From assembly GCA_024516035.1 (NCBI GenBank), contig CM044962.1:2040527-2104526 (forward strand): a stretch of 64,000 bases of DNA. Reading direction: 5' to 3'. Below the pieces are notes generated by a model. That model was given only the letters and a program-made list of their open reading frames with translations. It was not told the DNA's origin and searched no databases. Of this stretch, positions 1-64,000 are shown in pieces (positions within the stretch are counted from its first letter, which is position 1; each line of letters opens with the position of its first letter). This DNA comes from Bactericera cockerelli (Eukaryota > Arthropoda > Insecta > Hemiptera > Triozidae). A program made the position numbers and the translations under genes.

Positions 1-223
1 CCTAGCGGGAGTCTCATTGATCTGAACAAAACCAACATGCCACCTCAACTGCTGGCGGGTTTCAAGGGAATGCCCCAGGGAGGAGCGGGGGGCATGATGA
101 ACCCGTTTCTTAATTTTGGGGCCGGAGGTGCAGGCGCCGGGGCTCAGGGACTGATGGGCTTCCCTCCATTTGGTATGGCTCCGTTTATGAACCAAATGTT
201 GAACCAGGGCAAAATGGCTGGAG
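1..223 (+). CDS. sno: sno exon e2 (5' end outside window)
   Basis: Frame 1 is open from the first base and reads [17 protein letters not shown] followed by Gly/Met/Phe-rich sequence ending in NQGKMAG. The exon ends at GGAG|GTAAAT, leaving phase 1, which pairs with the phase of e3. The ATG at 37 is internal. In arm B the same exon extends upstream to an acceptor at 37,736, so position 1 lies inside the exon. The segment belongs to the poorly conserved N-terminal part of Sno. Confidence 0.85.
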
Positions 224-3200
224 GTAAATGTTGTTTGTTAAAACAAAGCCAGGGCCCCACTGAGAGTAACATTTTGTTGAGCAACCCTTCATAATCCACT
301 CTTTCTTTAGGATCAAATCTAAAACAACACCCTCAAATTATGTATAAAAAAAAAGATTGTGTTGAGTAAACCATGCCTACAGGCAACACATCATTGGGTG
401 TGCGGTCGTTAAATATATATTTATATGTATTTTAACTTAAAAAAAAACTAACAAAAAAATAACAACAAAATTTGAGACTTCATGTTGCACTCAGTGAGAT
501 CCCCGGTATTGCATGTTTTTTTTTTTGGTTTTGGTTTTTTTTTTTTTTTATTATTTAAAAAAAGTTAATGGTGCCTCAGAACCGCTTTCGCATTACTTCA
601 GTGCACTTTGCCTACACACCCATGCCATTCCAGAACAGAAAAACTTGGTTAGAATTTTCTGCTTGTGCTGGGATTCGAACCTGTAACCAATGTTCTAAAA
701 CACGCCACCACAGAGATCGGCAGAGAATCTTAACATTCTATTATCCACTTAAGACTATAATCAGTTGTAAAATGTGAGTTTCGACTTATTTTTACGTGTT
801 CACTTATTCAGTTAGTTTTATTATTGCATGCACTGAAGAATGTCTATTTGTTTGTGCACTATTGTCTTCTTCTTCTTCCTTTTTTTTCTTCTTCCTCTTT
901 TCAAGTACATACATAATCTGTTGAGATGATGAGCAAAGCCTTACTGATGAATTCAAGAAATAATGCAGTTGTCTTCAAATGACTGATTAAAGACAACTTT
1001 TATTATTAATGCTGCAAAAAAGATCTGCCTTCACATAGCTCAATTCATCAGCTATAATTTATTATTATTGCACGTACATAAATTATTGTATTACAAGTTC
1101 AAATGTATTCAGGACCATATAGGTAATTTGTGTACACATTTTAGACATACAAATCAACAAATTTCATAGTATTTTAAACAACATTACACTCACAAGACAT
1201 GAAAGGAGCCCAGAACATTGCTTCTGGGCGTCCAGGGGGGTTATTACCCCCATTTATCCTTCCACCACCATGACACAACCATCATGGACACGGAAAAAAA
1301 ACCATAAATATGCTGTGTTTTCGGGCTTTGTAAATAATTCCTTCACAAAGGCCCCAAAACTTAGTAAATGGGCCTTTGTAAATTAGATCCCTTCTTTAGA
1401 CAATTATTGTAGAATTTCCAAGGGACTTCTTCACAATCTGAATGCATGAACTCGTCTATTTTTCATTGTCTGCGTCAATGTTGCTGGGTAGGAAAGTTTT
1501 GTGTACCAATCCTCGCTTACCATGCGGAAAGTCCGGGGTTCGATCCCCCGAGCCGACAATTTTTTTTTTACATATCTTTTCAAAATATATCACAATAGAT
1601 CTCATAAGGTTGCAGTTGAATTGAGTTTCCACTCAAAATATGCAACCAGGTCTGAAAAAAAATCGTTTAAAAAAATCCCAGTAATGGAAAACCCATTAAA
1701 ATATGAAATTATCTCTCTCTAAGTCATGAGAAAACCCCTCCGTCCAGCAACATTGGCCTTTCGTATTGATGGTCAAGCGCCATTTAGCTCTTTTGAATAG
1801 AATAGAAACCTTGTTTGTACTGCTGAAGTAAGACTAGTGACGTCAAGTAGTCAAGTGGTTAAAGCACTAGTCTGGTAATCCAAGAAGCGTAGGGATTCGT
1901 TCATTCAAATCCCACCCAATGCATGAATTTTCCACATTAATTTGGGTTTGTGACCACATAATAATAAGACTCTGAGGGTTAGGTGGTAGAAATGCTTTAA
2001 TCATCAACCTGTCACCTTCCACTTCAGAGTGTTATTATTATTATAAGTATTATGCTTATTATTGCCAACCTTTGTAAAACATTTTATGTAAATACAAAAA
2101 AAAAAAAAAAAATATTATTATAAGACTGAAAAGTCCGTTTACTCCAGCAGTCAAACAGGTCTTACGTACATATTTCATGGTTTGAATTTTTCTTCTGGTG
2201 ACGGTTCTCTCTCTCTCTTACGTGTTCGACTTTCCCCCTTATTCCTCGTTGTCAAGGCGGCGGCAGCGGTGGTGGGTTCGACTTGGCAACACTGCTCGCC
2301 TCTAATCCTCTTCTCCTCGCAGCGAGCGGCGGCAACACTGCACTCCTCGCGCAACTCCTGCAGGCCCAGGCCCTCAGCGGCAACCTGGGCCTCTTCAACC
2401 CGGCCCTGTGGGGGGCCGGAGGGGCCGCGGGCGGCCTCATGGGCCCCGGGGGCGGCAAGATGCCCTACCTGATGAGCGAGAGCAAGATGCGCCAGGAGGC
2501 CCAGCAGCAGCAACAGCAGCAGGAGGAGGAGGACAATGACGACGAGGTAGGATACCGTTCTCGAGATATTCTCGATGAGGCACGTGAGTGTGGGAGGTTA
2601 TATCTATGTATATAATATTATTTTATTTAAGTTCCGTTTCTGTTCTTCTTAATTGTTATATATTAAATAAAAAAATGATGAAAAAGTATTAAAAAAAATA
2701 TATATATATATATGCTCGATGAGGCACGTGTTTGGTGTGGGAGGTTGATACCGTTCTCGATATATTCTCGATGAGGCACCTGTTTGGTGTGGGAGGTTGA
2801 TACCGTTTTCGAGATATTCAAGATGAGGCACGTGTTTGGTGTGGGAGGTTGATACCGTTTTCGAGATATTCTCGATGAGGTACGTGTAAGGTTTGGGAGG
2901 AGGGGGAAATAACGTTCTCGAGGTATTTTTTGTCAAAATATTTCAAGCACGCTCTGAATGAACGAATAGATATTCATTTATTTATTTGAGTTGTTCAGAA
3001 AGTCAAAGTTATCATATTTGTGTTTGTCTTATATTGTTGAACCTGGATAAAAAAAAATCCTCCACTGTCATTCAAGATTATGCCACCCTATGGTGATGAT
3101 TGGTGTCAATTTTGTATTTTAATTTTCATCATTATTTGTTTGTACGTATGTCCTGTTAATGAAGAAGTTAATTATAATAATATTATGCCATAATAATAAA

Positions 3201-6200
3201 ACAATTATGCCATAATAATAAGAAAACAATCTCTAAAAAATATTGTTTATTTTTGATATTGGTTGTGCTGTACACATATGAATAAATATATCTTGGTTAT
3301 TTATGCCGTAATAATAAGAAGTTTCCTCAACACATAATTCATATGACCTACTTGTGTAGATCATATGATTTCAAAATTAACGAATAGGACTGAATTGTCC
3401 CTTCTAATGTATCAAATGTAAAAACAAAATAAATGTTCATGTAATAATATTCCAATAATAATAATAATGGATACCCCCAGAACATGGGCGTGGCGGAAAC
3501 GTACGCGGACTACATGCCCACCAAGCTGAAGGTGGGCCGCAAGCACCCCGACCCGGTGGTGGAGACCGCCTCCCTCTCCAGCGTGGAGCCCGCCCACGTG
3601 TGGTACGCCCTCAGCATCCCGGAGCCCACGATCAGGACGGGCGCCCTCTCCGCCCTTCAGCTCGAGGCCATCACGTACGCCTCCCAGGCCCACGAGCAGT
3701 TCCTGCCCGACGGGTCACGGGCCGGCTTCCTCGTCGGTGAGTGAGCAATGTGCGGTTCCCCCGTCGTCGTCATCGCTCCCTGTCCCTCGAATGCTTCCTC
3801 AAAAAGGAGTACAGATTTTGTTTTTCTGTTTATCTTAATATATAAATGTCAAAGACACTCACTGACCACTGACCACTGACCACTGACTGATCATCGCTCT
3901 ACAGCCCAAACCGTAAGTCCTAAGAAGCTGAAATTTGGTAGGTAGCTTTGTCTTATAATCTAGATGTACAATAAGACGGGATTTTTCGAAACTCCCACTA
4001 CAACACCTGCCATTGGCGAAAAAGGATTTTTTGCTTTCACGGCCATGCCTCGGCCGGCAAAGCGGGCGACAGCCTGCTTGTACTGATTAAAATAGAGAAG
4101 TTAGTTGATGGCATGGATATTCAGAACTATTACCTGCTGATGAGATCAAATACGCTCGAAACAGCTGTCCAGGTATGTTCTGATATTCATGTACATCTAG
4201 TACAACTTCTCACTTTTCTGTTTATACTGACAGACTCACTGTCACAGACCACAAGCGTCCAAAGTAGCTGCTCTTTCATGGCTATCCAACAAAAAAGACT
4301 GTTAAACACTCATCTTTTTTTTTTCAAGTCAATATTATTGGTATTGTTGTAGCGGAAAAAGCTAAAAAAAAAAGTGTGGGACTGGTAGTCATCTGGTTAA
4401 CGCGCTAGTCTGGTAGTCGAGGTAGATCCTTACGCTAGATCGTGTGGTGTTTGTTTTTTTTAGGATTTTTTGTTGTTGTTTTATTACTATTTCTAGTTAT
4501 GTTATTCTCAGCTTGCACTTTGGGTGACCTGGGTTCTAAACCACTGGTAGTCTCAAGTATCACGAAAGTGATGGACACAAATATGATAACGAGTGTTACT
4601 GTAAATAAAATTTGATCGAATTTTGTTATTTGTAATCAGTATAATCAGTATAAAAAGAAAAGTGAGAAGTTGTATTAGATGTACATGAATATCAGAACAT
4701 ACCTGGACAGCTGTTTCGAGCTTATTTGCTCTCATCAGCAGGTAATAGTTCTGAATATCCATGCCATCAACTAACCTCTCTATTTTAATCGTAATAATAG
4801 GCAATGTTGTATTTGGCGTAACGGTTGTAGCCTGACTACTGCCCGTAGTACAGAGATCCTGAGTTCGATCCCCGGACGGAGCAGATTTATCACACAGAAA
4901 ATTCTGTTCCCTCCGTACATGTGAGGCTGGCATTTCCGGCCCTACCCAGGCTGGGTGAGGTTATTGTGGGTAGCTGGTACGATTCCCAGCGAATGGAGGG
5001 TAAAACCCCCGTCCTAATCCATTACGTTAGATCAAAAAGAAACGTTGGCGTTAGGAAGACCATCCAGCCGTAAAAATGTGCCAAAACCAACCACCCTCAA
5101 CCATGACGTTGAACAACGTCGACACTGCTTAAGGGGAATAAGACAGAGTAAAAGAAGAAGTTGTATTTGGCATCAATAATATACAAGAATGAACAAAAGT
5201 ACATACAATAATAGTTAGGTAATACAGTAAAAAATATGTGAATGTTAGGTAAGCAGGTATAATATACTATAGGTCATATCTAAAAAAAAACTGTATTTCT
5301 GTTCCAGGGGACGGCGCGGGGGTGGGCAAGGGGCGCACCATAGCCGGGTGCATCCTCGAGAACTGGCTGAAGGGCCGCAAGCGGGCCATCTGGGTGTCGG
5401 TGTCCAACGACCTCAAGTACGACGCCGAGAGAGACCTGAAAGACATCGGGGCGCCCAAGATAGACGTCTACCCTATGAACAAGTTCAAGTACGCGAAGAT
5501 CTCATCCGCGCCCAACGGTAAGCGGTGTGCCGTGGGTTCGAATCCCGGGTAAAGCGATTTTTTTTTGTTGTTTTATTATTATTATTTCTTGTTATGTTAT
5601 TCTCAGTTTGCACTTCAGGTGACCTGGGTTCTAATCCACTGGTAGTCAAGTGAACGTAAATATATTGAAAAAAAAAAAATTAAAAAAAAATATACCGACA
5701 GTTTATATTATTTGGACACAAATCCTGTAAATAGAATGATGAGACAGGCAAATCAACTGTGATGTTTCTTATTTACTATATTTACCATAACTTCAATAGT
5801 CATATTTATAATTTTTATGTTAATTTTCCAGTCTCTTGATATGTTTAATGTATTTAAATTTCTCTTGTATTTTATAAATTACAAAAGAAAATACATACGA
5901 ACTAGGTTTAGCGTAAGTATACACCCTCGTTTTGTTTTTCTTGACGTTGCAAAACTAGCGTTTTGCGTGATAACTTTTTTTATGCAATATATTTTTTTAT
6001 GTTTTATTATTATATATGGACTCTTACCGTAAATATAAGTGCCTCTGAGCGTGGAGGGGATTGCCATAGGCAATAACCCCGCCCTTTAGTTAGGACATAT
6101 GTATATATTTTGTTTATTTTTTTTTCTTGTTTACGAGGTCCGACAATAAAGTTCCCGGACGACCCCCATAGCTCCGGCTCTGATGTACATAGCTCAACAA

Positions 6201-9200
6201 TTTTTTGCAGGAATTAACCATAGTTCCTCATGTTCATATTTAATTAACTTTAATTTCTTTCTGATCGGTAGTTTTCAAATAATCCGTCATCATCAAACAC
6301 CTTGTCAGTGCACTTTGCCGGATTTTTCAAATTAATGAGTGTTTCACACAGCCTTCACCACTAAACAAAAAAATCCGATTTTCCAGGTCTCACCGTGCTG
6401 GAGCTCTGCAGAACAAACTCCCCAAGCTCGCGTGATCTACGCGTCCGCCCACTGGAGCCTCGGAACCTCGCCAACATGCCTTACATGACGAGGCTGGGTA
6501 AGAGCACAACCGCTTTCAGGGTTACACAAGGTTAAAAAAAAAAAAAATTCAGGGTGAGCATAAAGTCTCACCCCACCCCCCGTAATCTCGAGAATGGCTG
6601 GAAAATACAAGAACACGCAAAAACACGTAACCCTTCGATTTAAGGGGGATTCATTTTCAGCCAAACAAAAAATTTTGCCTACACGGCCCCAGTCAGGCTG
6701 GGCATGGACCAACTTTAAAATCTAAATAAACGGTAGGTATTGTGGCATATTGTTTTTATAAGGTCTCATAGAGAGAATTCATTTACAAAAAATTTCAGTG
6801 AGCTACGACTTACCGTTCCTCGAGATACAGGGCGAACGTCCTGCATAATATCCATATATTTTTGACCTATAACTCGTTAAGCACGTAATATAGAAAAATG
6901 AATTTTTTTGATAATAACTCCTTATGACAAGCTCTGTCGAAAAAAGTTATAACTCGACATCCTCTGTTGATGTTAGTTTCTGGTCGGTTTCGTCAGCCAG
7001 CTGACGAACAGTCCTAAAAATTTTTTAACGAAAAAACAAATCACGTTTAACTTGTTCAAAGTTCACTTGCATAAGGAGTTTATTATCAACAAATATCCTT
7101 TTTCTGGAATTTACGGTCAACGAAGTTTAAAGGTCATAAATATAATGGATATTACCTCAGGACGACCGACCCTGTATCTCAAAACGTACAGTTGTAAGCT
7201 CACTGAAATTTGTTTGTAATGAACTATCTCTATGAAGAACCTATAAAAACAATATGCCACAAGAACATACTATTCTATTTAAGATTTTAAAGTTGGTCCA
7301 TGCCCAGCCTGACTGGGGCCGTATAGGCCAAATTTTTTTTTGGCTAATAAGAAACCCATAAAATCGAAGGGATGCGTGTTTTTGCGTTTTTCTTGTACTT
7401 CTTAGCCATTCTCGAGATACGGGGTGGGGTGAGACATTATGCTCACACCTGATACTCCCGTAATTATATGAAATATAAATTCTTCTAGGCTACTAAAAAT
7501 ATATTTCAAAGGTAAAACATTTCTTCAAAACTCACTACGAAGGAAGCGAGCCTCTGAGCTCGAGCTATTGCCCCTTTGGAATGCCTGTGATATCTTTTGT
7601 ATCAGGAACAGATGCCAGCGAGAATCACCAGAAACGGCGCCCGAAGAGCAGCAAGCCAATCTTTTTTTAGAAAAGATATCGACGTCAGCGCCCCAAGGAC
7701 CCAACTTTCAACTGAGAAACGCAAGAAAGCTATAGTTGTCTTTTATCCTTGAGTAATTCAAGTGCTTTTTGCGTGCAGCGTTCTCAGAGGAAAATCCAGT
7801 CCTTCACATCGTTCTGTTAGTTCCGCGAGCGAATAATCAGAATAAATTCTCAATATCAAAATCAGAATAGGAAAACGCTAGGATTATATCCTCCCTAAGT
7901 TAAGCTACAATGAGGTAAGATAAAAAATAATCTAAAAATATCTTCAGTTTTTCAACCTAAATGACATTTTTTTCTTCTCGAATTTTGTCCGCGACGACCT
8001 AATCAATTCTACACGAGAAAGTTTTGGTAAGGGTTTTGATCTTTCATCAATTGACACATCGAATCGCGAATTTCTGATAGCTGTTTTTGAGGTAAAAAAA
8101 TGGATGGATGACTAAAAAATATTCATTTTTTTTTTTTTTTTTTAAACTAAAAGACTCATTTCAACGCGCCGCGCGCCGCGCCGTGTGTGGTGTGTGTGGT
8201 TGTGTGTGTGGTGTGTGTGTTGTGTGTGTGGTTTGGAAGCGCGGTGTAAACCCCTATGAGTATAAACATTTATGTATTAAGATAATATTGCCAGTATAAT
8301 ATACTGCCAATAAGGACTAAGAGTCTTTATCATCCCAGCAATAAGTCTAAGACGTATTCACTATTTCTTACGTGGTCAAAATCAGAATTTAGGTGGCTAA
8401 ATTGACATATTAATGATGTGGTCAAATCATTTTTTTTGGGAATATTCAGAGTGGTTCATTGCACGGATGTGGATGTGGTCAAAATCTCGATTTTTTTTTT
8501 CGTTTTGAAAAAATCAAACTCTAAGTGGTTCGTTGCATGAGTACCGACCTCAGTACTTGATTGATAAAGCGGCGGCGGATTGTAACCTGGAGGCGCGGTG
8601 GTCAATTCCCGTTTCAGCGTAGATTTAGTAAAAGCGAGTTTGACTAGTTGTGACATCACGAAAGTGATTAACCAAATCGTCGGCTGGAACGCTAAAATTG
8701 ACATCCCCACCCAGTCCTTTCAAGTAACAATTGTTTTCCTCGCTTTTCCCGCGCATATGTTTGAATAACTACCGAACTTAGCATTTTTAGCCAATAGTTA
8801 GGTTAATTCCGACCAGAGTAACGAAAAATCGAGAAATGACAACTGTCACTTGGTCAGTTTTACTCTATCTAGCCGACGAAATAATGACAACTTTTTTTTT
8901 GTTTGGTTGCAGGAATCGTGGGGCCAGGGGACTATCCCGTTTCCCCGAGTTCATGGACTTATCGGGGCGGTGGAGAAGCGGGGTCCGCCATGAGATCGTC
9001 GCCATGGACATGAAGCTGCGGGAAGTGAACATCGCGCGCCCAGCACAGCTTCCACGGCGTCCGATTCAAGATCGAGGAGGTGCCGCTCAGAGGATTTCAG
9101 CAAGATGTACGACGACTCGGTGAAGCTGGTGAGTTGACGGGTGACTCGGTGAACTGAAAATCAGTGACTCGGTGACCTGAATCATGACTGGGTGAGTTGG

Positions 9201-12200
9201 AATTAAGTGACTTGGTGAATGTTGAATCAGTGACTTAGTGGAGTTAAATCAGTGACTTGGTGAAGCTGGTGATGTTTGACCGGTGACTCGGTGGAACTGA
9301 AATCTGACTCGGTGAACTGAATCATGACTGGGTGAGTTGAATTAGTGACTTGGTGAGATGAATCAGTGACTTGGTGAGTTTAAATCAGTGACTGTGGTGA
9401 AGCTGTGAGTGAGCGGGTGACATGTGAGTTGAATCAGTGACTTGTGAAGTTAAATCAGTGACTTGGTGAAGCTGGTGAGTGACGGTGACTTGTGAGTTGA
9501 AATCAGTTGCCTAGGGTGAGATAAATTCAGTGACTGGTGAAGCTGGTGAGTTGATCGGTACTCGGTGGAAGCAGTGAGTTGAGCGGGTGACACGGTGAGT
9601 GAAGCGGGTGACCTCTCGTGAAGCTGGTGAGTTGAAAGCGGGTGACTCTCGTGAAAGCTGGTGAGATGAGCGGTGACACGTGAACTGAATCAGTGACTGG
9701 GTGATTAAATCGTGAAGCTGGTGAGTTTTGAGCGGGTGACTCGTGAAGCTGGTGGAAGTTTGAGCGGGTGACTCGGTGAAGCTGGTGAGATTGAGCGGGT
9801 GACTCCGTGAAGCTGGTGAGTTGAGCGGTGACTCTGTGAACTGAATCATGACTTGGTGAACAGAATCAGTGACTGGGTGAGTTAAATCGTGAAGCTGGTG
9901 AGTTGAGCGGGTGACTCGGTGAAGCTGGTGAGTTGAGCGGGTGACTCGGAGAAGCAGTGAGTTGAGCGGGTGACCACGTCGAACTGAATCAGTGACCTTG
10001 GTGAAGCTGGTGAGTTGACGGTGACTCGGTGAACTGAATCAGTGACTCGGTGGATGCTGGTGAGCTGAGCGGGTGACTCTCGGTGAACTGATCAGTGACT
10101 CGGTGTGTTGAATCAGTGACTTGGTGAGTTTGAGGCGGGTGACTCGGTGAAGCTGGTGAGTTGAGCGGGTGTCATAACTAATAAAGCATACTATTATTAT
10201 AAATTCTTTTTTGAAAGTTACCAAAGGTATTTAGATCGTTTTGTATTGTTAGTTTTGCCATAAATTTAATCCCACGTACATGACTTACTTTCTGGTCAAG
10301 AGTTTTACCTACAGCATACTATAACAATAAATTGACAACAAATTTTTTGTACTTTCTATTATCACCTGACCTCATAGCTTGATCCAAAGGCGGCGGACTT
10401 GAAAACCAGGAGGTCGGTGGTTCAAGTCCCCCGGTTTTCAGCGTTAGAATTTAGTAAAGCGAGTTCTAGTAGTTGTGATATCACGAAAAGTGATTATCAC
10501 AAATATGGATTAACTTTATTATTAATTTTTTTTTTGGTTCGACGCTGCCGCCCCATCCCGTAGTATGCCTCCATCCCCCTCTGATGGGCGAGAATTTTAT
10601 TTTCATCTTTTACTTTTTTTGTACTATTTATCATTTATTTATTTTTTCTTAATTTATCCTGTAAATTTGACTTTTGAACTCTTACATAAAGATTAAAATA
10701 TAATAACGATTCTAAGTTGATTTTTGAGAATAGTTCTAGTTATTGTAAAAAAAGGTATCAAAATTACGATGTTTATACCCTGTGTTCCATTTCGAACAAT
10801 TAATGTATTGTATGTTATATGTTATATTCTTGTAAATAGAGCTTTGCTCGTTTAATAAATGAATCAGGTAGAAACCCGGTGATATTAAAATAAAAAATAA
10901 ATAAAAATATTGTATTGGTAATTGACGACTGGATCTGTTCCAGTTGGTGGACGCCAGCACAATTCCAGGAGGCGGCGGAGCTGGTGGATGCTGAGAACGC
11001 ATGAAGAAACCCATGTTGGGCCATTTCCTGGAGCTCGCACCAGAAGGTTTCTTCAAGTACCTGTGCATTGCGGCCAAGGTGCGGCACGCCGTGCAGATAG
11101 CCAAGGTAAAGTGCGGCACGCCGTGCAGATAGTCAGGTAAGATTGCGGCACCCGGGCAGATAGCCAAGGTAAGAATTGCGGCACGCCGTGCAGATAGCCA
11201 GGTAGATTGCGGCACCGCCGTGCAGAGATAGCCAGGTAAGATTGCGGCCAAAGTGCGACACTATCTCAATCAGCTTTGTTAATTGCCGGAGGCAAACATA
11301 ATATTATATTTACTGCCTTATTCATACCGCCCGATTAGGACGAAATGAGAGCCAATATTATACGCAGTAAGCCCAAGCGCATTATTATGTGGTGAAAATT
11401 CCAAAAGGGAGGATAACTTATTATGTTCCCGGCTGGGTTTTTCGAACCCGCGACCTCCGGTTTACCACTAGAAATAGTATAGAATTCGAAGAATAGAATA
11501 GAAGTATTCTATTTCATTCCTATTCTATTCCATTCTATTCTAATTCCTAATTATTCAATCTATTCTATTCTATTCTACTCTATTTCTATTCCATTCTATT
11601 CTATTCATTCTATTCTACTTCTATTCTATTCCATTCCATTCTATCTATCTAATTCTACTCTATTCTATTCCATTCTATTCTATTCTATTCCAATTCTATC
11701 TATTCTAATTCTATTCGTACATCTAATTCTATTCTATTCTATTCCAATCCTAATTCCATTCTATTCCCATTACTATTCTATCTATTCTACTCTATTCTAT
11801 TCCATCTATCTAATCTATTCTATTCTATACTACTCTATTCAATCCTCATTCTATTCTATTCTATTCTATTCTATACATTCTATTCTATCTATTCTATTCT
11901 ATTCTATTCCTATTCTATTTCTATTCTTCTCTATTCTAATCTAGCCCCATTCTATTCCTGGGAAGCCATCAAAGTGAGGCAAGTGTGTGGTTGATAGGCC
12001 TGAGAGCACGGGAGAGGCCAGGACGCTGGAAACAGCCTGGAGCGGATGAGGGGACTGTCCGACTTTGTTTCCCAACCGCCAAGTAATTCCGGGGGGGCTG
12101 TTGCACGAAGCAGCTTCTTGAAATACATCCAGGTAGCGTAATTTGCTTTAAATTAGACTGTCAGAGTGCAAGACAGTTAGCTCCCATTTGCACCGTAAAG

Positions 12201-13387
12201 GATCCTGTTCGAATCCCAAACAATGCATGAGCTTTTCCTCATTTATATGCGTATTTGACCACGTAATAATAAAACTCTGAGGGTTAGGTGGTAGAAAATG
12301 CATTGAGCATCGCCTGATGGTTACCTTCCGCTAAAGAGTGTTATTATTATTAACTTTTTCCTGACAAGACCTTTGTGTTTTTTTTTTTTTTTTTTTTGAG
12401 AGAGAGCTAGGGAGAAAAAATCATTTAGAAATACACCCGAAACCATGGGAGCGGGATTAATCACCCTCTAAAAAACCTAGGGCCTCCTCTGGAGATGATG
12501 AATCCACACCGGAACCTCCTTGGTGTTAAGTAAAAGAACGCCCGTGGTTACTTCCACTAAAGAGTATGTATGATTTTATTGTGGTGAAGCACAAGGCCTC
12601 CTCACAATTTTTTGTTGAGAAGCGACAGCTTTACTAAGAGCCTCCTTAACATTTCGATTATTCTATATACTAAATTTCTTTTTACTCCAGGTAATGCCCA
12701 GCCACTGGTCGTTACATCGTACAATAACTACTCATTTTTTACTCACGAGGTAAGAGTGGGACCCCGAACATCCAAGTACAGAGCAGAAAAATTCCTCCCC
12801 GCTGGGGATCGAACCCAGGTCACCATGCGTGAAATGCCTAGCACGCTAAGTCACTCTGCCACAGTGACTACTGGTTACTTCTACTAAAGATATATTTTTA
12901 TTATTATTATTAAACAACCGCTTTATTTAGGCATAATTGGACATTATGTACATAGAAATCATTATTAATTTAACAATGAAAAAAATGAAACAATAAATAC
13001 AATGAAAATAAAAAAGAATGAAATATAAAACAAAAACATAAGTCCTAACTAAAGGCGGGGTTATTGCCTAAGGCAATCTCTTCCACCCAACCCTTTTACA
13101 ACCCACTCTCACACACCATGTCCCTCTCCCCCCCCCAGGGGCGTCCTCCAGTCTCTGGTGGAGAAGCACTTCCCCTTCCCCCGACAGGAACCGAGTCCGC
13201 CGCCCTCCTCGGAGTCTGGCGGGTGCGCGAGGGGGCGGGGGCGGCGGCGCAGCAGCAAGCCACAGAGCAACGGACCACAGAGCCGGAACCACGGTTCGAG
13301 CTCCAGCGCCGCGGCAAAGAAAAACAATGAGTATTGAGATCGAGCGCGAGCCGCCCCGCCCGGCGACGGCCGCAAAATCCAAACGAG
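1..13387 (+). CDS. sno: strawberry notch homolog, arm A (exons e2-e5, e7-e11; partial)
   Basis: Sno/SBNO proteins are nuclear helicase-like regulators of the DExD/H superfamily that act in transcription downstream of Notch and EGFR in flies. In order the exons give a Gly/Met-rich segment, a Leu/Ala/Gln-rich segment with an acidic run, the conserved block ETYADYMP...[12 protein letters not shown], Walker A in [11 protein letters not shown] followed by [11 protein letters not shown], the SAT region, a block matching the family's [12 protein letters not shown] stretch, [11 protein letters not shown], and QSLVEKHFP. Splice phases agree at successive junctions (e2/e3 phase 1, e3/e4 phase 0, e4/e5 phase 1, e7/e8 phase 1). 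The exon with the DEC Walker B motif (e6) is missing here but present in arm B. Exons e2-e5 read cleanly; e7-e11 contain indels that I take as sequencing errors. The gene starts before the window, and its C-terminal half is lost at the fold point. Confidence 0.95.
1490..1560 (+). mobile_element. tRNA-Gly-like head (family C type)
   Basis: CTCGCTTACCATGCGGAAAG with B box GGGTTCGATCCCCCGAGCC, then a T run. The weak D-arm half and the mirrored copy argue for a SINE remnant. Confidence 0.55.
1845..2045 (+). mobile_element. tRNA-derived SINE, family A
   Basis: TAGTCAAGTGGTTAAAGCAC (A box), CTAGTCTGGTAATCCAAG, CATTCAAATCCCACCCAATG, GTGACCACATAATAATAAGA, TCTGAGGGTTAGGTGGTAGA and a TTATTATTATT tail. 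The best-preserved member of the family. Confidence 0.78.
2257..2546 (+). CDS. sno: sno exon e3 (Leu/Gln-rich, acidic end)
   Basis: The acceptor TTGTCAAG at 2249-2256 opens a frame reading [16 protein letters not shown], then [20 protein letters not shown], a Gly/Ala-rich stretch, [15 protein letters not shown], a run of seven Gln, and EEEDNDDE. The donor is GACGAG|GTAGGA. Phase 1 at the start matches e2; phase 0 at the end matches e4. The Gln run and acidic tail suit a transcription-cofactor N-terminus. I chose this acceptor because it restores the frame from e2. Confidence 0.85.
2547..2935 (+). repeat. ~53-bp minisatellite starting at the e3 donor
   Basis: About five or six units of the type GAGGTTGATACCGTTCTCG...ATATTCTCGATGAGGCACGTG. 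The first unit begins at the genuine e3 donor (GAG|GTAGGATACCG), and later units (2741, 2794, 2847) repeat GAG|GTTGATACCG. An AT-rich stretch splits the array near 2605-2710. Mirrored at 34,725-35,098. Confidence 0.8.
2936..3480 (+). other. AT-rich end of intron e3-e4
   Basis: AT-rich with three spaced copies of the short motif ATGCC[AG]TAATAATAA (near 3184, 3207 and 3303). It ends in the acceptor GGATACCCCCAG before e4. No gene seen. Confidence 0.6.
3481..3736 (+). CDS. sno: sno exon e4 (conserved N-terminal helicase block)
   Basis: Reads [19 protein letters not shown], then [36 protein letters not shown] and [11 protein letters not shown]. This is the highly conserved Sno block just before Walker A. 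The acceptor is CCCCCAG and the donor GTCG|GTGAGT, phase 1 into e5. The exon is uninterrupted here, whereas the arm B copy has several indels. Confidence 0.97.
3850..4085 (+). repeat. dispersed repeat fragment
   Basis: Starts with a short ACTGACC repeat, then AACCGTAAGTCCTAAGAAGC and a GCTGAAATTTGGTAGGTAG motif. A similar motif on the other strand (AATTTCAGCTTTCTAGGTAG) is the core of the 155-bp array at 43.3-44.2 kb. Mirrored near 33,550-33,790. Probably part of a transposon family. Confidence 0.45.
4088..4787. mobile_element. inverted-repeat element (~145-bp arms)
   Basis: The sequence at 4088-4232 (AGAGAAGTTAGTTGATGGC...) reappears reverse-complemented at 4640-4787, with about 410 bp between. 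The inner part carries a tRNA-like insert (4380-4620). No transposase is present, so a non-autonomous, MITE-like element is likely. The arm B mate is 32,872-33,550, and a degraded arm-like copy lies at 54,120-54,290. Confidence 0.65.
4380..4620 (+). mobile_element. tRNA-like SINE (family H)
   Basis: Starts with a tRNA-like head (GGTAGTCATCTGGTTAACGC). The body reads TTATTCTCAGCTTGCACTTT, then GGTGACCTGGGTTCTAA, and the tail carries the ATCACGAAAGTGAT palindrome. The body is shared with 5525-5720. Arm B mate near 33,060-33,250. Confidence 0.6.
4805..5165 (+). mobile_element. tRNA-derived SINE, family B, with target duplication
   Basis: The head GGCGTAACGGTTGTAGCCTG and B box GAGTTCGATCCCC are followed by a body with GCTGGGTGAGGTTATTGTGG and a tail rich in AAGAAGAAG. 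A 12-bp direct repeat GTTGTATTTGGC flanks the insert (4804-4815 and 5160-5171), as expected for a target-site duplication. Other copies: 32,485-32,840, 47,340, 47,590 and 58,795. Confidence 0.75.
5308..5517 (+). CDS. sno: sno exon e5 (Walker A)
   Basis: The acceptor TTCTGTTCCAG opens [14 protein letters not shown], the nucleotide-binding motif of the Sno helicase domain. It continues with [34 protein letters not shown] and [13 protein letters not shown]. The donor is AACG|GTAAGC, phase 1, matching the GC|AAC start of e6 found only in arm B. Phase 1 also joins e4 (G + GG = Gly). The exon is intact. Confidence 0.97.
5525..5720 (+). mobile_element. 5'-truncated SINE (family H) just past the e5 donor
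   Basis: A T-arm / B-box sequence GTGGGTTCGAATCCCGGG begins about 10 bases after the e5 donor. It is followed by a body like that at 4440-4560 (TTATTCTCAGTTTGCACTTC, then TGACCTGGGTTCTAATCC). The tRNA head is absent. Mirrored near 31,980-32,122. Confidence 0.6.
6045..6125 (+). repeat. family G repeat (palindromic AGGCAAT core)
   Basis: Contains ATTGCCATAGGCAATAACCC, then CGCCCTTTAGTTAGGACATA, the signature shared with 12,905, 18,740, 31,555, 57,010 and 62,115. Family affiliation unknown. Confidence 0.55.
6130..6345. mobile_element. mariner-type terminal fragment (arm A remnant)
   Basis: Carries CCGACAATAAAGTTCCCGGA, then GCACTTTGCCGGATTTTT, matching the end of the arm B mariner at 31,318-31,530. 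Arm A then jumps, at about 6345, to sequence that in arm B lies 5.86 kb further along. This is the deletion junction between the arms. Confidence 0.65.
6387..6497 (+). CDS. sno: sno exon e7 (SAT region)
   Basis: The acceptor TTTTCCAG is followed by sequence that, allowing for small indels, matches the family block [27 protein letters not shown] and the MTRLG end. The SAT triplet corresponds to helicase motif III. The donor is CTGG|GTAAGA, phase 1. The reading frame is broken by base-level errors, so no clean ORF remains. Confidence 0.85.
6545..7450. mobile_element. fold-back DNA element (~450-bp inverted arms)
   Basis: The two ends are inverted copies beginning CAGGGTGAGCATAAAG, and nearly the whole 900 bp folds on a centre near 6985 (GTTTCGTCAGCCAGCTGACG is itself palindromic). 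No transposase is seen. The mate at 24,360-25,275 shows both ends more clearly. A long-TIR, non-autonomous transposon is the likeliest identity. Confidence 0.7.
7451..8555 (+). other. intron sequence without a recognised gene
   Basis: Moderately AT-rich intron between the fold-back element and a family E SINE. It contains a T run near 8128 and a GTGTGTGGT microsatellite at 8185-8235. No conserved reading frame seen. Mirrored at about 23,270-24,355. Confidence 0.5.
8560..8690 (+). mobile_element. tRNA-derived SINE, family E
   Basis: GATAAAGCGGCGGCGGATTG, a TAACCTGGAGG anticodon-region sequence, a degraded B box, then TCAGCGTAGATTTAGTAAA and ATCACGAAAGTGATTAAC. Same family as 10,375, 16,790, 21,300, 23,145, 45,340 and 62,400. 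Confidence 0.65.
8913..9128 (+). CDS. sno: sno exon e8
   Basis: The acceptor TTGGTTGCAG opens an exon matching, with several frameshifts, the family sequence around WGxGTPF, DFIx[21 protein letters not shown], IARQLSFxG and FKIEEVPL, ending DDSVKL. The donor is CTG|GTGAGT, phase 0 into e9 (next residue W). The arm B copy at 22,685-22,905 has different indels, so comparing the two gives the reading. The frameshifts look like sequencing errors, not decay. Confidence 0.88.
9129..10172 (+). repeat. minisatellite made from the e8 exon end and donor
   Basis: About 1 kb of ~21- and ~30-bp units. Roughly 16 units contain GACTCGGTGAAGCTG|GTGAGT or a close variant, which is the last five codons of e8 plus its 5' splice site. 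Shorter units read GTGACTTGGTGAATTGAATC. Mirrored at 21,610-22,684. Confidence 0.9.
10375..10510 (+). mobile_element. tRNA-derived SINE, family E
   Basis: GGCGGCGGACTTGAAAACC with B box GGTTCAAGTCC, then TCAGCGTTAGAATTTAGT and ATCACGAAAAGTGATT. Mirrored at 21,300-21,425. Confidence 0.7.
10511..10943 (+). other. end of intron e8-e9
   Basis: AT-rich intron with a SINE tail-like GCTGCCGCCCCATCCCGTAG stretch, ending in the acceptor ATCTGTTCCAG. No gene seen. Confidence 0.5.
10944..11105 (+). CDS. sno: sno exon e9
   Basis: After ATCTGTTCCAG the exon matches, with indels, [26 protein letters not shown], the diagnostic [11 protein letters not shown] (clean here) and RHAVQIA. The correct end is probably AG|GTAAG, phase 2; arm A shows an extra A (CCAAG|GTAAAG). 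With e10 it restores AREAIK. Confidence 0.9.
11106..11255 (+). repeat. ~32-bp array repeating the e9 end and donor
   Basis: About five units each hold GTGCAGATAGCCAGGTAAGA or a variant: the last codons of e9 (VQIA) followed by a 5' splice site. It starts at the real donor. Mirrored at 20,540-20,702. Confidence 0.88.
11310..11480 (-). mobile_element. tRNA-derived SINE, family D
   Basis: On the - strand a B box in CGGGTTCGAAAAACCCAGCC is followed by TTTGGAATTTTCACCACAT and a region ending near CCTAATCGGGCGGTATGAA. Relatives: 14,445, 17,195, 20,335, 46,170, 49,955, 59,695 and 61,080. Confidence 0.65.
11495..11955 (+). repeat. (ATTCT)n microsatellite running into the e10 acceptor
   Basis: About 450 bp of imperfect TATTC/TATTCC units, all pyrimidine-rich on the coding strand, run straight into the e10 acceptor (in arm B TCTATTCCAG|GGAAGCC). 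Mirrored at 19,880-20,320. Confidence 0.9.
11961..12083 (+). CDS. sno: sno exon e10
   Basis: Matches, with indels, [23 protein letters not shown] and DFVSTAK of the Sno family. The expected CCAG|GGAAGCC acceptor is damaged here (CCTGGGAAGCC) but clear in arm B. The end is GCCAAG|(G)TAATTCC with one base missing. Phase 0 joins K to the G of GVLQSL in e11. Confidence 0.87.
12165..12355 (+). mobile_element. tRNA-derived SINE, family A
   Basis: A degraded tRNA head with GTTCGAATCCCAAACAATGC, then a body with GACCACGTAATAATAAAACT, CTGAGGGTTAGGTGGTAGAA and AAAGAGTGTTATTATTATT. The body is diagnostic for the most abundant family in the window. Confidence 0.75.
12755..12870 (-). mobile_element. tRNA-derived SINE, family F
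   Basis: On the - strand GGCAGAGTGACTTAGCGTGC (A-box like), a GCATGGTGACC anticodon region, and B box GGGTTCGATCCCCAGC. Mate at 18,950-19,080. Confidence 0.7.
12905..13085 (-). repeat. family G repeat upstream of e11
   Basis: On the - strand GATTGCCTTAGGCAATAACC followed by CGCCTTTAGTTAGGACTTAT and an A/T-rich tail of about 150 bp. It ends about 50 bp before the e11 acceptor. Mate at 18,740-18,890. Confidence 0.6.
13139..13387 (+). CDS. sno: sno exon e11 (Ser/Ala/Gly-rich linker)
   Basis: A CTCTCCCCCCCCCAG acceptor opens [14 protein letters not shown] with a DRNRV-like continuation, as in Sno proteins, then a GC-rich low-complexity linker (Gly/Ala/Ser/Gln/Arg, depending on frame) that varies in the family. 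It ends AAACGAG|GTAACC. Indels make the linker frame uncertain. Exons for the C-terminal helicase half are not found before the fold point. Confidence 0.8.
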
Positions 13388-13730
13388 GTAACAACCCCCC
13401 ACATCTCTATGATCTCTCTCTGCTCGTGTCTGTCTGTCTGTCTGGTTTGTAGTAGACCTGTCTGTTGTTTTGTAGTATTATAGTCCTGTCACAACTCGAG
13501 GTAACCCCCCCCCCTCTAAATGATCTCTCTCCTGCTCGTGACTGTCTGTCTGTCTGTCAGTGGTTTGTAGTAGTAGTCTGTCTGTTCCGTTGTTTTTGTA
13601 GTAGTTAGAGTCTGTCAACACGAGGTAACCCCCCACTCTATGATCTCTCCCTGCTCGTGTCTGTCTGTCATGGTTTGTAGTATTCTGTCCGTCGGTCTGT
13701 TTTTGTAGTAGTTAGAGTCCTGTCCCCACG
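13388..13730 (+). repeat. ~115-bp array repeating the e11 donor
   Basis: Three units begin [AC]ACGAG|GTAACCCCCC, as at the real e11 donor, and continue CTATGATCTCTCTCTGCTCG, CTGTCTGTCTG and TGGTTTGTAGTAGT. Mirrored at 18,115-18,453. Confidence 0.85.
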
Positions 13731-13989
13731 ATGATTATTCTATTTACACTCTAATTTTTTTGTACAGAACAATCCATAATAAATCAATACTAGGGGAAAA
13801 AATATATACAAAAAAAATCCTTAAAAAAATATCATCAACATCATAGGTGGCGTCCATCGAGAAACGATGGTAGCCAACAGTGGAGGAAATGACTCAGCTC
13901 TTCTACCACTGTCTTTACAAGGATCTAATAATTGAACAAGGCCCCCACAAACAGAACCAGAACACCAAAAAATGATAGAACAACATTAA

Positions 13990-14290
13990 GCGAGCGATTT
14001 AGCTCAGTGGTTAAGCCACTCGCTTGCCATGCGCAAGGTCCCGGGTTCAGATCCCCCCTCGTGCCGACAAAAATTTATATTCTAAATGGTTACAATTGTT
14101 TGTAAGGGATACCTTCCGTGCGCCGTGTTGACCTAGCACCTAATTGGGAAGTATTGTTCAACTTCTCGCCCATCCAGAGGTGAGGCATACTACGGGATGG
14201 GTAAGGCTACAACATAGACCACAATCCGTCTACAGTAGCTCCTGTTTCATGCTACGAAATAATATACGGCTGTGAAACGCTCATCTTATA
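13990..14290 (+). mobile_element. tRNA-Gly-like SINE, family C
   Basis: The head has A box TTTAGCTCAGTGGTTAAGC, anticodon-loop sequence CTTGCCATG (Gly GCC type) and a B-box-like GGTTCAGATCC, then a GTGCCGACAA junction and a body with CAACTTCTCGCCCATCCAGA, ending in an A run. The 300-bp length and copies at 17,550 and 59,930 mark it as a SINE and not a tRNA gene. Confidence 0.75.
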
Positions 14291-14444
14291 AAAAAAAAAA
14301 AAAAAAAAAAATTATTTACAATTGTCTATAATCCGATCGAAGTTAATGCCTTAGGCATTCTCTGCCACTTAACCCCGAACGACTTGTAGCACCGAAAATA
14401 CAGAGTAAGTTGAAACCTGGATAAAGAGAATCGTAGATATAAAA

Positions 14445-14660
14445 TAATAATATCGCCTTATTTATACTGCCCCGATTAGGACTAATGAGTCCATTATCCA
14501 GCAGTAAGCCAAGACGTATTATTATTGGTAAAATACCCAAATGGGAGGATCACTTCGTCATGTCCCGGCTGGGTTTCGAAACCCGACCTCCTGAATCTCT
14601 GGATTCACACAGTCCGTCTTTACCACTGAGCGACCGGGAAAGACAACATAAGAGAAAATT
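14445..14660 (-). mobile_element. tRNA-derived SINE, family D
   Basis: On the - strand CCGGTCGCTCAGTGGTAAAG (A box), GGATTCAGGAGGTCGGGTTT and CGAAACCCAGCCGGGAC, then CATTTGGGTATTTTACCA and the CTTACTGC / TAATCGGGGC body. Mate at 17,195-17,400. Confidence 0.72.
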
Positions 14661-14949
14661 ATTCTCATGTCGTCCATTTTCGAGCCAGAAACTTGGATAA
14701 AAAAAGAAACCTGATCTCTCAGATTTTTTAAGTCCCAAAGTGCACAATTTTACCTCTGTCGTGTATTTTAGTCTTCTAATGTGACAGGGCTCTGTGTAGT
14801 GGTTGGTAGTAACTATTGTTTGTTGTTCTAGTTGGTCCATTAACAGACGGAGGTACAAGTGCCCTAGCCGCTAAGGAACAGATTAAACATGTCACAAAAA
14901 CAAAAGAATTTTAGAACTTCGATGTTTTTTTTAGTTATCATATTTGTGT

Positions 14950-15065
14950 TAATAACTAACGTGATAACACAACTACACAAACCGCTTTTCTAAACTACTC
15001 TGGAAACCGGACTCTTGAACCACCGACGTCCCCCCAGGTTACAAGTCCCGCCGCCATAATCGATC
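14950..15065 (-). mobile_element. SINE fragment, family E
   Basis: Degraded: GTTAATAACTAACGTGATAA, an AAACCGCTTTTCTAAA region, GAACCACCGACGTCCCCCCA and AAGTCCCGCCGCC. Mirror of 16,790-16,915. Confidence 0.5.
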
Positions 15066-15690
15066 AACTACTAAGGTCGGTAGTACTTCAATGGTTTTTA
15101 GCAAAGTTTAATTTTCCCTATTTCTATGCTCGTATTCCTCTTATCTAATTGTTGTTTTTTTCCTTCTCTCTTCTTATTTTGAAAATTTTAGTACTTGTAT
15201 TTGATTATCTCTTCTTTTTCAATTTTTTATCAATTGGTAAATTGTAGTATAGTTCATTTTCATTTTCCTTAAAAGCATCAACTATAGGTAATGGACATTT
15301 TCTAAGGCCCCAATTATGAAACAGGATTTTAAATGAACAAATCCAACACTCTCCCTTAACACACCACCTGTGAGAATTTCACCAATCACAGCGCCAATTT
15401 CAATCAGTTTTTATCAAGTGATAGTTACTTTAAGAACAAAATCCTACTATTTAATCCCTTGTTTTATTATAATTTGGCCCCAACTAGAGTTAATCCGTTT
15501 CATAATTCGCCCGCCAAGTGGTTGTAACCCCCTCATTGTACTGGGTGGGGTGCCAAATAAACTTTGAGTCCATAAGGGGGGGTTCCTGCTTTGAAGTGAA
15601 GCCGCACAACCAGATCTTGTCTACTAACGTAGAATAATCCTGTGAGTAGGGGCCAAGATCCAAAGTACAGGCTGAATAAATTCCGCCCCC
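15066..15690. other. intron sequence near the fold point
   Basis: AT-rich, no coding sequence seen. Mirrored at about 16,160-16,790. Confidence 0.45.
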
Positions 15691-15920
15691 CCCGCCAGGG
15701 ATTGATAGTAAATAATAAACACACTCTAGAGAAGGTACCACCAGGCGAGGTTAATACTACCAAGCATTTTTCAACCACTTAACCCCAGAGTCTCGTTATT
15801 ATGTGGTCAGACAAACTCGAATGATGAATGCGAATAATTCCATGCACTGGGTGGAATTCGAAATCAACGGATCCCTAATCGCTAACTGGATTATCAGACT
15901 ATGTATTAACCACTTGCTAC
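15690..15920 (-). mobile_element. tRNA-derived SINE, family A (left side of fold)
   Basis: On the - strand TGGTTAATACATAGTCTGAT head, GCATTCATCATTCGAGTTTG body and a CCTGGTGGTACC tail. It is the mirror image of the copy at 15,945-16,160, so the fold point sits at the 5' end of this SINE. Confidence 0.65.
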
Positions 15921-15944
15921 CATGCACTGTATTCTTTAAGAATA

Positions 15945-16160
15945 CCGTGCATGGTATCAAGTGGGTTAATACACTAGTCCTGATAATCCAGTAGCGTTAG
16001 GGATCCGTTGATTCGAAATTCCAACCCAGTGCATGAAATTATTCCTCATACTTCGATATTATGTGACCACATAATAACGATACCTGAGGTTTAGTGTGGT
16101 TGAAAATGCTTTGAGTATTAACCTCGCCTTGTGGTACCTCTACTAGCGTGTTTTTTAGTT
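15945..16160 (+). mobile_element. tRNA-derived SINE, family A (right side of fold)
   Basis: GTATCAAGTGGGTTAATACA head, CTAGTCCTGATAATCCAG, CATAATAACGATACCTGAGG body and an AACCTCGCCTTGTGGTACC tail. Confidence 0.65.
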
Positions 16161-16789
16161 ATTATCCAATCATGGCGGGTCGGAATTTTATTCAGCCAGT
16201 ACTTTGGATATTGGCCCCCTACTCACAGGATTCTACTAACTTTTAGTAGACAAATCATGTTGCTGCTTCACTTCAAAGCAGATACCCCCCCTATGGACTC
16301 AAGTTAATTTTGGCCCCCCACCCAGTACAATGAGGTACCAACCACATGGGCCGAATTAATGAAACAGGATTAACTCTAGTTGGGTGCCAACATATAATAA
16401 ACAAGGGATTAAATACGTAGGATTTGTTCAATCAGTCAACTACACTTGGATACAACTGATAGAAATGCGCATTGTGATTGAGTTGAAATTCTCACCAGAG
16501 AGTGGTGTTAAGGAGAGTGTAGGATAGTTCATTTAATCCTGTTTCCATATTGGGCCTTAGAAAATGTCCATTACCTAAAGTTATGCTTTAAGGAAAAATT
16601 AAAATGAACTATACGACAATTTACCAATTGATAAAAATTGAAAAGAAGAATAATCAAAATACAAGTACAAAAATTTTCAAAATAAGAAGAGAGAAGGAAA
16701 AAACAATTAGATACAGAGATACGACATAGAAATGGAAAAATTAACTATGCAACAACCATTGAAGTACTAACCGACCTTAGTAGCTTTGA

Positions 16790-16915
16790 CGATAAGGCCG
16801 GCGGACTTGTAACCTGACCGGTGGTTCAAGTCCCCGGTTTCAGCGTAGATTTAAGTAAAGCGAGTTTTGAGTATTGTGAATCACGATAGTGATTAACACA
16901 AATAAGACACCTAAA
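16790..16915 (+). mobile_element. tRNA-derived SINE, family E
   Basis: GATAAGGCCGGCGGACTTGT, B box GGTTCAAGTCCCCGGTTTC, then AGCGTAGATTTAAGTAAAGC and ATCACGATAGTGATTAAC. Confidence 0.68.
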
Positions 16916-17194
16916 AAAACTAAACCATTGAAGTACTAAAATTCTCTTGTTTTTGTGACATGTTAATCCTGTTTCATTAGCGGCTATGCACTTTTACCTC
17001 CGTCAGTTAAATGGACCGCCCACAGAACCAACAAACACATAGTTACTACCAACAACTACACAAGCCCTGTCACAATAGAAGACCTAAAATACACGACAGA
17101 GGTAAATTGGCACTTGACCTTAAAAAATCTGAGAGATCAAGTTTCTCCTTTATATCCAGTTCTGGCTCCGAAAATGGACGACCTGAGATAATTT

Positions 17195-17400
17195 TCTCTA
17201 TGTTGTCTTTCCCGGTAGCTCAGTGGGTAAAGACGGCACTTGTGAATCCGAAGATTCCAGAGGGGTCGGTTTTCGAAACCAGCCGGGACATGACAAGTTA
17301 TCTCCATTTTGGATTTTTACCACATAAAAATACGTCTTGGGCTACTGCTGGCATAATGAACTCATTAGCCTAATCGCATATACATAAGGCGATATTATTA
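17195..17400 (+). mobile_element. tRNA-derived SINE, family D
   Basis: CCCGGTAGCTCAGTGGGTAA (A box), GGTTTTCGAAACCAGCCGGG (B-box region), and a body with CATTTTGGATTTTTACCAC and TTAGCCTAATCGC. Confidence 0.7.
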
Positions 17401-17549
17401 TATATCTACGATCTCTTATATCCAGGTTCAACAAACTCGGTATTTTGGAGCAACCAATCGTCCTCGGGGTTTAATGGCAGAGAATCCTAAGGCATTAAAC
17501 CTTCAATCGATTACAAGAACAATTGTAAATATATTTATTTTTTTTTTTT

Positions 17550-17870
17550 TTTTTTTAAAGATGAGCGTTTTCACAGCCGTTTTTATTTCGTAGCCATGAA
17601 ACAGGAGCTACTGTAGACGCATGTGGTCTTATGTTGTAGCCTACCCATTCACCGTAGTATGCCTCCCCTCTGATGGCAAAGTGACACAATACTTCCAATT
17701 AGTGCTAGGTCAACAGAGTCGCACCGACGGTACCTTACACAACAATGGTAACCAAATTAAGAATATAAATTATTGTCGGCACGAGGGGATCGAACCCGGA
17801 CACTTCCGCATGGCAAGCGAGTGCTTAACCACTGGAGCTATTCGCGCGCTTAATGTGTCTATAATTTTTT
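17550..17870 (-). mobile_element. tRNA-Gly-like SINE, family C
   Basis: Mirror of 13,990-14,290: on the - strand CCAGTGGTTAAGCACTCGC, GCATGGTAAGC-like loop variant CTTGCCATGCG and B box GGTTCGATCCCCTCG, with the body to a poly-A end at 17,550. Confidence 0.72.
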
Positions 17871-18114
17871 TGGTTCTGGTTCTGGTTGTGGGGGCCCTTG
17901 TCAATTATTAATCTCCTTGTAACGACAGTGGTAGAAGTCTGAGTCCATTCTCACTGTCTGGCTAACCATCGTTCTCGATGACGCCAACCCTATGATGAGA
18001 TGATATATTTTTTTAAGGATTTTTTGTATATATTTTTTCCCCTAGTTTTATTTGATTTAATAATATTGTTCTGTACAAAAATTAGAAGTGTAAATAGATA
18101 AATCTCGTTGACAG

Positions 18115-18453
18115 GACCACTAACTACTACAACAACAGACAGACGGACAACTACTACAAACCACTGACAGACAACACGAGCAGGGAAGAGATCATAGAGT
18201 GGGGTTTACCTCGTGTTTGACAGAACTCTAAACTACTACAAACAACGAACAGACATACTACTACTACAAACCCCTGACAACAGACAGACAGACACGAGCA
18301 GAGGGGGGGGGGAGGGGAGGGTTCATAGAGTGGTGGGGTACCTCCGTGTGACAGGACACTAACTACTACAAACAACAGACAGACTACTACAAACCACTGA
18401 CAGACAGACAGACACGAGCAGAGAGAGATCAATAGAGAGGGGGGGTTTGGTAC
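18115..18453 (-). repeat. e11-donor array, arm B copy
   Basis: Mirror of 13,388-13,730: on the - strand units starting ACGAGGTA with C runs, then TCTGTCTGTC and TTTGTAGTAG motifs. Confidence 0.82.
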
Positions 18454-18686
18454 CTCGTTTGACATTGCGGCCGTCGCCGGGCGGAGGAGATAACTCACAT
18501 GATTTTTCTTTGCCCGCGCGCTGGAGCTCGAACCCGTGGTCTCCGGCTCTGTGGTCCCGTTGCTCTGTTGGCTTGCTGCTGCGCCCGCCGCCCCCCGCCG
18601 CCCTTTGCCCGCCAGCTCGAGGAGGCGGCGGACTCGGTTCCTGTCGGGGCGGGAAGTGCGTCACCACCAGAGAACTGGAGGACGCC
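18454..18686 (-). CDS. sno: sno exon e11 (arm B)
   Basis: CTCTCCCCCCAG|GGCGTCCTCCAG opens the GVLQS block, followed by the GC-rich linker; it ends AAACGAG|GTACC. Here the linker reads AAGGGG(R)...ELQRAGKEK in one frame, but indels leave the true frame open. Confidence 0.78.
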
Positions 18687-21600
18687 CTGGGGGGAGAGGA
18701 CATGGGTGTATATGTGTTGTAAAAAGGGTTGGGTGGAATGAGATTGCCATAGCAATAACCCCGCCCTTAGTTAGGACCTTATGTTAGTTTATATTTTCTA
18801 TCTTTTTCCATTTTCATTGTATATATTTGTTTCCCCATTTTTTCATTGTTTAAATTAATAAATTATTTCTATGTACATAAGTCCCATTTATTCCTAATAA
18901 GCGTGTATAATAATAATAATAAATATACTCTTTAGTGAAGCAAACCAATAGTCCACTGTGGCAGAGTGACTTAGCGTGCTAGGCATTGCCGCATGGTGAC
19001 CTGGGTTCGATCCCCAGCGGGCAGGAATTTTCTTGCTCTGTACTTGGATGTTCGGGTCCAACTCATACGTTCGTGAGTAAAAATGAGTAGTTACTTTGTA
19101 CGAGTAAACGACCAGTGGCCATTACCATAGTTAAACGAAATTAATGTAATAGAATAAATCGAAATGTAAAGAGGCTCTTAGTAATGCTGCGCTTGCTCAC
19201 AAAAATTGTGAGGAGCCATGTGTCTTCACCACAAATAAAATCATACATACTCCTTTATTGGAATGCTAACCACCGGGCGATCTATTACTAACACCAAAGG
19301 AACGGATTTCCGGTTGAATCAATCATCTCCCAAAGGCCCTAGGTTTTTTAGAGGGTGATAATCCCCGCTCCCCATGTTTTCCGGGTGTATTTTAAAGAAT
19401 ATTTTCTCCCAATCCTCTCTCTCAAAAAAAAAAAAAAAAAACACCAAAGGTCCTTGTCAGAAAAAAGTAATAATAATAACACTCTTTAGCGGAAGGTACC
19501 ATCAGGCGATGCATCAAGCATTTTTCTCCCACCTAACCCTCAGAGTTTTTTATTATTACGTGGTCAAATACTCAAATAAATGAGGAAAAGCCTCATGCAT
19601 TGTGTGGGATTCGAACCAACGGAACCTACGGAGCATAAATGGGGACTACCGATCTTGGCACTGACATCTAAAATAAAGCACTTACGCTACCTGGATGTAT
19701 TTCAAAACGCTTTCGTGCAACAGCCCCCCGGAACTTACTTTGGCGGTGGAAACAAAGTCACAGTTCCCCCTCAAAATCCCGCCCAGCTTTCCAGCGTCCT
19801 GGCCTCATCCCCACAGTGGCTCTGCAGGCCTATCACCACACACTTCCGCACTTGATGGCTTCCCTGGAATAGAAGGGGGTAAATAAATAAGAGAATAAAT
19901 AGAATAAATTAGAATATAATAGAATAAAAAGAATAGAAGAGAATAGAATAGTATAAGAATAGATAATAGAATGGAATAGAATAGAGTAGAATAATAAATA
20001 GAAATAGAAATGGAATAGAATAAGTAGAATTAGAATAAATAGAATGGAATAGAAATGGAATAGAATGGAATAGAATAGAATAGAATAGAATAGAATAGAA
20101 TAAGAATAGAATAGACTAGAATAGAATAGAATAGAAATGGAAATAGAATAGAGTAGAATAGAATAGAAATAGAATGGAATGGAATAGAATCAGTAGAATA
20201 GAATAAATATAATAGAATGAGAATTAGAATAGAGTAGAATAGATAAATAGAATGAGAATAAAATAGAATAGAATATAAATGGAATAGAATAGAATAGAAT
20301 AGAATACTTCTATTCATTCTTCGACCTTCTATTCTATTTTCAAGTGGTAATCCGGAGGTTCGCGGGTTCGAAACCCAGCCGGAACCATAATAAGTTTATC
20401 TCCCATTTGGAATTTACACCACATAATTAATACGCCATGGGCTACTTCTAAAATATTTGGCTCTCTCAATATTCCTAATCGGGCGGTATGAAATAAGGCA
20501 GTTATTTATAATCTAAGTTTGCCTCAGGAATTACAATGATTGAAGATAGTGTCGCACTTTGGCCGCAATCTTACCTGGCTATCACTGCACGGCGTGCCGC
20601 AATCTTACCTGCTATCTTGCACGCGAGCCGCAATCTACCTGGCTATCCTGCACGGCTGCCCGCAATCTACCTGACTATCTGCACGGCGTGCCGCACTCTT
20701 ACCTGGCTATCTGCACGGCGAGCCGCACCTTGGCCGCAATGCACAGGTAACTTGAAGAACCACTGGTGCGAGCTCCAAACTGGCCCCACATGTCTCTTCA
20801 TGCGGTTCTCACATCCCACCACTTTCCGCCGCCTCCTGGAACTTGTGCATGGCGTCCACCCACTGTAACAGATATCCCTCGTCAATACAAACAATATTTT
20901 TATATTTTTTATTTTAATATCACCGGGTTTTTACCCTGTTCATTTATAAAACGACAAAGCTCTATTTTACTGAATATAACATATAACATACAATACATCT
21001 GGTTTCGAAATGGAATACACCCCAGTATAACATCGAATATCTGAATACTTTTTTTACAAACAAGAACTACTTCTCAAAAATCAAACTTAAATTCGTTTAT
21101 TAAATTTTAATCTTTATTAAGAATACAAAGTACAATATTACAGGATAACATAAGAAAAAATAAATAAATGAATTAAAAATACAATAAAATAAAAGAAGAA
21201 AATAAAATTCTCCGCCCATCAGAGGGGGATGGGGGCATACTACGGGTATGGCAGCGACGAACCAAAAAAAAAAAAATAATAAATAAAAGTTAGCATATTT
21301 GGTGTTATCACTTTCGTGATATCACAACTACACGAACTACGCTTTACTAAATCTCACCTGAAGACCGGAACTTGAACCACCCGACCTCCAGGTTACAAGT
21401 CCGCCGCCTTAGCGATCAAGCGACTGAGTCGTGATATTAGAAAGTACAAAAAAGTTTGTCATATTATTGTTATATAGTATGCTGTAGGTACTTTGACCAG
21501 AAGTAAGTCATGTACGTGGATTAAATTTAGGCAAAACTTAACAATACAACGATCTAAATACCCTTTGGTAACTTTCAAAAAGAATTAATTAAAATAGTAT

Positions 21601-23586
21601 TCTTATATGTAAGACACCCGCTCAACTCACCACTTTTCACCGAGTCCCACCCGCTCAACTCACCAAGTCCCACTGATTCAAACACACCGAGTCACTGATT
21701 CAGTTTTCACCGAGAGTCCTCCCCTCTCAGCACACCAGCTTCACCGAGTCACTGATTCAGTTCACCGAGTCACCCGCTCAACTCAACAGCATCACCAAGT
21801 CACTGATTCAGTTCACCGAACCACCCCTCAACTCACCAGCTTCACCGAGTCCACCCCCCCCCCCCCCTCACTCACCACTTCACCGATTCACCCGCCTCAA
21901 CTCACCAGCTTCACCGATTTAACTCACCCAGTCACTGATTCCAGTTCACCAAGTCACTGATACAGTTCACCGAAGTCACCCGCTCAACTCACCACTCACC
22001 GAGTCACCCGCTCAACTCACCAGCTTCACCGAGTCACCCGCTCAACTCACCAGCTTCATCGAGTCTCCTGCTCAACTCACCAGCTTCACCGATTTAACTC
22101 ACCCAGTCCAACTGATTCCATTTCACCGATCACCCGCTCCAACTCACCAGCTTCACCGAGAGTCACCGCCAACTCACCACTTCACCGAGAGTCACCCGCT
22201 CAACTCACCGCGTCACCCTGCTCAAACTCACCATCTTCACCGAGTCACCCGATCAACTCACCAGCTTCACCAAGTCCACTGATTTAACTCACCAAGCACT
22301 GATTCAACTCACCCAAGTCACCCGCTCAACTCACCAGCTTCACCAAGTCACTGATTTTAAACTCACCAATCACTGATTCCACTCACCAAATCACCCGCTC
22401 AACTCACCAGCTTCACCAATCACTGATTTAACTCACTCAAGTCCACAGATTCAACTCACCAAGTCACTAATATCAACTCACCCAGCTCACAGATTCAGTT
22501 CACCGAGTCACTGATCAGTTCACCGAGTCACCCCTCAACTCACCAGCTTCACCAAGTCACTGATTTAACTCACTATCCTCACTGATTCAACCACCAAGTC
22601 ACTAATTCAACTCACCCAGATCACTGGATTCATTTCACCGAAGTCCACTGATTCAGTTCACCGAGTCAACCCGCTCAACTCCACCAGCTTCACCGATCGT
22701 AGTACATTCTTGCTGAACTCCTCGTTGAGCGCACCTCCTCGATCTTGAACGACACGCCGTGGAAGCTGAGCTGGCCGCGCATGTACATTCCCCCGCAGCT
22801 TCATGTCCATGCGACCGATCTCCATGGCGCCGTCCCCCCCGCTTCTCCACCGCCCCGATAAAGTCATGGAACTCGGGGAACGGAGTCCCCTGGCCCCGAC
22901 ATTTCCTGCAACCAAACAAAAAAAAAAGTTGTCATATTTCGTCCGGCTAGAAGGTAAAACTGACCATGGTGAACAGTTGGTCATTTCTCGATTTTTCGTT
23001 ACTCCTGGTCGGAAATTAACCTAACTATTGGCTAAAAATCAAAAGATCGGTAGTATTCAAACTATGCGCGGAAAAAGCGAGAAAACAATTGATACTGAAA
23101 GACATGGATGTCAATTTTACGTTCCAGCCGACCGATTATGTGTTAATCACTTTTCGTGATGTCAAAACAGTCAAACCGCTTTTACTAAATCTACGCTGAA
23201 ACGGACTTGAACCCCGCGCCCTCCAGGTTACAAATCCGCCGCCTTATCAATCAAGCTACTGAGTCGGTACTCATGCAACGAACCACATAAGATTTGATTT
23301 TTTTCAAAACGAAAAAAAAAATCGAGATTTAGACCACATCCAACATCCGTGCAATGAACCACCTGAATATTCCCAAAAAAAATGATTATTTTGACCACAT
23401 CATAAATGTCAATTAGCCACCTAAATTCTGATTTTGACCATCGTAAGAATACTGAATACGTCTTAGACTTATTGCTGGATGATAAAGACTCATTAGTCCT
23501 ATTCGGCATAAATAATACTGGCAAAATTAACTTTAATACATAAATGTTTATACTCACGAGCGGGTTACACCGCCGCTTCAATCCCA

Positions 23587-23621
<35 letters not shown>

Positions 23622-26600
23622 ACCCACACACGCCGCGCGCTCGCGTTGAAATGTCCCCTTTAGTTTAAAAAAAAAAAAAAAAAAAACTGATTATTTTTTT
23701 TTTAGTCATCCATCCATTTTTTTTAATCCTCAAAAACAGCTCATCAAGAAATTCGCGATCGATGTGTCAAATGAAAGATCAAACCCTTACCCAAAACTTT
23801 CCGCTAGAATTGATAGGCGTCGCGACAAATTTCGAGAAAAAATGTCATTTAAGGTTTAAAAAACGTGAAGATATTTTTAGATTCATGTTTAACCTTACTC
23901 ATTGTATGCTTAACCTTAGGAGATATAACCCTAGCGTTTTCCTATTCTGATTTTGATATGAGAATATATCTGATCTCGCTAGCGAGAACTAACAGAAACG
24001 GATGCTGAGACCTGGATTTTTCCGCTGAGAACGCTGCACGCAAAAATCACTTGAATTACTCCAAGGATAAAAACAACTATAGCTTTCTTGCGTTCTCAGT
24101 TGAAACGTTGGTCCCTTGGGCAGCCTGAGTCGATATCTTTTCTAAAAGAAGATTTGGCTCTGCTCTTTCGGCGCGTTTCTGGTGATTCTCGCTGGCATCA
24201 GTTCCTGAAAACAAAAAGATATCACAGGCCACCAAAGGGCAATAGCTCGAGCATCAGAGGCACGCTTCCCTCTCGGTAGTGAGTTTTGAAAAATGTTTTT
24301 ACCTTTGAAATATACTTTTAAGCCTAGCCAAAAGAATTTATATATCATATACATACGAGGATACAGGGTGAGCATAAAAAGTCTCACCCCACCCCCGTAT
24401 CTCGAGAATGGCTAAGAATACAAGAAAAAACGCAAAAACACCATCCCTTCATTTAAGTAAGGGTTTTCCATTTTTAAGCCAAAAAAAATTTGCCTATACG
24501 CCCAGTCAGTCGCTGGGCATGGACCATCTTTATAATCTTAAAAAGAATAGAAAGTCCTTGTGGCATAATTGGTTTTAAAAGTCTCATAGAAGATAAGTTC
24601 CATTACAACAAATTTTCAGTGAGCTTACAACTTACCGTTTTTGAGATACCAGGGTCGGACGTCCTCTAATAACATATATTTTGACCATAACCTCGTTGAA
24701 CCGAAAATTCCAGTAAAAATGAAATTTGTTGAAATAACTCCTTATGCAAGAACTTTTGAACAAGTTTAAACTGATTGTTTTTTCGTTTAAAATTTTATAG
24801 GACTGTTCGTCAGGCTGGCTGACGAAACCGAACCAAACTCAACATCACAGAGTATGTCGAGTTATAACTTTTTACCGACTGAGCTTGTCATAAGAGTTAA
24901 ATCAAAAAAATTCATTTTTCTATAATTTTACGGTTAACGCTTATAGACAAAATATAATGGAGTATTATGCAGGACTTCGACCCTGTATCTCGAAACGTAA
25001 GTCGTAGCTCACTGAAATTTTTTTGTAATGAACTATCTCTCATGAGAACCCTAAAAAACAATATGCCAACAAAACCTACCGTTCCCCTATTTAAGATTTG
25101 AAAAAGTTGGTCCATGCCCAGCCTGACTGGGCCGTGTATGGGCAAATTTTTTTTGGCTGAAAATGAATCCCCCTTAAATCGAAGGATAACGTGTTTTTGC
25201 GTTTTTCTTGTATTTTCAGCCATCTCGAGATACGGGGGTGGGTGAGACCTTTATGCCTCACCCTGAATTCTGTGTATACCCTGAAAGCGGGGTGGGGTGC
25301 ACTTACCCAGCTCGTCATGTGCCATGTTGCGAGTACCGAGCTCCATGGCGGACGCCGTAGATCACGCGAGCCTTGGGGAGTTTGTTCTGCAGCTCACACG
25401 TGGAGACTGGGAACATCGGATTTTTTGTTTAGTGGAAGCTGTGTGAAACACTCATAATGAAATTGGAGCAAAAAAAAATATTATTGTTTTTTATCAAAAT
25501 CTAACACAATAAATACCCTACTTCCGTTTCCTTTATATAGAAATTTTGACAAATTATATCGTTTTTTATTGGATATTCAACAAATTAGATAATCGCTGGG
25601 CTTTTTAAGATCTTGACGAATAGACATTTCTTGAAAATGACACCGGGTCCACCTGGAAGTGCAAGCCGAGCATGCAACCGCAAGGCAAGGTGACTACTCC
25701 CAGGTTTCTCTTAATGGAGAGTTATTTTCTCTTCAGAGAGAGGTAAATTTGGACCAGTAAGTGGTTCTCTTTACAGGTTTTCACTTATATCCCAATTTCT
25801 CTTATTTTTAATTTCTCTTATATCCAGATTCTCTTATATCCAGGTTATGACTGTACTACTCTTCTTTAGTCCATAGTAAAAGGTAACCACCAAGCAAAGG
25901 TACACAAGAAAAGTTTAACTAGCCGGACGAAGTTGAACTGAAAAACATATCGAGTTACACCTTGTTCGAATGGTCCGTTTAAAAAAAAATTTACTAGGTG
26001 TCCATATTGGTTAGTCAGTTTTATTTGTTAAAGAAACTATCCCCGGCGCGCGAACGAATTGCAAAAACATTAAAGCGCCTGGTTGAAAAAAAAAAAAACT
26101 TACCCGTCTGGTTTAGGCTTCGCTGCCCACGGGACACAGGTTCTGGCGCGGTGCACTCGTCAAACCACAGGCCGTCAAAGTCCTCGCCGCACCACTGCAG
26201 CAGCTGCTTGAGCCGCGTCTTGTAGGCGCCGCCCGCGCTGTTGGATCGCCTATGAGCGCCGAGTAGGTGGAGAAGATACGCCCCTTCTTCACGTTTGCCC
26301 TTATGCGACCTAACCAAGATAAGTAAACAGAATAAATTGAAATGGTGCCTGACGTCACATCTTCACGTTGCCTAGGCGACCAAACCAAAGATAAGTAAAC
26401 AGAATAATTGTAATTGTATAGTGCTCAGAGCACGTTGCCTAGGCGACCAAACCAGAGATAAGTAAACAAATAATTGAATCGGTACATTCAAAAACGACAT
26501 CATTCCAAAAGTAAACTTTTTGGAAAATCAAAAAAAATTCCCATTCATTTTTGTCCATAAAAAAAAAAGAAAAAATATGTATCGTAGGACTACCAAAAGA

Positions 26601-29600
26601 TAACCATCTATCTAATTTTTGGTCAGATAGGTAGTGACATTTCAAATAAATAGCCGTTCAAGGTCGTGGAATGATGCTGTTTTTGCACAATCGAAAATAT
26701 TATAAAATAATAACACACGTACACTTCGAATTTTTTATTGTTATTTCAAACAAAAAGCAAAAAAATAATGAACCCACTAAAAATATATGTATAAAAAGAA
26801 ATCCTGGTGTAAACATCAAACACGACTTTCCTTATCCCCGAAAAGAAGTTGAACTCCGGCACTCCGTGACTCAACGGTAACAGCAGCAAATCAATGCCAA
26901 ATTCGTAATCAGCAACCTCATAATCATTGATTTGGATATGTCACAATCCCCACTAGAAGACATAATACAAAAAGTTTAAAAAAATAGTCCAAATCGGTCC
27001 CCCCAAGATACCGGTAAATTTGGGCCGAGGTCCAAAAAGTTTCACAAGATTATCAAAAAAATGATAGAAGGATACCCCTATTATTTTTTTAATCTAAGAA
27101 AATGTTTTTCCTCTAACTTTTTTTTGTATCTTTAATCAAATCATAGAAGCGGCGCTGCGGCAATATTTGCGCCCTGGGGCGCATTTTGCGCCAATTTCAA
27201 CCAAAAAATTGTTCTGTGGTACGTTTGTGTATAAAATTGATTTTTCATACCAAATTTCAAGTCTCTAGCTCTTACCGTTTTCTGGAGATATCCTGTTCAC
27301 ACACACACAGACAGATACACCATTCTACAGATTACATGCAAGAACCGCTTCAATCCCGGATCTATGTCGTTCTTGCATGAACGAAAATTAAGAAAACGTG
27401 TTTATATAGGAAGGGAGTAGCAAGAATGATTTGGTTTTGATATAAAATTGTGCGTTACCTTCCGAGATCCAAAATCATGAAAACCCCATTTTCCAAAAAA
27501 AATGTGAATTGAAATGTCGTTTTTGCATGTACCCGATCATTGTGATTGTAAGTGGTGCTCAACGCTTACGTCGAGAAGATGACGCCCCCCTTCCTTCACG
27601 TGCCTAGGCGGACGAAACGGAAGATAAGTAAACAGAATAATTGTAATGAATTGGTGCTCAGAGGCACGTTGCCTAGCGACGAAACCAAAGAAAGTAAACG
27701 GAATAATTGTAATTGGTGCTAAGAGGCACGTGCCTAGCGACGAAACGAGAGATAAGTCAACAGAATATTGAAATAGTGCTCAGAGGCTCGTTGCCTAGGC
27801 GACGAAACCAGAGAATAAGTAAACAGAATACTTGTGATTCTAATAGTGCTCAGAGCAGGTTGCCTAGCGACAAACCGAGAAAAGTAAACGGATAATTGTA
27901 ATTGTAATGGTGTTCAGATGCACGTTGTCTCGGCGACGAAACGAGAGATAAAGTACACAGAAAAAATGTAATGTAATGGTGCTGACGCCCTTCTTCACGT
28001 TGCCTACGACGAAACCAAAGATAATAAACAGAATAATTTTAATGTGCTCAGAGGGACGTTGTCTAGGCGACGAAACGAAAGACAATAAACAGAATAATTT
28101 TAATTGTAATATGCAGACGCCCTTCTTCACGTTGCCTAGGCGACGAAACGAGTGATAAGTAAACAGAATAATTGTAGTTGTAATGGTGCTGACGCCTTTC
28201 TTTACGTTGCCTAGGCGACGAAACCAGAGATAATTAAACAGAATAATTGTAGTTGTAATGGTGCTGACGCCCTTTCTTCCGTTGCCTAGGCGACGCAACG
28301 AGAGACAAGTAAACGTATAATTGTAATTGTAATAGTGCTGACGCCCTTCTTCACGTGCCTAGGCACGAAACGAGAGATAAGTAAACAGAATAAATTGTAG
28401 TTGTCAATGGTGCTGACGCCTTTCTTTACGTTGCTAGGCGACGAAACGAGAGATAAGTAAACCGAATAATTGTAGTTGTAATGGTGCTGACGCCTTACTT
28501 TTACGTTGCCTAGGCGACGAATCGAGAGATAAGTAAACAGAATACTTGTAATTGTAATAGTGCATGGACCCCTTCTTCACGTTTGCCTAGGCGACGAAAA
28601 CGAGAGATAAGTAAACAAATAATTGTAGTTGTAATGGTGCAGACGCCTTATCTTTACGTTGCCAAGGCGCCAAACGAGAGATAAGTATACAGAATAATTG
28701 TAGTTGTAATGGAGCTGACGCCTTTCTTTACGTCGCCTAAGCACGAAAACGAGAGATAAGTAAACAGAATAATTGTAATTGTATAGTGCTGACGCCCTTC
28801 TTCACGTTGCCTACGATGAAACGAAGATAAGTAAAGACAGAATAAATGAGTTGTAATGGTGCTGACGCTTCTTTACGTTGCTAGGCGAACGAAACGAGAG
28901 ATAAGTAAACAGAAATATTTGTAGTTGTAATTGCTTGACGCCTTTCTTTACGTTGCCTAGCGACGAAACGAGAGATAAGTAAACAGAATAATTGTAGTTG
29001 TAATGGTGCTGACCGCCTGTTCTTTACGTTTTGCCTAGCGACGAAACGAGAATAAGTAAACAGAATATTTGTAATAGTAATAATTATGTAATAGTGCTCA
29101 GAGGCACGAGCCTCGCAACGTAACAAAAGATACTAAACAGAATAATTGTAAATGAATAGTGCTCATAGGCACGTTTTTGCCTAGTGACGAAACGAAAGAT
29201 AATAAACAGAAATAATTTGTAATTGTAATATTATTGTAATATGTCCAGAGCACGTTGCCTAGGCAACGAAACAAAAGATAAGTAAACAGATAATTGTAAT
29301 TGTAATAGTGCTTCAAGGCACGTTGCCTAGGCGACGAAACCAAAGATAAGTGAAAACAGAATAATTGGTAATTGTAATGGTGCTGTACGCCTTTCTTCAC
29401 GTTGCCATAGCGACGAAACCAAAGATAATAAACAAATAATTGTAATTGTAATGGTGCTGACGCTTCTTCACTCACCGTTGCCTAGGCGACGAGACCAAGA
29501 TAATAAACAAATAATTGTACATTGTAATATGCTGACGCCATTCTTCACGTTGCTAGCACGAAACCAAAGATAAGTAAACAGAATAAATTGGTAATTGTAA

Positions 29601-32600
29601 TTGGGTGCTGACGCCTTTCTTCAGTTTGCTAGGCGACGAAACCAAAGATGAAGTAAACAGAATAATTGTATTTGTAATGGTGCTGACGCCTTTCTTCACG
29701 TTGGCCTAGGCAACGAGACCAAAGAATAAGTAAACATAATAATTGTAATTGTAATGGTGCTGACGCCTTTTCTTCACGTTGCCTAGGCGACCAAACCAAA
29801 GATAAGTAAAACAAAATAATTGTAATTTGTACTGGTGCTCAGAGTATGTGCCTAGATCGACGAAACCAAAGATAAGTAAACGGAATAATTGTAAGTGTCC
29901 TAAAGGCCAACTTGCCTAGCGACGAAACGAAAAATAAGTAAACAGAATAGTAGTAATTGTAATAAGTGCTAAGAGGCTCGTTGCCTAGCGACAAACGAAA
30001 GATAAGTATACAGAATAATAGTAATTGTAAAGGTGCTGACGCCTTTCTCACGTTGCCTAGCGACCAAACAAAGATAAAGTAAACAGAATAATTGGTAATT
30101 GTAATGGGTGCTCAGAGGCACGTTTGTCCTAGGCGACGAAAACCAATGGCCTAGGCGACGAAACCAAAGATAAGTAAACAGAATAATTGATATTGTAATG
30201 GTGCTGACGCCTTCTTTTACGTTTCCTAGCGACGAAACGAAAAGATAAAGTAAACAGAAATAATGTAATTGTAAGGTGGCACGACGCCTTTCTTTACTTC
30301 TGCCTAGGCGACGAACCGAGAGATAAGTAAACAAATAATTGTAATTGTAATTATTTATTTAGAAACTCTTTTATTAGTGAACATATATACAGACAAATAA
30401 TGGTTAAACAATTAAATATAAAAATATCACAATAATAAATAATATAACGATGTCCGACAATAAAGTTCCCCCCCGGACAACCCCCCATAACTAATCCGGC
30501 TCTGATGTACAAAGCTTCAACAAGTTTTTGGCAGGAATTTAACCGTAGTTCCTCATGTTCATATCTCATTACCTTTAATCTCTTTCTGATCGGTAGTTTT
30601 TCAAATAATCATCATATCGAACACCTTGTCAGTGCACTTTGCCGGATTTTTCCAAATGTTGATTAAAATTTTAGAACAACGTGTAAACGTGAAATTTCTT
30701 CTTACAAAACTAAACAAAAGTCAATCGATCGTATTGAAAATCATGTATCGTCACATAAAATGACCTTTTCTAGGAATGCGATCGTTTTTAACTGGGTCTG
30801 AAGAGCGGTCCAATGCACACTTCTTGGCGTCGATCTTACTGCTCCGCTGAAAGGTTTTTTGGTACCATTTTTTTGCACAATTTTTTCTCATTGTAAAATT
30901 TGTCTCACTGTCCTCTCTATTTAATGGGGTTAGCCGGAGCTATGGGGGTCGTCCGGGAACTTTATGTTCGACCTCGTAAACAAGAAAAAAAATAAACAAA
31001 ATATATACATAGTTTATCATATTGCTATTATTCTTACACTAAGTCGCCTATCATTTCGATGATTTTAACAATTTTTTCCGCGTTCTCATCCTCTTTTGAA
31101 GTGGTAGGTCGCCTGATTCGTTTATCATCTCGACGTCCTCCCTACCCCTCCTTAAATCTTTTGAACCAATCATAAAACGTTGTCCCTACCCATACACTCA
31201 TCACCATACACTTCTTTTAACATTTTAAAACAAACCGATTGCTTTGTTTATTTTTGATAAGTTTATTTTCAGGTTTTTTTTTTGTAACACGTAGTTCTAA
31301 AAATTTACTCACATTTTAATTTTGAAAAATCCGGCAAAGTGCACTGACAAGGTGTTTGATGATGACGGATTATTTGCAAAACCTACCGAACAGAAAGAAA
31401 ATTAAGTTAATTAAATATGAACATGAGGAACTATGGTTAATTCCTTGCAAAAAATTGTTGAGCTATGACATCAGAGCCCGGAGCTATGGGGGTCGTCCGG
31501 AACTTTATTGTCGACCTCGTAAACAAGAAAAAAAATAAAACAAAAATAAACATATGGCCTAACAAAGGGCGGGTTTAATTGCCTAAGGCAATCCCCTCCA
31601 CGCTCGAGGCACTAATATTTACGGAAGAGTCCAATATATAATAATAAAACATAAAAAAATATAAAGCATAAAAAAAGTTATCACGCAAAACGCAAGTTTT
31701 TTGCAACCGTCAAGAAACAAAACGAGGGTGTATACTTCCGCTAAACCTATTCGTATGTATTTCTTTGTAATGTATAAAATACAAGAGAAAGTTAAATACA
31801 TTTAACATACAAGAGACTGGAAATTAAACATAAAAATTATAAATATGACTATTGAAAGTTATGAAAAATATAGTAAATAAGAAACATCACAGTTGATTTG
31901 CCCCTGTCTCATCATTCTATTTACAGGATTTGGTGTCAAATAAAATAACCTAGTCGGTAATTTTATTTTAATTTTTTTTTTTCAAAAATTTACGTTCCAC
32001 TTGACTACCATGAATAGAACCCAGGTCACCTGAAGTGCAAACTGAGAATAACATAACAAGAAATAATACTAATAAAACAACAAAAAAAAAAATCGCTTTA
32101 CCGGGATTCGAACCCACGTCACACCGCTTACCGTGGGCTCGGATGAGATCTTCGCTTACTTGAACTTGTTCATAGGTAGAACGTCTTCTTGGGCGCCCCG
32201 AAGTCATTCAGGTCTCTCTCGGCGTCGTACTTGAGGTCGTTGGACACCGACACCCAATGGCCCGCTTGCGGCCCTTCAGCCAGTTCTCGAGGATGCACCC
32301 GCTATGTGCGCCCCTTGCCCACCCCCGCGCCGTCCCCTGGGAACAGAAAATACAAGTTTTTTTTATTAGATATGACCATAGTATATTATACCTGCTACCT
32401 AACATTCACATATTTTTTACTGTATTACCTATTAATTGCTAATATGTATGTACTTTTGTTCATTCTTGTATAATTATTGATGCAATACAACTTCTCTTTA
32501 CTCCTGTCTTATTCCCCTTATGCAGTGTCGACGATGTTTCAACGACATGGTTTGCGGGTGGTTGGTTTTGGCACATTTTACGGCTGGATGGTCCTCCTAA

Positions 32601-35600
32601 CGCCAACGTTCTTTTTGATCTAACGTAATGGATTAGGACGGGGGTTTTTACCCTCCATTCGCTGGGAAACGTACCAGCTACCCACAATAACCTCACCCAG
32701 CCTGGGTAGCCGGAATGCCAGCCTCACATGTACGAGGGAACAGAATTTTCTGTGTATAATCTGCTCACGTCCGTGGATCGAACTCAGGATCTCTGAACTA
32801 CGGGCATTAGTCAGGCAACAACCGTTACGCCAAATACAACATTGCCTATTATTACGATTAAAAGAGAGGTTAGTTGATGGCAATGGATATCAGAACTATT
32901 ACCTGCTGATGAGAGCAAATAAAGCTCGAAACAGCTGTCACAGGTATGTTCTGGAAATCATGTACATCTAATACAACGTCTCACTTTTCTTTATACTGAT
33001 TATACTGATACAAATACAAAATTCGATCAAATTTTTATTTACAGTAACACACGTTTATCAGATTGTGTCCATCACTTTCGGGATACTGAAGACTACCAGT
33101 GGATTAGAACCCAGGTCACCCAAAGTGCCAAGCTGAGAATAACATAACTAGAAAAGTAAAAAAAACAACAACACAAAATCCTAAAAAAAAACAAACACCA
33201 CACGATCTAGCGTAAGGATCTACCTCGACTACCAGACTAGCGCGTTTAACCAATGACAACCAGTGCACACTTTTTTTTTAAGTCTTTTTCCGCTACAACA
33301 ATACCAAAATATTGACTTGAAAAAAAAAAGATGAGTGTTTAACAGTCTTTATTTGTTTGGATCAGCCATGAAAGAGCAGCTACTTTGGACGCTTGTGGTC
33401 TGTACAGTGATCTGTCAGTAGCACCAGAAAAGTGAAAGTTGTCTAGATGTACATGAATATCACAACATACCTGACAGCTGTTTCGAGCGTATTTGATCTC
33501 ATCACAGTAATAGTTTCTGAATATCCATGCCATCAACTAACTTCTCTATTTTCATCAGTACAGCAAGGCTGTCGCCCGCTTTGCCGGCCGAGGCAGGGCC
33601 GTGAAAAGCAAAAATCCTTTTTCGCCATGGCAGTGTTGTAGTGGGAGTTTTCGAAAATCCCGTCTTATTGTACATCTTGATTATAAGACAAAGCTACCTA
33701 CCAAATTTCAGCTTCTTAGGACTTACGGTTTGGGCTGTAAGCGATGATTCAGTCAGTGGTCATTGGTCAGTGGTCAGTGAGTGTCTTTGACATTTATATA
33801 TTAAGATAAACAGAAAAACAAAATCTTTATCTCCTTTTTTGAGGAAGCATTCGAGGGACAGGTAGCGATGACGACGACGGGGGAAACCGCACATTGCTCA
33901 CTCACCGACGAGAAGCCGCCCGTGACCCGTCGGGCAGGAACTGCTCGTGTGCCTGAGGAGGCGTACGAGATGCCTCGAGCTGAAGGGCCGGAGAGGGCCG
34001 CCCGTCCACTGACGTGGGCTCCGGTGATGCTGAGGGCGTACCACACCGTGGCGGCTCCAAGCTGGAGAGGGAGGCGGTCTCCACCACCGGGTCGGGTGCT
34101 TGCGGGCCCAGCTTCAGCTTGGTGAGGCATGTATCCGCGTAACGTTTCCCGCCACGCCCATGTTCTGGGGTATCCATTATTATTAATTATGGAATAGATT
34201 ACATGAACATTTATTTTGTTTTTTACATTTGATACATTAGAAGGGACAATTCAGTCCCTATTCGTTAATTTTGAATCATATGATCGACACAAGTAGTCAT
34301 ATGAATTATGTGTTGAGAAACTTCTTATGATTACGGCATAAATAACCAAGATATATTTATTCATATGTGTACAGCACAACCCAATATCAAAAATAAACAA
34401 TATTTTTTTAGAGATTGTTTTTCTTATTATTATGGCATAATTTGTTTTAATTATTATGGCATAATATTATTATAATTAACTTCTTCATTAACAGGACATA
34501 CTACAAACAAATCATGATGAAAATTAAAATACAAAATTGACACCAATAAATCCACCATAGGTGCAAATCTTGAATGACAGTGGAGATTTTTTTTTTATCC
34601 AGGTTCAACAATATAAGACAAACACAAATATGTAAATTTGACTTTCTGAACAAACTCAAATAAAATAAATGAATACTATTTTCGTTCATTCAAGAGCGTG
34701 CTTGAAAAATTTTTGACAAAAATACCTCGAGAACGTTTATTTCCCCCTCCTCCCAAACCTTACACGTACCTCACGAGATTATCTCCGAAAACGGTATCAC
34801 CTCCCACACCAAACACTGCCTCACTTGAATAACTCGAAAACGTAATCAACCGCCCACACCAAACAGGTGCCTTCATCGAGAATATATCGAGAACGGTATC
34901 AACCTCCCCACAACCAAACACTGCTCATCGAGCATATATATATATATTATTTTTTTAATACTTTTTCATCATTTTTTTATTAATATAATACAATTTAAGA
35001 AGAACAAAACGAACTTAAATAAAATAATATTATATACATAGAGATAACCTCCCACACTCACGTGCCTCATCGAGAATATCTCGAGAACGGTATCCTACCT
35101 TGGTTGGTGGGTCGTCATTGTCCTCCTCCTCCCTGCTGTGTTGCTGCTGCTGGGCCTCCCTGGCGCATCTTTGCTCTCGCCATCAGGTAGGGCATCTTGC
35201 CCGCCCCCGGGGCCCAGGAGGCCGACCGCGGCCCCCTCCGGCCCCCCACAGGCCGGTTGAAGAGGCCCAGGTTGCCCGCTGAGGACCTGGGCCAGCAGGA
35301 GTTGCGCGAGGAGTGCCAGTGTTGCCGCCGCTCGCTGCGGGGGAGGAGAAGAGGATTAGAGGCAGCAGTGTTTTGCCAAGTCGAACCACCACCGCTGCCG
35401 CCGCCTTGACACGAGGAATAAGGGGGAAAGTCGAACACGTAAGAGAGAGAGAGAACGTCACCAGAAGAATAATCAACCATGAAATATGTACTAAGATACC
35501 TGTTTGACTGCTGAGAGTAAAACGGACTTTTCAGTCTTATAATAATATTTTTTTTTTTTTTTTTTTTTGTATTTACAAAAAAGTTTTTACAAAGGTTGGC

Positions 35601-38600
35601 AATAATAAGCATAATACTTATAATAATAATAACACTCTGAAAGTGGAAGGACAGGTTGATGATTAAAGCATTTCTACCAACGTAACCCTCAGAGTCTTAT
35701 TATATATTGGTCCAACAAACCCAAATTAATGTGGAAAATTCATGCATTGGGTGGGATTTTGAATGGAACGAATCCCAACGCTTCTTGGATTACCAGACAG
35801 TGCTTTAACCACTTGACTACTTGACGTCACTATCCTTACATCAGCAGTAACAAAACAAGGTTTCTATTCTATACAAATGCTAAATGGCGCTTGACCATCA
35901 ATACGAAAGGGCCAATGTTGCTGACGGAGGGGTTTTCTCATGACTTAGAGAGAGATTATTTCATATTTTTAATGGGTTTTCCATTACTGGGATTTATTTT
36001 TAAACGATTTATTTTTTCAGACCTGGTGCAATATTTTGTGGAAACTCAATTCTACTGCAACCTTATGAGAATCAATTGTGTATATTTGAAAAGATTATGT
36101 AAAAAAAAATTGTCGGCTCGGGGGATCGAACCCCGGACTTTCCGCATGGTAAGCGAGGATGGTACACAAAACTTTCCACCCAGCAACATTGACGCAGACA
36201 ATGAAAAATAGACGAGTTCATGCTATTCAGATTGTGAAGAAGTCCCTTGGAAATTCTACAATAATTGGTCTAAAGAAGGGATCTAATTTACAAAGGCCCA
36301 TTTACTAAGTTTTTGGGGCCTTTGTGAAGGTATTATTTACAAAGCCCGAAAACACAGCATATTTATTGTTTTTTTTTCCGTGTCCTGATGGTGTTGTCAT
36401 GGGTGGTGAAGGATAATGGGGTAATAACCCCCCTGGACCGCCCCAGAAGCAATGGTTCTGGGCCCTTTCATGTCTTGTGAGTGTAAATGTTGTTTTAAAA
36501 TACATGAAATTTGTTGAATTTGTATGTCTAAAATGTGGTACACAAATTACCTATATGGTCCCTGAAAACCATTTGAACTTGTACTACTATAATTTAGTAC
36601 GTGCCAATAATACTAAATATAGCTTGAAGAATTGATCTATGTGAGCAGATCTTTTTTGCAGCATTAATAATAAAAGTTGTCATTTAATCATTCATTGAAG
36701 ACAACTGCCATTATTTCTTAATCATCAGTAAGCTTTTGCTCATCATCTCACCAGATTAATGTATGTACTTGAAAAGAGGAAGAAGAAAAAAAAAGGAAGA
36801 AGAAGAAGAACAATAGTGCACAACAAATAGACATTCTTCTGTGCAATTCAATAAAAAACTAACTGAATAATGAACAGTAAAAATAAGTCGAAACTCACAT
36901 TTACACTGATTATAGTCGTAAGTGGATAATAAATGTTAAGAATCTCTGCCGATCTCTGTTGTGGCGTGTTTTAGAACATGGTACAGGTACGAATCCCAAG
37001 CAACAAGCAGAAAATTCTAAGCCAAGTTATCTCTGTTTCTGGAATGGCATGGGTGAGGTAGGCCAAAGTGCACTGAAGTAATGCGAATGCGGTTCTGAGG
37101 CACCATTAACTTTTTTTAAATTAATAAAAAAAAAAAAAAAACCAAACCAAAAAAAAAAACATGCAATACCGGGATCTCACCTGAAGTTGCAACCTGAAGT
37201 CCTCAAATTTTGTTGTTTATTTTTTGTTAGTTTTTTTAAGTTAATAAACAATAAAGAATATATATTTAACGACCGCACACCCAATGATGTGTTTTGCCTG
37301 TAGGCATGGTTACTCAACACAATCTTTTTTTTATACATAATTTGAGGTGTGTTTTTAGATTTGATCCTAAAGAAAGAGTGGATATGAAGGGTTGCTCACA
37401 AAATTGCCTCCTCAGTGGGGCCCTGGCTTAGTTTTAACAAACAACATTACCTCCAGCCATTTTGCCCCCTGGTTCAACATTTGGTTAATAAACTGAGCCA
37501 TACCAAATGGAGGGAAGCCCATCAGTCCCTGAGCCCCGGCGCCTGCACCATCCGCCCCAAAATTAAGAAACGGGTTCTCATCACCCCGCTCCTCCCCTGG
37601 GGGCATTCCCCTTGAAACCCGCCAGCAGTTGAGGGTGGCATGTTGGTTTGTTCAGATCAATGAGACCTCCCCTAGTCCCACCCTCATTTTTGTTGCCCAT
37701 CCCCATCATCGGTTCATTGGCATTGTACCCCCACTCTGATAACAAATTAAATACCACAATACAGTCAAACCCAAATATAAGACTCAACAAGTGACCTACA
37801 AAAAAAAATTCTCTTTATTCCAAAAGTATCATGTAAAGAGGTATTTTCCTTATAGAAAGGCATATTTGACCAGGAAATTGTCTCATGCATCAAAGTTTCT
37901 TTTGTAACCAGTTCTCTTATACCCAGGTTTACTGTACTCTGTTTCCTTCACAAGAATGACCTACAAGAGTTTCTAACTCTCACAGTCTAAACAAAGTCCA
38001 TGTTTTTTCTTCTAGTTCTTCCTAGCCAAATCCTAATTAAAACCTACCTGGATAATCCAGGTAGGTTTCATCTATTCATGATTGGTCTCTTATATTGATA
38101 GACACAATTCTCTGTATTTTGGTCCCAGGGATAATCATTATTTATAGGTTGGCACACATTGTGTAAATAAGACTACATGCAGTCTCCATGAGAAATACCT
38201 TCACCCAACCAAAATAAAATAAATTTAAATCAATTGAAAAAAAAATTTGTACAAACTTTATTATACCCCCGTTGACTTCATGTTACCAGGCATATTGCGG
38301 GTATGAGTTTAGGTGTTGTCATAGTTTCTGTAAAATAGGATATTTTTCATATCTGGAGGAATGCGTCCCTGGCACGGTGTTCTTCAGAGTGCTACTTGCT
38401 TCGACAGAGAACTTCTTTGTAATCTGTACTACTTTGGCTTGTACTTGATTTGTTTGAGGCGGATGCATTTGGTTTCTGGCCAATTATACTTGCAGCTGTT
38501 GCAAGGTCTTTACCCCACCACCAGGGACTTGGATTTTATCTGGATCAATCATCCTCTTCAAAATCACCTATCTGAATGAATGCATCAGGTGAACTTTCCT

Positions 38601-38632
38601 CAACTCTTCAACATACTTCTTCTTTGAGCAGC
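18454..38632 (-). CDS. sno: strawberry notch homolog, arm B (exons e1-e11; partial)
   Basis: This is the same gene read on the opposite strand of the palindrome, and the fuller copy: it has e6 (DEC motif) and the upstream exon e1, both absent from arm A. Order from 38,632 downwards: e1, e2, e3, e4, e5 (Walker A), e6 (Walker B), e7 (SAT), e8-e11. Most exons carry one-base insertions or losses relative to arm A, so no exon translates cleanly throughout. The product would be a nuclear helicase-like Notch-pathway regulator. Neither the start codon exon nor the C-terminal half is visible. It should not be counted as a second gene. Confidence 0.93.
18740..18890 (+). repeat. family G repeat
   Basis: GATTGCCATAGCAATAACCC, CGCCCTTAGTTAGGACCTTA, and a T-rich tail with TTTCATTGTATATATTTG. 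Mirror of 12,905-13,085. Confidence 0.6.
18950..19080 (+). mobile_element. tRNA-derived SINE, family F
   Basis: GGCAGAGTGACTTAGCGTGC, GCATGGTGACCTGG, B box GGGTTCGATCCCCAGC, and a body with TACTTGGATGTTCGGG. Confidence 0.72.
19480..19690 (-). mobile_element. tRNA-derived SINE, family A
   Basis: Mirror of 12,165-12,355: on the - strand B box GTTCGAATCCCACACAATGC, then CCTCATTTATTTGAGTATTT and GGTTAGGTGGGAGAAAAATG. Confidence 0.7.
19739..19863 (-). CDS. sno: sno exon e10 (arm B)
   Basis: Clean acceptor TCTATTCCAG|GGAAGCC, giving [14 protein letters not shown], then indels through the EARTLE block and DFVSTAK. Donor AAA|GTAAGTTCC. It resolves the damaged acceptor of arm A. Confidence 0.87.
19880..20320 (-). 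repeat. (ATTCT)n microsatellite, arm B copy
   Basis: AGAATAGAAT repeats on the + strand, so pyrimidine-rich on the coding strand, upstream of e10. Mirror of 11,495-11,955. The open frame across it is only the repeat. Confidence 0.9.
20335..20520 (+). mobile_element. tRNA-derived SINE, family D
   Basis: GGTTCGCGGGTTCGAAACCC (B box), CCATTTGGAATTTACACCAC and TCCTAATCGGGCGGTATGAA. Mirror of 11,310-11,480. Confidence 0.68.
20540..20702 (-). repeat. e9-donor array, arm B copy
   Basis: Four or five units with CTTACCTGGCTAT[C]TGCAC on the + strand, which is the reverse complement of GTGCAGATAGCCAGGTAAG. Confidence 0.86.
20703..20862 (-). CDS. sno: sno exon e9 (arm B)
   Basis: The acceptor ATCTGTTACAG opens TGGGTGGACGCC (W-V-D-A). 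The exon continues, with indels, through the FQEAAE / WGQFW region and the CAAT/GCGGCCAAGGTGCGG codons of IAAKVR. It ends ATAGCCAG|GTAAGA, which I take as the correct junction. Confidence 0.88.
21300..21425 (-). mobile_element. tRNA-derived SINE, family E
   Basis: Mirror of 10,375-10,510: on the - strand GGCGGCGGACTTGTAACCTG, a GGTTCAAGTTCC box and ATCACGAAAGTGATAACACC. Confidence 0.68.
21610..22684 (-). repeat. e8-donor minisatellite, arm B copy
   Basis: Repeats of CTCACCAGCTTCACCGAGTC on the + strand, the reverse complement of the e8 end plus donor. About 1.07 kb, similar in length to the arm A array. Confidence 0.9.
22685..22905 (-). CDS. sno: sno exon e8 (arm B)
   Basis: Acceptor TTGGTTGCAG; reads [15 protein letters not shown] sequence, [16 protein letters not shown] and ARPAQLPR (a shifted frame of the ARQLS block), ending in the GTGAAGCTG|GTGG donor. 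Errors differ from arm A, and together the arms give the family sequence. Confidence 0.87.
23145..23270 (-). mobile_element. tRNA-derived SINE, family E
   Basis: Mirror of 8560-8690: on the - strand GATAAGGCGGCGGATTTGTA, then GGAGGGCGCGGGGTTCAAGT and TCAGCGTAGATTTAGTAAA. Confidence 0.66.
23585..23635. repeat. (CA)n microsatellite
   Basis: CACACACACACACAC with CCCACC interruptions. Mirror of the GTGTGTGGT tract at 8185-8235. Confidence 0.85.
24360..25275. mobile_element. fold-back DNA element, arm B copy
   Basis: The left end CAGGGTGAGCATAAAAAG and right end reading inward as CAGGGTGAGGCATAAAGG are inverted copies, with a long internal palindrome around 24,815. Mirror of 6545-7450. Confidence 0.7.
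25307..25406 (-). CDS. sno: sno exon e7 (arm B)
   Basis: TTCCCAG|TCTCCACGTG opens the exon; CTGCAGAACAAACTCCCCAA gives LQNKLPK, and later codons give the RVIYG.R / SAT area and HMTSWG end with indels. Donor CTGG|GTAAGT. Confidence 0.85.
26104..26299 (-). CDS. sno: sno exon e6 (Walker B; present only in arm B)
   Basis: Reads [16 protein letters not shown], then [20 protein letters not shown] and G.L.WFDEC with NLCPVGS, matching the Sno family around its DECH Walker B motif. Small indels split it into two or three frames. The donor is ACGG|GTAAGT, phase 1 into e7. The start follows AG after GGTCGCATA, a damaged version of the TCGCCTAG acceptor seen throughout the neighbouring array. Without this exon the protein would lack ATP-hydrolysis residues. 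Confidence 0.93.
26330..30345 (-). repeat. 75-bp satellite: e6 acceptor plus first e6 codons
   Basis: Roughly 40-50 imperfect copies. On the - strand each unit has the pyrimidine-rich TTATTCTGTTTACTTATCTC, then TCGTCGCCTAG|GCAACGTG, then AAGAAGGGCGTC. The last part encodes NVKKGV, the start of e6. A unit is 25 codons with no stop, in the e6 frame; runs of NVKKGV...FTYLSF stay open over many units. A 1.06-kb element interrupts it at 26,478-27,535. The block is absent from arm A. Confidence 0.92.
26478..27535. mobile_element. non-autonomous DNA element inside the 75-bp satellite
   Basis: The left end ATCGGTACATTCAAAAACGA and right end (reverse complement ATCGGGTACATGCAAAAACG) are terminal inverted repeats, with CAT then TTCCA / TTTCA next. 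Satellite units resume on both sides; flanking ATTGA / ATTGTGA could be a target duplication. A second internal copy of the CAAAAACG motif lies near 26,675-26,690. No transposase seen. Confidence 0.65.
30440..30990 (+). mobile_element. short mariner-type element with transposase N-terminal remnant
   Basis: The left end TCCGACAATAAAGTTCCC and right end GGTCGTCCGGGAACTTTATG are inverted. Inside on the + strand at 30,672-30,770 is [17 protein letters not shown], resembling the start of mariner (HTH_48-type) transposases. A stop soon follows and the catalytic domain is missing. Confidence 0.65.
31000..31530 (-). mobile_element. truncated mariner-type element (HTH domain)
   Basis: On the - strand the end TAAAGTTCCGGACGACCCCC is followed by a 200-bp leader nearly identical to that of the neighbouring element, then [15 protein letters not shown] codons (one shift), [13 protein letters not shown] and [20 protein letters not shown]. 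This is the DNA-binding HTH region of Tc1/mariner transposases. No DDD/DDE catalytic part follows; the element is broken near 31,000. Confidence 0.75.
31318..31525. repeat. ~205-bp inverted repeat with 30,450-30,675
   Basis: GCACTGACAAGGTGTTTGAT and the leader to the mariner end are the reverse complement of 30,450-30,675. The two elements lie head to head with about 640 bp between the repeats. The arm A deletion starts at the inner edge of this copy. Confidence 0.75.
31555..31615 (-). repeat. family G repeat
   Basis: TGCCTAAGGCAATCCCCTCC preceded by AACAAAGGGCGGGTTTAA. Mirror of 6045-6125. Confidence 0.55.
31980..32122 (-). mobile_element. truncated SINE (family H) beside e5 donor, arm B
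   Basis: On the - strand GTGGGTTCGAATCCCGGTAA and the TTATTCTCAGTTTGCACTTC body. Mirror of 5525-5720. Confidence 0.6.
32132..32338 (-). CDS. sno: sno exon e5 (Walker A, arm B)
   Basis: GACGGCGCGGGGGTGGGCAA gives DGAGVGK; downstream codons give [15 protein letters not shown] and [10 protein letters not shown] with a few indels. Donor CCACG|GTAAGC. Mirror of 5308-5517. Confidence 0.93.
32485..32840 (-). mobile_element. tRNA-derived SINE, family B
   Basis: On the - strand TTGCCTGACTAATGCCCGTA, GAGTTCGATCCACGG and AGGCTGGGTGAGGTTATTGT. Mirror of 4805-5165. Confidence 0.72.
32872..33550. mobile_element. inverted-repeat element, arm B copy
   Basis: AGAGAGGTTAGTTGATGGC at 32,864 onward and its inverted partner ending near 33,550. 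It encloses a family H SINE (33,060-33,250). Mirror of 4088-4787. Confidence 0.62.
33906..34164 (-). CDS. sno: sno exon e4 (arm B)
   Basis: GGATACCCCAG|AACATGGGCG opens the exon; [14 protein letters not shown] is clear, then the LSALQLEA area and [11 protein letters not shown] with indels. Donor GTCG|GTGAGT. At least six single-base differences from arm A break the frame. Confidence 0.92.
34725..35098 (-). repeat. e3-donor array, arm B copy
   Basis: Units with AACGGTATCA[AC]C and CACACCAAACA on the + strand. Mirror of 2547-2935. Confidence 0.78.
35099..35404 (-). CDS. sno: sno exon e3 (arm B)
   Basis: Starts after CGTGTCAAG with the Gly-rich repeat, then [15 protein letters not shown], [15 protein letters not shown] and the Gln/acidic end. 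The frame is broken by indels. The donor region CCAAG|GTAGGA differs from arm A (GACGAG|GTAGGA), with extra bases CCACCAACC. Confidence 0.82.
35625..35835 (-). mobile_element. tRNA-derived SINE, family A
   Basis: Mirror of the copy at 1845-2045: on the - strand AGTGGTTAAAGCACTGTCTG, CCCACCCAATGCATGAATTT and CTCTGAGGGTTACG. Confidence 0.72.
36105..36170 (-). mobile_element. tRNA-Gly-like head (family C type)
   Basis: On the - strand CTCGCTTACCATGCGGAAAG, then TCCGGGGTTCGATCCCCCGA and GCCGACAA. The ACC anticodon position suggests a Gly-tRNA origin; the 5' half is poor. Mirror of about 1490-1560. Confidence 0.55.
37451..37735 (-). CDS. sno: sno exon e2 (complete, arm B)
   Basis: Acceptor TTTGTTATCAG|AGTGGGGG gives [19 protein letters not shown], then [38 protein letters not shown] and [17 protein letters not shown]. 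Two single-base slips separate the frames. Donor GGAG|GTAATG, phase 1. The exon starts about 60 bases before the first base of arm A. Confidence 0.85.
37736..38289 (-). other. sno intron e1-e2
   Basis: AT-rich intron, noticeably cleaner than its surroundings, with no repeat or gene that I recognise. Confidence 0.6.
38290..38632 (-). CDS. sno: probable sno exon e1 (upstream, Gln-rich)
   Basis: A strong acceptor (CTTTCTTTCCTGCTTTCC, then ATTCTAACAG) opens [13 protein letters not shown], then in another frame [13 protein letters not shown] and [37 protein letters not shown] and [11 protein letters not shown]. The frame slips at least twice. The content suits the Gln-rich N-terminus of insect Sno, and the strand and position fit. 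The 3' end is uncertain; a GCCTG|GTAACA donor near 38,290 is one choice. Confidence 0.55.
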
Positions 38633-38639
38633 CTGTTAG

Positions 38640-39060
38640 AATGGAAAGCAGGAAAGAAAGAAAAAGTTTTAAACACAAAAAACAATAGCAAAAATTTATT
38701 TTGCACCTAAAAAATTTATGTTGGAAATGTTAAATTTGAAAACCCAAGTTTAATTTGAGCAGATGTGAAAGTAATATCATCGATGGTAGATAGCTAAAAA
38801 TGTTCAGCAAAAATAGCCTAAAAATTTGAATTTTTAAAATCTTAATTTTTCTCTTTAAGTTGAAATTTTACTTTAAAGAAACTTTGTTTATTTGCTATTT
38901 ATTCTTGTAGTTCTGGACACTATTGTTTTTGACTCTGACAAAAATTGAAATTTTAAGAAACTACTCAATAAATGTGGGCATTAGCAGAAATTTCATTTTA
39001 CATTATTAATTTTATTAAAATGGAATCAACATATTTAAAATTCTTCTTAGTTAAGGGATT
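38640..39060. other. AT-rich non-coding sequence
   Basis: Clean AT-rich sequence upstream of e1; nothing recognised. Quality collapses at its right edge. Confidence 0.5.
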
Positions 39061-41400
39061 CATTCATACAAAATCAAAGGCTAATTGGCTTTTTCGTTTT
39101 ATTTTTAATCCCCCCCCAAAGGGGGGGGGAATGGAAAAAACTTACACTTTTACCATTCTTTCAAAAAAAAAATACCCCCAAAAACCAACCTGTAGTTTAC
39201 CCAAAAAGAGAACCCATCCCTTTTTTCCCCCCCAAAAATTTATTAAAAAATTTTAATTTTTGGAATAATTTGGATTAAAAACTTTTTTAAACCCCAAAAC
39301 CATTCCCCCCCCTTTTTTAAAACCCCTTTTTTTTTAAAAGGGTGATTTACTTAAAAATTTTAAAAGGGGTTTAAACCCGGGGGGTTTCTAAAATTTTTTT
39401 TTGCCCCTAACATTTTTTTTTATTTTAAAAAAAAAGGGAAAAATTAATATATTTATTTTTTAAAATAAATTTTTTTTTTTGTCTAAATAAAAAAATTTTT
39501 AAAAACTTTTTTTTAAATTGGGAAAAAGTTTTAATTGGTAAAAAAAACCCAACTTTTTTTGTGATTTTTTTTTAAAAAAAGAGGGTTTAAAAAGTTTTTT
39601 TTTTGTAGATGAAAAACCCCCCCTTTTGGGCCCGGGGTTGTACTCCCATGTTATGCCTCCCGGGGGAAAAGTGAACATACCCCTTTAGGGTAGTCAACAA
39701 AGCCAGGGGGTATCAAAAACAACTGTAAAAATTTTAAAAAAATTTAAAAATTTTTTTTTAAAATAATTTATTTTCAAAAAAAAGAAAAAAAAAAATTCTT
39801 AATGGTTAAAGGGGCCAAAAAAAAGAAAAATTAAAGGAAAAAAAAAAAAAATTTAAAAAAAAAAATTTAGGATAAAAGAAAAAGGGAAAAAATTTGTCCT
39901 TTTTTCGGGGGGGGTTAAAAGGGACCTTGTAAGGATAAATTTGGTTTTTTTTTGGCAGGTTTTAAAAATTTTGTTTAAAAAAAGTCCTTAAAAATTTTCC
40001 CCAAATTTTTTTGGGGGGGGGGGTTTTCCCCTTATCGAAAGGGGTAAATCCTAAAAAAAGGGAATTGCGAATTTGTGATCAGGGCATGCCCGGGCCCCAT
40101 TAGGCAGTTGGGGGAAAAAGTAGTAGCATGTAGCAAAATTGGGGTTAGTATATTTTTTTTTTTGGATTTACTTATTCCGGCTCATTTGATGTATTGTCGT
40201 CGTTCCTATGGCTTCTGGTTCTTTTCCCCGGAAGACCCTTTTATAAAAAATTTAAATTTATTTTTAATCTGGGGGGGCCCCAATTTTATAAAACTTTGGC
40301 TGTGCCAAATTTTTTTGGACAAATGTGTAGGTTTTTTTTTGTTAAAGGTTTTTTCGGGTTTTTTTTTTTCTGTTCAGGTGAAAAAAAAAAGAAACAAACC
40401 CATTTGGGTATTAGGGCAGATCAAAATTTTTTGGTTTCGCAGAAGGAGGGTAAATCATCAACAGATAGAAGCGTGACCTGAAGATAAGCCAAAGTGGGTT
40501 TTTTTGAAAGGTGTTTAAAAAATTGGCAGTTCAAGGGGAAGCAGAAATAAGGGTTGGATCTGGGTGAAATAGGGCAGTAATCTCCCCTTGACGGGTGTAA
40601 ATTTTTTTTGGGCCCCCGTAAAATGAAAACATTATTGCTTAGCATCGGTTTTTTCCCCTATAAAAAACTAGCATTCAGGATTAGGGGCCAAAATGTATTT
40701 CAGAATTATTAATTAGCCTAAGATTTTTATTTAGGATATAACAAAATATTTTTCCCCTATTTTCAATGGAAAGGATGAACATCACACGGGTTTTTGCCAT
40801 TTAATTACGTCACAAAAATGAACTGAAGAGATTTGTTTTTTGGGGGGAAATTTAAAAAAATAAAATTAAAGGGGTGTTTTGGTTTTTTAAAACCCTGGCT
40901 TTATGTTTTTTCCTAAATTTAAAGGTTTTGGAAAAAGGTTATTCTTTAAAGAAAAAATAGGTGGGTAATTGGATTAGGTGGAGGTCATAACTTCTTGTAT
41001 TGGGGGGGAAAAAAAAAAAAGTCCTTAAAGATAATTTACTAACCCCCCCTTTGTAGGTTTAAAAGTTTAAACTAGTTAGAAAGCCCCAAAAAATTTTTGG
41101 GGGGTTCAGGGTTTTGCCCACCTGTTCAGAATCCGACGTTTTTAGGCTTAGGACTTACATGTATGTCGGTCAAATGTTTTTTTTGTGATGAATAAAAAAG
41201 TAAAAAAAGTTAGAAGAAAGGAAAAAGGGGAGAGAAGAGGTGTGAAAAATTATAATGGGCTGTGCGAATCCCCACATGGGGGCAACTGCTGTGTGAAGTG
41301 CCCGGGTTCAATAATTGAATTTTCAAATTTCCCTAGCTGCATTATACACCCCATAAAGGGGCCCCAAAATTTTTAAGCCGTTGGGCCTGTTTTCGGGAAA

Positions 41401-41500
41401 NNNNNNNNNNNNNNNNNNNNNNNNNNNNNNNNNNNNNNNNNNNNNNNNNNNNNNNNNNNNNNNNNNNNNNNNNNNNNNNNNNNNNNNNNNNNNNNNNNNN
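41401..41500. other. assembly gap of 100 N
   Basis: Exactly 100 N, the usual placeholder for a gap of unknown size. Order and orientation of the two sides depend on scaffolding. Confidence 0.99.
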
Positions 41501-43298
41501 AAAAAAAAAAAATTTCCCATTTTTTTTTCAGTATTTTCGTCAGCAAAAAATTTACAAATTTTTTTGAATAATGAAAAAAAAAAAAATCTTTGTTTTTTTT
41601 TTTCTTTTTTTTTTTTTTGTTTACAGAGGACCCACCTAAGCCATTTTTATTTGCCCCAAGTTTTTTTTTATTTGGCTTCTAAGAAATAAAAATAAAAAAT
41701 GTTTTTCCCTTAGTTATTACTCAAAATATTGGGGGTAGAGCAGAATTAAAGGACTTTTTCCCCGTTTTTCAAATTAAATTTCTTTGTTTTTGTCAAAAAA
41801 TCCGCCATTCGACTCCAGGGGGCCCCCAATTTTTAAAAAAACCTAAACGAGAAAAAACAATTTTATTTTTTTTTAACAAAAAAAAAACGCCCAGCCAAAA
41901 AAGGTTGTTGAACACACATCCCCATCAAAAGCTTGTCTTCATTTTTTTTCATTTCCTTTTTTTACTAATTCTCCTTTTCTTTAAAAATGTACAATTTGTC
42001 AATTAGAGTGGACTTCGAACATCCAAAAGCATCCCAAAAAGATGCGCGATGCCGGGGGGGGTTTTCCCCCCGCCCCTAAAATGATGGCTTTCCCCCGTTA
42101 AAAGTGACTAGCGTTGAGTCAGCCCCCCGGTCCCATACGTTTTTTGTGATCCAGCAAAACCGGGTCAAGGCATGCTTTGGTGTCGTGGGTTGGGGATAGG
42201 GTTGGGGGTTGACACTGGGATGGAAAAAAAATTGTCGGGAACCATTTTTGCCAGCGTCGATGGCGCGTTGAATCCGGGTTTAAATTCTATGGGGTCCCAA
42301 GTTATATTGACTTTTTCCCTTTATATTGTTTCCAATTTTTAGGAAAATATCAATTTGAAATTTATTTTTAATAAAGTGTATAAAAAAAGAAGAAAAGACT
42401 CCCCTTCAAGTGATAGGGAGGTAGACCGGAGACTGAAAAAAAAATTCGTCAACAAAAAAACACTGGGTATTTAAAAATTTTACAGTTCGAGTGTTACTCT
42501 TCTTAATTCTAATTTTAAAATTTTTTAAAAGCTTGCAACATCAAAAAAGCACCCGATAAAAAAATTCACAAGAAGTACAAATACAAAACACCAAACTGAA
42601 ATTAGGGATATCCTTTTGTAACCCGAAGGGGTTTTTTTTTGGGGGGATACAAAATCTATGAAGTGTAGTATCCCACAAAAAACTACCGTTAAAAAAAGGG
42701 CCAAGTTCCGAATCCTTCCCAAAAAGGGTTTTCCCGCCAAGAATGCAGTGATATCTTGTTTGGGCCAATTATTTTGGTATAAACTATTTCTTTTTTTAAA
42801 CCCCCCGTTTTCTGAGTTCCTCATTTGGTTTTTTTTTAACTGCAATTTCCTCTAACTTGGCCAGTTCGCCCCTTTGATGGTTTTTGTTTCGTCTTACATA
42901 TTATAGTTTAATATTCCATAAACCGATTTTTCCGATGGCATAAAACGGGCCCCAAGTTGGGTTTTGCATTTTAAAAAATCCCCAAAGAGGAACTCAGAAA
43001 ACGGGGGTTTAAAAAAGAAATAGTTTGTACCAAGATAACTTGGCCCAAACAAGAATCACGCATTATTGGGGAAACCTTTTTTGGGTAGGAGTTTGGGAAC
43101 TTGGCCCCCTTTTTTTTAAAGGTAGTTTTTTTGGGATATCCTTCTTTTTTTTAAAAGGTTCGTTTCCCGAGTTTTATTATTTTTTATTAAAAATATGTTT
43201 CAAGAAAATTTCAAGATTATTAACTTTATTTCTCCCCAAAACAACCCTTTAAACAAAAAATTCGTTTTTCCCCATTTTTACAATGAACCCTAAGCCAA
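41501..43298. other. degraded sequence, nothing recognised
   Basis: Homopolymer-smeared AT-rich sequence. Two inverted stretches near 42,700-42,835 and 42,965-43,060 (AGGAACTCAGAAAACGGGGG and its complement) suggest a small fold-back. Confidence 0.4.
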
Positions 43299-44180
43299 CT
43301 AAATTTCAGCTTTGTGGTAGAGGGAAGTCCTCATAATTTTATGCATAATCGGTATCTCCCCCCCTAAAATAACACGTTTAACAGCTGATAAGGCGAAATT
43401 CCGGTTTTCAGATTTTTCCCCCGTATTTTTTAAAAACCCCCACCAAAAACAAAATTTCGTTTTTAAAATTGTAGGGGGAATGCCCATAATTTTAACATAA
43501 AAAGTGCTCCCAAAAAAGACACCGTTTAAAAAGCAAAATAGTGCGAAAAAGGGCCCGGTTTTTTTAGATTTTTCCCTGTTTTTTACAAAAACCCTACCAC
43601 AGCAAAATTTAGCTTTCTAATAGTGGGAAGTGTTCTAATTTAGATTTCCCAAATTTATTTAAAAATCCCCATAAAAGAAAACCCTTTTTCCATGAAAGTG
43701 CGAAAGTTCCGGTTTTAAAATTTTTCCCAGTACTTTTACAAAAAACCCCCAGTATACAAAATTTCAAACTTTTTAGGTAGTAGGGAAGTGCCTCATTTTT
43801 ATAACAAAATTTTTAAATAATTTCCCCCTAAAACGACACCGTTTTAAAAGTTTTTAAACTTTTTTTTAGATTTTTCCCTGTACTTTTACAAAAAAACCCT
43901 ACCATCATGCAAATTTCAGTTTTTTTAGGTAGTCGGGGAAATGCTTCTAGTTTAGATCAATAATCGATTATAAATTTTTTTCTCCCTAAAACGACACCCT
44001 TTTACACCTGATAAGTGAAAAAATTCCGGTTTTTAGTTTTTTCCCCCGTACTTTTACAAAAAACCCTACAATCATGCAAAATTTTTTAGCTTTCTAGGTA
44101 AATGGGAAGTGCCTCATAATTTTGATGACTGTCAGTCATCAGTATCAAAATCGCAAATTTCAAAATTACTTTTCCCCTAA
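43299..44180 (+). repeat. ~155-bp tandem repeat
   Basis: About five units marked by CGGTTTTCAGATTTTTCCC near 43,402, 43,557, 43,711, 43,857 and 44,027, then TTTTACAAAAACCCTACCA, TTTCAGCTTTCTAGGTAG, GGGAAGTGCCTCATAATTTT and CCTAAAACGACACCGTTT. Spacings are 147-170 bp. Confidence 0.75.
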
Positions 44181-45339
44181 AGTTTTTTGCATTTAGTCTT
44201 TAAATTTTCAATGTTTTTTTTAATGTATTAGGGCAATTTTTTTAAATTTCATTCTTTTGATAATTAAACCCAAATATGGGGTGGGAAAAAAACCTGAATC
44301 TTTTAAAGATACACCCCTGCGCTAATTGGCCTGGCGCACGCCTCGCTCAGATCACTCTCGTTTCCGCATGAATAAAAAAATTTTTTTTCTATGATTAACA
44401 CCTAATTTTCCATCCCTCCGATAAATTTTTAAATTAAAAATATAAAGGTAAATTTTTTTGGGGTGAAATATTCTAAATAATGGACCAAAAACCCAAAAAT
44501 TTTCCCCTTTTTTTTTTAAAAAGCCCCCAGAAAAAGAAATTATTTAGTTATTAAAAAAAAAAATATTAAAAAAGGGCAAAGCAATTAAATAAAATTATTA
44601 ACCAGATTTTCCATTTTGATTGTTTTAGAAAGGGGATGTTTTTGTTTGGTTTATTAAAAAAAAAAAAATTTAAAAAGGAAATTAAAAAAACCCCTTTAAA
44701 AATTTAAATAATAAAAATATAAATTAAAACACGTCTCGTCGGATACCAACCATGCATTAAAGCGAATTTAAAAAAACCCAAAAATTAAAAAAAAAAATTA
44801 ATTCGAAATAATAAAAAAAACTTACCCGGGGGGGTTAATTGGAAAAACTATTAGCCCTAAAAAATAAAATGGCAAAACAGAATAATAACATTAGGACTAC
44901 AAATAAAAAAAAATTTGGAGTAAAAAATAAAAAAAAAAGTTTTCACACCTAAAAATTTAAAAAAAAAAAAATTATTTTTTTTATCAAAAACAACCAATAC
45001 TTAAAGATGGGCGGAGTCCTTTTTAAAATATTTTTAATTTTTAAAAATTAATTTTAAAATAAAAATTTCCAATTATTTTAGTAAAAAAATAATAAAAAAA
45101 AAAACAAATTTTTTTCCGATTTCAAATTAAAATTTAACAAATAAAAAAATTTTTGATATTGCCGGGCTTTTTTTTAATATTTTTTTTCCTCTTACATCAA
45201 TAAAATTTAGTTAAGGGGTCGATTTTTTTTCACTTATTGTAGGGAAAATACCATCCCCTTAAAATCCTTTTGAGATACCTACTGCGGGGGAAATAAAAAC
45301 AGAATTGTCCGGGGGCGAGATTTACCAGTATTGACGAAA
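44181..45339. other. degraded A/T-rich sequence, nothing recognised
   Basis: Mostly A and T blocks. A short GC-rich island near 44,310-44,375 (CTGGCGCACGCCTCGCTC) has no recognisable reading frame. Confidence 0.4.
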
Positions 45340-45445
45340 AGGGCGGGGATTTGAAACCTGGAGGTCGGGGTTCAAGCCCGGTTTACCCGAGTTTTAAAAA
45401 GCGATTTGATATTTTAATCACGAAAGGATACCCAAAAAAGATAAT
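45340..45445 (+). mobile_element. degraded SINE, family E
   Basis: GGGCGGGGATTTGAAACCTG, then GAGGTCGGGGTTCAAGCCCG, TTTAAAAAGCGA and AATCACGAAAGGATA. Confidence 0.6.
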
Positions 45446-45869
45446 TAACTTAAAAAATTTTAATTTTTTTTTTTAATTTATTCACTTGCTTTCAACTGCG
45501 GGGCTTTTTCGACATTTTTTTAAAACCCCCAAACGGGGAAAACCCATAAAAATTAAACCTCACCAATCAACCTGAAGGGGAAGGAATGCCACATCAGAGG
45601 TTCGAATTAGAAGGTCACCCCCAAGACCAGCCACGTGAACTTGATAACTTCAGTGGGTGAATGAAAACGGTGTATTCAAGGCCCAAAACCCACGGGGGTA
45701 GACTTGTAATGTAAACACCCGCCATGCAGGGTCCAAATCTGTGGTTGGTCCCCCCAATTTGGTGCGGGGGTAGGCCCGACACTTTCGGAATGCCCCATTG
45801 GTAAAGGGGTTGGAAAAATAAATGTAGGCCACCCGGGGGGGAGCCCCCACAATGCTTAAAATTTTTAAT

Positions 45870-46130
45870 ACTTTTTTGAGTTTGTGACCACACAATTATA
45901 AGACTTTAGGGTTTTTTTTCGATGCCCCCTTAAAATTTTAATAAAATAATACCTTTAGTGAAGGAAAACCCCCGGAGGTTAATGTTTTAAAGCATTTTCT
46001 ACCACAAACACCTTTTTTATTTTTTTGGGCACAAGTAAATTAAGTGGAAAAATTTTATAAAAGGGGGGTTTTAACCAACGGTCCCCACTTACCTATTGCA
46101 GATAGCCCTTAACCACTTACACCGGCAATT
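45870..46130 (-). mobile_element. degraded SINEs, family A
   Basis: GTGACCACACAATTATAAGA on the + strand at 45,885, and on the - strand from 46,130 a degraded head with AAGTGGTTAAGGGCTATCTG and a GGTTTGTGGTAGAAAATGCT body. Probably two pieces in opposite orientation. Confidence 0.5.
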
Positions 46131-46169
46131 ATACTACCCCCAGAACTTTAAAAATCCATTTTCCCAAAA

Positions 46170-46400
46170 CTATTTTATGGGTCAAAACCCTGCAAATGGG
46201 GGATAATTTACTTTTTCCGGTTGGGTTTAAAAACCCCCCACCTGGATTATCATCAACGCCTTGCCACTAGGGGACAGATATTGGTAAAATGTTTTGAGCA
46301 AACCTTGCCTGGGGTTACCTTCGTAAAAAATTGGTACAATTTTACTAGGGAAATTTATTTTCTCAAAGACTAGGCCCTAAGTGGGTTCAAGGAAAAACAT
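46170..46400. mobile_element. degraded SINE pieces, families D (-) and A (+)
   Basis: CCGGTTGGGTTTAAAAACCC with CACCTGGATT and a GCCTTGCCACTAGGGGACA resembles family D on the - strand. It is followed by AAATGTTTTGAGCAAACCTT and GGGGTTACCTTCG, like the family A tail. Confidence 0.45.
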
Positions 46401-47339
46401 AAGGGAAAAAAAAAGATAGGAGGAATTCCCATAAAGGTCAAAATTTGGGCGTTTCCTTTAAGTGTGCATAAAAACACAAATATTTTTTTAAATTTTAAAA
46501 GGGTTTATATTATTAACAACGCCGCCCCCCGGGGCCCCAAAAAAAATACTGCCCCCTAGCCAAAAATTTGATTCCCCCCCCGGGGTTGGGGGGAGTTTTT
46601 TTCCCCACAAAATTTTGTTCCATCTAAAAACTGACCGGGGATTTCCCCCCTACCCGGGGAAAGGGTGGGGGTTTTAAAGGGGGGTTTGGGGAAAAAGAAA
46701 CCCCCCGCCCTTTAAAAAAGGGGAATTTTTTCCCCCCCCTCTACTGCACTGACGATTTTTTAAAAAGGGGTTGGTCCTTTAAAAAAAATCTTTTTTTCCT
46801 GTTTAAATTTTTTTTCGTACTTTTACCACTTCTTTCCCCTTGTATAAAACCTTTTTTTTTTTTAAACCGGGGTTTTAACGTTTTTTTTTAAAAATGTTCG
46901 TTTTTTTAAAAAAAACCCCATGTCCCCTAAAATGGGGCCCCCCTAAACCCAAAAAAGGGGTTTGGGGATAAAAAAAATCAATTAACATTTTTTTTGAAAA
47001 AAAAACCCCCTTTTTTAAGAACTATTGAACAAAAAAAACGGGTATCCGTTGACCCCCTACCCCGGGAAAAATTCCCCATTTAAAGTACTCCCCAGTGCCC
47101 CTGGGGGAAAAAGGGCCCCCTTTTAGCCCCTTAAATCAGCAGTTACATGGAAACAAGGTGTTTTAAAAAAGTTTTCGATTCTAAAATTCCAAAAAGGGGG
47201 TTTTCCCCAAATTTTTAACAAAAAAACCAAATTTCCCCCCCTCCATGCAAAAAAAAAAAAAATCCCCTTTATCAGATATTTTGGGGAATTTAAAAAAGAT
47301 TTTTTTTTAAAGTCGCTTTCGCTCAGGGGTTTATATTAT
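46401..47339. other. degraded sequence, nothing recognised
   Basis: Homopolymer blocks of all four bases; no feature can be supported. Confidence 0.4.
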
Positions 47340-47430
47340 AAAAAAGGGGGTTTTTACCCCCCATTCGCAGGAAACTAAAAAAATGCTAAAACCCCTTTTA
47401 AAAAACCCCCACCCAGGGTTTGGGGAAAAC
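47340..47430 (-). mobile_element. degraded SINE fragment, family B
   Basis: TTTTTACCCCCCATTCGCAG and AAACCCCCACCCAGGGTTTG correspond to the ACCCTCCATTCGCTGGGAA and CCTCACCCAGCCTGGGTAG parts of family B. Confidence 0.5.
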
Positions 47431-47589
47431 CAAAAAACCGGGGTCTTCCCCCCGCTGGGTTTTGCTTAAATTCGGGGGGCCCTTTTAAAACGAAAAACCG
47501 GGGCCCCCCAACGCCCCCCGCGCTGGCGAATTTTAAAAAGTTTTTTTTTTGGGGGGTTTTAAAAAACGTTTTTTAACTGCTTTAAAAAC

Positions 47590-47690
47590 ACGACGGGGGG
47601 GGTTTTTCCCTCCATTCACAGGAAACCCCCAAAAAACCCGCTAAAACCCACAAAACCTCCCCCGGGGGCTGGGTTGGCCCGGGAAAACCC
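47590..47690 (-). mobile_element. degraded SINE fragment, family B
   Basis: TTTTTCCCTCCATTCACAGG, AACCCACAAAACCTCCCCCG and GGGCTGGGTTGGCCCGG match the same part of family B; a second copy 250 bp from the first. Confidence 0.5.
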
Positions 47691-47699
47691 CAAAACCCC

Positions 47700-49950
47700 C
47701 CACGAATTTTTTCCCCTTTCGGGCCCTTTTTTAACTTGGGGAAAAAATTGAAACCCCAAAAAAAAACCAAAAAAAAAGTCCCAAAAACTTTTGGAAAAAA
47801 TTTCTCTTTAAAAAAAAGGCAAAAAAATTTTTTAGGGGTTTTTCCCCGATGCTTTTTATAGAGCATAGGGTCAGAAAAAACACCCAAAAAAAGGGGAAAC
47901 GGGGGGAAATTTTTTTGGGGGAATGGATTTTCCAAAGTCTTAAAAATTTTGCAAAATGAACTCCAGGGGTTTTCCCCCCCAGCCCAAATTTTTAAAACAC
48001 TTCATAATAAAAATTTTAAAATCCCCCCATTGTATACCTTTGCATAAAAAAATTTTGCATGGGGGTCTTCATGAGAAATTTTTTTTGCACTTTTTTTTTT
48101 AAAAGTTTTTTGGGAACTGTGTACATTTTTTTTTGGGTTTTCATTTTTTTAAAAAAAATTTACTTTTTAAAATTTTTTTTGGTTTTTTTTTAAATTTTAA
48201 CTTTTGATTACCCTGAAATTCTTTTAAATTAAAAAAATAAGTTATCCCCGGAAAATTTTTATCCCAAAAATTTTTTTGTTTTTTTGGGGAAAAAAACTTC
48301 TAAAAAGGCAGTTAAAAACCCCCGGGGGGTTTTAAAAACCCCTCATTTTTTAGATGGGGGAAAAAAAGGGGGGTTTTTTAAATGCTTTTTTATCAGAGGA
48401 AAAAGGGGAAAATTTTTTTTTTAAAAATTCAATAGCTTTGGGGGGGTCATTGAACAAACCTTTTTTTTTAGAATAAACCGGGGGGTTTAAACTGCGCCCC
48501 GTTGGTGAAAAACTGGGGGTGCACTTTTTGGCCCCCAACCCCGGGGTGGGGGGGAAAAAAAGGGTTTAGGTTTGTAAAATTTTTCCCCCGTTAAATAAAA
48601 CAAAATTAATTTTACCCCTTTGGGAAAGGGGAAAAAATTTTAAAAAATTTTCCCGAGGGGAAAAGGAAAACTGACAAAGGGGGAAAAGAAGTTATTCTAA
48701 AAATTTTTATTTTTGGGTTAAAACCAAGACCCAAAAATTGGGGAATTTAAGAGAAAAGGGGGGCCCAAAAGGGGGTTAAAAAGGGGGAACCCCAGACCCG
48801 GGGGTTTTTAAAAAAAGAAATTTTTTGAAGATGGGCAGGGGGGACAAAAATAATATGTCAAAAAAAAAAATAAAAAAACCTTTCCCAAAAAAAAAGGGGG
48901 GGGTAAAAAGGGGGGGGGAAAATACAAAGGGGGGGCAAAACCCCCGGGAAACCCCCCGAAAAAACTTTTGAATTTCCTTCTTGGGTTAAATTTTAAAAAT
49001 TTTTTAAAAGGGAAAGGGCAAAAAAAACCTTTTTTTTGAGGGGGGCAAAAATTTTTCCCCGGGGGCCCCCTGTTTGGGGGGGGGGCCCCCAAATTCTTTT
49101 TTTTTTAAAAAAACAACCCCCCCCTTTTTCAATACTTTTTTGGGGAAAAGGGTTTTTTAAAAAAAAAATTTTCATTAATGGGAAATTTTATTTTTTTAAT
49201 ATTTTTTGTTTGAAAATTTTGGGGGCCCCAAATTTGTGTTTTCCCCCAAAATTTTGGGGGGCCCCCCAAAAAATTTTTTTCAAAAGGGGCCCTTTCTCAG
49301 TAAATTTAAAATTGTGTACGGTAATCCTTGGTAATTGGGGCCTTAAAAATTAATTTTGGAAATGATTTTTTTTTACGGGGACCATGTGGGCCCAAGGGAA
49401 GGGGAAAATTCATTTTTTTAAGAACAAACCCCCCCCCTTGAAATTATTTTTTTTGGAAAAAGGTCTAATTCCCCCCAATTTAAAACCGTGCCCCAATTTT
49501 AAATTAACTGAAAAAGGGCCCTTTCAAAAGATATTCGGGGGTTTCCCAAACCCCCTTTACTCCCAAAACACAAATTGGGAACCCCCCATTTGCAAACATT
49601 TTTTAATTTTTAAAAAAAAAAATTTTGCCCCAATGTATTTTTTAAAATTAAAAGGCCCTTTTTCCCAAAAAATTTGTTTTCGAAAAGGGGGGGGGTTTTG
49701 TTTTTAAAAAAAATAAAAGTTCCCCCCCTGGCCCCGAAAGGGGGGCCGGGGGAAACCCAAAAAATCGACCCAACTCTAAAGAAGGTCTTTTTAAACCCCC
49801 CTTTCCCTTTAAACAAAATTTTAATTTTTACCGAAGAACCTTTTTCGAAATTTTTATTCGGGTTTTTCCCCAAACTTTTCCCCCCACCCGTTATTCCCTT
49901 CCTGACCAGGGGTTTGACCCAGAAATCCCCCCCAATTGGTAATGTAACTT
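47700..49950. other. worst degraded block, nothing recognised
   Basis: Long runs of each base. The many open frames are homopolymer artefacts. Confidence 0.5.
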
Positions 49951-49954
49951 TCTG

Positions 49955-50165
49955 TCCTGGTACTCAGTGGTAAAGGGGGGCCACTCTGTAAATTTTAAAA
50001 GGAAAAAAAGGGGTTTGGGGTTAAAAAATCAAAGGGCCCTGACAAGTTATTCCCCCCTTTTGGGGATATTTCCCCACTTAATAAATTTTTGGGGTTTTCT
50101 GCGGAAAAAAGGATTTTAATTAGCCCCTAATTGGGGCATATAAATAAGACAATATTATTTTTAAA
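49955..50165 (+). mobile_element. degraded SINE, family D
   Basis: GTCCTGGTACTCAGTGGTAA (A box), CCTGACAAGTTATTCCCCCC, TTTTGGGGATATTTCCCCAC and TTAGCCCCTAATTGGGGCAT follow the family D order seen at 17,195. Confidence 0.62.
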
Positions 50166-52950
50166 AACCCCATGCCAGTGGTTGAGGGGTTTTTTCTGTA
50201 AACTCCTAATTTCAAACCAATTTTTACTGCTGAATCTTTTTCTTACACCAACCTTGTAGGGGTCCCAAAACAATCTATCCTACTTTTTTTTTTGGGGTTA
50301 ACCTAAACTTTTATCAATCTAATTTTTCCCCACCAAGATAATAATCATTATAAATAGGGATGCAAAAACCCAATTTAAATTTTCCGTCAAAATATGGAGA
50401 GAAAAGTTTTTAAAAATTTAAGCCCCTTAAAATTAATGTTTTTTTAAAAACATTTGAAACCCCATTTTCTTTTCCCATTAATTAAACCAAACTTTTTTAT
50501 TTTTATTCATTGGTAATTACCCCGAGGGTTCCCGGGGTTCTCTCTACAAAAATTTTGGCATTTCAAACGGCCCTTTTCCCAAATTAGGAAAAAACCTTGT
50601 TAAAAAGGGAAAGAAAATTTTTTGAAAAAAATATAAAAAAGTAAATTCCAGGGGAAAAATTAAAATTTCCTTGTACTGTGTATTTGTAAACCTAAGTTTT
50701 AAAATTTTTAATTATTATAAAAAAACATTTTCTTAACCCTGTAGTACCCATTTTTTTTTGGAAAAAAAGTGATTTTTAAATTTTTGAATTACATATAACC
50801 ATTTAAAAAGAAAAAAAAATCTTTTTTTAACTTAAATTTGGTGCAATGTGAGAATGGGGAAATTGGACATATTTGAAATTTTACCAAAAAAATTGGGTTT
50901 TATAAATTTTAAAGAAAAATTTTTTTTGTAGAATTTTAATTTAGCTTATCCCTTAAAGGGGAGAAATTTTTTTTAAACCTAAAAAAGGTAGAGCCCAGTT
51001 AGGGAAAAAAAAATTCTATTACTCTTGTTTTTGCCCAATTTTTAAAAAATCTTCAAGATGTTTTTTCAAACTTGCATTAAATTTACAACAAAAAAGTCAC
51101 TTTTTTTAGGTATTTAACCAAAAACCTTTTTCTTTAAATTTCTACTTTAATTACAAAATTTTGATCTGGGGGGTTTTTTTCAAAAAAACCCAAAATTTAT
51201 ATGAAATAAATAAATCAAAAACAATCATAAATTATTTACATGTGTTTTAATATTTTTTTTTTAAAGCTGGATAAAATCACATTGTCGGGCATCAAGCTAA
51301 CTTTAACTAAAGGAAAAAGAAGTGGAAAAAATATTTCAGGGTAATGACGAGAAGTACAAGGTTTGTTTTAAAACCCTTTACATCTAAACCCACTGGTAAA
51401 AAGGTTTTCACAATTTTGTTTTTTTCTTTTTCCCATTTTAGAAAAAAAACTTAATTTTTTTTTCCCTTTCTTGATTTTTCCTACTTCTTTTAAAAAATAT
51501 ACACAGATAAATTTTATCTGTGCAAATTTTCCATGGGTTAAATTTAAACCCACGGGTACAAAGCTACTTAAGAATATTGTTAAGTTTCTTCAGTTAAATA
51601 AAAAAAAAGATTTTCTAGGGATTTTTGGGTTTTTTTCCCTTAATAATGATTGAATATTGTTAAAAAACATTTTTTTTGGGTGCAAATCACAAAAAAAGTA
51701 TGAATATTTATATAGTCACCGGCCATGGTAGCGGGCTTTTTACACTCCAAGTACCCAGGTTCAAACCCCAAAGGGGTCAAATTTATTGGCTCTACTTTTT
51801 TATTTGGGGCCTTTTCCTATTTTGTGAAAAAAATTTGGTTTGGGTTTTTAGGGGGGGAAAACAACCAGTGGTAACTGAAAAAATCTTTAGCGGGGACTCC
51901 AATAGCCTTTAATTTTTGCAATAGGGGTTAAAACTCAAAAATTAAATTTTAAAATTTTGGGTTCCCGGGAGCCCAAAAAAAAAAGAAAAAAGGCCCCCCG
52001 GGCCCCGCCCCTTCCTAACATTCCCCCATCTGGATGCTTCCCAGGCCACCCCAGTAACCCAGGAACCGAGTCAACCTGAAAAAAAATTTCCCCCCTTTTT
52101 CCTTTGTGGTGATTCTTATTTTTTTAACCCTTCTTCGCGCCCAAACCACAATTTTTTTTTTTTGAAAGTACAAAGTGATTTGGTCCTCCCCAGGAAAAAA
52201 CATTTTATACAAATTTAGTATAAAAAATTTTAGCTTCGGAACTTGGGCTATAAAAAAATGTCCTTTTTTACGAGGACAATGGTCGTAAAAAGGCAAGTAT
52301 AAGTTGAAAAAAAAAGTTTTTCATTTTAATCACTGGGGATTTCAAAAACTACTCAAATTTTTAACAAAATTTTTTAGTTTTAATTTGGGGACCTGACCAC
52401 CAACCAACGCTGGTTAAAAGGGGACTCCCCCCATTTACTTTATTTTCAAAAATAATGTTATTAATTTTGGGTTTCCCTTCTCCTTTTCCTAAATTTGTAG
52501 AAAAACGGAAAAAAAAAAAAAATAAAACCATTTATTTGGGTTTTCCCTTAAAAAAAACTTTGATTTTTCAATTTTTGAAAGAATTCTGTGATGTTTTGGG
52601 GTACCTACTAAAACTATAAAAACCTCCCAAATTAACGGGGTATCTTTTTTTAAAAATTTTCAATGGCCTTTTATAAGTACTTGTCCTCTTTAAAGTTTAA
52701 TAGCCCCATTGTCAATTTTTTCAATTAAGTTTTGGATTTTTTTAAAAATAAAAAAAATAAACCCTTTTGTTTTTTTTTTCAAAAATTTTTTTTTTTTTAA
52801 AAGGGGGCCCCCACCCTAACCATTTTATTTGGCTTCAAGATGAAGCCAAATAAATCTTTCAAAGTTTCTTTTTTTTCTTTTGATTTCACTTTGCGATACT
52901 GACCGATTCCCAATTTTTTCGAGAAGGGCCCCCCCACAAGGGAATTTTTC
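50166..52950. other. degraded A/T-rich sequence; one tRNA-like motif
   Basis: Near 51,715-51,785 AGTCACCGGCCATGGTAGCG and CCCAGGTTCAAACCCCAAAG resemble a tRNA-derived head. Otherwise nothing recognised. Confidence 0.4.
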
Positions 52951-52959
52951 AGTTCCCAT

Positions 52960-53715
52960 TAGATTGGAAAGGGAATTGGGGGAAAAAAAACTGAGGGATA
53001 TTTCATTTGGGAATAAGAAGGGTAAAAAACCCTCACAACGAATTTCTATTCCTTTAATTTGGGTTTTGGGAAAGTTTGGGGGGGGAAAAAAAACTGAGGA
53101 TACTTTCACTTGGAATAAAAAACGTAAGAAAGGGCCACAAAAAAGATCTATTTTCCCATTACATTGGATATGGGATTGAGGGACAAAAACTGAGGATACT
53201 TTCACTTGGAATAAGAACGGTAAAAATCCCACAACGAAGTTCTTTTTTCCCCATTAAAATTAGATAGGGAAAATTTGAGGGAAAAAAAATTGGGGATACT
53301 TTCATTTGGGAAAAAAGGGTAAAAAATCCCAAAAACGAAGTTCTAGTTCCCATTAGATTGGATTTTGGGGGATTTGAGGGAAAAAAAATTAGGGATCCCT
53401 TTAACTTGGAATAAAAACCGGTAAAACCCCCACAACGAAGTTCTATTTTCCCTTTAAAGTTTGGGGATATGGAGTTTGGGGGAAAAAAAACTGGGGGAAA
53501 ATTTAAATTTGGAAATAAGAAGGGTTAAAAAATCCCACAACAAAATTTCTATTTTTCCCATTGATTGGATATGGAATTGGGGGGCCCAAAAAAAACCCTG
53601 AGGGAAAAACTTTCCCTTGGAATAAGAAGGGGTAAAAAACCCCAAAACGAAGTTCTTTTCCCATTAAAATTTGGATATGGAGTTTGGGGGAAAAAAAAAC
53701 TGGGGGACCCCGGCA
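52960..53715 (+). repeat. ~100-bp tandem repeat
   Basis: About seven units with AACTGAGGATACTTTCACTT, GGAATAAGAACGGTAAAA, CCACAACGAAGTTCT and TTCCCATTAGATTGGATATG at about 100-bp steps (near 52,990, 53,092, 53,187, 53,290, 53,390, 53,490 and 53,598). Confidence 0.8.
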
Positions 53716-54119
53716 CATTATTTAAAGGGACAATATTTTTCGTTTTTTCCCCCCCGGTTTTTTTGTTTTTTAACCAGTGTTTCTCCGAAATTAGAACGAG
53801 GGAAAAACGATAACGACGAAAAAAAACCCTCCCCACACCGTTTGGGAGCACTGACCAGGGGGGAATAAAAATTTCATTTTGGGTTCCCCGGGGGCCGGGT
53901 TAGAATCACTCCCCTGTCAGGGAAAACTGTCCCCTCACGGGTGTTGTTGAATCGCCCTTTTAAATACGATCACAAATACCTAGAAAAACCCCTACCCTTT
54001 TTTCTGTTTAAAATTAGTATGGGAAAAACTAGCCCCAAATTTAACAAATTTTTTTGGGAACCCAAACGTCCCCAAATGGGAGAAGGGGTACCCCCCCCGA
54101 GGTTCCAAAATAGATTATT

Positions 54120-54290
54120 TTTTCTGTTTAAAAATAGAAGGTTAGTTTTGGCAGGGATATACAGAAAAAAATTAAACCTGCTGTTGAGAGAAAAATAAGT
54201 TTCCAAAAAAAGCGGGCCCGGGTATTTTCTGATATGCTTTACATTTTAAATACAACTTCTCACATGTTGATTATACTGAAAGAGCCCCCG
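54120..54290. repeat. degraded copy of the 4088-4787 element arm
   Basis: GAAGGTTAGTTTTGGCAGGG, TTTTCTGATATGCTTTACAT, TACAACTTCTCACATGTTGA and TTATACTGA keep the order of 4100-4230. Confidence 0.5.
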
Positions 54291-54449
54291 GGTTTAGGGG
54301 CCCCCCAAAAACCCTTTTTCCTCTCGTTCCCAAACCCTCAAAAATCCGGACCCTTTTTTCCGCTGAGACCCTTTGGGGACACCGGGACTTGAACCCACCC
54401 CTTTTGGGCCCCCATACCATTCCATCCCCCAGCAAACCAAAGCTTCCCC

Positions 54450-56760
54450 CGGACGTCTACGGGGGAAGGAATGCCCAAAGGGTGGGGGATCAGGAATTTT
54501 GGGGTTTTTTCTACGGGAGGAAGTGATTGATAAAGGGTGGTGAGTCGGGGAATGTTTTGTTTCAACGGGGGAAGGGGAATGATCAAGGGTAAAGGGGAAG
54601 TGGGAAATTTTTTGTTTTTTCTATGGGGGAAGGAATGATCGAGGGGGGGGAGTCGGGGAAGTGTTTTTTGCCAAATGGGGGAATTTAAAGGATCAAGGGT
54701 GGGGGATCGGGAATGTTTTTTGCTCTACGGGGGGAAGGGGTTTGATCAGGGGGTGGGGGGAGTCAAAGTGTTGTTGTTCTACTGGGGGAAGTAAAAGATC
54801 AATGGGGGGAAGTCGGGAATTTGTTGCTTTTTCTGGAGAAGGGGTTTGTTCAGGGGGTGAGGGATTTCAGGAAGTGTTTTTGTTCTATGGGGAAGGGGAA
54901 TTTCGGGGGTTGGGGGGGAGTCGGGAAAAGTGTTTTGCTCTTCTGGAGGAAGTAAATGATCGGGGGTGGGGGAGCCCGGAATGTTGTTGCTCTTCTGGGG
55001 GAAGTAATGATAAAGGGGGTGAGGGAGTCAAAAGTGTTTTTTCTCTTCGGGGGGAAGTGAATGATCAAAGGGTGAGGGGTCAGGAAAATTTTTTTCTACT
55101 GGAGGAATTGAATGACCCAGGGGGTGGGGGAAGTAAAGGAAGTTTTTGTTTCTACTGGGGGAAGTGAATATAAAGGGGTGGGGGATCGGGAAGTGTTGTT
55201 GCTCAAATGGGGGGAAGTGAATGATAAGGGTGGGGGATAAAAGTGTTTTTGCTTTTCTGGGGGAAAGTGAATGATCAGGGGTAAAGGGAGTGGGGGAAGT
55301 GTTGTTGTTCTACTGGGGGAATGAAGGGACAGAGGGTGAGGGGGGTCGGGAAGTTTGTTTTTCTCTGGGGGAAGTGAAGGGATCAAGGGGGGGGGAGGTC
55401 AAAAAGTGTTTTTGTTTTTACTGGGGGAAGTAAAATGTAAAGGGGGTGGGGGGGTTCAAAGTGTTTTGCTTTTCTGGGGGAAGGGAAAATGATCAGGGGG
55501 TGGGGGATCAGAAGTGTTTTTGTCTACTGGAGGAAGTGAAAGACAGGGGGTGGGGGGAGTCGGGAAATGGTTTTTTGTCTACGGAGGAAGTAATATAAAG
55601 GGGTTGGGGGGTTCGGGAAGTTTTTTTTTTCTATTCCACGGAAAAATGATCAGAGGGGGAGGAGCCCAGGAAGTGTTTTTTGCTCTTCTGGGGGAAAAGT
55701 GAATGATCAAGGGTGAGGGAGTCGGGGAAGTGTTGTTGTTTTACTGGGGGAATGAATACAAGGGGTGGGGGAAGTCGGAAGTAAAGGGTGAATGATCAGA
55801 GGGTGAGGGAGTGGATTGTTGTTGCCTTCTGGGGGGAAGTGAATGTTTTAAAGGGGGGGTGAGGGATTGGGGGAAGTGAAGTGAAGATCAGAGGGTGGGG
55901 AAAATCGGGAAAGTAAAAGTGAATGATAAAAGGGGTTTAGGGAGTCGGGAAGGGTTTTTGTTGCTTTTTTCTGGGGGAAAGTGAATAAAAGGGAAGATTT
56001 TGGGGGGCTGGAAAAGTAAAAGTGAAAAAACAGAGGGTGAGGAGTCAGGAATTTGTTTTTTTGTTTACTGGGGGAAAGTAAAGGATCAGGGGGTGGGGGA
56101 CCCGGAATTTTTTTTGTCTTTTACTGGAAAATTTGAATGATCAGAGGGTGAGGGAGTCGGGAAAAGGGTGAATTTAAAATATCAGAGGGTGAGGGAGTCG
56201 GAAAGGAAGTGAATGACAAGGGTGAATCAAAAGTGTTGTAGCTCTACTGGGGGAAGTGAATGTTAAAGGGGGGAAAAGCAGGAAGTAAGTGAATGTTTCA
56301 GGGGGGTGGGGGAGTCAGGAAGTAAAGGGAATTATCAGAGGGTGGGGGAAAGCCCGGGAATGTTTTTTGCTCTATGGGGGAATTTGAATATCAGGGGGTG
56401 AGGGGCCCCAAAGGGAAAAGTAAATAATCAGAGGGTGGGGGAGGGGGGGAAGTGTTTTTTGCTCAAAACTGGGGGAAAATGAAGGGATAAAGGGGGGAAA
56501 GGGGGGGAAGTTTGTTTTCTTTGGAGGAAAATGAATGATCAAGGGTGGGGGGTCGGGAATTTTTTTGCTTTTTCGGGAGGAAGTAAATGATAAAGGGGGG
56601 TAGGGACCCGGGAAAGTGTTGTTGTTTTTCTGGGGGAAGTGAATAAAATCAGAGGGTGGGGGATCAAAAGTTTGTTGCTTTTCCCTGGGGGAAGTGAATA
56701 TCAAGGGGGGGGGGAGTCAGGAAGTTTTGTAGCCTACGGGAAAAGTGAATAAATCGGGGG
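54450..56760 (-). repeat. ~56-bp minisatellite, about 35-40 units
   Basis: On the + strand GGGGGAAGTGAATGATCA, GAGGGTGAGGGAGTCGGGAA and GTGTTGTTGCTCTACTGG repeat for 2.3 kb. On the - strand each unit reads CACCCTCTGATCATTCACTT, then CC[CT]CCAG|TAGAGCAAC, a 3' splice-site-like sequence. Degraded, so unit length varies. Confidence 0.8.
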
Positions 56761-57009
56761 TTGAGGGACTCAGAAGTTTTGGTGGAAAAAAAACGGAAAA
56801 TTCCTTTTGGTTCCCCCCAAAATTCTTCTTAAAACTGGGGGAAGTAAATGCCCCAAGAGGGTGGGGATCAAAAAGGTTTGTTAAAAAACCCAGAACAAAA
56901 ACTTCCTGGGGGGGGTTTTCCCAAAAGGGCTGATTTTATTTTGACCCTACCATCGACCCCCCAAACATAAAATTAGCTTAGGAGCTAATCTTTCGCTCAA
57001 AAAAGGGTT

Positions 57010-57210
57010 TGGGGTTTTAAAATTGCCCATACAATAACCTCACTCTTTAATTTTAGGACATATGTTTTTTAATATTTTGCACCCTTTTTCATTTTTTTTT
57101 TTTTCCCTTTTTCAAAAATTTTTTTCCCATTTTTTTCATTTTTTTAAAAAAAATTTTTTTGTATTTACATGTACATTTATATCTAATAAAGTGTTGAAAA
57201 AATAAAAATA
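57010..57210 (+). repeat. degraded family G repeat
   Basis: AAATTGCCCATACAATAACC, TCACTCTTTAATTTTAGGAC and ATATGTTTTTTAATATTTT, with a T-rich tail like that at 18,780-18,890. Confidence 0.5.
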
Positions 57211-57386
57211 CCCAAAAGGGTTCTAAAAATTTTTCACTTATTGCTGTTATTAGGGGGAAACCAATATTTGTGTAAATCGGAAAAGTGTAGACTTTAAGAA
57301 AAAAAAAAAAGGCCCCCAAAAGGTTTGACCCCCAAGACGCCAAAAATTTATTCTCCCAGACTTACCTTCCCCTTTCCCACCCCAAG

Positions 57387-57600
57387 GTGGTCATCAACTC
57401 AACATTAAAGGGGGGCAACACCCCGGGTTTGGCCCCAATAGAAGGGGGACATGGGAGAGAAGGAAAACTGGGCCCAGAATTTCCCGCAGTGGGGGCTCTT
57501 TTCAGAGTTGGGTCTCGGCGGCGATTTTTGTGAGGGGCCCATTCCCAAACTCCATTACAGGCCAACTTCCTGGCCCAAGAGGAACCTTTTCCCTTTCCCG
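57387..57600 (+). CDS. possible exon of an unidentified gene
   Basis: A GC-rich island between CCCCTTTCCCACCCCAAG and CCTTTCCCG|GTGAGG. The donor end matches the degraded form of the GTGCCTTCAG|GTGAGT unit that then repeats for 600 bp, as at the known sno donors. A shorter exon starting after CCATTACAG at 57,561 is an alternative. On the - strand a GAAG|GTAAGT donor at 57,367 also exists, so the strand is not settled. I do not recognise the product; sequence quality prevents reliable translation. Confidence 0.35.
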
Positions 57601-58210
57601 GTGAGGGGAAAAGCGTCCCTTTCCCACTGAGGGGTTCCCAAGCGTCCTTCAGGGGAGTGGTTCAAGCTTCCCCTCATGAGTGGTTCAAGCTGTCCTTGGG
57701 TGAGGGGTTTTTCAAGCTGTGCCTTCGGGTGTGTTCAAGTGTGCCTTCGGGTGAGTTGGTTAAAAACTTTTGCCTTCGGGTGAGTGGTTCAAGCTGGGGC
57801 CCTCCTGGGGGTTGTTAAACCCTGTCCCTTTCATGAGTTTTTTCAACCCCCCCGGTGCCCCACTGATTTTTTAAACCCCTGTGCCTTCAGGGGGAGTAGT
57901 TCAACCTTTTCCCTTTCCCGGTTGGGGTGGTTCAAGCTGGGGCCTTCAGTGAGTTGCCCAAGCTATGCTTTCAGTTGATAATTTAAAAATTTTTGTTTGC
58001 CTTCAGGTAAGTTGTCCAAGCTTTGCTTTCAGTTAAAGGGGTTCAACCGGGGCCTTCGGGGTGAGTATTTAAAAGCTTTTCCCTTCGGTGAGGGGTTTTC
58101 AAGCGTCCTTCAGCTGATTTTGTCCAAGCTTTTGTTTTTTTTTTCAGTTGAGAAAGAAAAAAGCTGTGCCTTGGGGTTTTTTGGTTCAAGCTTCCTTCAA
58201 GTGATGTTTA
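57601..58210 (+). repeat. 26-bp minisatellite with CAG|GTGAGT donor motif
   Basis: About 20 units of TTCAAGCTGTGCCTTCAG|GTGAGTGG, many degraded. Every unit holds a near-consensus 5' splice site. It begins directly at the end of the possible exon 57,387-57,600. Confidence 0.75.
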
Positions 58211-58323
58211 TGCCTTCAATTTAAAACTCTGAAAAAATCTTTAGTTTTTTTGGGGGTAGTTTCAGTGAAAAAATTTGTGTTATATTATTATTAAAACCCA
58301 AACTTAATGTCTTTTTCCCCCAG

Positions 58324-58462
58324 CGGGGGCGCCCCTCCCTGTAGGGGAGGCCCCCTTCCGAAACCCCACTCCGATTTGGGACCAGGGGGTCCCCCTTTCC
58401 TGGGCCCCCTCAGGAAACCCGAGAGGAGAAGAAAAATTCGAGACCAGGACGGGAAAACACCG
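58324..58462 (+). CDS. possible exon of an unidentified gene
   Basis: A GC-rich stretch between a good acceptor (GTCTTTTTCCCCCAG) and a good donor (ACACCG|GTATGT) on the same strand as the preceding possible exon. The end reads KPERRRKIRDQDGKT in one frame. Product not recognised; smearing (CGGGGGCGCCCC) makes the frame unreliable. Confidence 0.35.
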
Positions 58463-58584
58463 GTATGTTTTTCACTACGTCGGGTGTTTTGAACATAGGT
58501 AGGTGCATGTGATACCCCTTTACGTTTTTTCAAAAGTCTAATTAAAAAAGTGGACTAAAAGTCAGGCCCCTCGGGAAAAATAAA

Positions 58585-58790
58585 AAAAAACACTCTTTAG
58601 TGGAAGTTGCCCCACCAGGCGGGGAAAATGCTCAAAGCTTTTTTCCACCACCAAACCCCTCGAGCCCTACTTTATGTGGTCCCCCAAACCAAATAAATGG
58701 GGAAAAATCACTAGGGGGGATTCAAACCAAGGCCTACCTGGTTTACCGAAAACCCACTTTTTAAACTACTTTTTGCAATGGGTTGTACTA
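58585..58790 (-). mobile_element. degraded SINE, family A
   Basis: AACACTCTTTAGTGGAAGTT, CACCAGGCGGGGAAAATGC and TTTATGTGGTCCCCCAAACC on the + strand, in family A order on the - strand. Confidence 0.65.
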
Positions 58791-58794
58791 CGCC

Positions 58795-59110
58795 CCGTAT
58801 ACAGAGTTTCCGGGAATTTCCCGACCCCTTTAGGCGCGGGATTTTCAAATAAAAAAATTCTGTTACCCCCGAACAGTGGGTGGAAATTCCCGGGCCCTAC
58901 CTAGGGTGGGTGGGGTTTAAATGTGAGTAGCCGGGTACGACCCTAGCAAAATAGGGGGGAAAAACCCGGTCCTTTCAGGTGGGGGTCAAAAAAAAAATTT
59001 TCCAAAAAAAAAAAAAAAAATACGTTGGCGTTAAAAAGGGGCCACCACCCCCTTAAAAATTCCAAAACCCAAAACCCAACCCCCATCCATGGGGGTTGGG
59101 AAAATCCCGG
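58795..59110 (+). mobile_element. degraded SINE, family B
   Basis: CCCGTATACAGAGTTTCCGG (degraded B box), GGGCCCTACCTAGGGTGGGT, GTAGCCGGGTACGACCCTAG, ACGTTGGCGTTAAAAAGGGG and CCAACCCCCATCCATG follow 4850-5110. Confidence 0.65.
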
Positions 59111-59694
59111 GAACCCCAAGTATTTTTGGGAAAAAGGGGGGAAAATTTGAAAAAAAAAAAGAGGGAAAAAGCCCGGGGAATTTTTTGAGAATTGGGTAAC
59201 TTTTTTTGTTTTTTTTTCCCCCTCTCTCTCATCCCCAAAGTTTTTTTAAATTAGCTTAGGGGGAAAGTCTTAGATTAATTATTGAAAAAATAAAATAAAA
59301 ATTTATAAAACAAAAAAATTCAAAAATCAAACTCCTCTCCTTTTGGTTCCCTACGCGTTTCCCCCTTTTTGTTTTTCAGGCAAATGCGACCCCCCCCCCT
59401 TTTGGCCAACCAACCACGGGTTGGTAGAGAAAAACCCGGTTTGGTACAAAAGCGTCTAGGGGGAACTAAAAGGGGACTCTTTTACATTTTTAAACTCTAA
59501 AAACAAAAGCTTTTTCGTGTAAATTTTTTTCTTTTTTAAAAAAATTGATTTTTGTTTTCTTTCTTTTTGGGATTGGAAATGTTAAAACGGGTGCCCAAAT
59601 TTTGGTTGTAAGGGGCCCTTCCCCCCCAAAAAAACAAGGGGTTTGATAAAAAATAATAATTTTCCCCCTTAAATTTTTTACTGCCCGAGTGGGA

Positions 59695-59850
59695 AAATTA
59701 AGTCAAAATTTTTCCCACAAAAGCCAAACGTACTATTATGTGGTAAAACCCCAAATGGCAAAAAACTTGTTTTCCCCTGCCCGGGTTTTCAAAACCCGCG
59801 CCTTTGGTTTCACAGGGCCGCCTTTCCCACTGAACAAAGGGCTACAGGGA
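59695..59850 (-). mobile_element. degraded SINE, family D
   Basis: AAGCCAAACGTACTATTATG, TGGTAAAACCCCAAATGGCA, CTGCCCGGGTTTTCAAAACC and CCACTGAACAAAGGGCTAC match 14,500-14,640. Confidence 0.62.
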
Positions 59851-59929
59851 AAATTGGGTCTTTTTTTGTTCGTTTAAAAAAATAGAAAAAATTTCAGGGA
59901 ACAATCTTAACTTTTTTTCCTCTCTTTTT

Positions 59930-60250
59930 TAAATGTTTGGGTTTCACAGCCTTTTTTTTTTTATTTCTAGCCATAAAAACGGGTGAAAATGTAGACGCTT
60001 GGGTCTGTTTTGGGAGCCTCCCCACCCCGTAGAAATGCCTCCCCTTGAGGGGCAAAAGTGACACAATATTTCCCCCAATTAGGTATCTCTTACAAAACAA
60101 TTGAAACCCAAAATTTATGAATCCCAAATTTTTTTTTGGGCCCAGGGGGGAAACCCAAACCCCGGGGCCCTTTCCGCTTTGGCAAGCCAGTGTTTAAAAC
60201 CATGGTTTTCTATTTGGGTTTGCGTCCAAATACACCAAAACCACCAAAAC
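59930..60250 (-). mobile_element. degraded SINE, family C
   Basis: Follows 17,560-17,870 in order: GGTTTCACAGCC, TAGCCATAAAAACGG, GTAGACGCTTGGGTC, ATGCCTCCCCTTGAGGGGCA, AAGTGACACAATATTTCCCC and CTTTCCGCTTTGGCAAGCCA. Confidence 0.7.
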
Positions 60251-60359
60251 AACCGGGCAAAAACCCTAAACAGCGTTTAAAAGTCCCGGGGTTTCAGCTT
60301 TTTAAAAATTAATTGTAAGTACCTTTGCTAAAGTAAATATTTAAAAACTCTCTTTAATA

Positions 60360-60600
60360 AAAAATTGATTTTACTTTTTAGTGGAAGATAACCACCAAAT
60401 GGGGGTTAACATTTTCAAAGCTTTTTCCCACCCCACCCCCCCCCTCAGAGTTTTTGTTTAATTTTGGTCACAAATTTAAAATTAATGGGGAAAAAATTTT
60501 TCGAAACCCCGGGGGGGGAATTTTTAAAAAAAAAGGGACCCCTTTACGCTCCCTGTATTACCAGACTAGCGCTTTAACCACTTGACTACCAGTCCCTTGG
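60360..60600 (-). mobile_element. degraded SINE, family A
   Basis: TTTAGTGGAAGATAACCACC, CCCCTCAGAGTTTTTG, then ACCAGACTAGCGCTTTAACC and ACTTGACTACCAGTCCC (clean tRNA head on the - strand). Confidence 0.7.
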
Positions 60601-62114
60601 ACAACCCCAGACTTAATAAACTTTTTTGTGAACGAAATTAAACAGTAATAAAATTTTTTTTTGTGTAATTTCAAATGGTAGCAAAGAAAAAATTTGTTTT
60701 TCTTTTTCTTTTTTTTTCCTTGTAATTTCTTGATGGGGAAAACAAAGCTAAGTCATATTTAAAATTTGGATTTTGGGGTTTGGGATTTCGCCCTAATTTA
60801 GGGGGAAACTCAAACGAATATTTTAGGGGTAATAGATTTCCTGCCCCTAAAAAATCGGCCATTTTTGTTGTTTGGAAAAATTTAAAAAAAAAAAAAACCA
60901 TTTTAAAAAAGATAAAAGCAAAAAAAAATTTGGCAGAAAATTTTTTTTTTTTTAAAATTTATCAATTTTGTATTTTTTGGAGCCCTTTTAAATTTTTTTA
61001 AAAATTAAAAATAATACCAAGAGGGGGGGGGCCCTTTTTTCCCAAAAAAGGGAAAAACCAACCCTGTTTTGGTAGTCGGGGGGTTTTCCCCTCAATTGGG
61101 GAACTCAGGAACTGGGACCCCGGGAAAAAAAATAAAAATTTATACCCTTGTTTATACGGCCCCGGTTTGGGAAACTTTTAAATTTCCCTTTTTTTTTCAT
61201 TTTTAAGCGGGTTTGGGAACCCGCAAACCTCGGGAAATCTTTTCAAATAGAAAACCAAAACGGGGCATCCGGGGAAAAATGAAACGTACATTTCTGTAAA
61301 ATTGCTGGATCCAAATAGTTCTTTACGGAGTTACACCCTAAAATGAGAAAAAAAAACCAATAAAAATTTTCCCTTTTTTTAAACTGCAAAAAAATTGCAA
61401 TTCAACATTTCAAAAAGGTAGGGTTTTGGGGTGTAAAAACATCGTTTTAAAAAATACTAACATTCGAAAAAATTTTCCCGGGAGGTTACAAAAATACCCA
61501 CGGGGTTACAAAAAATTTTATGGGGGAGGTTACATTAGGGCCCTCCCGGGGTTACATAATTTTAGGGGAGTACAAAAAAAATGAGGGGGTTTTGGGAAAA
61601 ATCCTTTTTTTAAGAGACATAGCTTAAAAATTTAAAAAGAAGTGGGGGAAAACGAATCCCATTTTGCAGGGGAAACCCCAAACATAGCCGACACCATCGC
61701 AAAATTGAAAATATTTCTCAGGGTTTTTTTAATTTTAAACATTTGATAGGGGGAAAAAATTTTTGGGGGGGGACGAGGAGAGGAGATTTCCTTTGCGATA
61801 CTAGCGCTGAGGACCCCCAAACGAGTGGCCCGGGCGGGGGTTTTTCCACACTTCTTAATTCTACCCCGCTATTTGACACAAGGGAAAAGAAAAAAAAATC
61901 GTATAAATTAAACTAAAATAAAAAAATTAATTTTTAAAGTAAAAAATTCCATAAGAAATAAAAAGAAAATGTGCCCAAACAGGTGGGGCTAGTCTATATT
62001 TGATTTTAAAAGGTTATTTATGGGTTGAAATATTTTTTGCTAGTGGAACGTTTATGATACTATAAAATAAATTGTCCATGAAAAAAAGGGTGAGATTGAA
62101 TAAAAAAAATGGGG
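60601..62114. other. degraded sequence; SINE D trace near 61,080-61,270
   Basis: TACGGCCCCGGTTTGGGAAA and GCGGGTTTGGGAACCCGCAA recall family D (-). Four loose copies of GGGAGGTTACA-like sequence lie at 61,480-61,570. No gene seen. Confidence 0.4.
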
Positions 62115-62300
62115 GGTTTAGAAGAAATTGCCAAGGCAAAAACCCCCCCCCCTTCGGTTAGGACACTGTAAAATATTTTTTTTATTTTTTCCTGTTTTTT
62201 TTTTTAATTTTGGTTTATTTTGTTTTTTAAAATTTTTTTCCCAGTATTTTTTTTGGTATAAAAGTTCAAAAATTAATAAAGAGTTTCATAAAAAAAAATT
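62115..62300 (+). repeat. degraded family G repeat
   Basis: AAATTGCCAAGGCAAAAACC, CTTCGGTTAGGACACTGTAA and a T-rich tail. Confidence 0.5.
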
Positions 62301-62399
62301 AATGTGTTTGGGGGCCCCCTCGTTTTAAAGTGGGCGATTACGGGGAAAAAAAATACGAAAAAGGTACCCATGTTTGGTTTTAAACCCCTTTCGTGTTTA

Positions 62400-62528
62400 C
62401 CCACGCCTACTAAAAACTCGTTTAAACTAAATCTACCCCTGAAAGGGGACTTAAAAACCACCAAAACCCCCTCCGGGTTTTACAAGTCCCCGCCTTATCG
62501 ATAAAAGCTACTGAGGTGGGTTTGATTT

Positions 62529-62564
<36 letters not shown>
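62400..62564 (-). mobile_element. degraded SINE, family E, beside an A run
   Basis: AACTCGTTTAAACTAAATCT, ACCCCTGAAAGGGGACTTAA and CCGCCTTATCGATAAAAGCT on the + strand are family E reversed; a 34-A run follows at about 62,530-62,564. Confidence 0.58.
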
Positions 62565-62567
<3 letters not shown>

Positions 62568-62929
62568 GTCTAGTTTATATATTTTCGAAAAAACTGTTTT
62601 TTGGGGCCCATTGTTTAAAAACACAACTCAAAATAAACTAAGTCCCTTCTGTAAAATAAATTTTTTGGACAACTTTTAAACTAGGGGTTAAACTAACCGT
62701 TTTTTAAGCTGTTCGGGGGTCTAGGTTATTATACCCTTGTAAAAAATACAAACTTTTGGGTAGTAAAAACATACAGTGTAGGGACATAGGTTCAATGCGG
62801 TTTTCCACTTTTGTAGTAAAAATTACAATAGGGGAAAAGGCATATTTTCCAGGGGTATACTAAAATTAATAAAAAATCTACTCCTTGGGGGGTTTTCAGC
62901 GTATTTTCCATCCGAAATATTTTAAATTT

Positions 62930-63190
62930 GGGAAACTTAAAAAAAAAACCCCAAAAGGTATTTTAAGTTAACTTAAAAAACAAACCCAAAGGTATATCAA
63001 GTTGAATTTTAAGGGAACAAACCAAAGGTATATTAAGTTAAATTTTAAGAACGAAAAAAGGTAAAATCAAGTTGAACTTAAAAACAAACCAAAAGGTACA
63101 TAATTTTGAATTTAAAAACAAACCCAAAAGGTATATTAAGTTAACTTAAGCAGGGAAAAAAGGGGATATTAATTTAAAACTTAACACGAA
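62930..63190 (+). repeat. ~38-bp tandem repeat
   Basis: Six or seven units of AAACAAACC[C]AAAGGTATA followed by TTAAGTT[G]AACTTAA, with scattered errors. Confidence 0.72.
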
Positions 63191-63199
63191 TTCAACCGG

Positions 63200-64000
63200 G
63201 AAAAAAAACCCTTTAAACTTTCTAATCCCTTTTAATTAAAGAAATAAAGCAATGTAATCTCGGGTGGGGAAGTTCGAAAGCCAACATTTAAAGGCCGCTT
63301 AAAAACCCAGGTTTAAAATTTAAAACCATAACCCTACTGTCCCTAAAACTCAGGCAAAAAAGCACTGTGATTGTTTAAAAAACTTTTGGGGCTTTTGTCT
63401 GGTTATTTTAATTTTTAACCCTTTTTCATAAAGGTCGATTCACACACACCGTGACGGCCCCGGCCCCGGTGTTTTCCCTTACCGGCCGGGGAACCCCAAA
63501 AAGTGTTTTTCTTTTCCCAACACTGGTCAGGGGCTCCAACCGCGCAGTAAAAAAACACTGATAAAAATTGGGGAAGACACGGGTTTAATTGCAGGGGGAA
63601 AACAATGGTAAAATAAAAAAATTTCAGGGCCCGTAAAAATCGAAAAATATCGTTTTTAAGAAATGTGCCGGATCAGGGTTTTCGAGCATGTTGAAAAAAA
63701 AAAGTCACTTCCCGGGGGATTTTGAATGGGGCCCTTCAAAATTCCTAAAGAAAACCCTGATTTCCTTCGCGGAAGGGAATCACGGACCGGTCACGGCACT
63801 GCCCAACTCACGGAGTGTGGAATCGACCTTCTTTTGGCCGCTAGATCTAGCCCTGATTTGGGGACTTTCCCCCGCAAAAACAACACACACACATTTTGTT
63901 TTAAATTAAGGGAAACTGAGCCCCCCCCTTTGTACGAAATGACGGATAGATCGATCTTAAATAAAGATCAGGTGAGATTTGTCAAAAGCACTTAAAAACG
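63200..64000. other. right end, no gene recognised
   Basis: Mixed quality, becoming cleaner after about 63,700. GC-richer parts (63,440-63,560 and 63,760-63,860) contain short open frames, but none has a recognisable motif or convincing splice sites. Confidence 0.4.

Follow-up and report, generated by a model that had tools for sequence, protein, structure and literature searches.

Tandem arrays built from the sequence of splice junctions were found at 12 of the 34 splice junctions, and in 10 of the 17 placed introns, of strawberry notch (sno) in the psyllid Bactericera cockerelli (TRF and reading of a clean copy of the gene), and borders are multiplied in further psyllid genes, beyond sno alone. 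We consider it likely that these arrays are splice-junction minisatellites of the amphioxus 'mirage' kind, in which a short border-spanning duplication was multiplied by unequal exchange or slippage.

Gene copies and junction arrays in strawberry notch

The window, which is the whole stretch of 64,000 nucleotides analysed, contains a sno gene of psyllid-like sequence (90% identity to Cacopsylla melanoneura and 89% to Diaphorina citri), and the gene region is present several times in the assembly. Positions 1-6335 of the window are 99.86% identical to a clean copy (copy 2, coordinates c2), which lies 134 kb from the window copy. The stretch 6335-25455 is its own inverted copy inside a fold-back of noisy sequence (Table 1), and this folding of the window makes the arrays at 9-14 kb appear twice. 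The arms of the fold-back differ from the clean copy by 2.4-2.9% mismatches and 4.6-5.6 gap openings per 100 bp (two stretches, 1.6 and 1.3 kb), and this indel-rich, raw-read error profile suggests that the fold-back is probably an uncorrected chimeric long read. The spans of three arrays in the one arm, the other arm and the clean copy were concordant (1043/1083/1046, 169/166/168 and 354/351/350 bp), and the span of the acceptor array was discordant (2755 bp in the raw sequence, 2330 bp in the clean copy).

Table 1. Features of sno and its junction arrays in the window (slash, splice junction; c2, coordinates of clean copy 2)
Feature	Position	Strand	Basis or counterpart
Exon X2 of sno, ends GACGAG/GTAGG	2257..2546	+	100% match to clean copy 2
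X2 donor-anchored array: copy 1 at donor, ~100 bp other sequence, 3.7 x 52-bp unit (2710-2900)	2547..2900	+	TRF
Exon X3, without junction array	3481..3736	+	mapping to clean copy 2
Exon X4, without donor array	5308..5517	+	mapping to clean copy 2
Fold-back of noisy sequence, centre ~15935	6331..39087 (3' limit approximate)	.	inverted repeat
Exon X8, ends GTGAAGCTG/GTGAG	8913..9128	+	mapping to clean copy 2
X8 donor array, irregular 21-51 bp units, GGTGAAGCTG/GTGAGTTGAGCGGGTGACTC and variants	9129..10171	+	TRF; c2 84042-85087
Exon X9, ends ATAGCCAG/GTAAG	10946..11103	+	mapping to clean copy 2
X9 donor array, 32 bp x 5.2, unit = 25 bp exon end + GTAAGAT	11080..11248	+	TRF; c2 85976-86143, 5.2 copies
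Exon X11, ends AAACGAG/GTAAC	13139..13387	+	mapping to clean copy 2
X11 donor array, ~112-118 bp x 3 (112 window, 118 clean copy)	13383..13736	+	TRF; c2 88234-88583
X11 donor array, mirror image in fold-back arm	18107..18457	-	inverted repeat
X9 donor array, mirror image	20562..20727	-	TRF and inverted repeat
X8 donor array, mirror image	21612..22694	-	TRF and inverted repeat
Exon X5, starts CGCCTAG/GCAACGTGAAGAAGG	26104..26295	-	mapping to clean copy 2
X5-adjoining acceptor array, ~67 bp x 2.8	26286..26478	-	TRF; c2 80268-80465
X5 main acceptor array, 75-bp units with CGCCTAG/GCAACGTGAAGAA	27597..30351	-	TRF; c2 76841-79170, 31.9 copies

A preliminary description of this DNA had reported five arrays in sno, and all five were recovered by TRF in the window beside the exons named, while its observation that the units hold the adjacent junction was borne out in the window, in clean copy 2 and in copy 3. 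Its statement that the arrays begin at the genuine donor needs a correction: they are donor-anchored, but after 2546 most of the array lies about 100 bp off the donor here (in copy 3 it is contiguous with the donor). When junction-containing units were checked in the clean gene copy, the arrays were confirmed and further ones were found, amounting to eight affected donors and four affected acceptors with 2.8 to about 53 copies per array; among them is a donor array of five copies at X17 (c2 about 105441-106430, read by eye). Arrays also lie between X15 and X16 of sno (34 bp x 45) and between X18 and X19 (29 bp x 26). Two arrays among the 12, those at the X2 donor and the X14 acceptor, include just one to a few exon bases, with a few in the unit of the X2 donor array. 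Visual comparison with insect sno proteins served to check the exon ends of sno, and no junction repeats were seen by eye in the Cacopsylla and Diaphorina sno proteins.

Array copy numbers differ between copies 2 and 3, which are haplotypes or duplicates with 2.0% substitutions over the 1.46 kb of intron compared; the X9 donor array, for example, was counted at 14 copies in copy 3. The acceptor array before X9 consists of 65 bp x 14 in copy 3, and the same site in copy 2 is one plain acceptor; therefore, the array was derived from a single junction.

Overlap of arrays with exon borders in sno and other genes

In clean sno, 8 of the 18 arrays with a score of at least 100 overlap an exon border, where 0.83 would be expected by position (P = 3e-7), and the corresponding counts were 8/22 (0.90 expected) at a score of 50 and 7/16 (0.77 expected) at a score of 150; this strict class (border overlap) was computed, and a 'content' class was assigned by hand. 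Arrays with a period of at least 15 in which no junction was recognised number 4 in the 39 kb of sno and 17 in the 161 kb beyond it, a similar density. Because sno was selected for its arrays, the unbiased test is a sample of ten kinesin loci, selected by Pfam family only with repeats ignored, in which 6 of the 8 arrays overlap an exon border against 0.96 expected (P = 3.7e-5), the exon limits being those of the Pfam matches and not exact ends. The earlier judgement that chance is unlikely is thus upheld by border overlap above the positional expectation in both samples. Of the six kinesin arrays at borders, four belong to a single gene, L029, and 8 of the 11 kinesin loci are free of junction arrays, so that the arrays are less independent than the P values imply; the arrays of copies 2 and 3 are likewise non-independent, these copies being related. 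By sequence, L029 has two donor arrays and one acceptor array, with the fourth at the 3' end of an exon match. One donor array is present in a coronin gene on the same contig, and similar arrays are present on contigs C1, C3 and C11.

Origin of the arrays and alternative explanations

The process that we favour would start with the tandem duplication of a short segment (about 20-280 bp) across an exon-intron border, after which every copy would carry either exon end and donor or acceptor and exon start, and unequal exchange or slippage would multiply the duplicated border. Splicing would pick the exon-proximal copy (the 5'-most donor or the 3'-most acceptor), as we infer from the fact that inner copies mostly shift the frame, and the remaining copies would be removed along with the intron. 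Indeed, the unit length is not a multiple of 3 in 13 of the 15 arrays listed. The idea of frame-keeping units was rejected, since only 2/15 arrays (one unit each) have a multiple of 3, or 3/16 unit lengths when both units of X13 (82 and 21 bp) are counted; the X17, L028, L032 and fourth L029 arrays are outside this list. The idea that GC-rich units expand more easily found no support by eye, as copy numbers of about 30 are attained by AT-rich units in other parts of the contig.

Whether borders favour the start or the expansion of duplications was addressed by two counts. TRF gave 0 border, 15 intron and 3 exon two-copy duplications and 16 border and 10 intron arrays (P = 5e-5), a count weakened by the splitting of a two-copy border duplication (X11 donor, copy 3) and by the displaced X5 array of copy 3, which was reported with 2.7 copies and so classed as two-copy intronic. 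Self-alignment gave 14 border and 6 intron arrays and 2 border and 4 intron two-copy duplications (P = 0.16), with short duplications less detectable and some multi-copy arrays misjudged as two-copy. As the two counts disagree, expansion rather than seeding at borders, which the TRF count would favour, is not concluded, and borders may gain their preference when duplications arise, when they expand or through selection acting on the copies. More tentatively, we propose that a junction-specific process in psyllids, which initiates or expands duplications, or selection favouring multiplied sites may possibly have turned borders genome-wide into long strings of identical working sites, independently of amphioxus.

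Selection in its specific form, in which redundant strings of sites are kept as extra donors and acceptors that recruit U1 and U2, guard splicing or suppress premature polyadenylation in repeat-rich introns, appears rather unlikely. In its favour, GT/AG is intact in 264 of 266 copies (copies accepted at 30% mismatch or less), changed cells amount to 2/532 in the signal versus 499/9930 elsewhere (15 hand-chosen arrays of at least 21 known), and, within the units, other occurrences of the dinucleotide are broken in 63/583 cells versus 2/265 at the junction (14 arrays). However, copies share ancestry, and the contrast shrinks when columns are compared: changed columns were 1/28 versus 128/590 (P = 0.011), non-CpG columns 1/28 versus 106/526 (P = 0.017), columns without the X5 array 1/26 versus 71/463 (P = 0.08) and same-dinucleotide columns 1/14 versus 10/33 (P = 0.09), while random placement of the site within each unit gave P = 0.05. 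These GT/AG tests omit X2, X14 and X17 of copy 2, X2, X5 and X11 of copy 3, and the L028, L032 and fourth L029 arrays, and X11 of copy 2 contributes one copy to the GT/AG count and is absent from the ancestry-allowing tests. Hence the suggestion in the preliminary description that duplicates keep a working site stands for the raw count of GT/AG and is marginal once ancestry is allowed for (P 0.01 to 0.09). The 8/11 kinesin loci without a junction array also speak against such selection.

An insertion-driven origin, in which the target-site duplication of a SINE or LINE with an (ATT)n tail near the border provides the first duplicate and the tail joins the unit, is improbable. (ATT)n or (AAT)n is indeed part of several acceptor units (e.g., c2 92165 and c3 12579), and in copy 3 X9 is separated from its donor array by a long insertion that begins with (TAA)n, but such a tail is absent from the listed donor units of X8, X9, X13, X15 and X18, (ATT)n occurs commonly in these introns in any case, and the preference for borders is left unexplained. 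That neutral arrays fell on borders by chance and were noticed since the gene is array-rich is very improbable: many tandem arrays do exist in the contig outside sno, but the overlaps of 8/18 and 6/8 are far from the 0.83 and 0.96 expected. An artefact, in which read errors or misassembly made the repeats, is hardly credible despite the noisy fold-back and the several occurrences of the gene region in the assembly, and we reject it because equivalent arrays occur in the clean copies and on other contigs, with differing copy numbers in copies 2 and 3, with three arrays of concordant length in both noisy-read strands and copy 2, and with comparable arrays on C1, C3 and C11.

On the favoured reading of border-spanning minisatellites, up to about 50 near-identical sites beside a real exon offer a direct test of splice-site choice, in which scanning, proximity and exon definition each predict a different copy to be used. 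Gene predictors and assemblers would be likely to err at such loci.

Comparison with known systems

Ordinary intronic minisatellites or VNTRs are similarly made of units of 20-300 bp that are joined head to tail and vary in copy number; the psyllid case differs in position, a splice junction being part of most of the large arrays of sno and of the kinesin sample. Introners are dispersed repetitive DNA carrying splice sites; the psyllid arrays are also repetitive DNA with splice sites, but are tandem and made of the local junction. Introns can also be gained when AGGT or border-crossing segments are duplicated in tandem, the potato RdRp gene being an example (PMC4974935), and this resembles our case in that a tandem duplication crosses the border and splice signals are reused. 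A new intron from duplication was not seen at X8-X9, the only intron examined, which is present without an acceptor array in copy 2, and therefore the array there is later than the intron. Among the matches listed in the open PMC literature, with most subscription papers outside this scope, no title concerned such arrays in insects, and in the main text of a Daphnia tandem-repeat paper (PMC3152781) 'splice', 'exon-intron' and 'intron-exon' are absent.

The closest counterparts are the 'mirages' of amphioxus; the preliminary description knew of no arrays so extensive within one gene, and these are structures of the same kind. Passages of PMC3087553 and PMC3902484 report them in Adh, the globins BflGb6 and BflGb9 and troponin C, with related repeats in PGBD5, as border-spanning minisatellite-like repeats at the 5' or 3' side with AG/GT in many units and differences between haplotypes; normal splicing was suggested by RT-PCR, and the mechanism is described as unclear in a passage of PMC3087553. 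As far as these passages go, the psyllid units likewise span the exon-intron border and hold both exon and intron sequence, the arrays likewise occur at both donor and acceptor borders, and copy number likewise varies between gene copies (haplotypes or duplicates). The differences are that the psyllid host is an insect and not a chordate (cephalochordate), so that the name is used for anatomy and not for descent, and that the psyllid arrays reach about 53 copies and occupy 10/17 placed introns of one gene. What is new here is thus the psyllid host and the array density, the anatomy being already known from amphioxus, and with a second, distant lineage a common cause with amphioxus becomes testable.

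Gene identity and the copies analyzed

The window (positions 2040527-2104526 of contig CM044962.1, C8) belongs to an assembly of 565 Mb and 1032 contigs, and its gene was identified as strawberry notch (sno) from a 281-residue piece that matched Pfam AAA_34 with E = 3e-120. Identity of the joined exon translation was 90% with Cacopsylla melanoneura, 89% with Diaphorina citri and at most 77% with the remaining named proteins among the best 120 listed, which places the host among the psyllids. The exon ends matched psyllid and other insect proteins by eye. From 6331 to about 39087 the window is a noisy, indel-rich fold-back centred near 15935, with arms that show, in the two stretches compared, 2.4-2.9% mismatches to the clean copy together with 4.6-5.6 gap openings per 100 bp; this region is probably an uncorrected chimeric long read in the assembly, resembling a raw read through both strands. 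The clean copy is 99.86% identical to window 1-6335. Exon X3 is present four times on C8 (2044006, 2074433, 2177572, 2417676): in the window and its fold-back, in one near-identical copy, and in one copy with about 2% divergence (substitutions, in the intron compared). Outside the gene, degenerate arrays of about 50-100 bp lie at window 52953-57757 in noisy, partly G-rich sequence.

Two further copies were analyzed. Copy 2 (c2), about 134 kb away, was joined from loci L005-L024 (offset 2104526; the equivalent of window base 1 is C8:2174094), and 18 exons (X1-X6, X8-X19), equal to 17 introns, were placed on it; c2 is itself imperfect, with the reading frame broken in X8 and X14. Copy 3 (c3, L025-L027) carries X2 to X11 at about C8:2416777-2440771, whereas X1 was looked for there and not found. 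Exon identity between the two was 97.2-99.7% (X2-X6, X8-X10), the sole difference in X11 was 12 gap bases, and 1.46 kb of the X6-X8 intron had 29 mismatches (2.0%) and 7 gap openings; c2 and c3 may be haplotypes separated by the assembler or true duplicates. A stray X5 fragment with acceptor-array units lies apart from the gene copies (L006:9250-9650), and part of the X4-X5 intron (c2 about 75985-76120, L012) resembles by eye a broken, putative mariner-like transposase.

Junction arrays at exon borders

By TRF and reading, junction arrays, whose tandem units span the exon-intron border, were present at 12/34 junctions and in 10 of the 17 introns placed in c2. A TATTC pentanucleotide array of about 440 bp also reaches the X10 acceptor (window 11505-11943; c2 86394-86833), and the acceptor sequence, CTATTCCAG, is similar to the adjoining repeat.

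Junction arrays of sno copy 2 and of two neighboring genes
Feature	Units and copies	Location	Strand
X2 donor array	52 bp x 3.7	c2	
X8 donor array	21-51 bp units	c2	
X9 donor array	32 bp x 5.2	c2	
X11 donor array	118 bp x 3.1	c2	
X13 donor array	21 and 82 bp units, 2.6 kb; 21-bp border unit, 53 copies	c2	
X15 donor array	34 bp x 45	c2	
X17 donor array	5 large units	c2, by eye	
X18 donor array	29 bp x 26	c2	
X5 acceptor array	75 bp x 32; about 3 further copies adjoining exon	c2	
X12 acceptor array	73 bp x 5.9	c2	
X14 acceptor array	50 bp x 2.8, with a single exon base	c2	
X15 acceptor array	109 bp x 4.3; distance to the downstream exon about 295 bp	c2	
Coronin gene (donor array); another gene (acceptor arrays)		L007:6507-8184; L018:9523-10000, L019:1-122, L019:4525-5691	both minus

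The preliminary description considered chance an unlikely source of such arrays, and both samples agree with it. At TRF score >=100 and period >=15, with displaced junction-containing arrays not scored as hits, 8/18 arrays of c2 overlapped an exon border against an expectation of 0.83 (P = 3e-7), in a gene picked for its arrays and thus a biased sample. Ten kinesin loci (PF00225), chosen blind to repeats, gave 6/8 against 0.96 expected (P = 3.7e-5), and at score 50, 6/12 against 1.11 (P = 2e-4). On the other hand, one kinesin gene (L029, C1:63234000-63241700, on another contig) alone holds four of these six arrays, at four of its borders, and 8/11 kinesin loci (the ten and one further locus, L038) have no junction array. 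Similar matches to L029, inverted, lie about 1.4 Mb away. In the 200 kb stretch of contig around sno, a coronin exon (identified by a PDB match with E = 1.7e-5) has a donor array of large units and another gene has acceptor arrays; both were spotted via their arrays and kept out of the statistics. By our own count, the remaining arrays, in which no junction was recognised, were about as dense inside sno (4 in 39 kb) as outside (17 in 161 kb at period >=15; 19 at period >=12). Genes outside sno are unannotated, and junction arrays may have been missed among the 17.

Copy-number change and origin of the arrays

Before X9, c3 carries an acceptor array of 65 bp x 14 (unit TGTTCCAG|TGGGTGGACGCCATGCAC plus (ATA)n filler), whereas the same acceptor in c2 is single and plain; thus the junction preceded the array in at least one case, and the origin of this array from a single junction is directly evidenced. 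The X5 array has about 35 copies in c2 and about 4 in c3 by eye (TRF 2.7), the X9 donor array 5.2 and 14, and the X11 array three and two, while about 100 bp interrupt the X2 donor array in c2 but not in c3, where it directly adjoins the donor; copy number thus shifts within about 2% substitution divergence. In c3, X9 is separated from its donor array by about 8.5 kb of sequence that starts with (TAA)n (13630-22162).

Seeding and expansion were compared by a TRF count that covered 142 borders and 105.7 kb outside exons, in both sno copies (c2 and c3) and 11 kinesin loci. With >=2.8 copies there were 16 border and 10 intron arrays, at least four of the latter being displaced junction arrays and two X17 array pieces by our own reading; with fewer copies there were 0 border, 15 intron and 3 exon (P = 5e-5). 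The zero is contradicted by the sequence, as the c3 X11 donor is a two-copy border duplication split by TRF; about two copies are also present at the X2 donor in c3. Counting by self-alignment gave 14 arrays at borders and 6 in introns; for fewer copies the numbers were 2 and 4, respectively (P = 0.16). Neither count represents independent events because c2 and c3 are related.

Splice signals, proposed working and comparison with amphioxus

In line with the suggestion that every duplicate may keep a working splice site, GT or AG was intact in 264/266 copies of 15 arrays (changed cells: signal 2/532, others 499/9930); however, ancestry-aware tests were less decisive. Because copies share ancestry, columns are the fairer unit, and in 14 arrays 1/28 signal columns varied against 128/590 others (P = 0.011), or 106/526 non-CpG others (P = 0.017). 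Without the X5 array P was 0.08, in comparison with identical dinucleotides at other unit positions 0.09, and with random site placement in each unit 0.05 (14 arrays). These comparisons are only suggestive that the splice signal is preserved beyond other unit positions.

To account for the border preference, our first choice is a process linked to junctions that acts when duplications start or expand; selection for redundant splice sites is the second. A duplication crossing the border would still leave the exon with an intact border next to it, and may be tolerated for that reason. Units shifted the frame in 13/15 arrays (one unit each), so that use of inner copies would usually harm the mRNA, and the 5'-most donor and 3'-most acceptor would therefore be those used.

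Arrays of this class are known as amphioxus 'mirages', the original Adh paper reportedly being that of Canestro and colleagues in 2002. The earlier remark that no arrays this extensive were known in one gene thus meets a precedent for the class, though the density here is unusual; among the literature matches listed, no title reported an insect case. In amphioxus, RT-PCR suggested that regular splicing is undisturbed by such repeats (PMC3087553; PMC3902484), and the 'mirages' described there are of the same class as the psyllid junction arrays. New here are the distant lineage and the unusual density, and there is direct evidence that one array originated from a single junction.
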